From a virus: DNA of 55,154 nt. Below the pieces are notes generated by a model that saw nothing but the letters and a program-made list of their open reading frames with translations, was not told the origin of the DNA and made no database searches. The stretch is taken from IMG/VR virus record IMGVR_UViG_3300044714_000251, positions 1-55,154 of that record; one strand, written 5' to 3'. The translations under genes were made by a program, and so were the position numbers. Shown here one piece after another: positions 1 to 55,154 of this stretch (position 1 is its first letter; the number at the start of each line of letters is the position of its first letter).

Positions 1-750
1 GACGGCTTGCTAAAGGCCGTGGCCGCGCGCGCCAACCTCGCGGACGCCAACCTCGCGGACGCCAACCTCGCGGGTGCCGACCTCGCGGGTGCCGACCTCG
101 CGGACGCCAACCTCGCGGACGCCAACCTCGCGGGTGCCGACCTCGCGGGCGCCGACCTCGCGGGTGCCGACCTCGCGGGTGCCGACCTCGCGGACGCCAA
201 CCTCGCGGGTGCCAGCCTCGCGGGTGCCTACCTCGCGGGTGCCAGCCTCGCGGGTGCCTACCTCGCGCGCGCCTACCTCGCGGGTGCCGACCTCGCGGAC
301 GCCGAGAACCTTTCGCCGACGGTCGAAAAGAAGGATCCTCCGGAGCCCTACCGACGCATCGTCGGCAAAGATGCGCGGCTTGAGTCGGCTCGCCGGTATC
401 GGGAGCGGCATCCGGAGGTGCCGGTCGTCCAAAACCTCGACTCAAAAATGCTGGCCGCGATCGAAGCCAAGGAGATCGTGCTCAACATGCGCGGCTGGCA
501 CGGGCAGTCCGCCGAGTGCGCCCTAAAGGAGCCTTGCGGGACAACGCACTGCCGGGCCGGGAGCGCGATCCATCTGGCCGGCGCTGCTGGCTACGCGCTC
601 GAGGAGCAGTACGACGCCCAGACGGCCGGGCGGATGATCTACCGCGCCAGCACGGGACGGAGCCCGCACTTCTTCGCGAGCGACGAGCGCGCCATGGAAG
701 ACATCCGTCGCTGCGCTGCCGAGGAGAAAGAGGAAGCTGAGCGTGCCTAG
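1..750 (+). CDS. Pentapeptide-repeat protein, 3' part (open at window start)
   Basis: Open from base 1 in frame. It holds 18 A-(N/D/S/Y)-L-A-(G/D/R) pentapeptides (31-300) expected to fold as a right-handed beta-helix. A C-terminal domain of about 145 residues follows, with WHG and CGTTHCRAGSAIHLAG; a CGTTHC segment of this kind is known to me from pentapeptide proteins of phages. Its natural start appears to be the GTG at 54697, so the gene spans the window junction. The function of this class in phages is unknown. The last codons overlap the next gene. Confidence 0.85.
   Translation, partial: DGLLKAVAARANLADANLADANLAGADLAGADLADANLADANLAGADLAGADLAGADLAGADLADANLAGASLAGAYLAGASLAGAYLARAYLAGADLADAENLSPTVEKKDPPEPYRRIVGKDARLESARRYRERHPEVPVVQNLDSKMLAAIEAKEIVLNMRGWHGQSAECALKEPCGTTHCRAGSAIHLAGAAGYALEEQYDAQTAGRMIYRASTGRSPHFFASDERAMEDIRRCAAEEKEEAERA
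31..300 (+). repeat. 15-bp tandem repeat, 18 units
   Basis: Eighteen near-identical 15-bp units of the form gcc-(a/g)(a/g)c-ctc-gcg-g(a/g)c encode the pentapeptides. Synonymous positions are almost fixed, which points to recent slippage or unequal recombination rather than old protein repeats. Confidence 0.95.
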
Positions 751-982
751 TCCGGGCAACATCAGCCTCTCCGCCCAGTGGGTTTTTGACCGAAAAGGGG
801 CGCGGCGAGATGTTGTCAAAGCCTATACGGAAAGCCGATGCAACGCGGAGATCGCAATCAAGGCACTCGGCATGTCGAGGGCGACGTTCTACCGGTGGCT
901 CAAAGAGGATGCGCAGCTTGCGGCTGCGCTTGACCGATGCTCACACGAGCATCGCGAAGCGAAGAAGCGAGGCGAGGCGTGA
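743..982 (+). CDS. Small helix-turn-helix protein
   Basis: GTG start overlapping the pentapeptide stop. The 79 residues include AIKALGMSRATFYRWLKED (about residues 38-56), a clear HTH of the Fis/homeodomain-like or transposase type that should bind DNA. It could be a regulator or a small-terminase-like HTH; nothing else in it decides. It overlaps the next tiny gene by four bases. Confidence 0.7.
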   Translation: MPSPGNISLSAQWVFDRKGARRDVVKAYTESRCNAEIAIKALGMSRATFYRWLKEDAQLAAALDRCSHEHREAKKRGEA

Positions 983-1095
983 CCTCTTCTCTATTTTTCT
1001 TCCTCGGTCTCCTTCTTGGCTGGCTTGCGCATCGCGCTGAGACGGCGAAGGAGCGTCGGCGCAACAAAGCTTTGGGAAAGGTGTTCGAGCGATGA
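979..1095 (+). CDS. 38-aa single-TM protein
   Basis: GTG start in a GTGA overlap with the HTH gene. The translation begins MTSSLFFFLGLLLGWLAH and ends in a basic tail (ETAKERRRNKALGKVFER). This is one membrane helix with a charged cytoplasmic end, in the size range of small holin or spanin-like proteins, but no function can be assigned. Confidence 0.6.
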   Translation: MTSSLFFFLGLLLGWLAHRAETAKERRRNKALGKVFER

Positions 1096-1103
1096 CGAGG
1101 AAT

Positions 1104-1163
1104 GACCTAGAAACGGCAAGCCCCCGCCTCGCCTTGCAGGCGGGGGCTTGCCGTTTCTAGGTC
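1104..1163. other. Perfect 26-bp inverted repeat (hairpin)
   Basis: Bases 1104-1129 and 1138-1163 are exact reverse complements around an 8-base loop. No T-run follows on either strand, so it is not a classic intrinsic terminator. It could insulate transcripts from both sides, extrude as a cruciform, or be a replication or recombination site. Confidence 0.85.
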
Positions 1164-1222
1164 ACATCGCAGGCGAGATTCGACGTCTCGAGCTCGTGGT
1201 ACCAGACCATCGCTAGCCCATG

Positions 1223-1228
1223 TACACT
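1223..1228 (+). promoter_or_regulatory. -10 element TACACT, leaderless gene
   Basis: TACACT ends six bases before the ATG at 1235, placing transcription start at or near the start codon. No Shine-Dalgarno is visible. It matches the TAnnCT-N6/7-start pattern seen at several genes here and supports 1235 over the ATG at 1220. Confidence 0.5.
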
Positions 1229-1234
1229 CGACCC

Positions 1235-1897
1235 ATGCGACGAAGACGACCTCGGGGGCTTGGCCAGTACTCTCCCCCCGATTATTTCGACACGGGATGG
1301 GCAAGCGTTTTCGTTGCGGGGTGCGAGAGCATCGGAGCCGATCCGCTGGATGTGGCGGGGCTGCTCATCAACGAGAGCTCATTCGACCCCGAGGCGACAA
1401 ACAGCATTTCGTGTCGCGGACTGAACCAGGAGTGCCCCGGGAGCCAGAATTTTTTGGGCGACATGACGCCTGAGCAGTACTCGCAACTCACGGTGAGCGG
1501 TCAGCTCCCGTACGTCTTCGCGTACTGGCGGTCGTGGATGGACAAGTACGGACTCGGATCCATCAGCGCAGCCGAACTCTACCAGCTCAACTTCCTACCT
1601 GCGACATTTCAACCGGGCGAAACGTCGAGCTACGTTATCTCGAGCAAGGGCGATGGGTACTACGAGGCGAACGCTGGGCTCGACGTCGACGGCTCAGGGA
1701 CCATCACACTCGGCGATCTTGAACAGGTCATCCAGAACGCGAAAGCTAATCATCCCGACCTCTACGCCTATCTCGAGCAGCAAATCTGCCTCGCAGGCGG
1801 GTGTTTTGGCGACACCACGACTCTCGTTCTCGGAGCGTTTGCTGCGGGCTTCGCGGGTTTCTTCATCTGGAGCTACACACGTACGGGGAGCCTGTGA
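1235..1897 (+). CDS. Lytic transglycosylase-like membrane protein
   Basis: 220 residues: an Arg-rich N-terminus with a GLGQ tag, then a lysozyme-like region (GCESIGADPLDVAGLLINES...SFDPEA...SISCRGLNQ) in which the E of INES is the candidate catalytic Glu. A C-terminal TM helix (about 195-215) follows. It should cleave peptidoglycan at entry or exit. The membrane anchor and shared GLGQ tag suggest a virion protein rather than a free endolysin. The next gene overlaps its stop (GTGA). Confidence 0.7.
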   Translation: MRRRRPRGLGQYSPPDYFDTGWASVFVAGCESIGADPLDVAGLLINESSFDPEATNSISCRGLNQECPGSQNFLGDMTPEQYSQLTVSGQLPYVFAYWRSWMDKYGLGSISAAELYQLNFLPATFQPGETSSYVISSKGDGYYEANAGLDVDGSGTITLGDLEQVIQNAKANHPDLYAYLEQQICLAGGCFGDTTTLVLGAFAAGFAGFFIWSYTRTGSL

Positions 1898-2520
1898 AAT
1901 CTGCCGTTCCTAGCGTTGGCGCTCGGCTCACCGATAGCGTCTCTTCGATTTCAGCGGCCCAAGCCAAGGTGATCGCGAAGCTAGGTATCGACGGATGCAT
2001 TCGATACCTGGGCTCGGTTACGCCGAGCGAAGTTCAGGGCATCCTCGCCGCGGGACTCGGATTCCTGCCCGTGACGTATGCCGACCAATTCGACGGAGCG
2101 AAGGCCGTCTCTCAGGTGAAGGCTCTGGGTCTGCCTGTGGGCGTCACGGTCTTCCTTGACCTGGAAGGGATCGGGGCTGTAACGCCAGCGAGCCTCATTG
2201 CGCAGGTGAACGGGTGGGCGACACAGATCAAAAACGCCCTCTACATTCCAGGTCTTTACGTGGGCGCCAACTCCATTCTGAACAGCCAAGAGCTCTATGG
2301 GCTGGGGGTCGAGCGGTACTGGAAGGGGCTTTCGAGGATCGTGGACCGGAACGGTCTCCTCGCCGAGCCGGAGTGCGGCTGGTGCATGCTTCAGCTCTTC
2401 CCGACCACGACACGAGGCGGAATCTCTGTCGATATCGACGTGGTGCAGTCCGACTTTCAAAATCGGCTTCCGGTATGGGCGGTTGAAGATGCCTCGAAGA
2501 TCGATCCAAGTGCCGGATGA
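1894..2520 (+). CDS. DUF1906 (Rv2525c-like) glycoside-hydrolase-like protein
   Basis: GTG start in a GTGA overlap. The 208-residue protein follows the Rv2525c-like TIM-barrel pattern: early strand with DGCIRYLG, LGFLPVTYADQF, VFLDLEG with acidic residues at a strand end, then GLYVGAN and a late DIDVVQ. The family is thought to act on cell-wall glycans. There is no signal peptide. Placement directly after a transglycosylase suggests a joint role in wall penetration or lysis. Confidence 0.7.
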   Translation: MKSAVPSVGARLTDSVSSISAAQAKVIAKLGIDGCIRYLGSVTPSEVQGILAAGLGFLPVTYADQFDGAKAVSQVKALGLPVGVTVFLDLEGIGAVTPASLIAQVNGWATQIKNALYIPGLYVGANSILNSQELYGLGVERYWKGLSRIVDRNGLLAEPECGWCMLQLFPTTTRGGISVDIDVVQSDFQNRLPVWAVEDASKIDPSAG

Positions 2521-2568
2521 AAATCCGAGCCGTGGACTCCACCAAGGGTCTCGTTGTACCCTTCGGGT

Positions 2569-2928
2569 ATGGCCCGACGTCGCTATTCCCGATCGCGTTC
2601 GCTCGCTCGAAAGAGCCGTCCCAATCCGATCAAGCTCACGACTCCCGAAAAAGTCCTTCTCGGCGCATTGGGTGTCGGAGCGATCGGAGTGGTCGGATAC
2701 CTACTCTTCGGCTCGGGGACAGCAAGCGCCGCAACGAACGCCCTGACCGGTGGCTCAAGCACACCTTCGCTCGGCGGAGGGTCGTCGTCCCCGGTGTCCA
2801 CGAGTGGAGGAGGTTCCTCGGGCGGGTCGAGCGGCATCACGACCGGAGGGCTCTTCTCGAGCACGTTGGGCTCGGGGGGCTCGGGCTACCCACTCCCCGC
2901 GAACGTGGTCGACGGAGACTCGAACTAG
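2569..2928 (+). CDS. NP-motif one-TM protein, Ser/Gly-rich tail
   Basis: Start set at the ATG giving MARRRYSRSRS. A basic N-terminus (residues 1-20) leads into SRPNP, an acidic TTPEK step, then one TM helix (VLLGALGVGAIGVVGYLLF) and a low-complexity Gly/Ser/Thr tail. It belongs to the recurrent Arg/Lys-NP-TM family of this genome. Probable small virion membrane protein. Confidence 0.75.
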   Translation: MARRRYSRSRSLARKSRPNPIKLTTPEKVLLGALGVGAIGVVGYLLFGSGTASAATNALTGGSSTPSLGGGSSSPVSTSGGGSSGGSSGITTGGLFSSTLGSGGSGYPLPANVVDGDSN

Positions 2929-2947
2929 GTCCGTTAGGCGCCACTGA

Positions 2948-3199
2948 GTGGGCGTCCAGGTGACTCTTTTAGAGTTCGCGCAGCTGTCGATTCGGTGTCG
3001 GCATTGCGGACGTTCGATCTCGGAGCACGGGCCCAAGCGCAAAGAACGTTTCAGCCGCGTACCTCGAAACAAGTGCCGTGGACAAGAGACGTGGTTCGAA
3101 AGCCAGCTTCCCCACCCCGGCGCCACCCGGCCGACCCGGCCGGCCATTGCGGAGGCGCTTCGAGAAACTCGAGCTCGAGTGAGGGCGATGGCTCGGTAG
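2948..3199 (+). CDS. Hypothetical 83-aa protein with CxxC
   Basis: GTG start. Contains RCRHCGRSISEH and a later single Cys (NKCRGQ), possibly a minimal metal site; the C-terminus is Arg-rich. No family recognised. The reading competes with other open frames here, so the call is tentative. Confidence 0.4.
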   Translation: MGVQVTLLEFAQLSIRCRHCGRSISEHGPKRKERFSRVPRNKCRGQETWFESQLPHPGATRPTRPAIAEALRETRARVRAMAR

Positions 3200-3215
3200 G
3201 TGCAAGACCTCGAGC

Positions 3216-3431
3216 ATGGTCGCTCTCTTCATTCACCTGATCGTCGCGGTCCTTGTTTTCTCACTGCTGTTCTACCTCGTCACGCTCGTGGTGAGCATCG
3301 TCCCTCCGCCCATGGCTCAGCCCATCCGCGTGATCCTGACGATTCTGCTCATCCTGATCGCGATCGGGTTTTTGCTCGGAGAAGTCGGCGTGATCGGTGA
3401 TTGGGGATACGGCCATGCCTACCGCCTCTAG
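3216..3431 (+). CDS. Small two-TM protein
   Basis: 71 residues with two membrane helices (about 3-26 and 38-56) and a short turn containing PPPMAQP. Size and topology are holin-like, and it sits within a lysis/wall-enzyme cluster, but holins cannot be recognised from sequence alone. Confidence 0.65.
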   Translation: MVALFIHLIVAVLVFSLLFYLVTLVVSIVPPPMAQPIRVILTILLILIAIGFLLGEVGVIGDWGYGHAYRL

Positions 3432-3445
3432 AGGAGAACAAAAAA

Positions 3446-3883
3446 ATGGGATCCATGGATGAACTCGTTGCCCGCGTCGCCTCCAACACTTCGCCCGATG
3501 CCGCTGTTGCCGTGATGCTCGAGGGCATCGACAACCAGCTTTCTCAGCTCGGCGTCCATCCGCAATGGCTCCAGAGCTTTCGCTCCGCGCGGCCCAAGCT
3601 CCAGGAAGCCATCCTCGCAAACACGCCCTGGGAGACGCGTCGTCACATTGAACAGGTCCCCGCGGTCGTGCCCGAGACGCGACGCCCCTACCCGAATGTT
3701 CCGACCACAATCCCGGCGACTGCAACCGTGGCCTCGACTGCTCCCGCCATCCCACCGAGCGAAATTCACGCGCCTCCGCTTCGCTACGCAACCGCCCCAG
3801 CCCCCGTGCCGTTCCGTGCGGAGGAAGAGCCCATCGTCACCAAGAAGTCGGTTCGACCTCAGGCGCAGACCAAAGGGCGATAA
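3446..3883 (+). CDS. Hypothetical protein with Pro/Ala/Thr-rich C-terminus
   Basis: ATG at 3446 chosen for the upstream gaggag. Residues 1-65 look helical (DELVARVASNTSPDAAVAVMLEGIDNQLSQLG...); residues 70-145 are Pro/Ala/Thr-rich with a basic end. No TM or known domain. Possibly a virion or scaffold-type protein; no family recognised. Confidence 0.6.
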   Translation: MGSMDELVARVASNTSPDAAVAVMLEGIDNQLSQLGVHPQWLQSFRSARPKLQEAILANTPWETRRHIEQVPAVVPETRRPYPNVPTTIPATATVASTAPAIPPSEIHAPPLRYATAPAPVPFRAEEEPIVTKKSVRPQAQTKGR

Positions 3884-3929
3884 GCTCGGGCGTCTTGCCT
3901 CGGTGGGGCCGTTCTGCGAAGATTTGAGG

Positions 3930-4193
3930 ATGTCGACCCAAGCCAAACTCATCCTCAAGTACTTGATTCTTGCGACCGCCGTGGTCTCCGCTCTGGGGCC
4001 GGCGGTCGCCGAGCTTGCAGGGGTCGTCCCTGCAACGTGGGTTTCGGTCGCGAGCCGGATCATCGCGACCGCGGCGTCGATCCATTTGTTCTTGACGGAG
4101 AGCCCTCTCATCAAGCCCTTCCTGATGACCAAGGGTCCCGCTAAAGTTGCGCAGCAACTCGCTTCTGCCCCCACCCCCGGAGTCCAGTCATGA
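3930..4193 (+). CDS. Two-TM hypothetical protein
   Basis: 87 residues. Hydrophobic segments at about 8-30 and 36-55 are followed by a short polar tail. It overlaps the next lipoprotein gene (ATGA). Holin-like in size, function not assignable. Confidence 0.6.
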   Translation: MSTQAKLILKYLILATAVVSALGPAVAELAGVVPATWVSVASRIIATAASIHLFLTESPLIKPFLMTKGPAKVAQQLASAPTPGVQS

Positions 4194-4573
4194 GTAAGCT
4201 CGCCGCCAAGAAACTTGCCTTCCTCGTCCTCCTCGCCATCGTTTTCGGATGCTCGAGGACGCCCACTGGATGCACAAAAAGTCAGGGCTCTGCACTCGAT
4301 TCGATCTTGACCTCCACCGGTGAATGCGTTTCTCCGATCGTCATCCAAGGTCTTTTCTCGGGACAACCTGCGGGCGCCATCGTGGATATGGCCTTGACCT
4401 GTCTGGGCTCGACGGTCGAGGCAGTCCTCGCCTACGTCGAGAGCCTTGAGGCTCCACTCGACGGCGGACTGGATGGAGGCATCGCGGCCCTGAGTCCAGA
4501 CATGCAGCAGAGACTCGGCGCGCTCCATGCCGAGCTTGTGAACAGGGTGGCGGCAAAAAAGGCTGCGCGATGA
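4190..4573 (+). CDS. Putative lipoprotein
   Basis: Signal peptide MSKLAAKKLAFLVLLAIVF followed by GC-SRT, a lipobox-like site with lipidation at about Cys21. The mature part has four further Cys and a helical C-terminus rich in Ala. Overlaps both neighbours by four bases. May sit on the outer or virion membrane. Confidence 0.65.
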   Translation: MSKLAAKKLAFLVLLAIVFGCSRTPTGCTKSQGSALDSILTSTGECVSPIVIQGLFSGQPAGAIVDMALTCLGSTVEAVLAYVESLEAPLDGGLDGGIAALSPDMQQRLGALHAELVNRVAAKKAAR

Positions 4574-5373
4574 ACTACGGCTACATCCAAGACTCTCCGG
4601 CGCATCGCCTGCGCCAGAAGTCGAGCCGCCTTCTCCTCGGCACCGCGGCAACCTCTCTGCCCGCGGTGAGTCTCCGACCCTACGAGCCGAACGGATTCCC
4701 GCTCGACCAAAACAAAACAGGAAGTTGCGGCGGTCATGGAACCTCCGCCGGAATCGCGATCTCTTTCGAGGGAGCGGGCATTCCACTGGCGTTCATCCCG
4801 TCGCCCAAAAGCATCTATTCCATCACACGCCAGTCCGCACTCTCGAAGCCGGGTACCGCGCTGACCGACAGTGGCGTGATGCCGGCCGACGTCATGGCGA
4901 CGAGCTCGACTTTCGGCATTCGCGCGATGACGGCCCCCTCCCCGCAGGGGTTCCATTCGGACGTCGATCCGAGCAACGTCAACCAGACCGAAGACCTCCT
5001 CGAGCTCGAGCAAGCTGGACAGAAGATTGTCGTGGGCGAGTACCGAATCGACGAGACGGCCTCCGACTTTCTTGACCAGGTTCGACTCTCACTCGCGGCA
5101 AAGGTCGCCGTAGGCCTGGGCATCTTCGTCGACACCTCGTTCCAAGAGTGGACGAACGGGGACCCGCCTCTTGATTCCGTCAACCTCAACGACCCCAACG
5201 GGGGCGGCCACTGGATTTGCTGCGTGGGCTACGACACCACGCAAGACTTCTTCGAGCTCCTGAATTCGTGGGGCCCCTCGTTTGGGGACGCCGGACACAT
5301 CCGCGTCTCTTCGGCCTGGATGCAGGCGGCTGTCTCGGACTGCTACGCGATCAACGTGGCGAGAAAATCATGA
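4570..5373 (+). CDS. Papain-like (C1 family) cysteine peptidase
   Basis: 267 residues. Catalytic elements in order: NKTGSCGGHGTSAG (Cys53, with oxyanion Gln48 in LDQN), GGHWICCVGYD (His214) and LLNSWGPSFGDAGHIRV (Asn233 within NSWG). This is the full C1 triad in compact form, without a long propeptide or obvious signal peptide. It lies among membrane and wall proteins. It could process virion proteins or open the envelope of the host; maturation of the GxG-motif proteins is a testable idea, not shown. Confidence 0.85.
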   Translation: MNYGYIQDSPAHRLRQKSSRLLLGTAATSLPAVSLRPYEPNGFPLDQNKTGSCGGHGTSAGIAISFEGAGIPLAFIPSPKSIYSITRQSALSKPGTALTDSGVMPADVMATSSTFGIRAMTAPSPQGFHSDVDPSNVNQTEDLLELEQAGQKIVVGEYRIDETASDFLDQVRLSLAAKVAVGLGIFVDTSFQEWTNGDPPLDSVNLNDPNGGGHWICCVGYDTTQDFFELLNSWGPSFGDAGHIRVSSAWMQAAVSDCYAINVARKS

Positions 5374-5669
5374 AGCTCTCTCTCTTCTCGCTGGCCGTGC
5401 TACTCCCCGCCTGCCCCTCTCAAACCACCCCTCCGATCCCAGAGATCGGCGTCGTGGTTATCGAGGGGGGCACCGACTCCTGTGCACAAGCCTGCTCGGC
5501 GATGGCTGCGGCTTCGTGCCCCGAGGGTCTCGCCTCCGACTGCGCCGCGACGTGCCGCACAATCCAGTCCAGACCCAACTTCGCGACCGACATGAACGTC
5601 TCGTGCCTCGTGAAGGCCAAAACGTCGAGTGACGTGAAGGCATGCGGCATCGCCTGCTCGGGGCACTGA
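5370..5669 (+). CDS. Cys-rich putative lipoprotein
   Basis: Signal MKLSLFSLAVLLPAC with lipidation at about Cys15, then nine more Cys in CAQACSAMAAASC, DCAATC, SCL and ACGIAC pairs, likely disulfides in an oxidising compartment. 99 residues, overlaps the peptidase stop. No family recognised. Confidence 0.65.
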   Translation: MKLSLFSLAVLLPACPSQTTPPIPEIGVVVIEGGTDSCAQACSAMAAASCPEGLASDCAATCRTIQSRPNFATDMNVSCLVKAKTSSDVKACGIACSGH

Positions 5670-5866
5670 TTCTCGCCGCCTGCAACGGAGGCCGCGTCTA
5701 CACCTCGAGCTGTGTCCACGTCGGCGTTCGCCCAGCCTACTCCTACGGCGAGGGCGCAGGTGCGACACTGCAAGTCTCCTACGACGTCACATGTCCGGAT
5801 GTTCGCGAAGCAGTGCCGCCGCCGCATGCAGACGCGAGCGCGAAATGGCCAGCCCCCGTTCCTTAA
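5642..5866 (+). CDS. Small putative lipoprotein
   Basis: MRHRLLGALILAACNGG is a lipoprotein-type signal (Cys14). The 60-residue mature part has three Cys and a Pro/Ala-rich end. It overlaps the preceding Cys-rich gene, and its 3' end converges on and overlaps a minus-strand gene, an unusual tail-to-tail overlap of about 80 bases. Confidence 0.5.
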   Translation: MRHRLLGALILAACNGGRVYTSSCVHVGVRPAYSYGEGAGATLQVSYDVTCPDVREAVPPPHADASAKWPAPVP

Positions 5867-6260
5867 AGCAGCCGCTTCCCCCGCTCGCGTACCACGCCGC
5901 ACGCTCGGCGATCGGATGGTCGGCACAGATTCTCCACGACATCTCGAAGAGCTCGAGAGCCGCGTCCACCTGACCCGCGGCATCGAGCGGGACAGGTCTC
6001 CCTAGCGTCGCCCCGTGCGTTCCGAAGAGTCCGTACCCGGATCCTCCATCGTGCAAGGCCTCCTTCTGAAACCGACTCTCGTGGAAGGACCACTCGACGA
6101 GCACGGCGGCGCACTGCTCTGGCGTTGAGCCGTGGATCCCTCGCTCGCAGCTGTCGGCGATGCCTTCCGCACTCTCGAGGACATCGTCAACCCACGGGAC
6201 CCTCTCTCCGTGCGCCTGAAGGACCGCGATCATGAGGCCTAGGACGTAGGTAGCTGTCAT
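5787..6260 (-). CDS. Lysozyme-like (transglycosylase-type) protein
   Basis: Start set at MTATYVLGLMIAVLQAHGE, which begins like a signal peptide or anchor. LVEWSFHESRFQ supplies the candidate catalytic Glu (SFHES), followed by GSGYGLFGTHGATLG, the Gly-rich stretch typical of lysozyme-fold transglycosylases. 157 residues. The only minus gene in the left block; likely a separately controlled exported wall enzyme (lysis). Confidence 0.65.
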   Translation of the reverse strand: MTATYVLGLMIAVLQAHGERVPWVDDVLESAEGIADSCERGIHGSTPEQCAAVLVEWSFHESRFQKEALHDGGSGYGLFGTHGATLGRPVPLDAAGQVDAALELFEMSWRICADHPIAERAAWYASGGSGCFKERGLAISRSRLHAAAALLREHPDM

Positions 6261-6312
6261 GGCCCGCGACCGTGCCCCAGACCCCCGCCCAAGGTCAAGG
6301 CGCCACTCGCTT

Positions 6313-6341
6313 TTGATTGTCAACCCCTCTTGAGATAGGCT
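6313..6341 (+). promoter_or_regulatory. Promoter TTGATT-N17-TAGGCT, leaderless
   Basis: -35 TTGATT (6313-6318), exact 17-bp spacer, -10 TAGGCT (6336-6341), then seven bases to the GTG at 6349. The spacing implies a leaderless transcript and supports that start. Confidence 0.6.
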
Positions 6342-6348
6342 CCCCTTC

Positions 6349-6750
6349 GTGACCACCGAGCACAAACGCCATGTGGCCGCTGCCCGTCGTGCCGGGTGGA
6401 GGATTTACGGCGGCCCGGGAAACTACTCCATCCTGAGTCCGGACGGGCACTACGTGCGCAAGGGTTTCCGATTTCGCGAGACCGCCGAGCTCGCCATGAT
6501 TGGCATGAACCAGAAGGGCAAGAGCATGCGTCGCTACCGGAAGAAGAACCCGCACTCCGAGACCGAAGTTCTCCTCGTCGCTGGCGGAGGAATTCTCGTC
6601 CTCGGTGCCGTCGGGTACCTGATCTACAACGCCTACAACAACGGCCAAGCCGCGAGCGCCCTCACTTCGACGAACACGACGACACTCGGACAGGGCGGTT
6701 CGACAACTCCCGTCCTCGGCGGCGCAGCGTCGACGGCCACAGGTTCCTGA
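6349..6750 (+). CDS. NP-motif one-TM protein with N-terminal extension
   Basis: 133 residues. Residues 1-58 form a soluble head (RAGWRIYGGPGNYSILSPDGHYVRKGFRFRETAELAM), then MRRYRKKNPHSETE, one TM helix (LLVAGGGILVLGAVGYLIYN) and a Thr/Ser/Gly tail. The NP-TM part alone resembles its neighbours, so this may be a fusion of a head domain to that module, or the NP part may also start internally at its own Met. Confidence 0.7.
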   Translation: MTTEHKRHVAAARRAGWRIYGGPGNYSILSPDGHYVRKGFRFRETAELAMIGMNQKGKSMRRYRKKNPHSETEVLLVAGGGILVLGAVGYLIYNAYNNGQAASALTSTNTTTLGQGGSTTPVLGGAASTATGS

Positions 6751-6947
6751 TGCACACCGCGGCTTGCCGGAGACGCGCGCGCTCAAAAAAGAATCCGCTG
6801 CATGAGGCGGACTTCGTCATGATCGGCGTCGTCACGTTGGCTGTGCTTGGCTCGGCCGCGTATTTTCTGATGAAGCCCACTCCAGCGCTCGCCGCAACCA
6901 CTCCCGCGTCCTCCGACCCCGAACCCCCTTTCGTCTCAGGAACCTGA
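6750..6947 (+). CDS. NP-motif one-TM protein
   Basis: 65 residues. Basic RRRARSKKNPLHEAD, then a TM helix (FVMIGVVTLAVLGSAAYFLM) and a Pro-rich tail. TGATG overlap with the preceding gene. Member of the Arg/Lys-NP-TM family. Confidence 0.7.
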   Translation: MHTAACRRRARSKKNPLHEADFVMIGVVTLAVLGSAAYFLMKPTPALAATTPASSDPEPPFVSGT

Positions 6948-6949
6948 CC

Positions 6950-7210
6950 ATGGCCAACAAGAAAGACGCAAAGAAGAACGTCCTCATCGCGGGAGGCGTA
7001 CTCGCCGCAGCGGGCGTTGGGTACTACCTCTACACTCAGTATGGCTCGGGCTCCTCGATCTCGAGTTCCAGCGGAGGCTCGGGAGGGGGCGGGGGTTCGG
7101 GCTCCGTTGGCGGAGGGACCACGAACGCCACGACGCTCGGATCGGGGGGTGGGAGTCAAGACTTGGGAAGCGCCGCATCGACGTCTTCCGGAGAGGACGA
7201 TGACGCATGA
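6950..7210 (+). CDS. One-TM protein with Gly/Ser tail
   Basis: MANKKDAKKN then a TM helix (VLIAGGVLAAAGVGYYLYTQY) and a Gly/Ser-rich tail ending EDDDA. 86 residues. Same architecture as the NP-TM family but lacking the NP dipeptide (KKNV instead). Confidence 0.7.
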   Translation: MANKKDAKKNVLIAGGVLAAAGVGYYLYTQYGSGSSISSSSGGSGGGGGSGSVGGGTTNATTLGSGGGSQDLGSAASTSSGEDDDA

Positions 7211-7407
7211 GTCGCCGAAGACGCTACGCCCAGAGAAATCCTCTCACCTCCACCGATGACCTCCTCATCGGGGTCGGCGTCATCGCCGCGCTCGCTCTCG
7301 GCGGGTACGTGATTTACGTGAAGTCCCAAGCGGCGACAGCCTCAGCCGCTGCAGACACGACCTCGGCGTCCATCAACATCCCGAACAACGGTACCGTCTT
7401 TTCATGA
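7207..7407 (+). CDS. NP-motif one-TM protein
   Basis: 66 residues: MSRRRRYAQRNPLTSTDDL, TM helix (LIGVGVIAALALGGYVIYV), short polar tail. ATGA overlap with both neighbours. One of the clearest members of the Arg/Lys-NP-TM family. Confidence 0.75.
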   Translation: MSRRRRYAQRNPLTSTDDLLIGVGVIAALALGGYVIYVKSQAATASAAADTTSASINIPNNGTVFS

Positions 7408-7724
7408 GCTGGCTCCCCGACTTCACGACCGAGGAGTGGGTTCTCCTCGGAACTGGCACGGCGGTCGTCGGCGCGATCATCTACGCCGTGGTGCAAGTGC
7501 AAGATGCCGCAGACGAGGCGCAGGACGCAGCCTCCGGAGCCTCCTCCTCCGCACAAGACGCCGCGAACCAGGCCGCCGAGACGGGGCAGACCCTGGGGGA
7601 GCAGCTCTACAACGTCCAGCAGGTCGGGCAGAACGTGCAGGGGCAGATCGCGGCCGCGCAGGGCCAGGCCGCTCCTGCGACCACGCTCGCAGGGCAAATC
7701 GAGAACTGGTGGAATTCGTGGTAG
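7404..7724 (+). CDS. One-TM protein with Ala/Gln-rich helical tail
   Basis: 106 residues. MSWLPDFTTEEW precedes a TM helix (VLLGTGTAVVGAIIYAVVQV), then about 65 residues of Ala/Gln/Asp-rich probable coiled coil ending ENWWNSW. No basic N-terminus. The helical tail could reach from a membrane to another virion layer. Confidence 0.7.
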   Translation: MSWLPDFTTEEWVLLGTGTAVVGAIIYAVVQVQDAADEAQDAASGASSSAQDAANQAAETGQTLGEQLYNVQQVGQNVQGQIAAAQGQAAPATTLAGQIENWWNSW

Positions 7725-7747
7725 CCTCGTAACCGAAGGAGCCTTCC

Positions 7748-8110
7748 GTGAGCAGACAAATTCGCGTTCGACAAGCCGGTCGCCGTCCCGCCGGTCTTGG
7801 CCAGACCCTCGCCACCTCTCTCCCCGCGTGCAGCGACCTCTCGGCGGCGCAGACCGTACCCCAGGGCATCCTGATCGCCGGAGGTGGCATCGCGACGCTT
7901 GTCGGGGTCATCGGGGCCATCGCTTCCGACCAATACAAGCAGGACTTCGCCATTGCGGCGGGGTGCGGGTTGGTTGCAAGCTTCATCGGCGGTCTCTGGG
8001 CGGTAAACTCGGTCGCGAGCTGCATTGGTGGGTCGATCGCGAACGCGGTCACGACCTCGGGATCTGCGACAGGGACTGCAACGGTAGCGACGCCCGATCC
8101 GGGATACTGA
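7748..8110 (+). CDS. Multi-TM protein with GLGQ tag
   Basis: GTG start with aaggag upstream. Basic N-terminus then RRPAGLGQTLATSLPAC, and two hydrophobic stretches (about 40-60 and 70-95). 120 residues. Carries the recurrent GLGQ motif near its N-terminus, like several putative structural proteins. Confidence 0.65.
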   Translation: MSRQIRVRQAGRRPAGLGQTLATSLPACSDLSAAQTVPQGILIAGGGIATLVGVIGAIASDQYKQDFAIAAGCGLVASFIGGLWAVNSVASCIGGSIANAVTTSGSATGTATVATPDPGY

Positions 8111-8114
8111 TCCC

Positions 8115-8333
8115 GTGACCGCCCCGGCGACGCTTCTCCCCGCCGTAGGGGCGGCCGTGCTCGCGGGCGCTTACGAGGCCGGAAACGGCGTCAACGAGCG
8201 GTCCGTCCTCCTCGTCGGCTCGGTCGCGGCTGTTGGACTCGGCGCCGCGCTGGCGGTTGAGGAACAGAACTACCTCGCCGGGGGGCTGCTGGCCGCCGCG
8301 GGAGCGTTCGTGGCGTGGTCGATGCGGCGGTAA
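8115..8333 (+). CDS. Small hydrophobic protein (2-3 TM)
   Basis: GTG start only four bases after the previous stop. 72 residues, three hydrophobic segments (about 5-20, 30-48, 53-69) ending WSMRR. Holin-like, but equally a virion membrane protein. Its end meets the end of the minus-strand operon. Confidence 0.6.
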   Translation: MTAPATLLPAVGAAVLAGAYEAGNGVNERSVLLVGSVAAVGLGAALAVEEQNYLAGGLLAAAGAFVAWSMRR

Positions 8334-8335
8334 AT

Positions 8336-8560
8336 TTACTTCTTCTCCAGGATCTCGAGCGCTTTCTGAAACGGCGAGCTCGCCTTCCGGTCCGGTTTCG
8401 TGGGAACCTCGTCGGGAGCGACGAACGCACCCAACTCGATGCGGTCGAGGCGGGCTTGCAGCGTGTCGAGGAGGTCCCAGAGAGCCTGGCTGACGCTCTG
8501 CTCCGCCCGAAGCCGCTGCATCAGGTCCGTGGTCTTGGCACGGAGAGCCTCGCGTTCCAA
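8336..8560 (-). CDS. Hypothetical helical protein, last gene of minus operon
   Basis: TTG start inferred. 74 residues, strongly helical (LEREALRAKTTDLMQRLRAEQSVSQALWDLLDTLQARLDRIE), then a basic tail. Probable coiled coil, no family recognised. Start uncertain because no good Shine-Dalgarno is seen. Confidence 0.5.
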   Translation of the reverse strand: MEREALRAKTTDLMQRLRAEQSVSQALWDLLDTLQARLDRIELGAFVAPDEVPTKPDRKASSPFQKALEILEKK

Positions 8561-8565
8561 AGCGC

Positions 8566-9000
8566 TTAGGTCTCTGTGCGCCGAAGGGTCTCGACGTGAA
8601 AGAGCTCGTCGAGGGCGTCCGTCACCATTCGCACTTGAAGCGGCCTGCCACGAGGATCTTTCGGAATTGTCTCCACCCACTCGTTGCAAGCGTCCACGAC
8701 GCTTGCGTTCGCGCGCGCCCTGGCGAGGCGTCTCTGCTCCCTCGGGCTCCCGTCGAACGTTCGAAGCACCTCCACTAGGTTCAGAGCCTCGACGCAATTT
8801 AGAATTTTGATTTCGGCCGGCGTCAGAGACTCTGGGGGCCACCTTCCCGTCGCCAGGTTGTCCTGGACCCACTCGGCCCAAGCCGTGGCTCGGTTGACGA
8901 GGTTCGCCTCGGCCAGCGCACGCCTCTCGCGTTGCGTGCGGACCCACTCCTCGACCGTTCCGCGAATCACCGGCTCGTCTTCTTGCCCCAGTTCGATCAT
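8566..9000 (-). CDS. Hypothetical 144-aa protein
   Basis: Starts by overlapping the stop of the upstream gene (ATGA). Mostly helical, charged, with LVNRATAWAEWVQDNLATGRWPPESLTPAEIKIL and ARANASVVDACNEWVETIPKDPRGRPLQVRMV. No domain recognised. Part of the six-gene minus operon. Confidence 0.6.
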   Translation of the reverse strand: MIELGQEDEPVIRGTVEEWVRTQRERRALAEANLVNRATAWAEWVQDNLATGRWPPESLTPAEIKILNCVEALNLVEVLRTFDGSPREQRRLARARANASVVDACNEWVETIPKDPRGRPLQVRMVTDALDELFHVETLRRTET

Positions 9001-9353
9001 CGTTTTACTCCCAAAAGAGCCAACGAAAACACTGGCTCATCCCGCCTTGAGCCCTCCGGCTTGTCCTCGAACGTCCAGTTCACGAGGTAAGCTTTCGGGG
9101 CATCTTGTCCCTGTAATTCCGGTACCACTGTACTTGCTTGCCTCCCAGACAGCTCGGGCACCCTTCCGACCCTCCTCCGGGAGACCGCCACGCTGCTCCT
9201 GGGCGCCTCTTTACGGGCTCCGTCGGTCACCGAGAGCCCCTTGGCCCGGATGTCCTTGCAGGCCGCTAAAGCGGCGCTGCGGGCCTCCTCCGTGCTCGCC
9301 CCGGCATCGGTCGCCAGGGCGATGAGCTGCTCGACGCGCCGGAGAGGGTCCAC
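8997..9353 (-). CDS. DUF2786-like N-terminus protein
   Basis: GTG start with ggag upstream. Residues 5-35 (RRVEQLIALATDAGASTEEARSAALAACKDIR) resemble the DUF2786 helical repeat often found in phage proteins. The rest is basic then mixed. 118 residues. Family match by eye only. Confidence 0.5.
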   Translation of the reverse strand: MDPLRRVEQLIALATDAGASTEEARSAALAACKDIRAKGLSVTDGARKEAPRSSVAVSRRRVGRVPELSGRQASTVVPELQGQDAPKAYLVNWTFEDKPEGSRRDEPVFSLALLGVKR

Positions 9354-9365
9354 GGGACTCCGAGC

Positions 9366-9644
9366 TTAGCCTGCCTCAGGCACCACGCCGAGCTCTCTCT
9401 CGAGCTGCGCCACCCGGAGGGTCCCCTGCGTCACCGCGACCTTGGCTTCCTCGAGCTTCCGGCGCTCCTGGACGAGGTTTCCGTGGAGCATGTGCGAGGT
9501 GCAGAGATCCACCGACCTCGGGTCTTTGTTGCTGTTGCAGATCCGACACTTGTTCACGCGCTGAATCTCGGCAAGCTTCCGGTCTTCTCGCGCGCGGCGC
9601 ATCGCAATGGATTGAATCGGTCTCTGGGGAATGTGGCTGCTCAT
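9366..9644 (-). CDS. Small zinc-binding protein
   Basis: 92 residues. KCRICNSNKDPRSVDLCTSHMLHG has a CxxC...CxxH metal site in the middle, followed by a coiled coil (LVQERRKLEEAKVAVTQGTLRVAQLEREL). Start has aagga upstream. Likely a nucleic-acid or protein adaptor. Confidence 0.6.
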   Translation of the reverse strand: MSSHIPQRPIQSIAMRRAREDRKLAEIQRVNKCRICNSNKDPRSVDLCTSHMLHGNLVQERRKLEEAKVAVTQGTLRVAQLERELGVVPEAG

Positions 9645-9652
9645 GAGATTCC

Positions 9653-10012
9653 TTAGGCTGCCGCCACGGGCGCGGCGAGCATCTTGGTGGCGCGATCCAC
9701 CGCCACGGCCCTCACCCACGAGGACAGGTGCTGCTGGTCTTGAGTCGCGGCGCGCGTGGCACGGAGAAAGTCGACTTTTTTCAAAAACCGCACGCTCACA
9801 GGCTCTCCGTCCCCTCCCGCGGTCTCGAAGCGGAGCGGCGAGAGGGTCGCGGCAAGATCGATCTGCGAGAGTCGGAACTGCACAGCCTCGCGAATCCAAA
9901 CGGTCACGATTTCTCCATCCTTCGCCGCAGCTTGACGCACAAGCGTCAAGTCGCGCCGTTTGAAGCGGATGCAAATCGGGTAGAGGGGCTTCTCATCCGT
10001 TTTTTTCTTCAC
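9653..10012 (-). CDS. Hypothetical 119-aa protein
   Basis: GTG start overlapping the first gene of the operon by 20 bases. LYPICIRFKRRDLTLVRQAAAKDGEIVTVWIREAVQFRL has the beta strand plus two helices expected of a ribbon-helix-helix/Arc-like DNA-binding domain; a second such segment may follow (SVRFLKKVDFLRATRAA...LSSWVRAVAVDRATKM). A tandem RHH regulator is a reasonable guess. Confidence 0.5.
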   Translation of the reverse strand: MKKKTDEKPLYPICIRFKRRDLTLVRQAAAKDGEIVTVWIREAVQFRLSQIDLAATLSPLRFETAGGDGEPVSVRFLKKVDFLRATRAATQDQQHLSSWVRAVAVDRATKMLAAPVAAA

Positions 10013-10274
10013 CCGAGGGAGGGTACGGTGATTTGGGCGGTATTGCAAGGGTCTCGCGTTTCGACAGGTGCGCGACCTTGGCGAGGCCATCGCGCAGGCG
10101 ATCGATTTCGTCGGCCTGACTCAGGATTCGAACCAACATGGCTCGGAGAAGTTTCGAGTATCGCAGGCCTAGGGCTGCCGGCCAGGACTCTCCATGTCTT
10201 CGGATTGCCACAATGAGCGTGAGATCATCCACGTCAAATTCGTACTTCCCATCCTCGAGCACGATCGTTCTCAT
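9993..10274 (-). CDS. First gene of minus operon, hypothetical
   Basis: 93 residues, MRTIVLEDGKYEFDVDDLTLIVAIRRHGESWPAALGLRYSKL and so on. No domain recognised. It directly follows a good promoter next to the origin candidate, so a regulatory or early role is likely. Overlaps the next gene in the operon. Confidence 0.6.
   Translation of the reverse strand: MRTIVLEDGKYEFDVDDLTLIVAIRRHGESWPAALGLRYSKLLRAMLVRILSQADEIDRLRDGLAKVAHLSKRETLAIPPKSPYPPSGEEKNG
10029..10048 (+). promoter_or_regulatory. 20-bp element A, copy 1
   Basis: TGATTTGGGCGGTATTGCAA. One of five copies sharing TGATT(T/C), a five-base gap and GTATTGCA at fixed spacing. This copy lies antisense within the first gene of the minus operon, unlike the other four, which are upstream of plus genes. 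Confidence 0.55.
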
Positions 10275-10282
10275 CGAGGACT

Positions 10283-10311
10283 CTTATACCCCGCTCGCGG
10301 ATGTATTGCAA
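10283..10311 (-). promoter_or_regulatory. Promoter of minus operon with operator-like sequence
   Basis: Reading leftward: TTGCAA (10306-10311), 17-bp spacer, TATAAG (10283-10288), eight bases to the ATG at 10274. The -35 lies in GTATTGCAAGTGAGAC (10303-10318), which differs by one base from the element before the gene at 54008. A shared regulator is plausible. Confidence 0.6.
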
Positions 10312-10386
10312 GTGAGACGCCCCGAGACTCGAAAAGGGTGGCACAAGCACAACGTGTCACATGCGTTTTCCATTAACAAACAAACT

Positions 10387-10410
10387 GGGGGAGAAAGTTT
10401 TGTCTCCCCC
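10387..10410 (-). terminator. Intrinsic terminator for the primase-helicase transcript
   Basis: On the minus strand an 8-bp G/C hairpin (10387-10394 with 10403-10410, 8-base loop) is followed by a T-rich stretch (AGTTTGTTTGTT). It lies 216 bases past the primase stop. Confidence 0.6.
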
Positions 10411-10481
10411 ACCCCCCCCCTTCTGCGTCCACAGACATCTATAACTCCTCCCCTCGCGTAATTAAGGAAACACATGTTCCA

Positions 10482-10558
10482 GGTTGTTCCACTATAATAA
10501 TTTCAATTACTTACAAAAATCCGGTGACAACCGTCACAACCGGCACAACGGAACAACC
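10482..10558. other. Candidate replication origin: AT-rich block with 9-bp iterons
   Basis: In a GC-rich genome, 10491-10520 is almost all A/T. It is followed by tandem 9-mers GTGACAACC, GTCACAACC, GGCACAACG and a partial GAACAACC (10524-10558). GGTTGTTCC (10482-10490) is the inverse of GGAACAACC (10550-10558). Iterons plus an unwinding-like tract beside the replication primase suggest an origin; a regulator-binding region is the alternative. Nothing codes in 10275-10625. Confidence 0.55.
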
Positions 10559-10625
10559 TAGGATCCGAGGTAAAGTGTTTGCGGGGAACAAAGCAAATGC
10601 GCGCGTGATCGTGGTGAACGAACGT

Positions 10626-13019
10626 TTACACTTTGATCCATCGTCGGACTCTGGCTCCGTGCTCTCGCTTCAAACCGAGCCTTTCGTAACTCAACCCTTT
10701 GAGAACACTAGCGATTCTCATCACATCAACTCTGGACACGCGTCCTGGCTCGATTCCGAGCGCCTTGGTCGCGATGTCCGTCGTGGTGACCCCATTTCGA
10801 GCGTCATAGACATTCCCGGCAATGTCGATGGGGTGCTCCAGCCACGTTGCGATGGTGTGGGTCCATGGCTCCTCGTGAACCCGTTCGGTCTGCTCCTCTT
10901 CGCAAAGAGCTCGAAGCTCGACCGTATCCACGTGCCAGGCCTCTCCGGCCTTCACGCGGTAATAGGCCTCGGCCCAAAGCTGATCTCGAATTGCAGCAAG
11001 CCGGTCGGCTTCGATCGCGCGTACAATCTTCACGGGCCAAAACCGACGGTTACCTGAGGTGTCGAGAAGCCACTCCTCCTCGTTCGTGCTTCCCGCAAAA
11101 ACACACTGGCGCCAGTAGTCGCGGCATCTCCTCCCGAAGCTGTCCCGGTAGTAGTCCTTCGGAGATGTAAGGAACGATTTGACCTTCGAGATCTCCTTCC
11201 CTCGCAGGGCGTCGAGCTCGTCGAGGAAGATGATCCACTTTCCACGCAAGGATTGGAGGCCGTCCTTGCTCCCGATGTCGATGCGGGTCTCGCTCACCCA
11301 GAGGGGGTTCGGGACCAAGGCTCGAATCGCTCGGTTTTTTCCGAGGCCTTGAGCGCCTTCGAAGACGAGAGTGCAGTCGACTTGCGCGCCGGGCCAGATC
11401 ACACGCGCGACCGCAGACTTGAACCAGCGAGACCCGACAGCTCGCGTGTAGGGCGTGTCCTCCGCTCCGAAATACCAGGAGAGCGCCCCCTCGAGACGCG
11501 GGGTCTCGTCCCAGACGACACCCTCCAGATATTCAAGGACCGGATGGAACCGACGGCGTTCGGACGCAACCCCGATGACGCGATCCATATCCATCGATCG
11601 AAACCCCATGCCGTAGGCGCGCTCGAACCAGGAGACGAGGCGCGTCACGTCTGCATCCGTCCAGTCTCCGACGCTCGCCCCGGCAAGGTCACTCGGATGC
11701 CAGGGAGGCATTTTCAAAATGACTTCGGTCTCCTTGAAGTCGTCTCGAGCAAGGATCCCCGTCCACCTTGCATCGTGGGCGAGGATCGTGAGTGCGTTGG
11801 CGATGCAGCTTTTCGGGGTGAACCAGGTCTCCTTGTCTTCGCCGCGCCCTGCAGATCGTTGCTCCCACAAAAGCTCGCTCATCCAGGGTTCGGGAAGGAC
11901 CTGAAGGTTGGTGATTCGCGGAAGAGCATCGGCGCCCTCAAACCGTCGGGGGGGAACCGAGGTCGGCGCCGCAGGCAGATTGCCTGTGGTTGGTTCCGAC
12001 GGCGGCACACTCGCAACGCCCCCTCCCCCGTCGATGACGCGAAGGTAAGAAGGGATGTGGGTTGCGTCTTCTTTTTCGATCCACTTCTCTGCGTTCTTGA
12101 CTGTCTGATCGACCTCTTTGCGCGGGAGCCCCGCCGCGAGAGCGGCTCGCGTGAGTGTGTCGATGACGAAGTACTTGCCTGCCGGATACTCGCGCTCCAC
12201 CCCGCGCGCCGTCGAGAGGCAGCTGCACAGCTCGTGAAGAAGAGTCTGGTTGCGAAGGCCCTCGCCGCATCCAGCCACGAGGGCGGCGCGATCCTGAAGC
12301 TTGATCTCGAGATAGGACTGCGCTTTTTTCTGGTCACGACCCGTGACCTTCTCTTCTCTCTTCTTGAACGTCCACGCGGGTCTTGGTTCAGGCGTTTCAG
12401 AGGTGAGCGCAAGGATCCATGCGGGTGGCAAATGGGCGATTGGACCGGTCGAGGTCCACTTGTAGACGGTGCCGTTGGAGTGAATCGATGGCGGAGTAAC
12501 GACTTGGCCACCCTTGACCTTGATGTCGACACCTTTGGTCTTTCCAAGACCCGTGATGTTTCGAAAACGATCGACCTCGATTCCTGGAGGAACCACGAAG
12601 AGAAGTTTCTTTCCCCGCTTGCTCTCGCTGGCCGCAGTGGGGGGAAGCGCGCCGTACTCCGCCTGGAGTTCCTTGAATCGATCGGCATCGTCGACGTCGA
12701 TAGCGACGAGGTAGTACCCGGATGGTTGGAGTCCGAGAATGATTCCGATGTTGGGGGTGAATCTTTTCGCGGAGAACGCGTTGCGAAACTGTTCCTCGTC
12801 GACGAGTGGACGCGCTTGCCACGCTGTATCGATCGGATGCTTGCCGACCGACTCGCAGCTGACGTTTCGGCACGAGCAGCCGCCCTTTAGGACCGGGGCA
12901 TGAACCAGAGTCAGCTGGAGTCCCGCCGAGATGAGCGAGAGGGCCTGGTCTGTGAGCGATTTTTTGGGATCTACTTCGGGGACAAATGGCCCGATGGGCG
13001 ACGGCTCGCCTCCCATCAT
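10626..13019 (-). CDS. Primase-polymerase / VapE-type SF3-like helicase fusion
   Basis: 797 residues. Start at MMGGEPSPIG chosen for ggagggg upstream. N-terminal prim-pol signs: GGCSCRNVSCESVGKHP, LVAIDVDD (metal-binding acids) and a Val/Ser-rich core to about 230. A linker follows (about 300-370), then a VapE-like ATPase: FEGAQGLGKNRA (P-loop with Asn after Lys instead of Ser/Thr), IIFLDELDAL (Walker B), VFAGSTNEEEWLLDTSGNRRFWPV. It should prime and unwind DNA for genome replication. Runs leftward toward the origin candidate. Confidence 0.85.
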   Translation of the reverse strand: MMGGEPSPIGPFVPEVDPKKSLTDQALSLISAGLQLTLVHAPVLKGGCSCRNVSCESVGKHPIDTAWQARPLVDEEQFRNAFSAKRFTPNIGIILGLQPSGYYLVAIDVDDADRFKELQAEYGALPPTAASESKRGKKLLFVVPPGIEVDRFRNITGLGKTKGVDIKVKGGQVVTPPSIHSNGTVYKWTSTGPIAHLPPAWILALTSETPEPRPAWTFKKREEKVTGRDQKKAQSYLEIKLQDRAALVAGCGEGLRNQTLLHELCSCLSTARGVEREYPAGKYFVIDTLTRAALAAGLPRKEVDQTVKNAEKWIEKEDATHIPSYLRVIDGGGGVASVPPSEPTTGNLPAAPTSVPPRRFEGADALPRITNLQVLPEPWMSELLWEQRSAGRGEDKETWFTPKSCIANALTILAHDARWTGILARDDFKETEVILKMPPWHPSDLAGASVGDWTDADVTRLVSWFERAYGMGFRSMDMDRVIGVASERRRFHPVLEYLEGVVWDETPRLEGALSWYFGAEDTPYTRAVGSRWFKSAVARVIWPGAQVDCTLVFEGAQGLGKNRAIRALVPNPLWVSETRIDIGSKDGLQSLRGKWIIFLDELDALRGKEISKVKSFLTSPKDYYRDSFGRRCRDYWRQCVFAGSTNEEEWLLDTSGNRRFWPVKIVRAIEADRLAAIRDQLWAEAYYRVKAGEAWHVDTVELRALCEEEQTERVHEEPWTHTIATWLEHPIDIAGNVYDARNGVTTTDIATKALGIEPGRVSRVDVMRIASVLKGLSYERLGLKREHGARVRRWIKV

Positions 13020-13101
13020 CAGCGACCCCTCCACTGAACTCGGTAGGTGTTGGCGATACCTCGCCGAAAGTTTTTCTTTTTCATCTCTAGCCGGCCTCAC
13101 G

Positions 13102-13177
13102 GCTTCGTCCTCCGAAGAGGGCCACCGAAGCCCGAGGTGAGGCCCACGACCTCGGTGCCCGCTTCGGAGGACGAAGC
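13102..13177. other. Nested inverted repeat upstream of primase
   Basis: Bases 13102-13117 and 13162-13177 form an exact 16-bp inverted repeat. Inside it CCGAGGT and ACCTCGG pair again. The region 13020-13376 is otherwise non-coding between the divergent primase and nuclease genes. It could be a transcriptional regulatory structure or a second origin candidate. Confidence 0.7.
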
Positions 13178-13304
13178 GGAAAGTCTTGTCAAGCTCTGCC
13201 GAAAATCTCAAGCCTGAATTTTTCTTCTGCGCTCAGGCGTCCGGAACGACTCACGAAAAATCGACGACGCTCGAGGTCTTGAGAAAAGCCTCTTGCGCAT
13301 CGCG

Positions 13305-13324
13305 TGATTCTCGTTGTATTGCAA
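13305..13324 (+). promoter_or_regulatory. 20-bp element A, copy 2
   Basis: TGATTCTCGTTGTATTGCAA, in the divergent control region, 52 bases before the nuclease start at 13377. Confidence 0.55.
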
Positions 13325-13376
13325 GCATGTCGTCGTTGGTTTTCGGGTGTCGCGTGGCGGCCATAGGAGAAGTGCG

Positions 13377-14273
13377 TTGAGCCTTCGTGCAGGCGTTGAG
13401 GTCGTGTCGAACTCGGAAATCTCTGTTTTTCAGAGGTGTCCGCGAGAGCACTATTTCGTCTACGGACTGCGCCGAACGCGAAAAAACTTTGCGCGTGAGG
13501 CGTTGACGCGCGGGACGGGCATTCACAAGGCAACCGGTCAGCACGAACGCAGAGAGACGGTCGACTACGCAGAGCTTCGCGTCGAGGACCGGGCCCTTGT
13601 CCGAGGCTACGTGGCTTACTGGACGGGTCCGGACGGCAAAGACCGGATGCTGGACGTAACCAAGACCGACGTTCCGTTCCAGATCACGATAGGGGGCGTT
13701 CAGGTGGTCGGAGAGTTCGATGGGGTGGGTGTCCGTCGCGACACGGGTAAGCATGTCATCGTGGAGCGAAAGTCCTCCTCCGAGGACATCTCGCCCGGGA
13801 GCCCGTACTGGCAGAAGGTGTCGCTCGTCGATCGGCAGGTCTCGCTCTACCTCATCGCCGCCAAACAGAAGGGATGGGATCTCACCGAGGTGCTCTACGA
13901 CGTCCTCAAAAAACCCCGGCAGAAGAAACGAAAGGACGAGAGCGACGAGGACTTCGAACTCCGGCTCCTCGAAGACATTGCCAAAAGCCCCGGCGCGTAC
14001 TTTGTTCGGGGGGCTCTTGTCCGGCTGGAGCACGAGCACGTGGCCCACGCCAAGGATCTCGAGGGGACCGTGCATTTAATGCAGGCGGCCCGAGAGATGG
14101 GTCCGAACGTGCCGAGAAACGTGGATTCTTGTTTCAAGTTCGGTCGTCCCTGCGAGTTCGTGATCGTGTGCGGCGGAGGGGCCGACGTGATGGACGACAT
14201 GCTTTTCGAGCCCAAGAAGTCGAGCCGCACACGGGAGAATCCTCCCGTTGAAGAGAGGAGGTTCGTATTTTGA
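13377..14273 (+). CDS. Cas4/AddB-like PD-(D/E)XK nuclease
   Basis: TTG start with aggag upstream. 298 residues. The nuclease core is GEFDGVGV (Asp) and HVIVERKSSS (E-x-K), with QVSLYLIAA as the motif-III Gln helix. One early Cys (QRCPREHYF) and three late ones (SCFKFGRPCEFVIVC) match the four-Cys iron-sulfur arrangement of Cas4-type exonucleases. With the next two genes it makes a recombination module: end resection, annealing ATPase, single-strand binding. Confidence 0.8.
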   Translation: MSLRAGVEVVSNSEISVFQRCPREHYFVYGLRRTRKNFAREALTRGTGIHKATGQHERRETVDYAELRVEDRALVRGYVAYWTGPDGKDRMLDVTKTDVPFQITIGGVQVVGEFDGVGVRRDTGKHVIVERKSSSEDISPGSPYWQKVSLVDRQVSLYLIAAKQKGWDLTEVLYDVLKKPRQKKRKDESDEDFELRLLEDIAKSPGAYFVRGALVRLEHEHVAHAKDLEGTVHLMQAAREMGPNVPRNVDSCFKFGRPCEFVIVCGGGADVMDDMLFEPKKSSRTRENPPVEERRFVF

Positions 14274-14287
14274 AAACGGAGGTAGCC

Positions 14288-15382
14288 ATGAACTGGACCG
14301 ATCGGGTGGTGAAAGCGGGGACGCAGCAAGTGCTTCAGCCCCGCCTTTTCGTGTACGGGATCGCGGGGATCGGGAAGAGCACCTTCGGCGCAAGGCTTCC
14401 GTCTCCGCTCTTCGTGGACTTCGACCACGGCGTGGACGACGTGCATGTCGACCGCATTCCTGGACCGAAGACGTGGACCGAGTCGATGGACTTGATTCGA
14501 TCGATCGCGTCGAACCCTGGAGCTTACAAGTCTTTGGTGATCGACACGGTCGACCCTCTTGAGGAGATGGCGCAGGACTACGTCGCGCAGGAGGCGGGCA
14601 AATCGTTCTCGAAAATGAACGACGAGTTTGGTGCAGGTCACATTGCCGTGGGATCGGCATGGAAGCTCTTCCTTGCGGAGCTCGACATCGCCCGACAGAA
14701 CGGGATGCTCATCTGTCTCCTCGGTCACGCGAGGGTGCGTCAAGCCATGGATCCCACGCTTGGGTCGTTTGACCAGTTCACCTCCATGCTTGGAGGTCGC
14801 AGTTGGGCTGCGACTCAGAGGTGGAGCGATCTGGTGGGGTTCGCTTCCTGGGACGCCGCTCTCCTCGACAAGAAGGGAGAGCAGAGAATCGTGGTCACCG
14901 GAAAGCGGATCCTGTCCACGGTCCGAGGCTCAGGCTTCGAAGGGAAGAATCGCTACAGCCTCGAACCCAAGCTGCCTCTGGAGTGGCCGGCCCTTCTCGA
15001 GGGCATCGAGAAGCATCGCCGGACAGCGGAGGCCGTCGAAGGCCGCATTGCGTTGCTCGCGGCGTCTCTCGGAGGAGACGCGCTCGAGAAAGCGCAGAGG
15101 TTCGTCAAGGAAGCGGCGAAGGACTTGAACACACTTACGGCGATCGAGGCGGCTCTCCAAGAGAAACTGGATGCAAAACCCTCCGTAGAAGCCGTCCCGC
15201 TCGAGCCGCTCGACCAGAGGCAGGCGATTCGATCACGCATCACTGAGCTTGCGTCGAAGGTGGGCGGAGAGGCGCCGGCGAAAGCTGCGGGGTACATGGA
15301 AAATGCCGGGGAGGATCTCGTCGTTCTTCTCCAAATCGAAGAAGCGTTGAAACAAAAGGCCAATGGAGGCGCACATGTCTGA
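14288..15382 (+). CDS. Sak4-like RecA-fold ATPase
   Basis: ATG at 14288 preceded by ggagg. 364 residues. VYGIAGIGKSTF is Walker A, SLVIDTVDPLEEM Walker B, and GMLICLLGHARVR the sensor strand; this is the AAA_24/Sak4 pattern of phage single-strand annealing ATPases. Beyond about residue 245 comes a helical region with two similar segments (ASLGGDALEKAQRFVKEAAKDLNTLTAIEAAL and ASKVGGEAPAKAAGYMENAGEDLVVLLQIEEAL), an internal duplication. Confidence 0.8.
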   Translation: MNWTDRVVKAGTQQVLQPRLFVYGIAGIGKSTFGARLPSPLFVDFDHGVDDVHVDRIPGPKTWTESMDLIRSIASNPGAYKSLVIDTVDPLEEMAQDYVAQEAGKSFSKMNDEFGAGHIAVGSAWKLFLAELDIARQNGMLICLLGHARVRQAMDPTLGSFDQFTSMLGGRSWAATQRWSDLVGFASWDAALLDKKGEQRIVVTGKRILSTVRGSGFEGKNRYSLEPKLPLEWPALLEGIEKHRRTAEAVEGRIALLAASLGGDALEKAQRFVKEAAKDLNTLTAIEAALQEKLDAKPSVEAVPLEPLDQRQAIRSRITELASKVGGEAPAKAAGYMENAGEDLVVLLQIEEALKQKANGGAHV

Positions 15383-15893
15383 GGATCTCATTCCCGTCGG
15401 TTCGTACATGGCTCGCGGCACGTCGCTTGTGGAGCGAGGCTCGGGGACAGGAAACAAGGGAGCGGTCGTGGAGTTTGCGATCACGGAGGGCCCCCAGGAG
15501 GGTCGGACCATTGAATGGACGGGATGGCTTGGGGAGAAGACCCGGGAGCGCACGGCCGAAAGCCTGGCTATTTGCGGGTATGACGGAACCGACCCCAGAA
15601 CCGTGTCCAAGAACCTCGTGCAGATCGTGATCGATCACGAAACCAACGTGAGCGAGAAGAACGGCAAGACCTATGTGAACGCTCGCGTAAAGTGGGTCAA
15701 CGACCCAGCTCGAAGCCGAGCGCAATTCGAACCCACCGACGGCCAAGCGCTTGCAGGGCTTCGTGGCCTCGTTCTCCAGAAGCACGCCGAGCGTGCGAAG
15801 ACGGCGCTCTCAGAACGAGACCCTCTTGGCGAAGAAGCTGCCCGCCGAGCCAAGCAGGCTCCGAACGCTCCGGACTTCAAAGCGAAATTCTGA
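15375..15893 (+). CDS. DUF669-like / single-strand-binding protein
   Basis: ATG at 15375 with ggagg eight bases upstream, overlapping the ATPase. 172 residues: VGSYMARGTSLVERGSGTGNKGAVVEFAITEGPQEGRTIEWTGWLGEKT fits the beta-barrel start of the DUF669 proteins that accompany Sak4. The acidic tip typical of SSB is absent; the end is basic (DFKAKF). Confidence 0.6.
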   Translation: MSEDLIPVGSYMARGTSLVERGSGTGNKGAVVEFAITEGPQEGRTIEWTGWLGEKTRERTAESLAICGYDGTDPRTVSKNLVQIVIDHETNVSEKNGKTYVNARVKWVNDPARSRAQFEPTDGQALAGLRGLVLQKHAERAKTALSERDPLGEEAARRAKQAPNAPDFKAKF

Positions 15894-16114
15894 TGGGGGC
15901 ACCAAGAACAAACCCGGGGGCCTTCGACTGCTTACACGAAAGCCGAGCCGGACGAGCCGACGTTCATCTTGCTCGCGCGAGACAAAGGGGGCTCCGGCAC
16001 TGGTACGGCAGTGGGCTATTGGTAGAGTCTCGGCGGGAGAGGACGCGGCCAAGGTCCTGGAAGCCATGGGACTGCGCCGCAGCCATGGAGAAGTGGCGGA
16101 AGGAAAATCGTTGA
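15893..16114 (+). pseudogene. Frameshifted conserved phage protein
   Basis: Three frames must be joined to read one coherent protein: MGAPRTNPG, then PSTAYTKAEPDEPTFILLARDK, then GAPALVRQWAIGRVSAGEDAAKVLEAM, then DCAAAMEKWRKENR and stop. TKAEPDEPTFxLLARD and CAxAMExW are phrases I associate with a small phage protein family. Each shift is repaired by deleting one G from a G-run (15916-15920, 15987-15991, 16068-16070). This is decay, assembly error, or very unusual recoding. Confidence 0.65.
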
Positions 16115-16407
16115 AGCGCCGCGCTGTCAACCACCACTGCCATGCACTTGGGTGCAAGACGCCTTGCCCCCCAAAGTGGCTCATGTGCTCTCCGTGCTGG
16201 GCGAAGGTCCCCGCCGACATACAGGCCGAGGTCTATCGTACGGTCGCGCTTCGAGGTCCCTACGTAGATCGTTCGTGGGCGCCGTGGTGGCGGGCGCAGG
16301 CGAGGGCGATAGCTCACGTCGCCCATCTTCGAGAACCGAACGAAGAGCGGCGCGACGATTACCTCGCTAGAGAACTCGCGTTCGCCGACATGCTGGAATC
16401 GCGATGA
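16111..16407 (+). CDS. Cys-rich conserved phage protein
   Basis: TTG start in a TTGA overlap with the stop of the broken gene. 98 residues. NHHCHALGCKTPCPPKWLMCSPCWAKVPADIQAEVY carries a likely zinc-binding cluster of five Cys and two His; the C-terminal half is helical. This small Cys/His protein type recurs in phage replication regions. Overlaps the helicase start. Confidence 0.65.
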   Translation: MKRRAVNHHCHALGCKTPCPPKWLMCSPCWAKVPADIQAEVYRTVALRGPYVDRSWAPWWRAQARAIAHVAHLREPNEERRDDYLARELAFADMLESR

Positions 16408-17900
16408 TCGAGCTCCGCCCCTACCAGCGTCGAGGAGTCGAGGCCGCTCGAGCGCACGTCGTAGCAGGTCGGAACCGGATTGTTCTTTGTCTTCCGACGG
16501 GTGGTGGGAAGACGGTGGTGGCAGCGTCGATCATCCAGTCGGCGAGACGGAATTTTGATGCCAAGGTTTTATTTGTCGCCCACCGCAAGGAGATTTTGGA
16601 TCAGACCGTGGCGCAGCTCGCCAAATGGGGCGTGACCGAGGTGGGTGTGATCAGGGCAGACGACGCTCGAACCAACCGACTCCTTCCCGTGCAAGTGGCG
16701 TCCATCCAAAGTCTGGGTCGACGATCGGCTCCACCCGCGGACATCGTTTTTATTGATGAAGCTCACAGGGGAATTTCCCAATCCTATGTAAAGCTCATCG
16801 ATCTCTACCCGAAGGCGACCATTCTCGGGCTAACGGCCACGCCATGTCGAGCGGACGGGAAATCTCTTGGAGACGTGTTCCAGGAAATGGAGATCATTGC
16901 CACCTACGGCGATCTCATCGAAGACGGATTCATCGTGGCGCCGAGATGTTTTGGTGGTGCGAACGCCCCCGACTTGAGCAACGTGCACACGGTTGCCGGA
17001 GATTACGTACTCAATGAGCTCGAGGACGAGATGATGAAGGTGGACGTCCTGGGAGACGTCTTGTCGGAGTATCAGGCCCGAGCGGAGGGTCGGAGGACGC
17101 TCATCTTCGCAACGACGGTCAAGCACTCCAAGGCTATCGAAGAGCAATTTTTGAAGGCTGGAGTCCGAATCGCGCACGTGGACGGAGAGACGCCCCAGTG
17201 CGAACGCGACGTCGTCGGACAGAGACTCCGGGACGGCGATCTCGATGTCGTAGTGAATTGTTCCGTGTACGGAGAAGGATGGGATGAGCCTTCCGTGAAA
17301 TGCGTCATGTTGGCGCGTCCGACCAAGAGTCTGACGCTCTTCATGCAAATGTGCGGACGAGGTCTTCGACCCTGGAACAACGTGACTCCCGTTCTCCTCG
17401 ACTTGGGCGGGAACCTCGACCGCCATGGCTTCCCGCACGAGGACCGCGCTTGGTCTCTTTCGGTGGGTGTTCAAAAGCCTGCAAGAAAGCACACCAAGTG
17501 CATCGTTTGCCGCGCCTTCATCCGCCACTACCCGTGTCCCGAGTGTGGTCACGCCCCTCCAGTGACCCCCAAAGAGGTCCGTGTGGCTTCGGATGTTCAG
17601 CTCGAAGAGAAGACCTTCATCGATCCGCGGCTCGTTTTTTTCAACCGGCAGATCGAAGTCGCCCGAGGGAGAGGATACAAGCCTGGGTACGCGGGGGCCA
17701 AGTTCAAGGAGGAATTCGGGCAATGGCCGCCGTGGTCGTGGAGCCAAAGAGCGAAAGACGTATTCGCCTCCGATTCGGATTGGAGAGCGAGAAACATCGC
17801 GCATGAGGCCGACCGAGCGCGATGGAAGAAGCACAACGTCGAGGAGACCCAGGAGACGTCCTACGAGTCGGACGATGACTTTCTGGAGTTCCTCCGATGA
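16404..17900 (+). CDS. Superfamily 2 DEAD/H helicase with zinc ribbon
   Basis: 498 residues. LCLPTGGGKTVV (motif I), VFIDEAHRG (II), GLTATPCRADG (III), TLIFATTVKHS (IV), NCSVYGEGWDEPSVKCVMLARPT (V) and FMQMCGRGLRP (VI): a complete SF2 ATPase of the type III restriction/UvrB-like group. CIVCRAFIRHYPCPECGH (about 367-384) is a zinc ribbon. No nuclease or methylase accompanies it, so replication or recombination is more likely than restriction. Confidence 0.85.
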   Translation: MIELRPYQRRGVEAARAHVVAGRNRIVLCLPTGGGKTVVAASIIQSARRNFDAKVLFVAHRKEILDQTVAQLAKWGVTEVGVIRADDARTNRLLPVQVASIQSLGRRSAPPADIVFIDEAHRGISQSYVKLIDLYPKATILGLTATPCRADGKSLGDVFQEMEIIATYGDLIEDGFIVAPRCFGGANAPDLSNVHTVAGDYVLNELEDEMMKVDVLGDVLSEYQARAEGRRTLIFATTVKHSKAIEEQFLKAGVRIAHVDGETPQCERDVVGQRLRDGDLDVVVNCSVYGEGWDEPSVKCVMLARPTKSLTLFMQMCGRGLRPWNNVTPVLLDLGGNLDRHGFPHEDRAWSLSVGVQKPARKHTKCIVCRAFIRHYPCPECGHAPPVTPKEVRVASDVQLEEKTFIDPRLVFFNRQIEVARGRGYKPGYAGAKFKEEFGQWPPWSWSQRAKDVFASDSDWRARNIAHEADRARWKKHNVEETQETSYESDDDFLEFLR

Positions 17901-18139
17901 TGTTCGAGTGTGAGCCGTGTCGTGGGCGGGGATGGATTCTAACCGGAACCAACCGTGTCGAGTGGCCAACCCCGTGCCCTAGCTGCACTGGATACGGGCG
18001 GCTTACCATCAAGAATCTTGCTCATCTCATCCAGGAAGACCCGTTCACGCTTCGGCGTCTTTTGGAGATGAGGAGGACGCGCTTCTCTTGTGCGGAACGA
18101 ATCTTCGGGAAGCTGGTTGCAAGGTGGCCGAATGCCTAG
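17897..18139 (+). CDS. DnaJ-type zinc-finger small protein
   Basis: 80 residues. FECEPCRGRGW and TPCPSCTGYGRL are two CxxCxGxG-type knuckles making one zinc site, as in DnaJ. The C-terminal half is helical and basic. ATGA overlap with the helicase. Probably a helicase or primase partner. Confidence 0.65.
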   Translation: MMFECEPCRGRGWILTGTNRVEWPTPCPSCTGYGRLTIKNLAHLIQEDPFTLRRLLEMRRTRFSCAERIFGKLVARWPNA

Positions 18140-18416
18140 TCCCGGGCCCATGGCGAAGGCCTTGTACGCCAAGTTCTACGCTCGTTTTGGTCACTGGGGG
18201 GATCTCGGGCTCATTCTAGGGGCAGACCCCATCCCCGCCGATCTCGAAAAGAACGCCAGGCGACTCCGAGGGGTGTTCTTGACCGAGCAAGAACGTCAGG
18301 AGTTCGTCGAGAAGGTTCGGGAGCAGCATTCGCCAAAGAAGAAGACGACCCTCACGTGGGTCAACGAACACGGCGAGACGGTAGCGATCGAGGGGTACAT
18401 GGAGGAGGAGAGATGA
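18132..18416 (+). CDS. Hypothetical 94-aa protein
   Basis: MPSPGPMAKALYAKFYARFG. Helical, charged, ends in an acidic tail. No domain recognised. Overlaps both neighbours, so it belongs to the replication operon. Confidence 0.6.
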   Translation: MPSPGPMAKALYAKFYARFGHWGDLGLILGADPIPADLEKNARRLRGVFLTEQERQEFVEKVREQHSPKKKTTLTWVNEHGETVAIEGYMEEER

Positions 18417-19213
18417 AGGAGATCTATTGCGACGTGTGCGGAGTCAAGATCGAATGGGCGAAGTCGAGAGAGGCGGTCCACGTCTACCTCTACGATCAGG
18501 ACGCTTGCGGTCTCGAGTGTCTAAAAAAAATCCTCGGACAACAGTATCCGTTCCAGCCCGAGAGGGCGCATCTCCAGGAGTCTTCAAATGAGGTTCCGTC
18601 GGAGTCCTTCGCTTGTGCAGCCTGCGCGAAGGGTACGCCGACAACACCCGACCTTCTCCACCTCCATACGGGAATTGGAGACTGCAAGCCGGCCATGGGC
18701 CCTGGCCAATCCACGGAAGCGAAGCTCAAGGAGCTCCGCGAGGAGAAAAAGAGAAAGCCCAAGAAGAACGAAATGACACCGGAGCGTGCGGCGGAGCTTC
18801 GTGCGCAGGCCGACGCCGCACAAGCGGAGACGCTCAAGAAAGCAAAAGCGCCCATCATCGACGACGCACGAAGACGCACAGTCGAGCCTCCACGGTGGTG
18901 CAGGTGTGGCAAGCCGGCAGTCTGGAATGGGAGGACGTGGGAGTGTCCTCAGAAGCACGAAAACCTGCTCGAGAACCTGCTTCAGGTGAAGCAAGGACAG
19001 CCCGGAGAAAGGCTGGATCTGTTGCAATTCGATCTCAAGGTGCACGGCGTGGACGTTACCCTTGCTCAGGTAGCCGAGTGGCCCGTGATGAGGCGAGATG
19101 TGGCTCGGGCGATGCTCGAACAGAAAGAAGACGTTGTCGGCTGGTACTTGAGTTTCGACGCTCCTCCTCCGGCCGTGCCGGTCGAGGTACCCAAACCGAG
19201 GTTCGCGTTCTGA
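18413..19213 (+). CDS. Multi-zinc-finger hypothetical protein
   Basis: 266 residues. Cys pairs at IYCDVCGVKI with CGLEC, a second set at ACAACAKG, and a third (CRCGKPAVWNGRTWECPQKH). A Lys/Glu helical linker lies between, and the C-terminal domain (GERLDLLQFDLKVHGVDVTLAQVAEWPV) is unrecognised. Likely binds nucleic acid. Confidence 0.6.
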   Translation: MKEIYCDVCGVKIEWAKSREAVHVYLYDQDACGLECLKKILGQQYPFQPERAHLQESSNEVPSESFACAACAKGTPTTPDLLHLHTGIGDCKPAMGPGQSTEAKLKELREEKKRKPKKNEMTPERAAELRAQADAAQAETLKKAKAPIIDDARRRTVEPPRWCRCGKPAVWNGRTWECPQKHENLLENLLQVKQGQPGERLDLLQFDLKVHGVDVTLAQVAEWPVMRRDVARAMLEQKEDVVGWYLSFDAPPPAVPVEVPKPRFAF

Positions 19214-19470
19214 TGGAAGCGACGATCGATCATCCCGATCACTACACGTCGGGACCAGCCAAGTGCGAGTGCGGCCGGATCATCGAGTGCATCCAGGTTG
19301 TCGAGCACATGGATTTTTGTCTGGGGAATGTTCTCAAGTACGTCTGGCGCGCAGGCAAGAAGGGCCCTGCACTTGAGGATCTTCGCAAAGCTCGTTGGTA
19401 TCTGGACCGAGCTATCGGCCGAGAGATGGAGAAAAATGAAGACGAAAGGCTCGCCGGCAAAAGTTTGTGA
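19213..19470 (+). CDS. DUF3310 family protein
   Basis: 85 residues. DHPDHYTSGPAK...IECIQVVEHMDFCLGNVLKYVWRAGKKGPALEDLRKARWYLDRAI is the signature of the DUF3310 phage family. It carries an extra CEC insertion between the two halves. The family role is unclear (sometimes annotated as a nucleotide kinase-like protein). TGATG overlap upstream. Confidence 0.85.
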   Translation: MEATIDHPDHYTSGPAKCECGRIIECIQVVEHMDFCLGNVLKYVWRAGKKGPALEDLRKARWYLDRAIGREMEKNEDERLAGKSL

Positions 19471-19693
19471 AACGTGCGGAGCGATCGACGAAGATGACGC
19501 GTTCGATCCGGGCTGCGTCGCATGTGTCGTGCTCCAGTACGCAGACGAGAAGTCCGACAAGAAAGAGGCGATGCTCATTGGGCTTTTTATCGGTCTCACG
19601 AAGACGACTTCGGGCTTGGCTCAAACTGCGATAGATACCATGTGTCCGCACCACATCTGGCAGCAACGTCACATCGAAAAGGCGAGCACTTGA
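19436..19693 (+). CDS. Small Cys-rich protein
   Basis: 85 residues. VCETCGAIDEDDAFDPGCVACVV is a two-CxxC zinc site near the N-terminus; a later MCPHHIWQQRH may add a second. Starts inside the DUF3310 gene (about 35-base overlap). Confidence 0.6.
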   Translation: MKTKGSPAKVCETCGAIDEDDAFDPGCVACVVLQYADEKSDKKEAMLIGLFIGLTKTTSGLAQTAIDTMCPHHIWQQRHIEKAST

Positions 19694-19908
19694 GCAGCGA
19701 CCCCATCCTGGTCAACGCCGAGCGATCGGAACCCCCGCCGAAGGCGGTCGAGCGCGAAGTCCAGTCTCCGAGCCCGCCTGTTCGGTGCGTGGCGTGCGCG
19801 GGGTACCACGGCTCGGTCAATGCGGAGTTTTCTTGCCTTCGGCGGGAGATTTTGCGGTTGCGGTCTCTCGGTCCGGTGGTTACATCGCTCCCCGGCGAGA
19901 ATCGTTGA
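19690..19908 (+). CDS. Small hypothetical protein with CxxC
   Basis: TTG start in a TTGA overlap. 72 residues: Pro/Glu-rich N-terminus, then VRCVACAGYHGSVNAEFSCLRREI with a C-x2-C-x3-H...C arrangement. Possibly metal-binding. Confidence 0.5.
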   Translation: MSSDPILVNAERSEPPPKAVEREVQSPSPPVRCVACAGYHGSVNAEFSCLRREILRLRSLGPVVTSLPGENR

Positions 19909-19925
19909 TTTCGCCGGTATTGCAA
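19906..19925 (+). promoter_or_regulatory. 20-bp element A, copy 3
   Basis: TGATTTCGCCGGTATTGCAA, 17 bases before the ATG at 19943 with aggag between them. Closest of the copies to a start codon. Confidence 0.6.
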
Positions 19926-19942
19926 GGTACAAGGAGATCCTC

Positions 19943-20305
19943 ATGGACGAATCGAAAAAGTGGATCCCGGTGGGGCCGATGGAGGCCAAACACCAGGGCG
20001 TGCTCTTCTGCGAGAAGGTCTCCTACAACCCCTACAAGGGCAAGATCCTGATGCCAGGGGCGAAGAATCAGCAGTATGTCTTCCGTGTGATCTCGGTGGG
20101 AGAGGGGGTCGTCGGGTACGACGTCGGGGATCTCATCGTGACCGAGAAGGTTTTCGAGACCGTGATGGGCTGTTGGCTGCGAACTCCGTTCATTTACGGA
20201 AAGCTTCCCGCGAAGGACGCCGAGATGGCGGAAGTCGGAAACGGGTACATTCCCGCGATTCCGACTCGGACGGAAGAGGAGAGGGAAGCCGTCGGGGCGG
20301 TCTGA
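19943..20305 (+). CDS. GroES-like small beta protein (tentative)
   Basis: 120 residues, good aggag site. The stretch ILMPGAKNQQYVFRVISVGEGVVGYDVGDLIVTEK resembles the beta-barrel of co-chaperonins (VxSVGxG...VGDxV). The mobile-loop region is not recognisable, so this is a fold-level guess. First gene after element A, so it may start a new transcription unit. Confidence 0.5.
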   Translation: MDESKKWIPVGPMEAKHQGVLFCEKVSYNPYKGKILMPGAKNQQYVFRVISVGEGVVGYDVGDLIVTEKVFETVMGCWLRTPFIYGKLPAKDAEMAEVGNGYIPAIPTRTEEEREAVGAV

Positions 20306-20589
20306 TGGAGGCGAAGTTCAAGAGCTGCCCCCAGGCCCCGTCCACACGCGTCCCGACAGAAGTTTTTCGGACTCTCGACTCGTTGCTTCGAGAGCTCAAG
20401 GAATCGAAACCTCGGGCGAGCAGGGAAACGATTGGGGCGCTTCTCATCCTCCGAGACCGCCTCAAGGCGTCAGACCTGTCTGCGCGAATCGGTCACCATC
20501 GCAGGTGGGAGAGGATTCGCCGGCTTCTGGCGAAGCTGTTGGAGGCTGAGTCGCGGCTCAAGAAGGTCGAGAGTAGACTCGCTTCATGA
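20305..20589 (+). CDS. Hypothetical helical protein
   Basis: 94 residues, TGATG overlap. Helical, basic (RDRLKASDLSARIGHHRRWERIRRLLAKLLEAESRLKKVESRL), ending in a probable coiled coil. No family recognised. Confidence 0.55.
   Translation: MEAKFKSCPQAPSTRVPTEVFRTLDSLLRELKESKPRASRETIGALLILRDRLKASDLSARIGHHRRWERIRRLLAKLLEAESRLKKVESRLAS
20574..20579 (+). promoter_or_regulatory. -10 element TAGACT, leaderless gene
   Basis: TAGACT ends six bases before the ATG at 20586; no Shine-Dalgarno. No clear -35. Fits the leaderless pattern. Confidence 0.45.
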
Positions 20590-21503
20590 ACACTCCCGGC
20601 TATCCCGTTCGTCTTCAGTTTCTCTTCTCTCAGGGGGGCGCGCTCCTTTTGACGGAGATCTCAGGAAGGAAGGTCTTCGTGCCGTTTGACGCGAAGGCTG
20701 CGCGGAGCTTTGTGGAGAAGGGCGAGGCGGACGAGATCGCAGCTCCGGGGGCGAGCTGCGGATGCAAACACGCCGCGCCTCCTGCGCCCAACCGCGCCGG
20801 GCGCATTGCTGCGGTTGGGATCGTGGTGGGCGAGCCCCTTTTGGCGGTGGCCGAGGGGGTCGAGGACCGGGTGGCGTGCTGCGGCGAGGAATGCGCCGGA
20901 GAGCTTCAAGAAGGGCAGCCCCGATCGCTCCGCTTCGATCGCTACGCCGTGGCCGAGGACGGAGGCTATGAGCTGCGCGATTCGGTGACGGAGGAACTCC
21001 CTGAGAATCTCGTGAACACGTTCGCGCAGAGGGGGCCGTCATGTCTCCCGTGGGTTCGGATCTCGCGAGACCCGAACCGATTCCGGGCCTGTCTTGCGAA
21101 GGCACGAGCCATCGGTCCGATGGACGATGCCTCGGCTGTTTACAAGCTCGTGGGCGAGCACTTGGCCAAGGAAGATCAGGAGGTTTTTCTCGTCATCCTT
21201 CTCGATTCGCAGCTTCACGTCCGGGCGATCTCCGAGATCGCTCGAGGGTCAAGGGATCGGACCGCGGTTTCGATTCCAGACGCCCTCCGCGTGGCGCTGG
21301 TCGACGGCGCCATGTCGATGATCGTTGTGCACAACCACCCGAGCGGAGAGGTTCGGCCGTCGAGTTCGGATGAGCAGCTCACGGCCGCTCTCAAGATCGC
21401 CTGCCAGAAGGTCGGGCTCCAGTTGATGGATCACGTGATCGTGGGCGCGGGTCGGCGCCGGTACTATTCGTTTGCTGCCGAAAGGAACAAGGCTCTTTCA
21501 TGA
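20586..21503 (+). CDS. radC: RadC-like JAMM/MPN protein
   Basis: 305 residues. C-terminal RadC domain: FLVILLDSQLHVRAISEIARGS, MIVVHNHPSGEVRPSSSDEQLT (HxHPSG...SxxD metal motif) and GLQLMDHVIVG. The N-terminal 180 residues are not the usual RadC helix-hairpin-helix; they include two Cys clusters (SCGCKH, ACCGEECAG). RadC proteins are common on mobile elements; the activity is unsettled and could be a metalloprotease or DNA-related. Confidence 0.8.
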   Translation: MNTPGYPVRLQFLFSQGGALLLTEISGRKVFVPFDAKAARSFVEKGEADEIAAPGASCGCKHAAPPAPNRAGRIAAVGIVVGEPLLAVAEGVEDRVACCGEECAGELQEGQPRSLRFDRYAVAEDGGYELRDSVTEELPENLVNTFAQRGPSCLPWVRISRDPNRFRACLAKARAIGPMDDASAVYKLVGEHLAKEDQEVFLVILLDSQLHVRAISEIARGSRDRTAVSIPDALRVALVDGAMSMIVVHNHPSGEVRPSSSDEQLTAALKIACQKVGLQLMDHVIVGAGRRRYYSFAAERNKALS

Positions 21504-21952
21504 ACCAGACGTCTCTTGAGAAGTCAAACGGAACAAAGCCGGCCGAAGAGCCTCCGGCGCCCAAGGTCTTCACGGTCGCTCTCGTCGACGGATCCATCTG
21601 GCAGCTTGGAGAATCGGTCCCGGGGACCGATGAGACGGGGGCTCTGGATGCGTCCGGAAATCTCGACGTCGGGAAGCTTGGCAAGCAAGCGATCAAGGTC
21701 CTGGCGATGCACGAGCAGGGGGATGGCTCCGTGAAGGTCTACGGGATGCCTGTCCCAGGGAGCAACTACGACGAGCAGAAGACGGCATTTGTCATTACAC
21801 TCTCCTCGCACACGATCCGAAGCGTTGTGACCGCCGCGCGGTTCGATGTCTGGCATGAGCTTCTCGAGGACGAGGAGTTCGAAGATGACGAAGAGGAAGA
21901 GATCGAAGAAGACGTGAAGCCGCAGAACGTGTCCAACGGAGCTACCTCGTGA
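21500..21952 (+). CDS. Hypothetical protein with acidic C-terminus
   Basis: 150 residues. Beta-rich core (FTVALVDGSIWQLG...VKVYGMPVPG...FVITLSSHTI) then a run of Glu/Asp (EDEEFEDDEEEEIEEDV). ATGA overlap. Begins what may be a structural operon; the acidic tail is chaperone- or scaffold-like. Confidence 0.6.
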   Translation: MNQTSLEKSNGTKPAEEPPAPKVFTVALVDGSIWQLGESVPGTDETGALDASGNLDVGKLGKQAIKVLAMHEQGDGSVKVYGMPVPGSNYDEQKTAFVITLSSHTIRSVVTAARFDVWHELLEDEEFEDDEEEEIEEDVKPQNVSNGATS

Positions 21953-22272
21953 GCTCGACAGCGACTCTCACCTACGAGGTGACAGCCGTCGGGCCGACGG
22001 TGCCGTCGAACCTCGAGACGGCCATGGCCGCGGTCGTCTTGAATCACACAGGCATCGCCGAGATCACGGGGGCAGCGCTCGCGAGCGACACCACGACGAT
22101 TGCGGGACCGGTGGTGACGAGAACGGTGGTGTTCGACATCGCGACCACCGATTTTCAGCGCCGTTTCCCTGTGGGATCGGATCAGGGCGCACCCTTTCGC
22201 GGGATCTACACCTCGTTCTTTGGGGCGCAGCTCAACACGCAGGTGAACGAGCAGCCTGTGGTGATTGCCTGA
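21949..22272 (+). CDS. Hypothetical beta-rich 107-aa protein
   Basis: GTG start, GTGA overlap. Thr/Val/Ala-rich alternating pattern (ATLTYEVTAVGPTVPSNLETAMAAVVLNHTG) suggesting beta strands. No family recognised. Confidence 0.55.
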   Translation: MSSTATLTYEVTAVGPTVPSNLETAMAAVVLNHTGIAEITGAALASDTTTIAGPVVTRTVVFDIATTDFQRRFPVGSDQGAPFRGIYTSFFGAQLNTQVNEQPVVIA

Positions 22273-23807
22273 TGCCTCGTCGATTGAAGGAGAACCCGCC
22301 GGAAGATCCGAACGCGACGATGGACGACGTGACGTCCGCGCTCCACTCCGCGGATGTCCCCAAGAACCCGGACGGGACAGTCGTCGAGGAAGGAGAGGTT
22401 TCCGTTCTCCAGGCGCAGAACATCGGAGCTCTGGATCCGGTCTCCGACGCGGAAAACCAGAAATTCACGAAGGTGCTCCAGCGGAAGATTGCGGGGGCGG
22501 ACGGCTACGTTCCGTGGGGCGGCGACCTTTATCGCATCTACGAGGGGATTCGAACCGTTCTCGTAAGCGAGTGGTCTCAGCTCTCGGTGATCGTGAGTTG
22601 TCCGGCCACGAACGTGCAGTTTCCGCCCAAGCCGGCGGCGACGTTCAAGTCGTACCAGGAGCTCTACGAGTACGTGGAGCAGTGTCACGGGTACGGACCT
22701 TCAGCGACCTACAATGTCAAAATCACGAGCCGAAAGGGCATGGTCCGAGGGCAGGCGCCCCTCACGCTTCCCGATCGCGCGCCGTCCCTTCAGCCGCCTC
22801 CGCAGGTAATGCAGCAGCAACAGTATGGCGGCCCCCCCGTGGTTGTGAACATGCCGAGGCAAGAGCAGCCGATGGCGCCCGCGCCGGAGCCGCAGCACTC
22901 CGACCGGCTCACGGAAATGCTGCTCTCGCAGCAGCAGCAGCAAACCGCAATGGTCCTCGGCGCCCTCAAGGAACTCGCGGAGGTCATCCGCAAGCCTCAA
23001 ATGCCGCCCGGGTTTATTCCGCTCCCGGAGGGCTGGCCGACGATCCCTCAGGGGTACGTGGCGGTGCCGGGGGGCTGCATTCCTGCGCCGCAGCTCCCGG
23101 CGCCAGCCCCTCCTCCCCAGGTCATTCAGGTGCCCACGCCCCAGGCTAGCCCCGTGGTTCAGGCGACTCCGGTTCCAAATACAAATTCCGCGCCGCAAGG
23201 ACCGGCCCAGCAAGTTGAGGGTGCGGTCAAGATGATGTCCTCTCTCTTCAAGAGCATGGAGGACTTCAAGACGATGTTCGGGGGCGTGGGAGGCACGGTT
23301 GCGGGCGCTGCGGAAGATGTGCTCGAGGAAGAGGTCGCGGAGTCCGCGGTTTCGACGGTTCCCATTGGCGATGGCTTGAACATGGTCCTGAACAAAAAGG
23401 ACCAAACGACCAACTGGCCGGCGACGATCTTCGCGGCTCTTCCGAAGCTTCTCGAGATTGGAAAAGCAGGAGTGGCGGAGTACTCCAAGGTCGTCGACAA
23501 GCAGGCGGCCATCGCGCAGCAAATGACGGCGTCTCGTATCCGCCTTGCGCAGGAGGTGCAGCGCGTTCAAGGGGCCGTGCAGCCGGAGGCCCCGCAAGCA
23601 CTCGCTCCCCCTACACCACCTCCTCCGATCGAAGTGCGACAGCAAGCCTCTCAGACGGCGCGTTCGGTGCCGGGGACACGTCGACGCGACCCATGGACGA
23701 CGATCAAGCCGCTCTGGGCCACCCCCTCCGCGCCGGCTCCCGAAGAGGAAGCTCCGAGGGTGGAGCCTTCGGTTTCCGAGCCTGTCGCGTCCCCAGCGAC
23801 CGGGTAG
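22272..23807 (+). CDS. 511-aa protein with Pro/Gln-rich middle, unrecognised
   Basis: N-terminal 165 residues are a folded domain (GGDLYRIYEGIRTVLVSEWSQLSVIVSCPAT). Residues 175-300 are Pro/Gln-rich (PPQVMQQQQ, MPPGFIPLPEGWPTIPQGYVAVPGG) and the C-terminal part is helical with basic ends. No P-loop and no portal or terminase motif. Starts in an ATGA overlap. Probably a virion-assembly protein by position only. Confidence 0.65.
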   Translation: MPRRLKENPPEDPNATMDDVTSALHSADVPKNPDGTVVEEGEVSVLQAQNIGALDPVSDAENQKFTKVLQRKIAGADGYVPWGGDLYRIYEGIRTVLVSEWSQLSVIVSCPATNVQFPPKPAATFKSYQELYEYVEQCHGYGPSATYNVKITSRKGMVRGQAPLTLPDRAPSLQPPPQVMQQQQYGGPPVVVNMPRQEQPMAPAPEPQHSDRLTEMLLSQQQQQTAMVLGALKELAEVIRKPQMPPGFIPLPEGWPTIPQGYVAVPGGCIPAPQLPAPAPPPQVIQVPTPQASPVVQATPVPNTNSAPQGPAQQVEGAVKMMSSLFKSMEDFKTMFGGVGGTVAGAAEDVLEEEVAESAVSTVPIGDGLNMVLNKKDQTTNWPATIFAALPKLLEIGKAGVAEYSKVVDKQAAIAQQMTASRIRLAQEVQRVQGAVQPEAPQALAPPTPPPPIEVRQQASQTARSVPGTRRRDPWTTIKPLWATPSAPAPEEEAPRVEPSVSEPVASPATG

Positions 23808-23827
23808 CGCCTTTTCAGAGCTTCCGG

Positions 23828-23833
23828 TAGGCT
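23828..23833 (+). promoter_or_regulatory. -10 element TAGGCT, leaderless gene
   Basis: TAGGCT ends seven bases before the GTG at 23841. No convincing -35. Supports this start and a new transcript after the 33-base gap. Confidence 0.45.
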
Positions 23834-23840
23834 GCGGAGC

Positions 23841-25259
23841 GTGATCTCCGTTCCCGAGGCCGGCGACATCGCGGGGCAGGTTCAGGCCGGCGTCGACCTC
23901 ATCTCCGCACTTGCGCAGGTCGCCAACGGAACGTTGGATGCTTCGGCGCTCGTCGAAAACGGAATTTCGATCGCGGGGGAGGCGTTGAGCGGTGGAATCA
24001 CGGCGGCTGCGGACGTCGTTGGAGCTGTGACGACGACCGCGCTATCGGGTCTGGCGATGACGGGGCCGACCGGAGCAGCCATCGCCGATGCGGTCGCGGC
24101 TGGGGTTTCGGCGGCGACGGCCGAGATTCCGGTGGTCGGCGAGGTGGTCGCCGTGGTGGCGGCTGTCATCGAGATTTTGGCGGCTTACGTCGGGGGTGGC
24201 GTCGATTCGGTCGACCAGGTGCTTGGCGCGTCCAAGGCGACGGCTCAGATCTGCGGTTCTATCGGACGATTTTCTTCCTCGCACAAGTCGCTCTCCGGAA
24301 ACCCAATCGGGTGGGAGATGGCGGACTATCTCGCGTTTGCGCGACCGCCAAGTTCGTCTACGTCGCCGGAGAAATTCAAGAGCCTCATGTCGGAGGTTGC
24401 CCAGTTTTACATCTCGAAGTCGAACTCCTACGCACCCGAGCTGAATCAATCGAACGACACGAACAACATCGTCAACGCGATCAACTCCTTCGTGGGGGTG
24501 GTAAACTCCTCGCTCCCCATCTACACGGCAGAAGAGTTTCTCTCCTGGCAAGTGCCGCTCTGCACGCCCGTGTGGTTCGACTGGTACAAGCCGACGGGGA
24601 TAGAAGACTGCAACACCGACCTCACCTTCGGGGGTGGCGGGGACTCGACGACCGCGCTCGCGCAGTGGCAAGCGATGGTTTCTTCCTCCGCCGCGCAAAA
24701 AAAGCTCAGTGCATGGCTCAAAGCCACGCCTTCCGTGGGTGGGCTCTCTCCGACACAAATCGTTCAGATGGCGATGGTTGCGCCACTTGACCCGCTCTAT
24801 TGGAGCTCGGATCTCTACGGGATGGTGGGGTCGAGTGGATCGGCCGACGGGTTCGCGACCGTCTACTACAACGTCGATCTGATGAACGGCATCGCCACGC
24901 ACCTGATGATGCGCGCCTCAGGCGCCTCCCCCATGGGAGTTCTCTCCGAGCTGCTCATGCAGTCCGCGCTTCTCTCGCAGTACGGCGGGACGGATTCGAG
25001 CGGCAACAGCATCCCCAATGTGTCGAAAAATCAATACGGATTTCATCGCCTTGTCGACGACTACATCACCTACGTCAACGCGCTCGGGTACTCGCAGTCG
25101 CTTTCGACCACGGGGATGGTCGGTGCGGTGGTGGCCGGTGCAGCGGGCGCGACATTGGTAGGCATTTTGGGGTATTCCCTTTGGAAGAGGCAGTCGCCTC
25201 TCGTGACGGTCGGTCAGGCAAAATCAAAAATCATTCGAGTCGGAGGCAGGTACCTATGA
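23841..25259 (+). CDS. Large hydrophobic protein with C-terminal TM
   Basis: 472 residues. Residues 1-130 are Ala/Gly/Val-rich with long apolar helices (GAVTTTALSGLAMTGPTGAAIADAVAAGVSAATAEIPVVGEVVAVVAAVIEIL), reminiscent of pore or fusion-type segments. A soluble middle and a final TM helix (GMVGAVVAGAAGATLVGILGYSLWKR) follow. Plausibly a membrane-penetration or virion membrane protein; no family recognised. Confidence 0.65.
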   Translation: MISVPEAGDIAGQVQAGVDLISALAQVANGTLDASALVENGISIAGEALSGGITAAADVVGAVTTTALSGLAMTGPTGAAIADAVAAGVSAATAEIPVVGEVVAVVAAVIEILAAYVGGGVDSVDQVLGASKATAQICGSIGRFSSSHKSLSGNPIGWEMADYLAFARPPSSSTSPEKFKSLMSEVAQFYISKSNSYAPELNQSNDTNNIVNAINSFVGVVNSSLPIYTAEEFLSWQVPLCTPVWFDWYKPTGIEDCNTDLTFGGGGDSTTALAQWQAMVSSSAAQKKLSAWLKATPSVGGLSPTQIVQMAMVAPLDPLYWSSDLYGMVGSSGSADGFATVYYNVDLMNGIATHLMMRASGASPMGVLSELLMQSALLSQYGGTDSSGNSIPNVSKNQYGFHRLVDDYITYVNALGYSQSLSTTGMVGAVVAGAAGATLVGILGYSLWKRQSPLVTVGQAKSKIIRVGGRYL

Positions 25260-25771
25260 ATCGCGTAGCCATGATGAGAGCCCGTGCGGAAACCATGGAA
25301 CGCGTCAATCTCCGCCGCTTCGGCGTCGAGCCCGTTCGGCTGCGGGGTCTCGGACGCGTGCCTCGCGGTGTTGGGCAGACGGTCATGGCGAACTCGAACA
25401 CGTCTTGTTCGAGCTGGCTCAACGTCACGATGCAGAACTACCAGCAGCTCGGGTTTCCCAACATCCCGGCTCTTCTCACGGGGCTTGAGGCCATCTGGAA
25501 ACAGGTCTCGACCGGGGGGAATGCGTCGGATTCGAACGGAACCCCCTTCGCGATCGTTGACGGCTCTCTCCACTTTCTCCTGACGCTCTCGAACGGAAAC
25601 ACCGTGGCGTGCAAGTGGGACTCGGCCAACCTGTACGTCTGCCAAGGCAACTCTCAGCCGGCCGTCACGCCGCTTGCTACTTCGGCGGCGACATCGACCT
25701 CCACGCCCTACATTGTGGCGGGAATCGTGGGCGTGCTAGTAATCGGGGGACTCTTCTACTACGCCGACTGA
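25256..25771 (+). CDS. Tagged one-TM virion-like protein, paralogue of next gene
   Basis: 171 residues. An Arg-rich leader contains RLRGLGRVPRGVGQT (two copies of the GxG motif). The domain from about 43-130 (CSSWLNV...LTGLEAIWKQ...TPFAIVDGSLHFLLTLSNGNTVACKWDSANLYVC) also occurs in the next gene. C-terminal TM helix (TPYIVAGIVGVLVIGGLFYYAD). ATGA overlap upstream. Confidence 0.7.
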   Translation: MNRVAMMRARAETMERVNLRRFGVEPVRLRGLGRVPRGVGQTVMANSNTSCSSWLNVTMQNYQQLGFPNIPALLTGLEAIWKQVSTGGNASDSNGTPFAIVDGSLHFLLTLSNGNTVACKWDSANLYVCQGNSQPAVTPLATSAATSTSTPYIVAGIVGVLVIGGLFYYAD

Positions 25772-25778
25772 GGGATCC

Positions 25779-27035
25779 ATGGAAGACTTCGCGTTCAGCA
25801 TCCGTCCCCCCGTTTCTCCGATCGGATTCGGCGCGGTCCCTGAGGGGCTCGGGCAACATGCCACAGCCTCCGCGCATCCTTCGTTGAACTCGATAGCGAT
25901 CCCTCATGGATCGGGGACTCCCGCGAAGCACAAGCCCCACCCCCACCGTGGCGTGGGCTCGTTCGCGGCCGCGTCACCCCAGAAGGCGAATTGGGTGCTG
26001 GCCTACGTCTACGGAGAGCGCGCACCGCGCGTGAAGATCAAGGGGAGCGGGTTCGACTACGCGAAGGTGCTTCAGCAGTTTGTGCAATCCGGCCAGCCTT
26101 CGCAGTACTTCACGTGGACGGGTACGGGCGGAACGTTTCTCTTCTCGTGCATCTACTCGGGCTCGACACCTGTGGTGCGGCTCGCGACGAACGGTCTTCA
26201 GCGCGGAATGGGACGCAAGCCAACGGGGATGGGGGACATCACGCCGGGCACCGTGACGTGCAACGCCAGCTGGATCACGATCAACTCGCCGGGTCCGAAC
26301 GCGGACTCCTTCAGCCTCACTGGATCAGACATCTCCGGCGCGCTGACGACGATGAAGAACGCATGGTCTCTCGCCATGGGCGGGAAGACGACGCCGTTCA
26401 CGGTCTCGAACGGGGCGATGCACTTCATTTTCTCAAGCGATCACACCGCGAACATCCCGATGAAGTACGACGGCGTGAATCTTTACGCGTGTGGAGTGCC
26501 GGTCACCGCGGCTCCTTCTTCGCCGCCTGCCGTGCAACCGATCGCAACCCAAGGCGTGACGCCGATCTCGGGAGGCACCTCCGTCGACAACGGCACCTAC
26601 ACCTGGGACAATTACATGTGGGTGTACCAAGCGTCGGGGTCGAACGACTCTCCAAACGGCTCTCCCCCTCCGGGACAGCCCGCGGGCGTGTCGGGGGCAT
26701 GGGTAAACGTCTCGGGCAACCAATGGAACTACTATCCGAACTCAGGCCCCCAACCGCTCCCGGTGGTCGATCCCACGGGGGTGACGTGGTGGACGTACTC
26801 GAGCGCGAACGCGGCGATGTACAACGCTCCGTCTTCGGCGTACATGCCGCCTCTTCCGGGCTCGACAGTCCCGCCAGCGTCGCTTGCGGGGACGAGCGGG
26901 TCCTGGTCGGGGAACGTGCACTCCTACTACCAGGTGTGGATTCCGACGGCCGGAATGACCGACGGTGAAATTCTCGCGATCGTTCTCCTCGGTGCGCTCG
27001 GAGTGGGTGGCGTCGCGTACCTGGTGTCGGAATGA
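25779..27035 (+). CDS. Tagged one-TM protein with paralogous domain
   Basis: 418 residues. GxG motifs at IGFGAVPEGLGQH (about 15-28). The middle (TCNASWITI...LTGSDISGALTTMKNAW...TPFTVSNGAMHFIFSSDHTANIPMKYDGVNLYACG) aligns by eye with the previous gene. A Trp/Tyr/Gly-rich region follows (about 265-390, with repeated W-x-Y/S patterns), then a C-terminal TM helix. Looks like a surface protein anchored in a membrane. Confidence 0.7.
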   Translation: MEDFAFSIRPPVSPIGFGAVPEGLGQHATASAHPSLNSIAIPHGSGTPAKHKPHPHRGVGSFAAASPQKANWVLAYVYGERAPRVKIKGSGFDYAKVLQQFVQSGQPSQYFTWTGTGGTFLFSCIYSGSTPVVRLATNGLQRGMGRKPTGMGDITPGTVTCNASWITINSPGPNADSFSLTGSDISGALTTMKNAWSLAMGGKTTPFTVSNGAMHFIFSSDHTANIPMKYDGVNLYACGVPVTAAPSSPPAVQPIATQGVTPISGGTSVDNGTYTWDNYMWVYQASGSNDSPNGSPPPGQPAGVSGAWVNVSGNQWNYYPNSGPQPLPVVDPTGVTWWTYSSANAAMYNAPSSAYMPPLPGSTVPPASLAGTSGSWSGNVHSYYQVWIPTAGMTDGEILAIVLLGALGVGGVAYLVSE

Positions 27036-27403
27036 ACGGCGTAGGCTCTCCGACGGGACTCGGCATCACAGCACCGCCCGCCGCGATCAGCGGAGGGTAT
27101 GTGCCCCCGACGATTCACGCACAGCCGCTCCCCGCGCCCTCGTCCACGACCCCCACGACAGCACCCGCCTCAAGTGCTCTGACCGCACCAAGCTCGGCGC
27201 TCATGGGGAGCACATACCAAGGTCCTCGCCGCGGCACGGCCACGTGGGTTTACATTCTTGGGGGTGTCGCTGCGCTCGGAGTGATGGGCGCGCTCTATTG
27301 GGCGTTCATGCAGCCGGGGAACTCGCCGAGCGCGGCGGCGTCGGAGGGCTACCCGAAATCGAATCCGATGAGGCGTCGGCGACGTCGGCGACACAGGAAG
27401 TGA
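27032..27403 (+). CDS. One-TM protein with GLG tag and poly-Arg C-terminus
   Basis: 123 residues. SPTGLGITAPP near the N-terminus, a Pro/Ser/Thr-rich stretch, TM helix (WVYILGGVAALGVMGALYWAFM), then KSNPMRRRRRRRHRK: the NP plus Arg cluster now at the C-terminus, opposite to the other NP proteins. The poly-Arg tail may touch DNA. Confidence 0.7.
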   Translation: MNGVGSPTGLGITAPPAAISGGYVPPTIHAQPLPAPSSTTPTTAPASSALTAPSSALMGSTYQGPRRGTATWVYILGGVAALGVMGALYWAFMQPGNSPSAAASEGYPKSNPMRRRRRRRHRK

Positions 27404-28305
27404 ACCGGGGGCTCGGCAAGGGCTTCGCTCCGTCGGCCTCGGCGGCCGCTGCGGCCATGCCGGGGGCGAAGATTCGCCAAGAGTCGCATCCGCCGGGCGT
27501 TGCGGGAACCACATTTTCTCTGAAGGAGATGGCGAAGTACATCCGCGATGGCCGGAACGACCCCAGGATGATCGGGTGGGCAGGACGTGTCTTGGTGAAG
27601 GCAGGAAAGCCGAAGAGCGTCACGGCTCAGGCGCAGGCCATCCTGGACGAGATTCGGCGCGTGACGATGTATCTCCCCGACGGTGTCAACACGGAAAGAG
27701 TGACCGCCGCTCCGGTTTCGCTTTGCCTCGACGAGCACGGTCTCTGTCTCCCCGCAGGCGACTGCGACGATCGCTGCGTGTGTTTTGGCTCGGGCACGAT
27801 GGCGCTCGGCATTGAGACCATGGTGGTGGCCCAAGCCTATGACGGGAGCGGTCCCAACGTCCGAGCCACGCACGTGATCTGCGCGATTTTGGATCCGAGT
27901 ACGGGCTGGCAGCGTGTCGACCCGTCGACCGACGACTTCCCGGTTGGAAAGTCGTATCCTGCGACGAAGGAGTGGTGGATGGACCCGATCACAGGCACGA
28001 CAGCGTCAACCCCTGAGGGAGCGATGCAACCGCAGGCGAACCAAGAAGCCATGCGTGGCGACTTTATCGGCGTCGGTGCTGTGCCGCGCGGTCCGGTGGT
28101 CTACGGGCATCCAACGGGTCTCGGCGCCGTTCCGTTCGAGCACGCTTTCGGTGCAGTCGACGAGGGGTGCGAGCAAGGCCCCGCGGACGTAACCGCGGAT
28201 CTCACGCACGGCGACTGCCGGCAGAGGTTTCCTCTCTACGCTCCGCAGCCCATCGGGGTCGGAGACATCCCGGTGTTTCCGGAGTGGGTTCGACGTGGCC
28301 GATAA
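27400..28305 (+). CDS. Transglutaminase/papain-fold protein
   Basis: GTG start in a GTGA overlap. 301 residues. AGDCDDRCVCFGSGTMALG (Cys122), RATHVICAILD (His158) and WQRVDPSTDD (Asp174) match the Cys-His-Asp triad of transglutaminase-like domains. GxG motifs occur at the N-terminus (RGLGKGFAP) and three times near the C-terminus (IGVGAVP, TGLGAVP, IGVGDIP). It may be a protease, cross-linker or inactive structural version. Confidence 0.75.
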   Translation: MNRGLGKGFAPSASAAAAAMPGAKIRQESHPPGVAGTTFSLKEMAKYIRDGRNDPRMIGWAGRVLVKAGKPKSVTAQAQAILDEIRRVTMYLPDGVNTERVTAAPVSLCLDEHGLCLPAGDCDDRCVCFGSGTMALGIETMVVAQAYDGSGPNVRATHVICAILDPSTGWQRVDPSTDDFPVGKSYPATKEWWMDPITGTTASTPEGAMQPQANQEAMRGDFIGVGAVPRGPVVYGHPTGLGAVPFEHAFGAVDEGCEQGPADVTADLTHGDCRQRFPLYAPQPIGVGDIPVFPEWVRRGR

Positions 28306-28738
28306 GGCACCGACGATTCAAGCGGAGTCGAACCGCGTCATGTTCGAGATGGTCGACGGCAAGCTTGTGCGACTTCCGCCGTCGTACCGGACGCTTCACG
28401 ATCCGACGGGCACGGCGTTGCCGAAGTGCGACGTGTTCTTTGCCCCCATCAAGCGTACTTCACAAAAGGTCGACATGGGCCGCGCGGCGCGGCGTTACTT
28501 TGGTCCTGAACATCGAGGGGTCATCGCTATTCTTCCGCGTGTGAAAGACGGACCGTGGAAGGTGATCGGGAGGGTGGCCGTGATCTACTACGCGAGGCTG
28601 GGGAAACGGGCTCCGGGCGGCTTCAATCACCCGTTCAAATCGAGACAGCCCACACTCTCGAAGTCTTCGCGTGGATATTACAAGCTTTCGCTCGGACAAG
28701 GATGCTTGGTCGACGACCGAGGATACGTGTTCCCCTAG
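28295..28738 (+). CDS. Hypothetical 147-aa protein
   Basis: GTG start, overlapping the transglutaminase-fold gene. Beta-rich in the middle (GVIAILPRVKDGPWKVIGRVAVIYYARLGKRA). The stop lies about a dozen bases before the inferred IS end. No family recognised. Confidence 0.6.
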   Translation: MADKAPTIQAESNRVMFEMVDGKLVRLPPSYRTLHDPTGTALPKCDVFFAPIKRTSQKVDMGRAARRYFGPEHRGVIAILPRVKDGPWKVIGRVAVIYYARLGKRAPGGFNHPFKSRQPTLSKSSRGYYKLSLGQGCLVDDRGYVFP

Positions 28739-28835
28739 CGGAATCGTTCACCATTCTCCGGCGCGGAAGCTCGGTCCTTCAGGAGCCGAGAGGAAGCGCC
28801 GTCTTCTTGTGTTTCGTCTTGGTAGTGCTACGCCT

Positions 28836-29990
28836 ATGTCCGTGAAGCTCGTCGCGACCGTCAAGCTGCTCGTATCGCCCGAGGAGCGAGAGCGTCTACT
28901 CGCCACCATGCGTCGCGTGAACGAGGCGTGTTCCTGGCTGGCCGAGCGGGCATTTGAGCTTCAGTCCGCCGACAAGCTCCGGCTGCAAAAGCTCTACTAT
29001 CAGGACCTGCGCAACCACTTCGGCCTGTCCTCGCAGCACGCCGTGCGGACCATATCGAAGGTCTGCGAGGTCTACCGTCGCGACAAGTCCAGGCGCTACA
29101 CCTTCAAGCCGCTTGGCGCCATCGCCTACGACCAGCGCATCTACACGTTCAAAAACGGCCTCGACCGCGTGAGCCTTCTCGCACTCGACGGGCGCATCGT
29201 CGTGCCGTGCGCCGTCGGCGCCTACCATCGCGCTCGTCTCGAAGGTGTGCGTGGCCAAGCCGACCTAGTGTGCCGCAAAGGCAAACTATTCCTCTTCGTG
29301 ACCGTCGATGTTCCCGACGGCTCGCCCATTGATCCAGAGGGCTGGCTCGGCGTCGACCTCGGCATCCGCAACCTTGCCTTCGACTCGGACGGTGAGGCCC
29401 ACTCCGGCGAGCAAACGCTCGCATTGCGATCTCGTATCTCCAGGCTTCGCGCCGGTCTCCAGTCGGTCGGCACCAAGAGCGCCAAACGACATCTCCGAAA
29501 GCTCCGAAGGAGGGAGCGGAGCTTCCACGCCCACACCAATCACGTCATCAGCAAGTCGATCGTACGCAAAGCCAAAGACACCGGACGAGGCATCGCTCTT
29601 GAGGATCTCAAGGGCATCCGAGACCGGGTAACCGTTCGAAGGGCCCAGCGCTCGACGCTGCATTCGTGGTCGTTCTTCCAGTTGCGCTCGTTCATCACCT
29701 ACAAAGCCACGCTCTCTGGCGTGACTCTCGTGGCCGTGGACCCTCGCAACACGAGCCGAACGTGCCCTGAGTGCGGCAACATCGACAAGGCGAACCGCCG
29801 CTCGCAAGCGGAGTTCGTCTGTACCGGATGCGGCTTTGCTTCGCACGCCGATTGGGTAGGCGCGCGCAACATCATCCAGGGGACCAGTAATCGCCCCCAT
29901 AGGATCGGCTGTCAGGCTGGGTATCGAGCATGTTCCGTCGAGTCCTCAGCTATGCCAGGTCCAAAGCTCCGCCCTTTAGGGCGGGGTTGA
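28836..29990 (+). CDS. tnpB: TnpB RNA-guided nuclease
   Basis: 384 residues. RuvC triad intact: GVDLGIRNLAF (Asp174), GIALEDLKG (Glu256) and HADWVGARNI (Asp339). The zinc ribbon is CPECG (310-313) and CTGCG (329-332). TnpB cuts DNA next to the element's target motif using an RNA from the right end and helps retain the element. Its C-terminus runs almost to the right-end hairpin, so the guide-scaffold RNA probably overlaps the 3' coding part. Confidence 0.95.
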   Translation: MSVKLVATVKLLVSPEERERLLATMRRVNEACSWLAERAFELQSADKLRLQKLYYQDLRNHFGLSSQHAVRTISKVCEVYRRDKSRRYTFKPLGAIAYDQRIYTFKNGLDRVSLLALDGRIVVPCAVGAYHRARLEGVRGQADLVCRKGKLFLFVTVDVPDGSPIDPEGWLGVDLGIRNLAFDSDGEAHSGEQTLALRSRISRLRAGLQSVGTKSAKRHLRKLRRRERSFHAHTNHVISKSIVRKAKDTGRGIALEDLKGIRDRVTVRRAQRSTLHSWSFFQLRSFITYKATLSGVTLVAVDPRNTSRTCPECGNIDKANRRSQAEFVCTGCGFASHADWVGARNIIQGTSNRPHRIGCQAGYRACSVESSAMPGPKLRPLGRG

Positions 29991-29994
29991 TTAC
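29850..29994 (+). ncRNA. Probable omega-RNA scaffold of TnpB
   Basis: In this family the scaffold RNA spans the end of tnpB and the right-end hairpin, with the guide beginning just past the element. Only the hairpin at about 29969-29984 is visible directly; the 5' limit is a guess. Confidence 0.4.
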
Positions 29995-30401
29995 TTGACC
30001 CAGTAGCCTGGCATGACCTCGGTGTAGCCGGATCCTCCGGTCGGCGAGACCATGCGTGTCGCGAAGCTCTTTGGACCGACCATGGTCGGAGAACTCGGAA
30101 TCCAAACCCACGCAGACTGGTTCTGTTTGCCGTTGAAGTAGTTTGTTCGCTTCACCCAGTTTCCTGCTCCCGCCTGCGGGTTGAAGTTCGGACGGTTCGG
30201 AGCGGCATACCAGCACCAGAGGACGGTGGAAAACGCGATCGAAGTGCGCTGTGCAGTCGCAGGACTGCGCGGAGCATCCCCCACCCCTACGTTCCCTCGT
30301 CCCGCGCCTTGGCCTTGATGCAAAGAGCCTGGCGTTTCTTGCTCGAATCCGAGACGGGTGGGCGGAAGAAGATGCTGCGGGAACGCGAAGTCTTTGCGCA
30401 T
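29991..30401 (-). CDS. Hypothetical aromatic-rich protein, ends at IS
   Basis: 136 residues. MRKDFAFPQH start is supported by a leaderless promoter. Contains VGVGDAP, the GxG motif, and an aromatic C-terminus (VLWCWYAAPNRPNFNPQAGAGNWVKRTNYF...YTEVMPGYWVK). Its TAA stop is made by the IS right end; without the IS a TGA would take its place. Probable minor virion protein. Confidence 0.6.
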   Translation of the reverse strand: MRKDFAFPQHLLPPTRLGFEQETPGSLHQGQGAGRGNVGVGDAPRSPATAQRTSIAFSTVLWCWYAAPNRPNFNPQAGAGNWVKRTNYFNGKQNQSAWVWIPSSPTMVGPKSFATRMVSPTGGSGYTEVMPGYWVK

Positions 30402-30408
30402 GAAGAGC

Positions 30409-30437
30409 ACTCTATTCCGGCGTGGTATCGTCAGCAA
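30409..30437 (-). promoter_or_regulatory. Promoter TTGCTG-N17-TAGAGT, leaderless
   Basis: Reading leftward: TTGCTG (30432-30437), 17-bp spacer, TAGAGT (30409-30414), seven bases to the ATG at 30401. Confidence 0.55.
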
Positions 30438-30539
30438 TATGAAGCGCCGTGGCGACGACTACGTAGATCGCATGAACAGGTTTCGCGCCGGAGAACCGTC
30501 CGGTATTGCAAACAGTGAAACTTGTATTGCAAAGCAAAC

Positions 30540-30559
30540 TGATTCTTACGGTATTGCAC
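30540..30559 (+). promoter_or_regulatory. 20-bp element A, copy 4
   Basis: TGATTCTTACGGTATTGCAC, last base differing from the other copies. About 190 bases before the Arg-rich membrane protein gene. Confidence 0.5.
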
Positions 30560-30750
30560 GTAAGACGTCTCGACGAAAGAAGCGAAGGCCCTCCGCTTCG
30601 CTTTCGCCCGAGAAAACAAGCGCGCGCCGCAAAACAAGGCACGTCGTTGCAATACATCGTAAGCACCCCAGAAAGCGCTCTTCCAGAGGTTTGACGGGGC
30701 GATCTCAGGCGGGTACGGTCACGGAGTTATCCCAACAGGAGACTCGTTAC

Positions 30751-32115
30751 ATGCCGAAGTCGCGTCGCAAGTCCAGGGCTGCAAGGGGCCGTAAGCGAGA
30801 CGCCAAGGGACACTTCGTAAAATCTTCCGTTGCGGCGCCCAAGCGGCGCAGGCGGAGAGCACGTCGGTCGGCCGAGGCAACGGTGGCCGCCCCGAAGCGT
30901 CGACGAAGGACACGAAGGAATCCCTGGTACAAGCAACCGCGTCGGCACGCGAAGGCTGCGAAGAAGGGCTGGAGGAAGCGTCGCCGCACGCACGCGAAGC
31001 GTCGTCATGCCGCTCCGGCACGTCGGCGTCGCCGCGTGACACGAAAGAGCCGCACGATCATCGCCACCGGGCGAGGGCGTGCGCGCCGTCGGGGCTCACG
31101 TCGTTCGACCCCGATCAACATCAAGGTGTCCTTGGCTCCGAAGCGGAGGAAGGCGTCGCGAAAACGTCGCGCTTCTCCGAAGCGTCGCCATCACGCGCGC
31201 CGTCATCGTCACGCGCATTACACGCCGGCGTCGCATCAGCTCGCCGCGGATTCGTACGCGCTGTCGAACCCGCTCTCAGGTGGAGAGCTCGTCCTTCTCG
31301 CGCTGACGGGAACGATCGGGTACGGCGTGGCCGATTTCGTCGGTCGCTACATGGAGACGACCGCAACGTCGGGCGGAGCCGCGAACAGCGTCCCGACCGG
31401 CGCCACGGTGGCCAACGACGTGGCCACCACCGGTTGGCCCTCGTGGCAGGCTGGCCTGAGCCAGCTTGGCATCGCGGCGGTTCCGATCATCGGCGCATCT
31501 TTCGTGGACTCGCCGTGGGGTCGTGCTTCGCTCCAGGGCTTTGGCCTCGGCGCAGGGGCGGCTCTCTTCGGCAACCTGTTCCGAAACGCGATGGCGTCGC
31601 TCATCGGGAGCACCGCTCTCGGTCAGCAGCTCTATCTCGCCGAGTACGAAGCCCAGGCTCAGATGGGCACGGGCACGGCGGCCACGACCACCACGGGCCT
31701 TTCGGGTGTCCCGCGCGGTCGTCGGATGGTCCAAAAGGGCGTTGGAACGGCGGTCGCTTCGATGGTGCCCGGCAACGTGCCGAGCACGGTCGTGGTGCCT
31801 CGGATTTCGCAGCCGGTGACCCGGAATCCGGTCGCACCGTCCTCGAACATCCCGTCCTACAACGCAAGCACGCCTCCCGGCACGTCCCTCCAGATGCCGC
31901 CTGGCATCGTGACGAACGGCGGGGACGTGGTCGCCTCCCCTCCTCCCGGCACGCCGATTCCCGGCGGCGCTCAGGCGGGAGCCTCCTGTGCACCTTGCTC
32001 GTCAACGATGGGCGGGATCGCGGGGACCTACGACACGGCCGTGAACGCGATTCGTGACGAGTCCTGCCTCGGGAAGATTCCCGGGGGCTTCTACGGGATG
32101 TTCCCGGAGAACTGA
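30751..32115 (+). CDS. Arg/Lys-rich (protamine-like) membrane protein
   Basis: 454 residues, caggag upstream. Residues 1-160 are extremely basic (repeated KRRRR, APKRRRR, RRNPW, histidine-rich RRHHARRHRHAH). SNPLSGGELVLLALTGTIGYGVADF then repeats the NP-TM pattern, and a second apolar segment (LGIAAVPIIGASF...LQGFGLGAGAALFGNLF) follows. The Pro/Thr-rich end has CAPC. It could hold packaged DNA against an internal membrane. Confidence 0.7.
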   Translation: MPKSRRKSRAARGRKRDAKGHFVKSSVAAPKRRRRRARRSAEATVAAPKRRRRTRRNPWYKQPRRHAKAAKKGWRKRRRTHAKRRHAAPARRRRRVTRKSRTIIATGRGRARRRGSRRSTPINIKVSLAPKRRKASRKRRASPKRRHHARRHRHAHYTPASHQLAADSYALSNPLSGGELVLLALTGTIGYGVADFVGRYMETTATSGGAANSVPTGATVANDVATTGWPSWQAGLSQLGIAAVPIIGASFVDSPWGRASLQGFGLGAGAALFGNLFRNAMASLIGSTALGQQLYLAEYEAQAQMGTGTAATTTTGLSGVPRGRRMVQKGVGTAVASMVPGNVPSTVVVPRISQPVTRNPVAPSSNIPSYNASTPPGTSLQMPPGIVTNGGDVVASPPPGTPIPGGAQAGASCAPCSSTMGGIAGTYDTAVNAIRDESCLGKIPGGFYGMFPEN

Positions 32116-32184
32116 TTTCCAGAGAGAGCTGATTTCCAGAGAAAACGTCGAGGGTTCTCTATTGGGGCCCTCCAGGAGAGACAC

Positions 32185-33453
32185 ATGTACAAGCAAGCCA
32201 GCAGCCGATCGATGCAGGGTCACCCGAGCCGCCAGATTGGCCTTGGGCAAGCGCCGAGCGACAACGTCGTCAACAGCGTTCTGTCGTGCGGATTCACGCA
32301 AGTCCCCGTCATCGAGTACGTGACGTGGACGCTCGACTTGCCCGTCCCGGACGCGGCGATCGACGCGACCTTCGGCGACGAGATCGACGTCCTCCAGAAC
32401 CCCAAGTCGGTCGCCGGCGTCGAGGACGTGGACTCAAGCTTTGTCATCAACGGCATTCTCCAAGTCGACATGCTCGTCATCGGGTTCGGCGTGCACGGCT
32501 TCGCGGAGCCCACGAACGGCGCCCAGATCGGCAACTACGTCAACCCGGCTCCCACGGCCGGCGCCGTGAACCCGTCCCCCGACAGCTACACCCAGAACGA
32601 CGTCATCAACGGCGCGCTCGGCGCGGACATCGGCACGGGAGGTGTGGCGGGTTCCTCGACGATCACCCCCGCGGTGCTCGAGTGGGGCGTCTGCGCGCAG
32701 AACGCGCTCTGGCACCTCATGAACGCGTACCAGTTCCAGTGGATCATGCAGCAGCGTTACCTGCTCATCAACGAGCTCGCGGCGGATGTGGCCTACTTCG
32801 GAAGCTACGCCGAGGCGGTTGCTGCGGGTTCCTCGAGCGCGGCGTTCCAGCGCCTCGTGCGACGCGTGAACAACAAGTACGCGTCTCTCGGCGCCCCGGG
32901 CGCGTTCCTTCCGATCAACGCCCAGCGCATCGGAAGCACGACGACCCTGACGACCACCAACAAGGGCATGTTCCACCCGACGCGAGCCTACGATCTCTTG
33001 GACGAGACGATCGGCGGTCTTCGCGCGCAGGGCATGAACGGCATGCTTCAGCCGTTCCGGAAGCTCTTCAAGCCGGTCCTCCTCGAGAAAGGCATTCCGA
33101 TCGGCATGCTGCTCCGCCAGCAGGACCAGTACCACGCGACGCTCATGCAGCAGTACCTGTCGCAGTCGGATTCTCTCGGCGGGACCGTGTCGACCATCTC
33201 GGTCGGCCCGACCACGAGCGGCCTGACCTCGACGACGGCCAACGAGTTCCTGGAGCTCACCTTGGATGCGACCCCGCTCGCGGTGCCGCAGCAAGTCCAG
33301 ACCGACCGAGTCCTCCTGAAGGGCGGCGCGCTGCAACTCGCCATCCTCATCAAGGGCTTCGAGGTGTGGGGCCCCTGGAAGCAGTATATCCTGAACAACC
33401 TCGTCCCGGCGGGCGCGGTCGGAACCGCGGCTTCGGCCGGATCGGCGGGCTGA
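32185..33453 (+). CDS. Candidate major coat protein
   Basis: 422 residues, strong aggaga site, and a tight hairpin right after the stop, as expected of a highly expressed gene. The N-terminus has RQIGLGQAPSDN. Beta-rich N-terminal half (VPVIEYVTWTLDLPVP, GILQVDMLVIGFGVHGF), helical middle (ALWHLMNAYQFQWIMQQRYLLINELAADVAYF), beta C-terminus. No HK97-type signature seen. A double jelly-roll is possible by length but unproven. Confidence 0.55.
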   Translation: MYKQASSRSMQGHPSRQIGLGQAPSDNVVNSVLSCGFTQVPVIEYVTWTLDLPVPDAAIDATFGDEIDVLQNPKSVAGVEDVDSSFVINGILQVDMLVIGFGVHGFAEPTNGAQIGNYVNPAPTAGAVNPSPDSYTQNDVINGALGADIGTGGVAGSSTITPAVLEWGVCAQNALWHLMNAYQFQWIMQQRYLLINELAADVAYFGSYAEAVAAGSSSAAFQRLVRRVNNKYASLGAPGAFLPINAQRIGSTTTLTTTNKGMFHPTRAYDLLDETIGGLRAQGMNGMLQPFRKLFKPVLLEKGIPIGMLLRQQDQYHATLMQQYLSQSDSLGGTVSTISVGPTTSGLTSTTANEFLELTLDATPLAVPQQVQTDRVLLKGGALQLAILIKGFEVWGPWKQYILNNLVPAGAVGTAASAGSAG

Positions 33454-33465
33454 GGCGCTTAGGAC

Positions 33466-33502
33466 CCGAGGGAATCCGCTCCTCCTTGGCGGATTCCCTC
33501 GG
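33466..33502 (+). terminator. Strong hairpin between coat candidates
   Basis: Exact 14-bp stem (33466-33479 with 33489-33502, 9-base loop) followed by AGTTCTTCTC. Likely a partial terminator or 3' stabiliser that raises the level of the upstream gene over the downstream ones. Confidence 0.7.
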
Positions 33503-33531
33503 AGTTCTTCTCAAGGAGCTTCTGGAGACCC

Positions 33532-34155
33532 ATGACGACCGCCAATCAACAGCCTCGCCCGGTAGACATCGAAAGACTCGCGATGGTCGACCCGATCGCG
33601 GCCTACGGCATCGTCCTCGGGATTCCACAGATTCCACTGAGCATGAACTGCTCGGCTTCGTTCTCCTCGTTCGCGCTCGACCAGCAGCCCGTGGAGGGAG
33701 ACCTGGACACGACGATCGCCCAGAGGACCTGGGTCGACAACATCCAGTTTTCGCTCCAGCTCCCGAACGTCTTCGCGAACGACGTGTTCCAGAGTCAGTA
33801 CGTGGCGATGCTCAAGCAGTCGCCTGGCATTTCGATCCAGATGATCGTCCAGGGGGGGCCTCGCTACCTCGTGTCGCCGGAGTTCACTCCGCTCGAAAAC
33901 TTCGTGAACGTCCTCAACGGGACGCGCTGGACTTCTGGATGGCCGCTCTTCAAGCAGCAGAGCATCCAGGTGTTCTTTCAGCTCACGCAAGCGCCGTCGG
34001 GGTTGTCGCCAAACGCTCCGCCCTACAACGTGACGCTGACGTTCAACTGTTGGCAATTTTTGGATCACACAGTGGACGAGGTCAGCGTCGACGTGGCTGC
34101 CCGCAAACTCCGTGACCTAGGCTTCTTCGTACCCAAGGCCGTAGAGTGCCCCTGA
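33532..34155 (+). CDS. Beta-rich candidate capsid protein (207 aa)
   Basis: ATG with ctggag upstream. Alternating beta pattern throughout (MNCSASFSSFALDQQPVEGDLDTTIAQRTWVDNIQFSLQLPN, ISIQMIVQGGPRYLVSPEF, VTLTFNCWQFLDH). The size suits a single jelly-roll (minor coat or vertex). No family recognised. Confidence 0.5.
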   Translation: MTTANQQPRPVDIERLAMVDPIAAYGIVLGIPQIPLSMNCSASFSSFALDQQPVEGDLDTTIAQRTWVDNIQFSLQLPNVFANDVFQSQYVAMLKQSPGISIQMIVQGGPRYLVSPEFTPLENFVNVLNGTRWTSGWPLFKQQSIQVFFQLTQAPSGLSPNAPPYNVTLTFNCWQFLDHTVDEVSVDVAARKLRDLGFFVPKAVECP

Positions 34156-34168
34156 ACGGAGGCACCCC

Positions 34169-35101
34169 TTGCGTAGAGGTCGATCAGAGCTTGTCACCGT
34201 AGGTCAGAACCCGAATCTCCAGCTCGTTGGCTCCGGGCCAGAAGGGGGGCCGTACGACCTCGGCCTGATGATCGGGCCGAATGGCGGCGCGCGCATTCGG
34301 CAGACGTTTCTCCTGGCAACCAAGACCTTCGGCGCGCACACGCGCGGGTACTTGAGAGGTCTGCGGCAGTACTTGACGATTGGTACCTACCTGCCTGTCT
34401 CGGGGACCGCGCAAGGGTACCTGCTCGAGACGCCGGTGGTCACGCCGACGTGGAAGTTTTCGGACGGGAACGTGATGTGGATGCTCCGGAAGATTCCGGG
34501 ATCCAAGAGCCACTTCACGCCGAACGCGAGCAACGGTCCTGGCATTTCGTTCCGCACCGCAAACACTCCCTCGCTCCTCTTCGAGACGGTCACGGGGAAT
34601 CCTCCGTACGTGACCTCGACCCCGCCCTACGGCGGAAGGCCTCCGGGCAACATTCTCGTGCCCGAGCTTGGAAGGTTTTTCGACCTCCGTTCGTCCTGGG
34701 CAGAGCCCCTCGAGCTCGACATTGAGATCTCGGGGCCTTGCACGATTGCGTTTTTCGCGAGCGTTCAGCAGACGATCCCGATCTCCGCCGGCGGGACGCA
34801 AATCGTCCCCCCGGCCACTCCGGTCATTTCCACGATCGCGGGAGCGGCGCCTGAGGACGCGTTTCTCCAGACCTACTCCTCGAGCGGCACGCCCGTGAGC
34901 TACATTCGCATTGCGGGTGCGCTCCAATTCGAGTACGTCGACTTCGCGCCGAGTGGCATGCCGAAGACCTACCGCTCCGCGTCGGTCGGGGATCGGCTCA
35001 CGAGCGACCGCGCGGTCACGGGAGACAACGAGATCCGGCAGAGCGGCGCGATCACGAGCGGCACGGGCGTGCCGATCGATTGCGAAGGCGGAAAGAAATG
35101 A
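34169..35101 (+). CDS. Beta-rich candidate capsid/vertex protein (310 aa)
   Basis: TTG start with ggagg upstream. Arg-rich N-terminus and VTVGQNPNLQLVG, then a mostly beta protein (ARIRQTFLLATKTFG, PLELDIEISGPCTIAFFASVQQTIPI, VSYIRIAGALQFEYVDFAPSG). Directly follows the other two coat candidates. No family recognised. Confidence 0.5.
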   Translation: MRRGRSELVTVGQNPNLQLVGSGPEGGPYDLGLMIGPNGGARIRQTFLLATKTFGAHTRGYLRGLRQYLTIGTYLPVSGTAQGYLLETPVVTPTWKFSDGNVMWMLRKIPGSKSHFTPNASNGPGISFRTANTPSLLFETVTGNPPYVTSTPPYGGRPPGNILVPELGRFFDLRSSWAEPLELDIEISGPCTIAFFASVQQTIPISAGGTQIVPPATPVISTIAGAAPEDAFLQTYSSSGTPVSYIRIAGALQFEYVDFAPSGMPKTYRSASVGDRLTSDRAVTGDNEIRQSGAITSGTGVPIDCEGGKK

Positions 35102-35424
35102 ACGACCGGATCTTCTCTCCGCACCTTCTCGTCGGGCTTGGCTCCTCCACGCCTCCGTCAAGCGCTCTGGCGCCGCCCTCGCCTCCCCCTGAAGAGAAAG
35201 AGGCGTGCTGTTCGGAGTGCGCCGAGAGTGGCGGATCGTGCGGTTCGAAATCGACCGCGTTTCTGCCGGGACAAAACTCCAGCTTCCCTATCGGATTCGG
35301 TCAGACGCCGACGACCACGATCGTTCAGGACGCCGCGACGGCATGGGCGGTGCCGTTGACCATCGGCGCGATCGCGCTCGTGGCGGGCTTCGGACTCGCG
35401 TACGTGATTGCGGGGAACAAGTGA
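35098..35424 (+). CDS. Tagged one-TM protein with Cys cluster
   Basis: 108 residues. HLLVGLGSSTPPS at the N-terminus, EACCSECAESGGSCGS in the middle, IGFGQTP, then TM helix (AVPLTIGAIALVAGFGLAYVIAG). Two GxG motifs on one short protein. ATGA overlap. Confidence 0.7.
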   Translation: MNDRIFSPHLLVGLGSSTPPSSALAPPSPPPEEKEACCSECAESGGSCGSKSTAFLPGQNSSFPIGFGQTPTTTIVQDAATAWAVPLTIGAIALVAGFGLAYVIAGNK

Positions 35425-35741
35425 ACGTCTTCGACCGCAACCTGGTGGGCTTTGGGCAGCCCGCGAGCTCGCTCAACGGGTCCGATGGGTCGGACGGGAG
35501 TGACACCGACACGGGCGGGAATAGCCTCCTCCAGTCCGGTGGAAACACGACGCTCGTCGGGAGTGGCACGAGCACGTCGGGAGGGGATGGGTCTTCCTCG
35601 AGCGGGGACGATTCAAGCTCGCTCGCGTCCATCGCGACGACAGCGGAGGACAACTGGCCGTGGGTGGTTGGAGGTGTGGCGGTCGTCGCGGGGGTCGCGG
35701 CCATCGCGTACTTTGCGCACAGGAAGGCGACGAAGCGATGA
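35421..35741 (+). CDS. MNVFDRNL-tagged one-TM protein 1
   Basis: GTG start. MNVFDRNLVGFGQPASS, then a Ser/Gly/Asp-rich stretch (about 20-75) and a TM helix (WPWVVGGVAVVAGVAAIAYFAH) with a basic end. The first eight residues are identical to those of the next gene, pointing to a targeting signal or duplication. Confidence 0.75.
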   Translation: MNVFDRNLVGFGQPASSLNGSDGSDGSDTDTGGNSLLQSGGNTTLVGSGTSTSGGDGSSSSGDDSSSLASIATTAEDNWPWVVGGVAVVAGVAAIAYFAHRKATKR

Positions 35742-36151
35742 ATGTCTTCGACCGAAATTTGATTGGCCTCGGCCAAAACTACCTATGGGAGAAGTACCCT
35801 GGGGAGATCGCTCCTCTTGGCGCCACCGTCGTGGACGGAATGGCGGCCTTCCAGCCCGCGCACACAAGCACGGTCGGGCTTGGGCACACGGGACTTTCTG
35901 GATGCCCGGCGTGTGAGCGCGCACGGGGGATGGGCCAGACGGACCCAACGACGACGCCGCCTTCGACGACGGGCGGAGCGCCGCTCCCGACACCGCCCTC
36001 GGCGGTCGACACGACGTCCTCGGCTCCGGTCCCCTCGGGGACCAACTCCTCCTCAACGAACATCCCGCTTCTCGTCACAGGCATTGCTGCTGTAGCTCTC
36101 GGCCTTGGAGGTATCGCGTGGCTCGCTCACAATCGCACGACGGCGGGATGA
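35738..36151 (+). CDS. MNVFDRNL-tagged one-TM protein 2
   Basis: 137 residues. MNVFDRNLIGLGQNYLWEKYPG, a CPAC (SGCPACERARG), a second VGLGHTG, Pro/Thr/Ser-rich linker, TM helix (IPLLVTGIAAVALGLGGIAWLAH), short basic end. Sister of the preceding gene with a different middle. Confidence 0.75.
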   Translation: MNVFDRNLIGLGQNYLWEKYPGEIAPLGATVVDGMAAFQPAHTSTVGLGHTGLSGCPACERARGMGQTDPTTTPPSTTGGAPLPTPPSAVDTTSSAPVPSGTNSSSTNIPLLVTGIAAVALGLGGIAWLAHNRTTAG

Positions 36152-36152
36152 G

Positions 36153-36890
36153 ATGTCCTGCTCCGCACACCCGGTTGTTGACGAGATCTCTCTTGCGCTG
36201 TGGATGAGCTCGACCATGCCGCCCGAACTCCCTGCCCCGCCCGATCCCCGCACCCTTCAGGGGATTGGTGCGGCCATCTCCGAACTCTCGAGACAAGCCA
36301 AGGATGGTTTCGAAGGTCTGCGCCGTGACGTCAAGGGGGTCCGCGAAGACGTGCTCGAGGTCCGCGAAGAGCTGCGCGACGTGCGGAAAGAGCAAATGCG
36401 CGCAGACATCCGGATGGACAAGGTCGAAGAGCGCCTTGAAATTGTAGAGGAGTCCCCGGCGAAGACCGAGGCCTCCGAAACCGCGGCCCGAGCCGCCGAG
36501 GCGGTTGCGCAGGCTGCGGCGGAGGCGGCGAGGTCGGTGGCGAGCGCGGCTTCTCTCGCGCTCAAGCAAGAGCGACGGGAGCGACAAGCGGAGCGACCCA
36601 GTAAGATCTCTCTCGAGACGGCGAGCAAGGTCGTTCTGAACTCGATGCCTCCGCCGAAGTACGATCTCGGCGTGCAGATCTCGGACTCGGGCGTTCACAT
36701 GAAAATGCCGACGGATGAGTACAAGCGTCTCGTGACGCAGAACCAAGCCGCGGCAGCTCTTCGGCGCGAGAAGTGGGTCCTTCACAAGGGCTCCGTGCTT
36801 TTGATGATCGTCGCCTCTGCGTTTTTGGGAGGGGCTGCCAAGTCGTGCGCTTCGGCGCTGGTGCATTCGCACGTGGAGAATCGACCATGA
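36153..36890 (+). CDS. Coiled-coil protein with C-terminal TM
   Basis: 245 residues. A long heptad region (about 30-130; FEGLRRDVKGVREDVLEVREELRDVRKEQMRADIRMDKVEERLEIVEE) leads to an Ala/Glu/Arg-rich helix, a small folded part (YDLGVQISDSGVHMKMPTDEYKRL) and a C-terminal TM (VLLMIVASAFLGGAAKSCASAL). A stalk or spacer anchored in a membrane; could carry the spike. Confidence 0.7.
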   Translation: MSCSAHPVVDEISLALWMSSTMPPELPAPPDPRTLQGIGAAISELSRQAKDGFEGLRRDVKGVREDVLEVREELRDVRKEQMRADIRMDKVEERLEIVEESPAKTEASETAARAAEAVAQAAAEAARSVASAASLALKQERRERQAERPSKISLETASKVVLNSMPPPKYDLGVQISDSGVHMKMPTDEYKRLVTQNQAAAALRREKWVLHKGSVLLMIVASAFLGGAAKSCASALVHSHVENRP

Positions 36891-38206
36891 ACCGAGCTCT
36901 TTTGGCTACCGTTGCTCTCCTCGCCGCCGAAGGCATCTATCGTCCCGTGGGAGGAGGTGGGGGTGGCAGCGGGATCACGCAGCTCACAGGGGACGTCACT
37001 GCGGGACCTGGTTCCGGTGCGGTTCCGGCAACCGTGGCTCGAATCAACGGGGCGACGGTGCCCGCGGCAGGTGCGCTGACGACAGGCAACGTGCTCCAGG
37101 TGACGGGCACGAGCGCTCTCGGCTATGCGGCCGTCAATCTCGCAGGGGGGGCGGGTTACATCACGGGCAACCTCCCCGTCACCAACATCGCCCCGGCGGG
37201 AACGAACGGATTTGTTCTCACGACCACCGGGGGCGTGACGGGGTGGGCCGCAGCTACGGGCGGAAGCGGCATTACGGCACTCACCGGAGACGTGACAGCC
37301 TCCGGGACAGGATCGGTGGCTGCAACGGTCGTACGCCTCACGGGCACAGGAGGCGTGGTCACGGTCCCCACGGCCACACTGAACTTCGGCACGAACCCCT
37401 CTACGACGGGGGCCATCAACCTCGCCAACGGAACAGGCATCTACCAGAGAAACGCGGCAAACACCGCCGACATCCGCTTCCTGGACATGGACACGGTCAA
37501 CGAGATCCTCATCGGGGATTACGGCGCCGCCAACGTGACTCTCGTCTCGAATTCGGGGCTCGTCGTCGATACCGCTTCGGGAGGTGTGTTCTCGTATGAG
37601 GGGACGACGCTGTCGACAAGCGCCGGAAACGCCGCTTTCAACGGAACAGGCTCTTTTGGAGGAGGTTCTGGCGTTATCGGTCTTCTGACCGCCGCGACTC
37701 AACCCACAACACTCCCGGCGGGACTTGTGCTCGCCGAGGGAGCAACAGGGCTTTTTGCCTATCAACCCGGAAACTCGTTCAATCGGCGGTCCTTCTGTCC
37801 TGTCCCCCAAGGAACCGCAGCCTCGCAAGCCGCAACCGTGGTGGACTTTTTCGGTTTTGCTTCGACGACGACGGGCGCGACGACCACGACCATCGTGACG
37901 ATTCCTTTGCCCGGGTCCAGCAACTCTATTGGGATGATCGTGACGGCCGTCGGCCGGCAAACCTCGGGGACCGTGGGCGCAACGACTGTCATCTCCCAGA
38001 CGGTCGGATTCAAGAACATCGCCGGCACCGTCACGGCCTTGACGACTCAGGGCACGGCCACCGTGGCGTTCGATACGGGCTTCACGGGCGGCTCAATCGG
38101 GTACGCGATCTCGGGTACGAATGTGGAAATTCAAGTGAATCAAGGGGGAACTGCGGCTGGCAATGCGGATTGGACTTGTTACGTCACGGCGTGCGTGTAC
38201 AACTGA
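36887..38206 (+). CDS. Spike/fibre-like protein 1
   Basis: 439 residues. N-terminal hydrophobic MNRALLATVALLAAEG, a Gly linker, then GITQLTGDVTAGPGSGAVPATVARINGATVPAAG, a fibre repeat well known from phage receptor-binding proteins, partly repeated at about 124-145 (GITALTGDVTASGTGSVAATVVRL). The C-terminal beta domain (about 310-439, TTTIVTIPLPGSSNSIGMIVTAVGRQTSGT) may be the receptor-binding head. Confidence 0.75.
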   Translation: MNRALLATVALLAAEGIYRPVGGGGGGSGITQLTGDVTAGPGSGAVPATVARINGATVPAAGALTTGNVLQVTGTSALGYAAVNLAGGAGYITGNLPVTNIAPAGTNGFVLTTTGGVTGWAAATGGSGITALTGDVTASGTGSVAATVVRLTGTGGVVTVPTATLNFGTNPSTTGAINLANGTGIYQRNAANTADIRFLDMDTVNEILIGDYGAANVTLVSNSGLVVDTASGGVFSYEGTTLSTSAGNAAFNGTGSFGGGSGVIGLLTAATQPTTLPAGLVLAEGATGLFAYQPGNSFNRRSFCPVPQGTAASQAATVVDFFGFASTTTGATTTTIVTIPLPGSSNSIGMIVTAVGRQTSGTVGATTVISQTVGFKNIAGTVTALTTQGTATVAFDTGFTGGSIGYAISGTNVEIQVNQGGTAAGNADWTCYVTACVYN

Positions 38207-38214
38207 ACGCAGCC

Positions 38215-38610
38215 ATGCACTACGTTCAAATACCCGCCTCGATTCGACTCCGCGACCAAGTTTCTAAGGTCGAAGGTGAGACGGTGTCCTTCCAGCGCTA
38301 CGCGCACGATCTCTGGCTCAATGACGCGCGGTGGGAGACACCCAAGACGAACCTTCTTCGACTCATGGTCGTCCTTCCCCTCCTCGGAAGAGCGCCCGGC
38401 GAATGGGTCGAACTCGAGGATCAGGACTGGGTCATCCTGAAGAGCATCATCGACATGCCGGGTGTCGGATCCGGGGGGGCTCCTACCCTGTATTCACCTC
38501 TCGTTCAGATTCAGGTGGGTCCGACGTTCGAGCGGGCTATCCTGGACTCACCGACCAAAGACCCTCGAGCGGTGTTGAACGGAGCAAAGGAAGACCATGG
38601 CCAAGCATAG
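38215..38610 (+). CDS. Hypothetical 131-aa protein
   Basis: MHYVQIPASIRLRDQVSKVEGETVSFQRYAHDLWLNDARWETPKTNLLRLMVVLPLLG. Compact, mixed alpha/beta, between spike and small proteins. Residues 1-60 recall tail- or connector-type small proteins but no family is recognised. Confidence 0.6.
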   Translation: MHYVQIPASIRLRDQVSKVEGETVSFQRYAHDLWLNDARWETPKTNLLRLMVVLPLLGRAPGEWVELEDQDWVILKSIIDMPGVGSGGAPTLYSPLVQIQVGPTFERAILDSPTKDPRAVLNGAKEDHGQA

Positions 38611-38803
38611 CGGCATCCAGCGACGCAATCGTTTTCAGGCTTCTCTTCTCGCGAACGAGGCGGGCTACCGAGCGCTTCAGTCGACACTCTCGACGAGCAA
38701 GAAGATTGCCGGCGTGACCGCGGCCGGTCTTCAGGGGCCTGGAGTGCAGTCGCTCGCGAAGGTGGCCGGAGCGCTCAACGCGATCGGATTCGCCGCTCAG
38801 TAA
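38597..38803 (+). CDS. Hypothetical 68-aa helical protein
   Basis: MAKHSGIQRRNRFQASLLANEAGYRALQSTLSTSKKIAGVTAAGLQG. Basic N-terminus and an amphipathic or weakly hydrophobic C-terminus. Overlaps the previous gene by 14 bases. Confidence 0.55.
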   Translation: MAKHSGIQRRNRFQASLLANEAGYRALQSTLSTSKKIAGVTAAGLQGPGVQSLAKVAGALNAIGFAAQ

Positions 38804-38806
38804 TCT

Positions 38807-38826
38807 TGATTTCAAGGGTATTGCAA
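38807..38826 (+). promoter_or_regulatory. 20-bp element A, copy 5
   Basis: TGATTTCAAGGGTATTGCAA, 29 bases before the ATG at 38856. Followed at 38825-38843 by an 8-bp hairpin with a 3-base loop that pairs the ggagga of the likely ribosome site. Confidence 0.6.
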
Positions 38827-38855
38827 ACTCCTCCTGGAGGAGTTACCGTTCGGGG

Positions 38856-39185
38856 ATGTTCGACGTCAACGAGTGGTGGCACGTCCTTACCAACGGCAAA
38901 GAGTTCGTGGGCAAAGCCGATGGGAAGAAGCTCTCCGACGTCCAGGAGTGCATCACCCAGACCGGCATAGTTCAGGATGCGCAGGGGCGTGCGCGTCCAC
39001 ACAAGGTCGTGATGACTTTCCCCGCACGTGTCCGAACGCTCGACATCCCTGTGGGTGCGCTTTGGATTTCGATCGCGGCCTACAACGACAAAAACGAATG
39101 GGCGAAGACCATCGAGTCAACCGAACGTCTCGCTCTCGAGCAAAGAGCGCAGGAGTCTGGACTTCAGATCGTTCGAGGGCACTGA
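38856..39185 (+). CDS. Hypothetical 109-aa protein
   Basis: MFDVNEWWHVLTNGKEFVGKADGKKLSDVQECITQTGI then a beta-rich half (HKVVMTFPARVRTLDIPVGALWISIAAY). No family recognised. Has its own element A and an RBS-pairing hairpin, so it may be regulated apart from the virion operon. Confidence 0.6.
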   Translation: MFDVNEWWHVLTNGKEFVGKADGKKLSDVQECITQTGIVQDAQGRARPHKVVMTFPARVRTLDIPVGALWISIAAYNDKNEWAKTIESTERLALEQRAQESGLQIVRGH

Positions 39186-39403
39186 TGCCGCCGCCGCGTC
39201 TCCCGCCGATGGCCGAACGGTTCGCGCGCTCGCTCACGCAGCAGCTCGCCGAAATCCTCACGAACGCGCTGGCAGGGGCTCTGGATGACGGTCTTGAACG
39301 CGTGGAGGATAAGGTTCAGGAGGGCCTCGGACGCATCAAAAGAGCCCGTGGAGTTGCGCAGAAGAGAGCCCGTCGCGGGCGGGTGACGTCGCGCGCGAGG
39401 TGA
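39185..39403 (+). CDS. Small basic helical protein
   Basis: 72 residues, TGATG overlap. Helix (ARSLTQQLAEILTNALAGALDDGLERVEDKVQEGLGRIKRA) then an Arg-rich end (KRARRGRVTSRAR). No family recognised. Confidence 0.55.
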   Translation: MPPPRLPPMAERFARSLTQQLAEILTNALAGALDDGLERVEDKVQEGLGRIKRARGVAQKRARRGRVTSRAR

Positions 39404-39411
39404 AGTAAGCT
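39383..39411 (+). promoter_or_regulatory. Promoter GTGACG-N17-TAAGCT, leaderless
   Basis: GTGACG (39383-39388), 17-bp spacer, TAAGCT (39406-39411), seven bases to the ATG at 39419. Confidence 0.6.
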
Positions 39412-39418
39412 CGTCCCT

Positions 39419-40135
39419 ATGCCGGACGTGCTGGCCCGACGGGCAAAGGTGATTGCAGACGAGGCCCTTCTCCGTGCCGTCCATGGCGGAGGAGGTGGGG
39501 GCGGCGGCATCACGCAACTCACGGGAGATGTCACGGCGGGTCCCGGCTCGGGTGCAGTTGCGGCCATAGTGGCTCGAGCCAACGGGGCGACGATTCCGGC
39601 GGCGGGCGGACTCACTCCAGGCAACGTTCTTCAAGTTACCGGAGCGAGCGCGCTCGGGTATGCGCCGGTCAACTTGGCTTCCGCGGCCTCTGTTACAGGG
39701 CTTCTTCCGGTCGCGAACATCGCGCCAGCGGGAACGAACGGGTTCATTCTCACAACGACAGGTGGCGTGGCCGTATGGGCCGCCAATGGAGGCGGATCCG
39801 ATCTCACCCCGCGCGTGACGGTCAATCATGGGAACTCTCCTTTTACGGCCCTTCCTGGATACCGGCACATTGTCGACGAGTCTGAAGGCGCCGTAACGAT
39901 CAACCTTCCTTTGGGATCTCCGGCGGGGACAGACATCGCGATCAAAATCCTCACAGGACCCACGACGAACGGGCTAACCGTAAATGCCCCCTCTGGAGGA
40001 ACCGTCGAACAGTCACTCGAGGAGGCGGGGAGCGGTGGGGTTTACGCATCCTCGGCAACGTTCACCTCCGCGCAGGACATCGGAACCTCATTCACGTGGG
40101 AGTGTGATGGGTCCAACAATTGGGAGGCCGTCTGA
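39419..40135 (+). CDS. Spike/fibre-like protein 2
   Basis: 238 residues. After MPDVLARRAKVIADEALLRAVHGG it repeats the fibre module of the 36887 gene (GITQLTGDVTAGPGSGAV...NGATIPAAGGLTPGNVLQVTGASALGY...IAPAGTNGFILTTTGG). The C-terminal 110 residues differ (beta-rich, YRHIVDESEGAVTINLPLGSPAGTDIAIKI). Shared stem with different heads suggests alternative receptor binding. Confidence 0.75.
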   Translation: MPDVLARRAKVIADEALLRAVHGGGGGGGGITQLTGDVTAGPGSGAVAAIVARANGATIPAAGGLTPGNVLQVTGASALGYAPVNLASAASVTGLLPVANIAPAGTNGFILTTTGGVAVWAANGGGSDLTPRVTVNHGNSPFTALPGYRHIVDESEGAVTINLPLGSPAGTDIAIKILTGPTTNGLTVNAPSGGTVEQSLEEAGSGGVYASSATFTSAQDIGTSFTWECDGSNNWEAV

Positions 40136-42840
40136 TGCGTTTGCTTTGGATTTTCCTTCTGGCTTTCGTTTCGGCATGTTCGGCGCGCAGCATCCCCGTG
40201 CCTGCACCCGAGACCAAAGACGCCACAGTAGTGGTAGAGCCTCCGCCTCCGACCGTTCCAGGACGTCTCCTTGGAGCAAACGGGAATTTTGCATTTCCCA
40301 TCGGCCCCGCCTCTCTGAGCGGATTCGACGCCGGAACATACCCCAACCCGATCATCCCCGAAGGCTCGCAAGGTACGTTTTACCCAGGATCAGTCTCGAA
40401 TCTTGTCGACCAGAACTCGCTCATCTGGGGTGACGTGACGCAGCCTGAATGGCAAGGTGTGAGTTGCTATCTCACGGGTCCTACGGGCACGCCACAACTC
40501 ATTGGAGGCGCGGGGCAGAGCCCCGACGGTTCGCAGGACGCGGTCTGGGTCAACGAAGGTGCGGTCTCGTCGGGGGTGCTTGCACTCTCCCACGACGCTT
40601 TCGTCCCGACCGGCGTGACGAGTTTCAATTTCGAGATCGACGTGATGAACGCGCCTGGGGGGAGCGCAGTTAGCGTCCCCATGATCATCCTGAATTCGAA
40701 TTCAGGATGCGGTGGCAATGGTGCGATAGCGACAAGCAACACGAGTACTTGCGTCACAACGAACTCATGGCAAACGTGCCGACTTGCATCGGGGACGGTG
40801 GCTCACGGCACGGCCTATACGGTTCAGATCCCGCTCAACTACTCCACCCTTGGGACTGCGGGGGCGACCTTTCTCATCGCGCGCGCGCGCATCGTACCGA
40901 CCGGGTCGATTTCGCCCCCGCTCTTTCGATCCCCTGAGTCCTCACCCGCCGGAAGCTTCTATCGCTACGAAGCGAGCCCTGTTCTTTGGGACAACATCCA
41001 CTCGGATTTTGTTGGGGTTGGCGGAGTGGGCGGAGTCGGCCTGGCTCCCTTCCGGCAGTACTTGTTTCAGAGCCCATTTGCCCGGATGGTCTTCCAATCC
41101 AACGGACAGACTCAGGTCGGTCTAGAGGTTTTGAACGCGGGACTCACGAGTACGCCCAACCAACAAGTGGGCGTCAATGTGAACGGACGTCCGTACGCGA
41201 GCTTTGTCGGCGCGACGTCGCCCATGGTCGAGGACGCTACAACCCTGACGCTTCCCTCGGGGAACAACGAGATCGAATTCGTCGGCGGCGAACAAGGTTA
41301 CATCGGGCTCGGAATCTATCCAGAGAGCGCCGGCATCAGCGGTGAGTTCGTCCGAGCGGCCTACTCGACCACACCTCTCACGGTGCTTCCTCCGCCAAAA
41401 CCCTCGCGAACCGTGGTGGTGTGGGGGGATTCGAAGGAGGCCGGGATCTGGAGCACGAATCCTCCTGCCCAGGGATTTCCGGTTCTGTTGAGGCAGATGC
41501 TTGGTGGTCAAACGAGCACGGTCATCGAGGCCGTCGGGTCGAGCACCCTGAACAACGACACCAACACTCCAGCGCTTATCACCCAACTCGCTCAGCGCAT
41601 GGCCCGTGCGCGACCAGACATTCTTCTGTCGGTCATCGGCCGCAACGACTGGGCCGATTCCACGATGACACCCACCGTCTTTACAGCAACACTCGAGGCA
41701 GCATGGGATGCCATTCACGCAGCCACTCCAAGCACGCAGATCGTGGCCGTCACCTGGTGGCTCGAGTCCGTTGCACAAGAGTCCTCGACGATCAGTGGGT
41801 TCACGCTCGCAAACTTTCGTGCGGCGGAGCAGAACGCGTGCACGGCGAGGCCTACCTACTGCGTGTTCATGAACGCATCGACGGGGATTCCAAACTGGAA
41901 TCAAGCCTCGGGAGCTGGATCTAGCCTCTACACCGACGGCGTCCACCCCTCGAACTACGGATCGGGACAAGCCGCCAGCTACGTAGGTCTTCAGGTCTCG
42001 CATCTTCTGCCTGCATCGTCTTCGCTTCAGAGCTGGTACCCAGCGGAAACGGCCCAGACATGCTTGGTTCAGGCGCAGAACGTCGCGGCGGGGAGCCACG
42101 ATCTTTGCATCTACGCAACCGATCAGGCGAATGTCATCTACTACGGAGACCAGTACAACAACGGCGTCTACATCAACTCGAGCGCGAGTGTCACGCTTGG
42201 CATTCCTGGCGCCGACGCTCTTACACTTGTCCGCGGGACGGGCGGAGGGACGCTGGAATTTACGGGAAACATTTTCCAGTTTTCGAACGTCGCAGCCTCG
42301 GCGAACGCAATCGTCAACCAGAGTCAGCCCATCACCGATATCCCAGCAACTCCACTGACGGTTCAGGCGCAAGGAGCTTCGACAGGGGCTGTCACCAATG
42401 TAGTGGGAGGGGTCACGCAAGTCTTGGCCGGGCAGGGGACCACGCCCGCGAACAACGGTGGCATCTTGTTGGGGTATGGGCTCCAGACAGCTCCCACGCC
42501 CTTTTTCAGTTACGGCACCGGCGGAAACGGATGGATCCCGCAGACCTCTTCACAGTCGCTCGCCACGACACCAGTCACCCTAACATCCACCGAACTCTTG
42601 ACGCCCTATGTGATCTACACAGGAGCTCTCTCGGCAAACCCCACCGTCGTGAATCTACCAAACGTCGCCGGCATGTGGTTCATGGACATTTCCGCGGTCA
42701 CGAACACCACGGGCAACGCCATTGAGTTCGTGAGCGGTTCGGCCACCTGCTCTACGATTCCAGGGGCTTTGACGGTCGCGAACGATCTCGTCATCGTCCA
42801 TACGACGGGCGCAAACGGCATCACCTGCGGACTCCTGTGA
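40135..42840 (+). CDS. Spike-type lipoprotein with SGNH hydrolase domain
   Basis: 901 residues. Lipoprotein signal MRLLWIFLLAFVSACS (lipidation at about Cys15). A beta-rich region precedes the SGNH/GDSL esterase: VVVWGDSKEAG (catalytic Ser about 428), LSVIGRNDWAD (block III Asn), TDGVHPSNYG (Asp/His). The last 260 residues are fibre-like beta. It probably deacetylates or de-esterifies a surface polysaccharide at adsorption, held in a membrane by its lipid. Confidence 0.8.
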   Translation: MRLLWIFLLAFVSACSARSIPVPAPETKDATVVVEPPPPTVPGRLLGANGNFAFPIGPASLSGFDAGTYPNPIIPEGSQGTFYPGSVSNLVDQNSLIWGDVTQPEWQGVSCYLTGPTGTPQLIGGAGQSPDGSQDAVWVNEGAVSSGVLALSHDAFVPTGVTSFNFEIDVMNAPGGSAVSVPMIILNSNSGCGGNGAIATSNTSTCVTTNSWQTCRLASGTVAHGTAYTVQIPLNYSTLGTAGATFLIARARIVPTGSISPPLFRSPESSPAGSFYRYEASPVLWDNIHSDFVGVGGVGGVGLAPFRQYLFQSPFARMVFQSNGQTQVGLEVLNAGLTSTPNQQVGVNVNGRPYASFVGATSPMVEDATTLTLPSGNNEIEFVGGEQGYIGLGIYPESAGISGEFVRAAYSTTPLTVLPPPKPSRTVVVWGDSKEAGIWSTNPPAQGFPVLLRQMLGGQTSTVIEAVGSSTLNNDTNTPALITQLAQRMARARPDILLSVIGRNDWADSTMTPTVFTATLEAAWDAIHAATPSTQIVAVTWWLESVAQESSTISGFTLANFRAAEQNACTARPTYCVFMNASTGIPNWNQASGAGSSLYTDGVHPSNYGSGQAASYVGLQVSHLLPASSSLQSWYPAETAQTCLVQAQNVAAGSHDLCIYATDQANVIYYGDQYNNGVYINSSASVTLGIPGADALTLVRGTGGGTLEFTGNIFQFSNVAASANAIVNQSQPITDIPATPLTVQAQGASTGAVTNVVGGVTQVLAGQGTTPANNGGILLGYGLQTAPTPFFSYGTGGNGWIPQTSSQSLATTPVTLTSTELLTPYVIYTGALSANPTVVNLPNVAGMWFMDISAVTNTTGNAIEFVSGSATCSTIPGALTVANDLVIVHTTGANGITCGLL

Positions 42841-43208
42841 GCACCCCCGGCATCGTCTCTTTCGGCCCCTCAGGTTCCAAGGGCTCGGTCACGGTTTCGA
42901 TCGTCGAGAACCCCGAAGAGCAAGCGAAGGGTCTCAGCGGTAGGAACGGCCTACCGCCGGACAGCGGAATGCTGTTTTGGTTCGGTCTTAGGGCCGATCA
43001 CGGATTCTGGATGAAGAACACCCTCTTGCCCCTCGACCTGGTGTTTCTCGACTACGACCGCGTGGTCGGTATCCTCACCTTGCAGCCCTTTGACCTGGAA
43101 GTGAGAAGGGTGGGCCGGCTCTCCACTGCCGTTCTCGAGACAGGGGCGGGGTGGTGTGCCTCGCACGGGGTGGTCGTTGGCGACAAGGTGACGATTTTCT
43201 TGACGTAG
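42837..43208 (+). CDS. DUF192 family protein
   Basis: GTG start in a GTGA overlap. 123 residues: VTVSIVENPEEQAKGLSGRNGLPPDSGMLFWFGLRADHGFWMKNTLLPLDLVFLDYDRVVGI matches the DUF192 core (GLxxR, ML F, FWMKNTxxPLD). DUF192 proteins are small, often exported and of unknown role. Here there is no signal peptide, and it follows the lipoprotein spike directly. Confidence 0.85.
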   Translation: MSTPGIVSFGPSGSKGSVTVSIVENPEEQAKGLSGRNGLPPDSGMLFWFGLRADHGFWMKNTLLPLDLVFLDYDRVVGILTLQPFDLEVRRVGRLSTAVLETGAGWCASHGVVVGDKVTIFLT

Positions 43209-43216
43209 GGTAGGCT
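43188..43216 (+). promoter_or_regulatory. Promoter GTGACG-N17-TAGGCT
   Basis: GTGACG (43188-43193), 17-bp spacer, TAGGCT (43211-43216). The ATG at 43241 is 24 bases on, with caggag, so this transcript has a leader. Same -35 as the promoter at 39383. Confidence 0.55.
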
Positions 43217-43240
43217 CTTCCGAACCAGGAGACACCCCCT

Positions 43241-43486
43241 ATGGCCCGTCGACGTCGCTCCGCACACCGCCACTATGCCCGCCCGAACCCTTTGAGCGAC
43301 ACCGAGCTCATTGTAGGGGGACTTGTAGGGGTCGCTATCCTCAGCCTCGGCGGATATTTGGTCTACACGCACTACAACGCCCTTCCGGCCGGATCGACCG
43401 CACCGGGCGGGACGGTATCGAGCGTCTCGACCGATGCGAACGGGAACACGCTCATCAACGGGTACCCCGTTGCGTCGTCGAGCTAA
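43241..43486 (+). CDS. NP-motif one-TM protein
   Basis: 81 residues: MARRRRSAHRHYARPNPLSDTE, TM helix (LIVGGLVGVAILSLGGYLVYTHY), Ser/Thr/Gly tail. Clear member of the Arg/Lys-NP-TM family. Confidence 0.75.
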   Translation: MARRRRSAHRHYARPNPLSDTELIVGGLVGVAILSLGGYLVYTHYNALPAGSTAPGGTVSSVSTDANGNTLINGYPVASSS

Positions 43487-43664
43487 GTCCTACCGGCGCA
43501 AGAACCCCTGGCCGGACACTGAGACGCTCGTCTTCGGTGCTGGGTTCGTGGCGATTTCTGCGCTTGGCATCGCGATGATCGCCGATGCGATCGGTTCGTC
43601 GGAGGACACCATGACGGATCTCGGGGACACCTCCACTCTCGCGACACTCGCCACGGTGGTTTGA
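43470..43664 (+). CDS. NP-motif one-TM protein
   Basis: TTG start inferred inside the previous gene. 64 residues: MRRRAKSYRRKNPWPDTE, TM helix (TLVFGAGFVAISALGIAMIAD), acidic/Thr tail. Shares SYRRKNP with the gene at 44083. Confidence 0.65.
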   Translation: MRRRAKSYRRKNPWPDTETLVFGAGFVAISALGIAMIADAIGSSEDTMTDLGDTSTLATLATVV

Positions 43665-44086
43665 TGATGGCCGGGCTCGTCTTGGGGGCGCTCGCGCTCG
43701 GGCAGCTCCCGCCCGCGGAGGATGCGCCCCAGGGGCTCGGAACCATCCCGGTCGAGCCGCACGTCTATGGACAGTGGCCTTTCGAAGGTTTCCCCGAACA
43801 AGTCGTGCTGAACGGGCGGACGTTCAATCTCGCGAAATGGTCCTGGCCGCTCTACAGCGGCGTGCAGCAGCAATACCGCGAGGCGGTGCCGACGAACTCG
43901 CAGCACCTGATGATTTACGACGATCTCTCGTACGACGTTCAGCACATGGACGAGATCAACCCGGACGCGGGGAACCCCCTTCAGCACGCGGTCGTCGACG
44001 CTCCCGGCGCTACCTCGGCGGCGATGGCCGCTCTTGGCTTCGCGCTTGGGCTCGTCGGGGGTATTCTGCTCCTGAGGACGCTTTGA
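43664..44086 (+). CDS. Hypothetical membrane-linked protein with GLG motif
   Basis: 140 residues from the ATG at 43664 (TGATG overlap). N-terminal apolar segment (MAGLVLGALALG), QGLGTIPVEPHVYGQWPF, a soluble middle with LAKWSWPLYSGVQQQY, and a C-terminal TM (AAMAALGFALGLVGGILLLRTL). Carries the GxG motif. Confidence 0.65.
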   Translation: MMAGLVLGALALGQLPPAEDAPQGLGTIPVEPHVYGQWPFEGFPEQVVLNGRTFNLAKWSWPLYSGVQQQYREAVPTNSQHLMIYDDLSYDVQHMDEINPDAGNPLQHAVVDAPGATSAAMAALGFALGLVGGILLLRTL

Positions 44087-44355
44087 AGAGCTACCGGCGC
44101 AAAAACCCCTACGAGCGGGCGAACCTCTCCGGCGTCGATCTCGCCGAGGAGGATCTCATCCTGATCGGTGTTGGCGTGACGGTCGTCGGCGTTGTCGGGT
44201 ACCTCCTGGTGACGAAAATTCTCGAAGCGCTCCCCTCCGGCGCAGAGGTCGCCGCTGCGCTGAACAGCACGATGGGTGGGAGCACGAACAACGGAAACGA
44301 CGTCCCCCCCGGGGAAGACCCGAACGAGCCTGAGAACCAGGTGGGCTATGAGTAA
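44083..44355 (+). CDS. NP-motif one-TM protein
   Basis: TTG start in a TTGA overlap. 90 residues: MKSYRRKNPYERANLSGVDLAEED, TM helix (LILIGVGVTVVGVVGYLLV), tail ending in acidic/Asn residues. Confidence 0.7.
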   Translation: MKSYRRKNPYERANLSGVDLAEEDLILIGVGVTVVGVVGYLLVTKILEALPSGAEVAAALNSTMGGSTNNGNDVPPGEDPNEPENQVGYE

Positions 44356-44500
44356 GCGCCGAAAGGGCCGCCCCAATCCGCTCGACCCCAACGACTGGCT
44401 TAAGCTCGCGGTCGCGGGCGGCATCGTGTTCGCGATTGCTGTGGCCCTCTACAACAAAGCGAACGGCATCGGTGACTTCGCTCCCGAGGAGCCTTCATAA
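44348..44500 (+). CDS. NP-motif one-TM protein (50 aa)
   Basis: MSKRRKGRPNPLDPNDW, TM helix (LKLAVAGGIVFAIAVALYN), short acidic tail. The shortest member of the NP-TM family. Overlaps its neighbour. Confidence 0.7.
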   Translation: MSKRRKGRPNPLDPNDWLKLAVAGGIVFAIAVALYNKANGIGDFAPEEPS

Positions 44501-44712
44501 TGGCCGCTCCCATCCGTTACACCGACAAGTCGACGATCACGATCGACGACAACGCCAAGACGCTGCTCATGCTCGGAGCCGTGGTGCTTGCCGGTGCAGC
44601 GACTTACCTCCTCGTGAGTCGCGTGGCGACGGCCATCTCGCCCGCGACGCTCACGCCGAGCCCGCTCCCGACGAGCGATCCGACGCCCGACCTTCCCGTC
44701 GTCCAGACCTAA
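44500..44712 (+). CDS. One-TM protein with Pro/Thr tail
   Basis: 70 residues. IRYTDKSTITIDDNAK precedes a TM helix (TLLMLGAVVLAGAATYLLV) and a Pro/Thr-rich tail. Lacks the basic NP start. Last gene of the run. Confidence 0.65.
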   Translation: MAAPIRYTDKSTITIDDNAKTLLMLGAVVLAGAATYLLVSRVATAISPATLTPSPLPTSDPTPDLPVVQT

Positions 44713-44716
44713 CGAA

Positions 44717-44854
44717 GTGCAAGCGCGACCGCAGCCCCCACCAGGACCGCAAAAAACGATCTGCCGTCAGCCGGTCGACCCTCGCCGCCTGCCTCGCAAA
44801 CGCGCTGCTCGGATCTACGGGTTGTATGGAAGATGCCTGCCCGATCGCATGTGA
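44717..44854 (+). CDS. Small basic ORF (45 aa)
   Basis: GTG start four bases after the previous stop. VQARPQPPPGPQKTICRQPVDPRRLPRKRAARIYG. Plausible by position only; no family. From here to 44944 nothing else is convincing. Confidence 0.35.
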   Translation: MQARPQPPPGPQKTICRQPVDPRRLPRKRAARIYGLYGRCLPDRM

Positions 44855-44944
44855 AGGCTGCATGGGCAAGCGTGGCAATGGCTGGGATCGCGGCTTCCGA
44901 CGGCTCCGTCAGCCACTCCTATGTGGCGGGCTCGGAGTTTTCTG

Positions 44945-45295
44945 TCATGACCCCACCAGTCTAATGTGCGTCGGTGTCTCTAGCTCATCGGCAGTCGCGT
45001 CGAACACCACCCCCTCGACCCGCGCGACGCCAACTAGGTGCGGACCCTCCATGAGATTCAGCTCGAAGCCCTTGCGGATCGGAGCAGCGGGCAGCGACAC
45101 CAGGAACGTCAGGGCGCCGTGAAGTGGCGCGCGGCCCCCAACCACTGGCTCGCCGAAGTCGATCACGACGCTCCACGCCTCGGAATGCCCGTTCCGATCC
45201 CAGCATGCGACGGTCGAATAGCGAGAGCCCTGGAACGGCTTCTTGCGCCCACCTCGCTCGGGTTCTCGGAAATCAACGCGGACGCGCGCCCTCAT
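44945..45295 (-). CDS. Hypothetical 116-aa protein
   Basis: MRARVRVDFREPERGGRKKPFQGSRYSTVACWDRNGHSEAWSVVIDFGEPVVGG; a compact beta-rich protein. Ends PTHIRLVGS, as does the neighbouring minus gene (PTHIRLVG), because about 28 bases are repeated (44951-44980 and 45382-45410). No family recognised. Confidence 0.55.
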   Translation of the reverse strand: MRARVRVDFREPERGGRKKPFQGSRYSTVACWDRNGHSEAWSVVIDFGEPVVGGRAPLHGALTFLVSLPAAPIRKGFELNLMEGPHLVGVARVEGVVFDATADELETPTHIRLVGS

Positions 45296-45378
45296 GGGGA
45301 CCGGACCTCTTCGATTATCGTGATCATAGCACCCTCCAACTGCGCCAGCTCGGGTTCGGTGTATCCACGGACGGGAGC

Positions 45379-45612
45379 TCACCCCACCAGTCGAATGTGC
45401 GTCGGTCTCGAGGGCGCGGACGGCTCTCCTACCACGTCGTACTCGCCGAAAGGTTTCCAGGCAACGACACGGCCCTTCTGCTCCCTGGCTTCTTCGCGCG
45501 CGCCTGCGATAGCCGCTTCTTTGCTCCCGAAGCTCTCCCCGAAGGGAAAGACGCTGTCGCGCGTGGTGCGGGCGCAGTCGGAGATCACCTTGAGGTAATT
45601 GGTCGCGGTCAT
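45379..45612 (-). CDS. Hypothetical 77-aa protein
   Basis: MTATNYLKVISDCARTTRDSVFPFGESFGSKEAAIAGAREEAREQKGRVVAWKPFGEYDVVGE. Alpha/beta, ends PTHIRLVG. TCATGA overlap with the upstream small gene. No family recognised. Confidence 0.6.
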   Translation of the reverse strand: MTATNYLKVISDCARTTRDSVFPFGESFGSKEAAIAGAREEAREQKGRVVAWKPFGEYDVVGEPSAPSRPTHIRLVG

Positions 45613-45734
45613 GAGGCCTGCGCCTTCGTGTGCGTCTTCCTGGCGTGCTTGAGAGCGCCGAAGAAGACTGCGGGCTCTCCGAGTCTCTGCGCTCTCCTGC
45701 GCCCCTTCTGGAGGCGGCGACGGGCCTTTTGCAT
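45609..45734 (-). CDS. 41-aa basic protein
   Basis: MQKARRRLQKGRRRAQRLGEPAVFFGALKHARK. ATGA overlap with the following minus gene, and TAGGCT exactly seven bases before its ATG, so it reads as a leaderless first gene of a three-gene minus operon. Confidence 0.5.
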   Translation of the reverse strand: MQKARRRLQKGRRRAQRLGEPAVFFGALKHARKTHTKAQAS

Positions 45735-45741
45735 GCCGGAG

Positions 45742-45747
45742 AGCCTA
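45742..45747 (-). promoter_or_regulatory. -10 element TAGGCT, leaderless minus gene
   Basis: TAGGCT on the minus strand, seven bases before the ATG at 45734. The -35 region is weak. Confidence 0.45.
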
Positions 45748-45825
45748 GCAAGGTCTTGCGGATGAGAAAACGGGTCTGGTGCCCGGGAGCATAAGCCGGA
45801 GGGCCGTTGTCTTACACGGACCCCA

Positions 45826-45853
45826 TTGCAACATCACCTAAGGGGACTAAGGT
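45826..45853 (+). promoter_or_regulatory. Integrase promoter TTGCAA-N16-TAAGGT
   Basis: TTGCAA (45826-45831), 16-bp spacer, TAAGGT (45848-45853), six bases to the ATG. aaggtgag could also serve as a ribosome site. CACCTAAG/CTAAGGTG around it forms a small inverted repeat, a possible operator. Confidence 0.5.
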
Positions 45854-45859
45854 GAGAAA

Positions 45860-46795
45860 ATGCTCGAGCGAAGTCTTGCGGCCCCGACCGTCGACCATGC
45901 TGTTCTCGCCGATGGCGATCGACTCATTCAAAGCTACCTCTTGCACCTCACAACCCCGCGATCGGTGCAAACGGGCAAAGAAAGCCTTCTCCGAGCCGCA
46001 CGTGCGATTGGACTCGAGCACGCGAACCAAATTCCATGGGCCAAGCTCGATTACGACGCGTTCGTAGGTCTCAAACGGCTCTTGTCAGCCAGATACCCTC
46101 CTGCAACCGCCAATCTCACCCTCGCAGCCGTGCGTGGCGTGCTGAAAGCAGGCTGGATGCGTGGAGAGCTGCCCGAAGAGCTCTACACCAAGGCTCGCGC
46201 GGAAGGCGGCGTCCGAGGCTCGAGAGTAACGAAGGGTCGAGCGCTTACGGAAAGCGAGATTTCCAAGCTTCTCGAGACGGCAAGGCTCTTCAGGACCCCC
46301 AAAGCCGAACTCCTAAGGGCGCTCTTGCTCGTCGGAATCGGAACGGGCCTGCGAAGAGCCGAGCTTTGCTCGATTCCGCTCGCGAATGTGCACCCAACCA
46401 GCATTTTGGTCCTCGGAAAGGGCAATCGAGAGCGCGCCTGCCCCCTTGACGAGGGGACGCAAGCTGTTTTGACGGAATGGCTTTCCGCGCGGCCCGTTTG
46501 GTGGCCACATCGCATGCTGTTTGCTGCGCCGGCAGGCGGGAAACCGCTCACGCCGCGGACGCTTTGGTGGTTTTTTCGTGAGCTCGCCGGGCGATCGGGC
46601 ACCGTCGAGCCGTTCGGCCCCCACGATCTGCGCCGCACGTTCGCGTCGCGTCTCCTCGACGGCCCGTTCGGACTCCGCGAAGTGCAGGTATTTATGGGGC
46701 ACGCGAGCCCAGACACGACCGCACGCTACGACAAACGCGATGTCCAGAGCCTGGCGGCTCGCCGGCGAGCCTTCGGGATCCTGCCGCAAACCTAA
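45860..46795 (+). CDS. int: Tyrosine recombinase / integrase
   Basis: 311 residues. N-terminal core-binding domain (about 20-110), catalytic domain with Arg165 (GTGLRRAEL), Lys187 (GKGNRER), His256-x-x-Arg259 (HDLRRTF), His281 (GHASPDTT) and Tyr290 (ARYDKRD): a full set. It should integrate or resolve the circle. The lack of an N-terminal arm-binding domain recalls XerC/D-like recombinases, so dimer resolution is an alternative to host integration. Confidence 0.9.
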   Translation: MLERSLAAPTVDHAVLADGDRLIQSYLLHLTTPRSVQTGKESLLRAARAIGLEHANQIPWAKLDYDAFVGLKRLLSARYPPATANLTLAAVRGVLKAGWMRGELPEELYTKARAEGGVRGSRVTKGRALTESEISKLLETARLFRTPKAELLRALLLVGIGTGLRRAELCSIPLANVHPTSILVLGKGNRERACPLDEGTQAVLTEWLSARPVWWPHRMLFAAPAGGKPLTPRTLWWFFRELAGRSGTVEPFGPHDLRRTFASRLLDGPFGLREVQVFMGHASPDTTARYDKRDVQSLAARRRAFGILPQT

Positions 46796-46913
46796 GGTTT
46801 TCGCGGTCTTTGCGGGGTAAACGGGCCGGCGGCCCACAAATGACCCACATGCGCCCCACAACGGGCCGCGCGGCGCCACCCCTGCGCCCGCGAGCAGGGG
46901 TTCTTGCCGATAG

Positions 46914-46957
46914 AGACGTGAAAGAGACGCAACGGAGACGCGAATGAGACTTGAAAA
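46914..46957 (+). repeat. Four tandem 11-bp repeats
   Basis: AGACGTGAAAG, AGACGCAACGG, AGACGCGAATG and AGACTTGAAAA in direct order with no gaps. About one helical turn each, so on one DNA face: typical of iterons or arm-type binding sites. Confidence 0.7.
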
Positions 46958-47114
46958 ACCACAAGACATGTGATCCGACCATTGCCCTGCCCCAGACCTA
47001 CCCATACCGATGGCTCTTTTCGGGCGCCCTTGTGGCCTAAGTCGTTGAGACCCATTCACTTGTCCACAGGCTTATGGAGAGCTTGTGGAGAAAAAACTTG
47101 GCAAGGCCACTTGC

Positions 47115-47134
47115 GTGTCTCACCGGTGAGACAC
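47115..47134. promoter_or_regulatory. 20-bp perfect palindrome
   Basis: GTGTCTCACCGGTGAGACAC. Its right half GGTGAGAC is shared with the two promoters at 47291 and 47931, so all three may bind one dimeric repressor. Confidence 0.65.
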
Positions 47135-47182
47135 ATGATGGTGGGTGCGAGGGCAGGAGCCCTCCAAGAAAAGGTCAAACCC

Positions 47183-47356
47183 ATGTCCTCCGTGGAACTC
47201 GACATGCTCGCAGTCATCGCGCGCATGGGGGCCCTCCGGCTCCGTCTAACGCCCAAGCCGCATGCCGCGACGCAAAGGGACTTGGGCCTCTTGACTTGTA
47301 TTACGGGTGAGACTAGGTTCTTCTCTTCTGCCACTCACAAAAGGTCAAACGAATGA
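47183..47356 (+). CDS. Small early protein (57 aa)
   Basis: ATG preceded by aaaggtcaaac, the same leader used by the next two genes. MSSVELDMLAVIARMGALRLRLTPKPHAATQRDLG. The last third is encoded by the promoter repeat itself, so the C-terminus may carry no function. No family recognised. Confidence 0.5.
   Translation: MSSVELDMLAVIARMGALRLRLTPKPHAATQRDLGLLTCITGETRFFSSATHKRSNE
47291..47319 (+). promoter_or_regulatory. Promoter TTGACT-N17-TAGGTT with element B
   Basis: TTGACT (47291-47296), TAGGTT (47314-47319). The spacer is TGTATTACGGGTGAGAC, element B. The leader ends aaaggtcaaacga before the ATG at 47353. Confidence 0.75.
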
Positions 47357-47898
47357 GAAACGAAAAAGAAAAACTCGTCTACTTCGTCAACTTTCACGTT
47401 CCGGACGACCACCCCCAAGCTCACGGGGGTGCCATGGGTGACGGTTCTTTCACGTCGTACTCCGCAATGGCCGGCCGGGTCGGCCGGGTGGCGTACTTCC
47501 GGACCGCAAGCGAGGCAAAGGCCTTTGCTCTGGATCGGCTGTACTACAGCCCCTCGGAGGTGAAGGAGATCAAGGTCCCCCGCCGACTAGCTCAGAGATG
47601 GGGTGTCCCCCAAGCTCACGGGGGTGCCATGACGACGGTAGATCTGGCGATGAGCGTGGACGAGTCGGAGATCGACAGCCTGATGGCGGCTGCGGGGCAG
47701 GCGGGGGACAGGGCGCAGGTGGCGATCTGCCTCGTGGCCCTCGGCCGCGACGGCGACGACTGCGACGACTGGGAGCGCGAATGCATCGAGGAGAATCGCG
47801 AGGCCCTGGAGCGCAAGGGTATCATCCCTGAGCACGTGGATGCCGACGTCAGGGCGCAGGCCGAGTGCGCGCGTGTCATCGGGCGGGGGCACTCGTAA
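47353..47898 (+). CDS. Hypothetical protein, possible two-gene fusion
   Basis: 181 residues. An identical 25-bp segment (47412-47436 and 47608-47632), containing a CCCCC/GGGGG hairpin and ending ATG, encodes PQAHGGAM twice. The second copy could initiate MTTVDLAMSVDESEIDSLMAAAGQ. So the reading may be one repeat-bearing protein or three short units joined by a mobile-looking insert. The C-terminal half is acidic and helical. Confidence 0.6.
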   Translation: MRNEKEKLVYFVNFHVPDDHPQAHGGAMGDGSFTSYSAMAGRVGRVAYFRTASEAKAFALDRLYYSPSEVKEIKVPRRLAQRWGVPQAHGGAMTTVDLAMSVDESEIDSLMAAAGQAGDRAQVAICLVALGRDGDDCDDWERECIEENREALERKGIIPEHVDADVRAQAECARVIGRGHS

Positions 47899-47930
47899 GC
47901 CGCGCGCCGCCGAGCGAGGCTCGCAGCCTC

Positions 47931-47959
47931 TTGACTTGTATTACGGGTGAGACTAGGTT
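47931..47959 (+). promoter_or_regulatory. Promoter TTGACT-N17-TAGGTT with element B, copy 2
   Basis: Same 29 bases as at 47291-47319, upstream of the DUF932-like gene; the leader again has aaaggtcaaa. Confidence 0.75.
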
Positions 47960-47999
47960 CTCTTCTGCCACTGCCACACTCACGAAAGGTCAAAAAAAC

Positions 48000-49448
48000 A
48001 TGTTCACGATCCAAGCGGGGAACACGTCCGAAACGTGCACTCAAGCCGACATGCTCGCAACGTGCGAGAAACTCTCTACCCTCGGGCCTCTCACGATCTT
48101 CGAGAATGAACGCTGCATCCTCCGCGATGGCCGGCCCCCCTCTCAGCCAGGGGCGACCGAGCCCGTCTACTCCACGTTCGGGACACAGGTCATCGACGAT
48201 ACGGCCCGTACGCGTATCGAGAAGCAGCACGACAAGCTTCGTTCCGCGGGGGTGAATGTCGACGCGAGCGAGCAATTTTACTCGACGGGCACGCGCATGG
48301 CGCGAGAGGGCTACGGTTTGCAGGCCCAACGCAAGGCGGAACATGACGCGGCAAGGCCGATCCGCGAGGCGGGTGAGGCTCTCCGCGCCGAGGTCCTTGG
48401 CGAGAGTCGAGAGGACAAGATCGTGACCGCGGCTGAAGTAGGACGAGCGATCGCCGTCAACGGCAAGATCTCGGCGTTCGGGCTCCACTTGACAGAGCAG
48501 GCGATCCGAGGGCTCGCTACGCGGCTCGAGTCCCCCATGCTCGGTTACGTGTTAGGGCTCCACGGGCGCATCATCGCCGAACGTGCCAAGGGCGACGCCG
48601 CGGACAAATCAGCCATGCAGGCCGACAAGGCCAAGATCGCGGATATCCTCGCCCACGAGTGTGCTCGCGCGGGCGATGTCAGGGTCAAGCTTCGTACGCG
48701 GGCGAGCGTGGGTGACGTCTTTGCCGTGGTCTCCCCCACCTACGCGTCCGCGGACGCACCCGAGGTCCTCGCAGAAGTGCTCCAAGATCTTCCCCGAGAC
48801 GCGAAAGGCACCTACTCTTACGACCCGGGCACAACGGCATGGGAGCTTCGCGCCGATGTTTGGACGCCAACCCCCGTGGAGGAGCACGCGGTAGGCGAAG
48901 CTTTCAGCGGCTACGTGTCGTTTCAGAGCCGCGATGACGGTGGATCGTCTTTCCGTGGGGGCGGAGGGGTACTCCTTCTCCGTTGCCTGAACGCGTCGAC
49001 CTACACCGCGCAATCCTCGACCGTTCGGAGGGTTCACCGCGGCGCGATCATGTTCGACATTGACGCCATGGTGCGCGGCGCGACCCAAGCAATTCAGGCT
49101 CTCTGCAAGGCGTGGGGCACGAATCGCACCGAAGAGATCCCGCTACCGAGCGATTCGGTCCCGTTGTCGGTCGCGATTCCAGGGTTCTACTCGTGGCTAC
49201 TTCGCGATCGGTCCTCTGAGCTCGCTGGGGTCCTCCCTGGGCGTTCGGCGGAGCACGCCAAAGGCCTCACGGAAGCCTTTTTCGCGGAGCGACGCGAGCC
49301 TGACAAGCTCGTCCGTAGCGACTTCGCCCAAGGGTGGACGCGCTACATCCAAGACCAACCCACGGCCATTCGGCGCGATGCGGAGTCTGCAATAGGTTCG
49401 TGGCTCGTTCGCCACGCATCCGTGGGGTGCGCCCTTCCGAAGGCCTAG
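48000..49448 (+). CDS. DUF932-like protein
   Basis: 482 residues. The middle (about 225-360) has VKLRTRASVGDVFAVVSPTYASADAPEVLAEVLQ, WELRADVWTPTP, FSGYVSFQSRDDGGSSFRGGGGVLLLRCLNASTY and VRRVHRG, the order of the DUF932 phage/plasmid family. The N-terminal 200 residues are helical and unfamiliar. Strong own promoter, so an early, abundant protein; DUF932 proteins are linked to plasmid and phage early functions without a proven activity. Confidence 0.65.
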   Translation: MFTIQAGNTSETCTQADMLATCEKLSTLGPLTIFENERCILRDGRPPSQPGATEPVYSTFGTQVIDDTARTRIEKQHDKLRSAGVNVDASEQFYSTGTRMAREGYGLQAQRKAEHDAARPIREAGEALRAEVLGESREDKIVTAAEVGRAIAVNGKISAFGLHLTEQAIRGLATRLESPMLGYVLGLHGRIIAERAKGDAADKSAMQADKAKIADILAHECARAGDVRVKLRTRASVGDVFAVVSPTYASADAPEVLAEVLQDLPRDAKGTYSYDPGTTAWELRADVWTPTPVEEHAVGEAFSGYVSFQSRDDGGSSFRGGGGVLLLRCLNASTYTAQSSTVRRVHRGAIMFDIDAMVRGATQAIQALCKAWGTNRTEEIPLPSDSVPLSVAIPGFYSWLLRDRSSELAGVLPGRSAEHAKGLTEAFFAERREPDKLVRSDFAQGWTRYIQDQPTAIRRDAESAIGSWLVRHASVGCALPKA

Positions 49449-49451
49449 CCT

Positions 49452-49486
49452 CGACCCTTGCCGGGTTTCGACTGCGGCAAGGGTCG
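49452..49486 (+). terminator. Hairpin after DUF932-like gene
   Basis: Exact 12-bp stem (49452-49463 with 49475-49486, 11-base loop). No T-run follows; it may be a terminator or RNA stabiliser. Confidence 0.55.
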
Positions 49487-49514
49487 GCGCTACGCCGAGA
49501 AAAGGACTCTTCCC

Positions 49515-49970
49515 ATGACGACTCCTCCTGACATGCTCGAACGGCTCTCGACCCTCGCCGCGCAACGCACCGCGAGAACCGAAACCGTAGTGGACCTCGT
49601 CCATGCGCTTCTGGCGCGGCTCGAAAAGGTATGCGAGGAAGGCGACTGGTGCGAGATTGCCGGGCACACCCTCACCCTCGTCCGCCTTCGATCGAACGTC
49701 GGAACGGAGACGTTTTGGCTCTACGAATCCGACGACGACACCTGTTACCTGGACGCGCGCGTAGGCTTTGACGGCTACTTGCACGGGGACTTTTCCGTTT
49801 CAATCCACGGCCCCTCGCGCGCGCAAATCCTAAGCTTCGCCTCGCGCGCTTCTGGCTTCGTGTCGCGGCTCGTGGAGCTTCACGCGGACGACGTGGGGAA
49901 GCTCGACAAGGCGATCGCCGAGGTCAAGGCCGCGGCGGGAGCCATCGGCGAAGGGACGGTGACGCCATGA
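49515..49970 (+). CDS. Hypothetical 151-aa protein
   Basis: MTTPPDMLERLSTLAAQRTARTETVVDLVHALLARLEKVCEEGDWCEIAGHTLTLVRLRSNVGTETFWLYESDDD; helical N-terminus, then a beta domain. No family recognised. The start follows gaaaaggac. Confidence 0.6.
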   Translation: MTTPPDMLERLSTLAAQRTARTETVVDLVHALLARLEKVCEEGDWCEIAGHTLTLVRLRSNVGTETFWLYESDDDTCYLDARVGFDGYLHGDFSVSIHGPSRAQILSFASRASGFVSRLVELHADDVGKLDKAIAEVKAAAGAIGEGTVTP

Positions 49971-50122
49971 TGATCTGCGACAGCGACGGCCAGGCGATTA
50001 CGGACGGCGTCTCGGAGGCTGAGGTATGGGCGATCGCTCAGCGAATGGCCACCGAACGCCGCGAATCGGTGTACGTGAGCGACGGAACTGAGAACGGCGA
50101 AGAGACGGAGGTGACCCCATGA
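49967..50122 (+). CDS. 51-aa protein
   Basis: ATGA overlaps at both ends. MMICDSDGQAITDGVSEAEVWAIAQRMATERRESVYVSDGTENGEETEVTP. Acidic, short; a real gene by coupling. Confidence 0.55.
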   Translation: MMICDSDGQAITDGVSEAEVWAIAQRMATERRESVYVSDGTENGEETEVTP

Positions 50123-50420
50123 ACCTTACCACCCTACGCGACACGAGGGTCCGAGCGATGACCCTCGGCGAGCATCCGTGGACGGAGGAGATCGTCCGTC
50201 TTTTCGACGACCTGGAGGACGAGATCATCGCGGTGTTTCGCTGCTGTCGGCCTCAGGCACCTGGAAAAAAGCAGAGGAAGAACGTGATCAGCTCCAGAGT
50301 GAGCTGGACTTCATCGACAAGGGCTCGGAGGACAAGCCGGAGAGCATGCTAAACGGCTTTCTCACATCAAGAGGCGCGCAACATTGCGCTGACCTGGTTC
50401 AACCCAAGGGAGCGCCGTAG
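50119..50420 (+). CDS. Coiled-coil protein read across a -1 frameshift
   Basis: The first frame (from 50119) gives MNLTTLRDTRVRAMTLGEHPWTEEIVRLFDDLEDEIIAVF and continues to A-AAA-AAG at 50265-50271, a canonical -1 slippery heptamer in the right phase. The -1 frame continues KAEEERDQLQSELDFIDKGSEDK...VQPKGAP to 50420, a convincing coiled coil. Without the shift the end is a low-quality Arg/Ser run (stop at 50352). A missing A in the six-A run is the alternative. Confidence 0.6.
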
Positions 50421-50427
50421 TCGAGCA

Positions 50428-50493
50428 TTCGAGGCCTCGTGCCTCGAATCCTGCCCGTGTGGTTACTTGACCTTTCACACGCGGGCAGGATTC
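50428..50493 (+). promoter_or_regulatory. Mutually exclusive hairpins (attenuator-like)
   Basis: TTCGAGGC/GCCTCGAA (50428-50435 with 50441-50448) competes for GAA with a stronger GAATCCTGCCC/GGGCAGGATTC stem (50446-50456 with 50483-50493). It lies between the frameshifted gene and the next small gene. May terminate or stabilise the upstream transcript. Confidence 0.45.
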
Positions 50494-50523
50494 GGTGCAT
50501 GAGAAAAAAGAGAGGAGTGGTTC

Positions 50524-50622
50524 ATGAGTCTTCACGAACGAATCGCGGGCTGGACCGTCGAAGAAACGCGGTCCTTCTCGCTTGCCTCTCTTCGCGTCCA
50601 AAGCTCGTGGCTCGAGCCATGA
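50524..50622 (+). CDS. 32-aa protein
   Basis: ATG with gagaggag upstream. MSLHERIAGWTVEETRSFSL then LASLRVQSSWLEP. Ends in an ATGA overlap with the next gene, arguing it is real. Confidence 0.5.
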   Translation: MSLHERIAGWTVEETRSFSLASLRVQSSWLEP

Positions 50623-50855
50623 TCACTCTCCTCTACGCGGCGATCGAACCCCTCCCCGATAGTTTTGGCCTAGTCTGGGGGCTCGGCACGGATGCCGAAA
50701 GCGCCCGAAAGGACGCGCGCAAAGAAGGCTGCAAGCACGAAGGTCTCGAGATCTTCCCCGTCACGCTCGACCAAGCCAAGCGCATCGCCAACGGCGAGCG
50801 TCTTTGGCCTATCCTTCAGAGCTCAAAAACCCTCTCGCATCTGGCCCTGTCATGA
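50619..50855 (+). CDS. Hypothetical 78-aa protein
   Basis: MITLLYAAIEPLPDSFGLVWGLGTDAESARKDARKEGCKHEGLEIFPVTLDQAKRIANG; small alpha/beta fold. Overlaps the preceding and following genes. Confidence 0.6.
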   Translation: MITLLYAAIEPLPDSFGLVWGLGTDAESARKDARKEGCKHEGLEIFPVTLDQAKRIANGERLWPILQSSKTLSHLALS

Positions 50856-51340
50856 GATCTCTCCTCTTCGCTCTCCTCCTACCCGCGTGCGGCGGCTCGT
50901 TCTCGACTGCGCCCGAGGATCGCGTGACAGAACCGCGGTCGGATGCCGCAATCATGGCGGACGCGCCCACGCCGGCCCCCGACACAGCCCAGACAGACCA
51001 CAACGCGCCCGACGCTTCTCTGGACTCCGCCCACGATTCCGCCGCAAAAGACCACGCTTCTCCTGTGGACGTTGTGGTTCCTCCGGACACAAGCATGGCG
51101 GACTGCGGCGAGCCGAAAACGGTTGAGTGCTCGGGTGGCGTCTTCGCGACACTTCCGGGAGAATACTGCCTCTACGAGAGTACCGAAGGGGTGGGGTTGA
51201 CGCCCGACACGCCTCCCGAGTGCCTGTGCGACTTTACGTGCGCGTGCATCGTCGCTCATACCTCGTGCCCGAGTGGGATGATTTCGCTTGGATGCTCCAC
51301 GCTGGGTGGGGCGCCCACGCTAGACTGTGAGGGTTCATGA
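50852..51340 (+). CDS. Lipoprotein with Asp/Ala/Pro linker
   Basis: Signal MRSLLFALLLPACGG (lipidation Cys13). Residues 20-85 are an Asp/Ala/Pro/Thr linker, then a Cys-rich domain with eight or more Cys (ADCGEPKTVECSGG...CLYES...CLCDFTCACIVAHTSCP). This build is common in Myxococcota lipoproteins. It may alter the host surface after infection (superinfection exclusion is one option). Confidence 0.65.
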   Translation: MRSLLFALLLPACGGSFSTAPEDRVTEPRSDAAIMADAPTPAPDTAQTDHNAPDASLDSAHDSAAKDHASPVDVVVPPDTSMADCGEPKTVECSGGVFATLPGEYCLYESTEGVGLTPDTPPECLCDFTCACIVAHTSCPSGMISLGCSTLGGAPTLDCEGS

Positions 51341-51555
51341 GTCGAGGAAATCAAAGCCGCTTCGCGCTCATGCCGGGCACGCGAGGCTACAAGAAGAGCA
51401 CCAAGGGGACGCTCGACAAGGCTGCGCGGGAGAAAGCGAAACTCGAGCTTTTAGGACAAGCGGCGCTCGATTGGGTGGCCAACGGAAACAATCCACTGTT
51501 TGCCGAAGGCGTCCTTGGCGCAGCTCGAGACTACGCCAAGGCTTGCAAAGGGTGA
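51337..51555 (+). CDS. Hypothetical 72-aa protein
   Basis: MSRGNQSRFALMPGTRGYKKSTKGTLDKAAREKAKLELLGQAALDWVANGNN; basic, helical. TAGACT lies 10 bases before the ATG, which overlaps the lipoprotein stop. Confidence 0.55.
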   Translation: MSRGNQSRFALMPGTRGYKKSTKGTLDKAAREKAKLELLGQAALDWVANGNNPLFAEGVLGAARDYAKACKG

Positions 51556-51565
51556 TTCAATCTCA

Positions 51566-51772
51566 ATGAAACACGTCTTCATGCGAGCAGGGGTGAGGGC
51601 CGCGGACTGGTACCTCGACACCGGAACCTGTTTCTTCTGCGAGGTGTCGGATCGGCTCTTCGTTGATGCCGCGAAGGGGCGACATGCGCCGCATTGTACG
51701 TTTTACAAGATGACGGACGAGCACCTCCGAGTCTTGGCCGACTCGGAACGAGAGAAAGAGCCAGGGAAATGA
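51566..51772 (+). CDS. Small zinc-binding protein
   Basis: 68 residues. GTCFFCEVSDRLFVDAAKGRHAPHCTFYKM: CxxC with HxxHC, one likely zinc site. Followed by the first GC-rich leader repeat. Confidence 0.55.
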   Translation: MKHVFMRAGVRAADWYLDTGTCFFCEVSDRLFVDAAKGRHAPHCTFYKMTDEHLRVLADSEREKEPGK

Positions 51773-51801
51773 CACTCTCGAATTTGCGCGCGGAGGTTCC
51801 T

Positions 51802-51960
51802 ATGGTTGAAATCGAAGGCATCTATGATGGGGGCCGCGTAGATGGACGGAGCGCTGACGTGCTCGTCCGAGTCTCGCGAAAAGACATCGCCAAGCTTCAG
51901 ATCGGAGACCGGGTGGCGATTCGGGTCGTGCCGAGGACGATCAAGAAACGGCGCAAGTGA
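51802..51960 (+). CDS. Hypothetical 52-aa protein
   Basis: ATG directly after the leader repeat (ggaggttcct). MVEIEGIYDGGRVDGRSADVLVRVSRKDIAKLQIGDRVAIRVVPRTIKKRRK; small beta-barrel-like with a basic tail. Confidence 0.6.
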   Translation: MVEIEGIYDGGRVDGRSADVLVRVSRKDIAKLQIGDRVAIRVVPRTIKKRRK

Positions 51961-51989
51961 CATCCTCACTTATGCGCGCGGAGGTTCCA

Positions 51990-52229
51990 ATGGCCGAACA
52001 TCTAACATGCAGACACCCCGACCGAGACGAACCCCGCATCATGTGCGGCTATTCGCTGCCGTGTCCGTGGCACACCGTAATCATTCACGCTGACCGACAG
52101 CCGGTCACGGTGGAGATCCCTGTCACGTCAGACGCGATGAAGTCGCCCATGCGAGAACGGCTCGGCTCGATCGCGCGAGCGGTGACGCCGTTGCCACGGG
52201 CGAAGAAAAGCCGGCGAGTACGTACCTAA
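51990..52229 (+). CDS. Hypothetical 79-aa protein with Cys/His pairs
   Basis: MAEHLTCRHPDRDEPRIMCGYSLPCPWHTVIIHADRQPVTVEI, four Cys/His pairs as in a small zinc fold, then a basic end (RAKKSRRVRT). Preceded by the leader repeat. Confidence 0.55.
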   Translation: MAEHLTCRHPDRDEPRIMCGYSLPCPWHTVIIHADRQPVTVEIPVTSDAMKSPMRERLGSIARAVTPLPRAKKSRRVRT

Positions 52230-52248
52230 TGTTGCGCGCGAGGCGATC

Positions 52249-52431
52249 ATGACCATCGAGTCATGTGCAATATGTCATGTCGACCACCATGAGCCGAACG
52301 CCCCTAGGTGTAAGGCGGAGCCGGTGCAACCGCGCTTCTCGACATGTCCGGTGTGTCAACGAACCGACCGCCGGGCGGGAGTGATCTGGGGATGTCGCGA
52401 GTGCCAGTGGAGCCAGGGGATACGAGGATGA
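52249..52431 (+). CDS. Small double zinc-ribbon protein
   Basis: 60 residues: CAICHVDHHEPNAPRC then CPVCQRTDRRAGVIWGCRECQW. Two clear CxxC pairs plus extra Cys/His. Preceded by the leader repeat. Confidence 0.6.
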   Translation: MTIESCAICHVDHHEPNAPRCKAEPVQPRFSTCPVCQRTDRRAGVIWGCRECQWSQGIRG

Positions 52432-52462
52432 CACAACCGTTTTTGCGCGCGAGGAATTTTCG

Positions 52463-52714
52463 ATGAGAGCAACGTTCAGGCGAGAGCCATGCGAGACTGG
52501 TCTGCGAATCATTCAAGGTGTCCGCGGCTGGATTCTGAAAATCGACGGAGAGGACGTGGCGCACGTGTCTTCCCTGCATCCTAGGGACACGCGACGTGGG
52601 TGGTACTGGTACGGGTGTGGACGAAACACGGCCGACTCACCCGCCTCGACCGCCGAGGAAGCGAAAGCGGAGTGTCTGGCGCATTGCAAGAAACAGCTTG
52701 CGGCGAATACCTAG
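52463..52714 (+). CDS. Hypothetical 83-aa protein
   Basis: MRATFRREPCETGLRIIQGVRGWILKIDGEDVAHVSSLHPRDTRRGWYWYGCGRN; beta-rich, KxDGExVAHVS recalls small substrate-like phage proteins but no family is recognised. Preceded by the leader repeat. Confidence 0.55.
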   Translation: MRATFRREPCETGLRIIQGVRGWILKIDGEDVAHVSSLHPRDTRRGWYWYGCGRNTADSPASTAEEAKAECLAHCKKQLAANT

Positions 52715-52750
52715 AAATGCGCGCTTTTCGTCGGAGCACGAGGTGAATCA

Positions 52751-53254
52751 GTGCGGACCGGGTTGTACCCAGTGAAGTACGCGAGGGGTTGGGTGGAGTC
52801 GGTCCACCGGCGGATCCCTGCGCTCACCGGGGCCATGTGGTGCCTCGGTCTCTGGGACGGCGACACCATGCGAGGGCTCGCCGTCGTCGGCAGACCTGGC
52901 GCGCGCATGCTCGACGTAGCAGCTCGGGAGAGGGTGGGGACCGTGGAAGTGATCCGCGTCGCCGTCATCGAAGGCACGCCGAACGGGTGCAGCATGCTCT
53001 ACGGTGCGTGCGCTCGCGCGGGTCGTGCCATGGGCCTCGACGGGATGCTGACCTACATCCATAATGACGAGACCGGGGTGAGCCTGCGCGCGGCGGGGTG
53101 GCTCGCCGACAAGATGACGGACGGTGGGGAATGGTCCCGACCGTCGCGACAACGCCGCTTGGCGCTCGACAGCAAGCCCAAGGTCCGATGGTGGGCGGCA
53201 TGGTCGGAAGCGGTGAGGAACGTGGAGCCGATTGCACCGCGGATCGCGGTCTAA
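52751..53254 (+). CDS. XF1762-like GNAT-type protein
   Basis: GTG start. 167 residues: IRVAVIEGTPNGCSMLYGACARAGRAMGLDGMLTYIHNDETGVSLRAAGW and GGEWSRPSRQRR match the XF1762 family of phage and mobile-element proteins related to acetyltransferases. The substrate is unknown. Confidence 0.8.
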   Translation: MRTGLYPVKYARGWVESVHRRIPALTGAMWCLGLWDGDTMRGLAVVGRPGARMLDVAARERVGTVEVIRVAVIEGTPNGCSMLYGACARAGRAMGLDGMLTYIHNDETGVSLRAAGWLADKMTDGGEWSRPSRQRRLALDSKPKVRWWAAWSEAVRNVEPIAPRIAV

Positions 53255-53280
53255 TCGTGCGCGCGAAGGAGGGCTATACG

Positions 53281-53391
53281 ATGCCGATCTCATACACGAC
53301 GGTCACCGCCAACATCGGAAGAGTCACATGGCACCAGCACGTGACGTGGGACGGGTACCTGGTGGTCTACTGCGCGTGGTTCACGGCGTGA
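53281..53391 (+). CDS. 36-aa protein
   Basis: ATG with aaggagg upstream. MPISYTTVTANIGRVTWHQH and then VTWDGYLVVYCAWFTA. Beta-rich, too short to classify. Preceded by the leader repeat. Confidence 0.5.
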   Translation: MPISYTTVTANIGRVTWHQHVTWDGYLVVYCAWFTA

Positions 53392-53431
53392 CCGTGCGCG
53401 CGAGCGGAGAGACCAAGGAGAGGTGATCGGC

Positions 53432-53623
53432 ATGAGGCCTGACTGGATTTTTGATCCCCATCTGGTTGCTCCACCAAAGTCGAAGCTCCCCACCAAGCTG
53501 CTTAGTGAGCTCGCTCACCTCTTCGGCGTGGAGTCGGCGCATGCCAAAACTCTGCCAGAGGCCGATCGGCTGGCGACCATCTCCGAAGAGCTTTACCGTT
53601 CGGCTTCACGTCACCGAAGATGA
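53432..53623 (+). CDS. Hypothetical 63-aa protein
   Basis: ATG with aaggagag upstream. MRPDWIFDPHLVAPPKSKLPTKLLSELAHLFGVESAHAKTLPEADRLATISEELYR; helical. ATGA overlap with the next gene. Confidence 0.55.
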   Translation: MRPDWIFDPHLVAPPKSKLPTKLLSELAHLFGVESAHAKTLPEADRLATISEELYRSASRHRR

Positions 53624-53961
53624 GAACCTCCGTCTATACCGTCCTCCTGCGACCCTACCAAACCTCGAAAGGAATTCTCATGGCTGCGATCACCGAATCC
53701 GAAGAGCCGGAAAACGACAACGACGAGGAATCCGAGGACACGCTCATCGAAGAGTGGGAGTCCGAGAGCGAAGAAGTGCTCTACGAGCTCCACGAATTCG
53801 AGGGACAGGACCAGGTTCTCGTTATCGGAGGCCCCGAGGAGGGAGACGACGAAGACGAAGTCCAAACCGTGTGTATCGCGAGCGGACTCAAAGAGCTCGA
53901 CGAGGCTATCGAAATTCTGACCGTCATCCGGGAGAAGATCGCGGAGAAGAAGAAGAGATGA
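53620..53961 (+). CDS. Highly acidic protein
   Basis: 113 residues, about a third Glu/Asp (SEEPENDNDEESEDTLIEEWESESEEVL), then an alpha/beta part and a basic end (REKIAEKKKR). An ATG at 53680 is an alternative start. The acidic, DNA-mimic-like composition is compatible with an anti-host protein, but that is a guess. Confidence 0.6.
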   Translation: MRTSVYTVLLRPYQTSKGILMAAITESEEPENDNDEESEDTLIEEWESESEEVLYELHEFEGQDQVLVIGGPEEGDDEDEVQTVCIASGLKELDEAIEILTVIREKIAEKKKR

Positions 53962-53983
53962 GCAAGAGCTTGCAAACGGTCAA

Positions 53984-54004
53984 GACCTGTATTACAAGTG
54001 AGAC
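53984..54004 (+). promoter_or_regulatory. Element B, copy 3
   Basis: TGTATTACAAGTGAGAC (53988-54004), three bases before the ATG at 54008. Differs from the 47297 and 47937 copies only at the AA/GG centre. Confidence 0.55.
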
Positions 54005-54007
54005 CTT

Positions 54008-54700
54008 ATGAACGACGTTCGCGACGCGATCGATTCGAAAGCTCGAGAGCTGCGGGAGGCGAAGGGTCCAGTCCCCCGCCGCGAGTTTCCAGACCTCGTG
54101 GCTCCAGAGTCTCCCGACAACCCGTACTTCTCTCATAGGGGGGATGAGACTCCCTTCCGAGTCCCCGCCGAGCTCTTCCCGGAGGACAAGGTCGATCCGA
54201 CCGTGACCCCCGGAAAGGGGTATCCGGTCGAGAACACCCTTGCGGTCATGAGCCACGTTCGCTCGGTAACGAAAAAACGGAAGTGGCTGTATCTGATGGG
54301 AGCCGACCTCGACCCCAAGAAGATCCGAGACTTCTACAAACTCACCGAGACTGCTTGGGTCGACCAGCAAGGAGACACATGGGCGGTGTGGTCCGGCGGG
54401 GGGGACCCTGAATTTCCAGCGTTTGAGGATCCTGGCGGGCCAACCGCGCCTCCGGATGAGCGGGACCTTGAAAAGGTGGCCGTGCCTCCGACCGCCCTAT
54501 CCGCCGCCGTCGAGCTCGACTCGCACGGCATGGCGATTTATCGAATGGCCAGGGATTTGGAACAGATGGGGCTTTCCTACTACCAGAAGCGGGCGGCTTT
54601 CGAACACCTCATGGCGCTATCCGACGAGCTCCACGCCGAAGCCTCACGCCTCGAGCTCGCCTCTCTTCGTTCACGACTCGACGAGGCTCGGAAAAAGTGA
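54008..54700 (+). CDS. Hypothetical 230-aa protein
   Basis: MNDVRDAIDSKARELREAKGPVPRREFPDLVAPESPDNP, KWLYLMGADLDPKKIRDFYKLTETAWVDQQGDTWAVWSGGGDPEF, then a Pro-rich linker and a helical C-terminus. No family recognised. Its stop overlaps the start of the pentapeptide gene (GTGA). Confidence 0.6.
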   Translation: MNDVRDAIDSKARELREAKGPVPRREFPDLVAPESPDNPYFSHRGDETPFRVPAELFPEDKVDPTVTPGKGYPVENTLAVMSHVRSVTKKRKWLYLMGADLDPKKIRDFYKLTETAWVDQQGDTWAVWSGGGDPEFPAFEDPGGPTAPPDERDLEKVAVPPTALSAAVELDSHGMAIYRMARDLEQMGLSYYQKRAAFEHLMALSDELHAEASRLELASLRSRLDEARKK

Positions 54701-55154
54701 GCATCGTAGAGATACGAAGTCGATTCGATAGCAGCAAGATTCTCTGGTCCGGAGAGGCGGCGTCGGTAAAGGACGGCTTGCTAAAGGCCGTGGCCGCGCG
54801 CGCCAACCTCGCGGACGCCAACCTCGCGGGTGCCGACCTCGCGGGTGCCGACCTCGCGGACGCCAACCTCGCGGACGCCAACCTCGCGGGTGCCAGCCTC
54901 GCGGGTGCCTACCTCGCGGACGCCAACCTCGCGGGTGCCGACCTCGCGGGTGCCAGCCTCGCGGACGCCAACCTCGCGGGTGCCAGCCTCGCGGGTGCCG
55001 ACCTCGCGGGCGCCGACCTCGCGGGCGCCGACCTCGCGGGTGCCGACCTCGCGGGTGCCAGCCTCGCGGACGCCAACCTCGCGGGTGCCAGCCTCGCGGG
55101 TGCCTACCTCGCGGGCGCCGACCTCGCGGGTGCCTACCTCGCGCGCGCCTACCT
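54697..55154 (+). CDS. Pentapeptide-repeat protein, 5' part (open at window end)
   Basis: GTG start in a GTGA overlap. SIVEIRSRFDSSKILWSGEAASVKDGLLKAVAARANL is the usual N-terminal cap, then at least 23 pentapeptides. From 54772 it matches base 1 onward, then diverges in unit order. It is the same gene as the fragment at the window start. Confidence 0.85.
   Translation, partial: MSIVEIRSRFDSSKILWSGEAASVKDGLLKAVAARANLADANLAGADLAGADLADANLADANLAGASLAGAYLADANLAGADLAGASLADANLAGASLAGADLAGADLAGADLAGADLAGASLADANLAGASLAGAYLAGADLAGAYLARAY
54802..55154 (+). repeat. 15-bp tandem repeat, 23 or more units
   Basis: Same units as 31-300 but a different number and order. Both copies contain the rare AYLAR-AYLA pair near their end, so they look like two length variants of one array. 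Confidence 0.95.

Follow-up and report, generated by a model that had tools for sequence, protein, structure and literature searches.

Double jelly-roll phages (Tectiviridae, Corticoviridae, FLiP and the Odin group) are tailless and mostly contain a membrane. The genomes of prokaryotic double jelly-roll viruses mostly measure 7–18 kb, with the motorless ones at the small end, and FLiP and the Odin group have no packaging ATPase (PMC5894146). Such an ATPase is also missing from Sulfolobus polyhedral virus 1 (SPV1, Portogloboviridae), again together with FLiP (PMC8812541), and SPV1 combines a lipid layer with a nucleoprotein core (PMC8459092). The known virus nearest in plan to the one described here is Salisaeta icosahedral phage 1 (SSIP-1), which is tailless and membrane-containing and carries a circular dsDNA genome of 44 kb.

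We analyzed the virus record IMGVR_UViG_3300044714_000251 over its whole length of 55,154 nt (~55 kb; hereafter the window, to whose + strand all coordinates refer unless stated otherwise). The record is whole and practically circular: its gene order runs on across the window ends in two relatives, G001 and G002, whose own gene orders form a whole circle. Circularity rests on this gene order in relatives, and closure would run through a pentapeptide repeat. We consider it probable that the window is the circular genome, complete or nearly so, of a bacterial dsDNA virus that builds no tail and represents a new family-level lineage. That it belongs to a lineage, as a preliminary description of the sequence had proposed, is borne out by a virion module kept in 27–33 of 33 related viral contigs. 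The module comprises the Pro/Gln-rich protein g39 at its upstream end (22272–23807; 27/33 loci, no Pfam match), the transglutaminase-fold enzyme g44 (26965–28305, an open frame with an uncertain start; 29/33), the Arg/Lys-rich membrane protein g49 (30883–32115; 32/33) and the coat candidates g50, g51 and g52, each present in all 33.

The major coat candidate, g50 (422 aa; 32185–33453), is the best conserved protein of the lineage, with 33 relatives at 40–88% identity, and the most constrained of this multi-gene module. Its AlphaFold model (pTM 0.69) is beta-rich. A Foldseek search of the PDB returned no significant match for it; the top non-significant ones were mostly jelly-roll capsids, and the HK97 fold was absent among the matches listed. 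The top BFVD match of g50 was I1ZBH9 (prob 0.87, E 0.011, 211 aa), for which we could establish no link to either of SSIP-1's two 211-aa proteins. The second candidate, g51 (207 aa; 33532–34155), is a predicted single jelly roll with a beta-rich model (pTM 0.77, pLDDT 82.9). Its best PDB match is the SPV1 coat chain 6oj0_A (E 1.3e-4, prob 1.00), at TM-scores of 0.39/0.44 that stay below 0.5, and its weak matches include P23-77 VP16 and an HHIV-2 chain. Among the three coat candidates, of which g50 and g51 were modelled, a statistically supported jelly-roll match came from g51 alone. The third virion candidate, g52 (310 aa; 34169–35101), keeps its place in the gene order. Thus, of the three adjacent beta-rich coat candidates in the preliminary description, adjacency and conservation hold for all and a beta-rich model for g50 and g51; the structure prediction proposed there as a check gave a jelly-roll match for g51 and no significant match for g50. 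No sequence relatives of the three proteins were found in Pfam, PHROG or the PDB, and aligning them with all SSIP-1 proteins by hhalign gave no significant match. Nor are they duplicates of one another, as they share no profile similarity. A match of g50 in a Rhodobacterales MAG (L106) proved to be due to chance, the local match adjoining a MocR-type aminotransferase sequence.

When 68 window proteins were scanned against Pfam and PHROG, the best 25 matches listed per scan comprised replication, recombination, integrase and lysis families and no head, portal, terminase or tape-measure family. A six-frame search of the window with the terminase profile PF03237 gave 0 hits, and profile searches recognized no terminase in the window, SSIP-1 or 27 relatives of 53–127 kb. 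In the same 29 records, neither the HK97 coat (PF05065) nor the portal (PF04860) was matched (0/29 each), and six-frame searches of the window gave no real match to either; positive controls did give matches in the terminase, portal and HK97 searches. Matches to the phrog_2 'terminase' profile covered no more than a P-loop stretch, which in the window belongs to the helicase. No large tape-measure-like protein is apparent, the window's longest products being a lipase-type spike, the primase and the helicase. The preliminary description, which had recognized no terminase, portal or tape-measure protein, was therefore right on this point, and its tailless particle survives the profile tests named beforehand as refuting it (HK97 coat, portal and terminase); the SPV1-like predicted fold of g51 adds support. 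Taken together, gene content, profile searches and predicted folds make taillessness well supported.

These results make it improbable that the window is a tailed phage (Caudoviricetes) whose hallmarks have diverged too far, with g51 as a jelly-roll cement or decoration protein and g56 and g62 as tail fibres. Such a phage would account for the second fold match of g51, the cement protein of the Helicobacter phage KHP40 (E 2.8e-3), and for matches of g4 to baseplate-hub profiles and of g62 to a tail-fibre profile (phrog_5240, E 8e-4). However, the hallmarks are unmatched in all 29 records although the controls matched, and g4 covers the hub profiles only in part and also matches a transglycosylase profile (phrog_3874). 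g62 has a lipobox and a GDSL lipase domain (PF13472, E 1.8e-9); it belongs to a block, g56–g62 (36845–42840), that includes the spike or fibre candidates g56, g61 and g62. Together with the Rv2525c glycoside-hydrolase-like g5 (PF08924), g4 forms a pair of putative wall-opening enzymes (1235–2520), and g4 is found in 10 of 12 genomes.

The window encodes three P-loop enzymes, none of them a packaging ATPase, just as had been described: a primase-helicase (primase/VapE), a Sak4-like/AAA_24 ATPase and a helicase. Six-frame searches for FtsK (PF01580) and HerA (PF01935) gave no real match in the window, and G001 and G002 also have neither. We infer from this that packaging may be motorless. A tailless jelly-roll virus with an ATP motor, be it a HerA-type enzyme, host-supplied or recently lost, or the Sak4-like g28 acting in packaging, seems to us unlikely. 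A HerA-like/DUF87 match, and with it a possible motor, does occur in 7 of the 27 relatives, all distant ones; clustering places the Sak4/AAA_24 ATPase in 7 of 12 genomes, and the AAA_25 ATPase gp40 of SSIP-1 is annotated as a structural protein. By contrast, the gene orders of the window, G001 and G002, which lack HerA and FtsK, span the whole circle, and wherever the position of HerA was tested, it was remote from the coat genes. Moreover, g28 sits in the recombination set, between a nuclease and g29, and its profile match to gp40 reaches only 14.6%.

Upon closer inspection of the module, we noticed that g49 combines a very basic N-terminus with hydrophobic segments that follow it, which makes it a candidate genome-condensing membrane protein. 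Every full-length homolog carries 26–37 Arg+Lys per 60 aa. SSIP-1 gp44 resembles g49 in an aligned segment, yet the similarity fails against reversed sequences, and we do not regard the two as homologs. Transmembrane segments were predicted by one method in 22 of 95 called window genes, compared with 6/68 for lambda, 8/80 for D29 and 8/62 for SSIP-1, in agreement with the many single-span proteins of the preliminary description; the lipoproteins listed there are likewise recovered, with lipobox starts in the genes at 4190, 5370 and 40135. Small membrane proteins and lipoproteins cluster at 2554–8333, and further small single-span proteins (g64 and g66–g69) occupy 43241–44712. The excess of such proteins and the basic membrane protein suggest a membrane-containing virion.

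In g44, the predicted catalytic residues Cys (27763–27765), His (27871–27873) and Asp (27919–27921) are conserved. Its family, PF01841, is found in 26 of the 29 records, SSIP-1 included, and g44 aligns with the SSIP-1 structural protein gp34 (hhalign prob 97.0). Transglutaminase-like domains are common in bacteria, being found in 10 of 14 control genomes, so a shared domain does not prove that the virus and SSIP-1 are kin. In five relatives, inteins interrupt the g44 protein exactly at the presumed catalytic Cys. Short G-x-G motifs recur in g41 and g42 (25256–27035), which have a repeated domain and a C-terminal transmembrane segment, and as GLG/GFGQ in the N-terminal parts of the small proteins g53–g55 (35098–36151), whose C-terminal parts hold a hydrophobic segment. 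The GLG of g50 (residues 19–21) lies inside a low-confidence N-terminus. GLG is retained in most coat N-termini and the following Q is not, which argues against a general role in Gln cross-linking. We rejected GLGQ as a family-wide cleavage signal, since a clear enrichment of GxGQ was confined to the window, G001, G002 and G003.

Outside the module, the window carries a RadC-like JAB-domain protein (g36, 20586–21503; PF04002, E 1.8e-32; 11/12 genomes), a primase-polymerase with a VapE-type helicase (g26, 10626–13019, − strand; PF09250, PF05272), a set comprising a PD-(D/E)XK nuclease, the Sak4-like ATPase, g29 (by position probably single-strand-binding-like) and a RadD-type helicase (g27–g30, 13377–17900), and a tyrosine integrase (g73, 45860–46795; PF00589, E 6e-28). 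The integrase and recombination set named in the preliminary description are hence present, outside the 20586–44712 region to which it had assigned them (at 45860 and 13.4–18 kb). Between g45 (28295–28738), a gene of nearer relatives (6/33 loci; 7/12 genomes), and g49 lies an IS200/IS605-type TnpB gene (28671–29990; phrog_506, E 2.5e-40; NF040570), absent from the earlier account. It has no match in the proteomes of 11 relatives and is apparently a foreign insertion into the virion block.

Primase/VapE and XerC-type integrases occur on plasmids too, lipoproteins and membrane proteins are many, and g50, g51 and g44 have no homolog in 50,697 phage records. One could thus picture a plasmid-like or integrative element that makes no virions and whose beta-rich proteins sit on the cell surface. 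The strict conservation of the module, with g50 as its most constrained member, the cell-wall enzymes and the SPV1-coat-like predicted fold of g51 render this very improbable, as does the origin of the relatives, which come from viral contigs; patchy pattern searches for proviruses in a genome collection confirmed none.

Returning to a tailless virus, we put forward tentatively, as a real possibility rather than a probable one, a widespread bacterial jelly-roll lineage with circular genomes of ~55 to perhaps >120 kb, ATPase-free DNA condensation on the Arg/Lys-rich membrane protein and maturation by the transglutaminase-fold enzyme. In the particle of our preferred, tailless reading, the large g50 and the single jelly roll g51, aided by g52, would build an icosahedral shell above a lipid layer containing the small single-span proteins. 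g49 would bind and condense the DNA and tether it to the lipid layer, and the genome may be enclosed by condensation or co-assembly rather than by a recognizable motor, as the literature proposes for other ATPase-less jelly-roll viruses. After assembly, the cysteine enzyme g44 may modify virion proteins, either cleaving them for maturation or cross-linking them, possibly close to G-[LFVM]-G motifs. The receptor spikes would be g56, g61 and g62, and g4, g5 and g11 would open the cell wall.

If this holds, a motorless, tailless bacterial virus of 55 kb, with relatives' contigs of up to 127 kb, would break the assumption that a motor and an HK97 head are indispensable to large dsDNA phages. Such a virus would further suggest that IMG/VR holds a tailless phage family missed by the usual marker genes, and would add to tailless phages a virion enzyme class, the transglutaminase fold, with active-site inteins in some members. 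The orphan SSIP-1, whose coat proteins have no further relatives in viral contigs, would gain a possible context.

Like the window, in which g44 is a candidate virion protein, SSIP-1 has a circular dsDNA genome that is large for a tailless phage and, upstream of its coat genes, a structural protein of the transglutaminase fold (gp34); searches of it for an HK97 coat, a portal or an FtsK-type ATPase gave nothing above cut-off. The two differ in their coats, of which SSIP-1 has two types of ~210 aa and the window a pair of 422 and 207 aa, and gene order is not shared past the general plan. SPV1, the best solved-structure match of g51, differs in its ~20-kb genome and archaeal host, and g51 has no sequence similarity to PDB chains. 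Helvetiavirae (P23-77, SH1 and HHIV-2) resemble the window in the adjacency of a large and a small coat gene and in the internal membrane expected; they differ in having a FtsK-HerA packaging ATPase, missing here, and the window genome is much larger. The double jelly-roll phages, at ~7–18 kb, also contrast with its 55 kb, and g50 is only a candidate for their fold. Genomes of 55–127 kb lie far above those of the usual tailless phages, which speaks against our preferred reading. The window and its relatives would form a previously undescribed group whose genomes exceed those of almost all known tailless phages several-fold and which lacks their usual packaging motor.

A tailless virus lineage, as the preliminary description proposed, is the best-supported reading of the window, and we consider it likely. 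Dedicated searches of the window, 27 related records and Salisaeta icosahedral phage 1 (SSIP-1) returned neither an HK97 coat nor a portal (0/29 for each), and the three adjacent plus-strand coat candidates, g50 (32185..33453), g51 (33532..34155) and g52 (34169..35101), each recur in all 33 viral-contig loci retrieved with g50 as query. In these iterated profile searches, the basic membrane protein g49 (30883..32115) was found in 32 of the 33 loci, the transglutaminase-fold protein g44 (26965..28305) in 29 and g39 (22272..23807) in 27, with an identical module gene order in all loci inspected. The RadC-like g36 (20586..21503) is present in 11 of 12 near-whole genomes and the transglycosylase-like g4 in 10. 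When g50 of the window is compared with that of its relative L001, the divergence is 12% at first, 10% at second and 31% at third codon positions, as in a constrained protein. No tblastn match to g50, g51 or g44 was obtained among 50,697 phage records, and g50, g51 and g52 have no significant sequence relative in the PDB. One relative carries two g51 homologs side by side, duplicated in tandem (L006:11191-12554). A TnpB gene (28671-29990) is apparently inserted between the conserved g45 (28295..28738) and g49 in the window; neither TnpA nor an Rfam RNA is recognisable near it, and the proteomes of the relatives examined hold no match.

The window is one entire virus record of 55,154 bases, with a pentapeptide-repeat gene at both ends (1-750 and 54697-55154; ~300 bp in common at 92%). 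The assembly probably broke in the repeats of a single gene spanning these ends. In two near-whole genomes of relatives (G001 and G002), the genes of both ends adjoin in the same circular order, opened at another point, and absences within the window are therefore meaningful. Scans of 68 proteins against Pfam, PHROG and NCBIfam identified RadC, Prim-Pol/VapE, AAA_24 (Sak4), a RadD-type helicase, PD-(D/E)XK, a tyrosine integrase, DUF192, TnpB, lysin and Mom-like families; the best 25 families listed per scan include none for a head, a portal, a terminase or a tape measure. The Mom-like DNA modification protein is encoded at 52751-53254 (phrog_1384, E 6.2e-23). Ten more proteins, scanned directly, added only lysin-type partial matches of g4 to a baseplate-hub family and a weak tail-fibre match of the spike candidate g62. 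Terminase PF03237 matched nothing in the window and 28 relatives, and phrog_2 gave only three matches, all to one P-loop stretch that in the window lies inside a helicase. Positive controls matched in each hallmark search (HK97 coat, portal, terminase). A dedicated FtsK search likewise yielded nothing above cut-off, in keeping with the earlier suggestion that the window encodes no recognisable packaging ATPase. A HerA-like ATPase, absent from the window, G001 and G002, occurs in seven distant relatives (L090:15983-17983, L101, L102, L103, L104, L105 and L075), its frame apparently broken in some, and may drive packaging in some members of the lineage. Because of these genes and the Sak4-like ATPases, a packaging motor is still conceivable, and we leave room for one.

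Transglut_core matches 26 of 29 records, SSIP-1 among them; 15 matches exceed the curated cut-off, and the window's own, in g44, falls below it. Profile alignment pairs g44 with gp34 of SSIP-1 (prob 97.0, E 1.1e-10), whose annotation is that of a structural protein. The g44 homologs conserve a Cys within GDCD/E, a His within THV and an Asp. In five relatives (L002:4871-7513, L009:6103-7845, L017:6304-7938, L019:5641-7821 and L032:6129-7778), an insert of ~320 residues directly precedes the predicted catalytic Cys, bounded as GD/CFPxGTLxL...VSN/CD[DE] (slashes mark its ends). Four of the five were scanned, with Hint matches in all four and LAGLIDADG matches in two, all sub-cut-off, and we read the inserts as putative inteins. 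Inteins favor active-site motifs as insertion sites, which supports an essential cysteine in g44. The protein is a predicted enzyme that may cleave or cross-link. In L002, the g44 homolog (L002:4871-7513) and the coat protein g50 (L002:9998-11260) have similar C-terminal ends, LLNSLVPSGVVGTAK and IMNQLVPSGAVGTAQ respectively; this common end is possibly a capsid-targeting tail.

The virus is likely membrane-containing, on indirect evidence. By one simple hydropathy method throughout, 22 of 95 called window genes have predicted transmembrane segments, versus 6/68 in lambda, 8/80 in D29 and 8/62 in SSIP-1; the start positions given by the codon-usage caller are provisional, and between 27 and 30 kb several of its minus-strand genes are shadow calls. 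All full-length g49 homologs place 26-37 Arg+Lys within 60 residues ahead of hydrophobic segments, fitting a candidate DNA-condensing membrane protein. Many small window membrane proteins (e.g. those at 6349, 7207, 30883, 43241, 44083 and 44348) carry basic residues and then NP(L) directly before the hydrophobic segment, a possible sorting signal. A repeated domain common to g41 and g42 (25256-27035), followed by a C-terminal transmembrane segment, suggests duplicated membrane-anchored virion proteins. G-[LFVM]-G marks the N-terminus of 27 of 30 g50 homologs and is found again in many of the window's virion candidates. There, GxGQ was observed 9 times, where 1.3 were expected and none of 200 shuffles gave more than 5, an enrichment clear only in the window's own clade. 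This motif is a candidate, unproven signal for processing or capsid binding.

Structure prediction, run on g50 and g51, bore out the proposed coat candidates in part. The well-modeled g51 (pLDDT 82.9, pTM 0.77) ranks a chain of Sulfolobus polyhedral virus 1 (SPV1) first in Foldseek (E 1.3e-4, prob 1.00, TM 0.39/0.44), followed by the KHP40 cement protein (E 2.8e-3). The moderately modeled g50 (pLDDT 68.6, pTM 0.69), by contrast, has no significant match in the PDB or in a viral-model library, though HK97 is absent among the PDB matches listed. Those non-significant matches are mostly papillomavirus L1, together with SPV1, STIV, PR772, HHIV-2 and other jelly-roll coats, which is suggestive of a jelly-roll coat but not proof.

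Our search of open-licence papers found no published description of this group. SSIP-1 is a tailless, membrane-containing phage with a 44-kb circular dsDNA genome, a T=49 capsid and coat proteins of two types (PMC6260650, PMC6356626). The window is similar to it in architecture and through the fold common to g44 and gp34, whereas coat homology is not detectable by profile alignment, so we do not claim membership in the SSIP-1 group. Most interesting is the prospect of packaging without a motor. SPV1 and FLiP are without packaging ATPases (PMC8812541). Prokaryotic double jelly-roll viruses have genomes of ~7-18 kb, and for the motorless ones capsid assembly around the genome has been proposed (PMC5894146).

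Follow-up and report, generated by a model that had tools for sequence, protein, structure and literature searches.

The virus record analysed here, from IMG/VR, is 55,154 bases long (hereafter the window, meaning this whole stretch of DNA). An open reading frame lies on its forward strand at 30751–32115, where the original prediction placed it, and encodes 454 aa. The frame does not begin at 30751, however, but continues upstream without an in-frame stop to an ATG at 30439. The full open reading frame of 558 aa (30439–32115, forward strand) comprises in order an N-terminal linker, a basic region, a three-helix membrane domain and a Pro/Ser/Thr-rich tail, and aligns over its full length in G000–G005. 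The N-terminal extension of 104 aa (30439–30750, forward strand), with a weak Shine-Dalgarno sequence at its start, evolves fast (31–41% amino acid identity with close relatives) and carries the motif YxDxMNxFRxG, kept in all six sequences aligned from 30439 (the window and five relatives) with Y8, M12, F15 and R16 at fixed places. Because this motif is common to all six, the 558-aa product is likely. In more distant members the N-terminal part mostly starts MGLYDDRL, often with an extra conserved segment (SLLF...GIRAVVARE) for which no Pfam or PHROG match was found.

Position 30751 is probably a second, nested start, yielding a short product of 454 aa (30751–32115, forward strand). Its ATG sits at the boundary of the basic region, nine bases downstream of an AGGAG Shine-Dalgarno sequence (30737–30741, forward strand; duplex −7.4 kcal). 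A duplex of −5 kcal or stronger accompanied the boundary ATG in 25 of 28 homologues, whereas of the remaining internal ATGs 45 of 368 had one (p = 2e-12); in L006, L011 and L015 the selection rule took an ATG that is probably not the one at the boundary. The same strength was reached at 6 of 28 upstream starts and 12 of 16 coat starts. In a synonymous-codon control, the strengths of the nested Shine-Dalgarno sequences, taken site by site, mostly did not exceed what the local amino acids would lead one to expect. The element is nevertheless retained though the amino acids encoded upstream differ (QETR, RKRIS, KQGVT, FGRKP, TSTRGP), which argues for selection on the Shine-Dalgarno sequence itself, and these sequence features make it probable that a long and a short nested product are both made.

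The region that begins at the nested start (30751–31221, forward strand) is protamine-like, being rich in closely spaced Arg/Lys and nearly free of acidic residues for more than 100 aa. Its first 160 residues, predicted to be densely packed with Arg, Lys and His, indeed contain 51 R and 19 K (70 K/R), 9 H and 2 D/E. When all six frames are scanned for stop-free stretches 150 codons or longer, the net charge of +67 per 150 residues ranks first, ahead of +51 for the runner-up; the K/R/H density, likewise taken per 150 aa, is 0.51, double the 0.25 of the called gene of the window that comes next. Comparison of the basic part with L002 gave 0.26, 0.17 and 0.62 differences per codon at positions 1, 2 and 3, respectively, and in both the basic and the membrane parts the changes relative to L002, L003 and L004 fell mainly at codon position 3. 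The two parts have therefore been maintained as protein, and the basic region is under purifying selection and is not compositional noise.

Downstream of the basic region, hydropathy alone gives the two apolar segments that had been predicted, whereas an AlphaFold2 model gives three confident helices, all on the forward strand: helix 1 at 31279–31362 (pLDDT blocks of ∼93 over most of its length), helix 2 at 31444–31497 (80–94) and helix 3 at 31513–31605 (∼92–95, falling to 81 at the end). The model, built from a 25-row alignment, has a pTM of 0.45 and a low-confidence tail. Almost all of its structural neighbours are integral membrane proteins, with Z-scores that a common helical arrangement can reach, and the apolar segments are moderately hydrophobic (Kyte-Doolittle maxima of ∼1.2–1.9). 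The Pro/Ser/Thr-rich tail (31669–32112, forward strand) contains three Cys and was mostly modelled at low confidence; in many members two or more Cys lie near its end. By the positive-inside rule the basic head is expected to be cytoplasmic, and loop 2 and the pre-helix segment have a net positive charge, as would be expected with the N-terminus in the cytoplasm and the C-terminus outside. We infer from the model and these charges that the protamine-like region is joined to a three-helix anchor that would insert into a membrane in this orientation.

The recurrence within the frame of an NP motif ahead of an apolar segment was also correctly predicted (SNPLSGGELVLLALTG at 31264–31311). Of 351 NP dipeptides in six genomes, 8.3% had a basic stretch on one side and an apolar segment on the other, compared with 0.4% of all dipeptides; no other dipeptide counted scored as high, and the enrichment over the average dipeptide is ∼21-fold. 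Among 29 cases, 45% had D or E as the fifth residue following NP. Many small proteins encoded at 2569–7407 and 43241–44712 of the window share this layout, in which a basic head is followed by NP, an acidic position roughly five residues later and a single apolar helix. Judged by sequence pattern, basic-NP-x-x-x-x-D/E-apolar is a signature common to the putative small membrane proteins of this virus group, and the SNPLSGGE motif before helix 1 (31264–31287, forward strand) fits it. We take the layout to be reminiscent of type IV prepilin leaders.

The gene that follows (32185–33453, forward strand) encodes a 422-aa candidate major capsid (coat) protein, probably a jelly roll, whose alignment drew together 33 related metagenomic viral loci. 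The focal gene had been placed just before it, and this arrangement recurs at a distance of 56–271 bp in 30 of the 33 loci, the other three being cut by contig ends. The membrane domain is present in 27 of 27 related records, and a search with this domain alone returned 16 loci, all in coat-bearing contigs. In none of these three sets of loci and records were the basic and membrane parts seen separately; the predicted fusion of a protamine-like region to a membrane domain beside the coat gene is thus kept as a unit across the virus clade, and the gene could serve as a marker for finding more such viruses. The focal proteins of the window and of several relatives lacked Pfam and PHROG matches, tblastn against isolated phages found no relative of the focal protein or the coat, tblastn against plasmids found no match to the coat, and among open-licence PMC papers we found no literature on this clade. 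Two scans of genome contigs for an integrated copy yielded none in the first and only a 24-residue match in the second. This coat-like match (L057, 10001–10072) falls within a gene for a MocR-like regulator in a Rhodobacterales MAG, where 58 of 72 bases agree with the window and the surrounding reading frame is unrelated, and we judged it a probable assembly chimera and rejected it as a host trace.

The coat model is beta-rich (pTM 0.71), and its best structural matches are mainly jelly-roll capsid chains at Z ∼5, including those of SPV1, iridovirus, PR772/PRD1 and STIV. The top match, to the SPV1 capsid chain, is weak (Z 5.5 over 114 residues), as are those to P3 of PRD1/PR772 (Z ∼5.2) and to STIV (5.2). 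Several of these weakly matched viruses have internal membranes (SPV1, PRD1/PR772, STIV, FLiP). A Foldseek search of the coat against PDB and BFVD gave no significant match. On the model, these similarities favour a tailless capsid, whose protein may be a single or a double jelly roll.

Two conserved structural candidates follow the coat gene on the same strand, one of 207 aa (33532–34155) in 27 of 27 related records and one of 310 aa (34169–35101) kept in all six genomes compared. Further downstream, 36887–42840 encodes repetitive fibre-like proteins and a 901-aa protein bearing a GDSL lipase, which are candidates for host attachment. On the upstream side of the focal gene, a conserved 147-aa gene (28295–28738) is separated from it by an IS605 OrfB/TnpB-type gene (28671–29990; Pfam OrfB_IS605 and Cas12f1-like_TNB). 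The counterpart of the 147-aa gene ends beside the focal gene in L003–L006, so the IS605 OrfB/TnpB-type gene looks like a recent insertion. A conserved transglutaminase-looking gene has its window counterpart within 27298–28305, with no Pfam match; in L021 (1827–3824) it appears by eye to be split by an intein-like insert.

The 27 related records range from 53 to 128 kb, and at least 9 of them carry exact terminal repeats of 87–127 bases. The window opens with 58 bases that it repeats close to its end, and a pentapeptide-repeat gene spans the record ends (1–750 and 54765–55154), which together suggest a circular genome broken inside repeats. Conserved genes include those for a Sak4-like protein, a ResIII helicase and a RadC protein. 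FtsK_SpoIIIE (PF01580) exceeded the cut-off in none of the 27 records, with a single 11-bit match below the cut-off in G010, and the control for this FtsK-type search found rings in 14 of 14 genomes. Terminase_6N (PF03237) and Phage_portal (PF04860) were likewise found in 0 of 27 records, and neither terminase nor portal appeared among the top 25 families listed for the proteins of 100 relatives or in the Pfam scan of the window; the missing motor is thus a result for two motor families and general scans, which a diverged motor could escape.

Taking the locus as a whole, the reading we prefer, to which we give a probability of about 40%, is that the focal protein links the virion core to the membrane in a clade of large, tailless viruses that probably have an internal membrane. 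The disordered protamine-like region would neutralise and condense the viral genome, the condensed genome would be anchored to the viral membrane by the three-helix domain, and the tethered nucleoprotein would be enclosed as membrane and capsid form around it; we propose that a virion built in this way would need no packaging motor. If both starts are used, the N-terminal segment of the long form could touch another assembly partner, and the short form would act as condenser and anchor only. This reading draws directly on how the protein is built, on its conservation and position ahead of the coat gene, and on the lack of a detectable packaging ATPase or terminase in the 27 records; its DNA binding, membrane insertion, orientation and presence in the virion, like the packaging mechanism, are proposed on that basis. 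In its favour are the conserved composition of the basic region under purifying selection, the constant pairing of basic and membrane parts in coat-bearing loci, a three-helix model with nearly all membrane-protein neighbours, a coat weakly resembling jelly-roll capsids, several of them from internal-membrane viruses, and the want of Terminase_6N, FtsK_SpoIIIE over cut-off and Phage_portal across 27 records. Precedents without a motor exist in the Odin group (PMC5894146) and the Portogloboviridae (PMC8459092). Against it count the moderate hydropathy of the apolar segments, the possibility of a diverged motor, the low scores of the coat jelly roll (Z ∼5) and the cytoplasmic placing of the head, which would come to face the capsid in PRD1-like budding. 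The broader proposition of an undescribed, high-rank clade of tailless bacterial membrane viruses of 53–128 kb, loaded without a motor by a membrane-anchored, protamine-like protein in two forms, is tentative and, on present indications, doubtful.

The orientation argument is the foundation of the chief rival, which we consider somewhat unlikely: a capsid-to-membrane linker or internal scaffold whose basic head points outward to engage acidic lipid head groups and the inner face of the coat, shaping the membrane under the capsid, with any contact with DNA incidental. In PRD1 the membrane of the virion is described as arising by pinching into the cytoplasm (PMC6356626), so that the cytoplasmic face becomes the capsid side, where a head placed by its charge, in keeping with the N-in, C-out topology suggested by loop 2 and the pre-helix segment, would touch capsid or lipid head groups and not the genome. 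Wherever a locus extends far enough to tell, the coat gene adjoins the focal gene, and SPV1 has subcapsomer proteins between membrane and capsid (PMC8459092). However, ∼155 Arg/Lys-rich and nearly acid-free residues exceed what contact with lipid or capsid would need, and with no motor detected, DNA loading would still require other means. We think it unlikely that the protein is instead a non-virion anchor tethering replicating or segregating viral DNA to the host membrane, presumably in the manner of phi29 p16.7: a basic head with a membrane domain suits such a role, as do the extra N-terminal segments of some members, but the gene keeps strictly to a position among coat and structural genes and not replication genes. 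A genome-delivery protein, entering the host with the DNA, breaching the host membrane with its helices and guiding the DNA through, would agree with the basic, membrane-active architecture and the cysteine-bearing tail of many members; this option is nonetheless quite improbable. Finally, although GC-rich DNA commonly gives rise to spurious Arg-rich frames, several listed open reading frames of the window among them, a chance basic frame fused to an unrelated one is refuted by the codon-position pattern, conservation in 30 loci and the outlying charge.

Returning to the tethered condenser, its basic region resembles protamines, histone H1 tails and adenovirus core proteins, which are Arg/Lys-rich and disordered with few acidic residues; no family match for the focal protein came from Pfam, PHROG or tblastn of isolated phages, and we know of no such protein fused to a multi-helix membrane domain. 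The large terminase and portal of Caudoviricetes were found in 0 of 27 records. PRD1 and other Tectiviridae and Vinavirales package by an FtsK-HerA type ATPase, PRD1 through a unique vertex (PMC6356626, PMC5894146); the present viruses recall them in the weak match of the coat fold to P3 and in their probable membrane proteins, but not in an ATPase over cut-off. The Odin group of double-jelly-roll viruses has no detectable packaging ATPase and a conserved gene directly before the capsid gene that has been proposed to act in packaging (PMC5894146). We find the same two features here, although the upstream protein of Odin is small and without conserved polar residues, unlike the basic focal protein, and its genomes are the smallest of a 7–18 kb set, in contrast to records of 53–128 kb. 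The Portogloboviridae member SPV1 combines an icosahedral jelly-roll capsid and internal membrane with circular dsDNA wound with nucleocapsid protein VP1 (PMC8459092). Its capsid protein is the top, though weak, structural match of our coat, but SPV1 is an archaeal virus of ∼20 kb, and VP1 is described as forming a nucleoprotein filament, in contrast to the membrane fusion predicted for the focal protein. Prokaryotic double-jelly-roll viruses are reported at roughly 7–18 kb and are mostly ATPase-packaged (PMC5894146). For a probable jelly-roll clade of several times that size, in which no motor is recognisable, one must ask how 50–130 kb of DNA come to be encapsidated, and the putative membrane-fused condenser beside the coat gene offers one concrete and testable protein for DNA loading.
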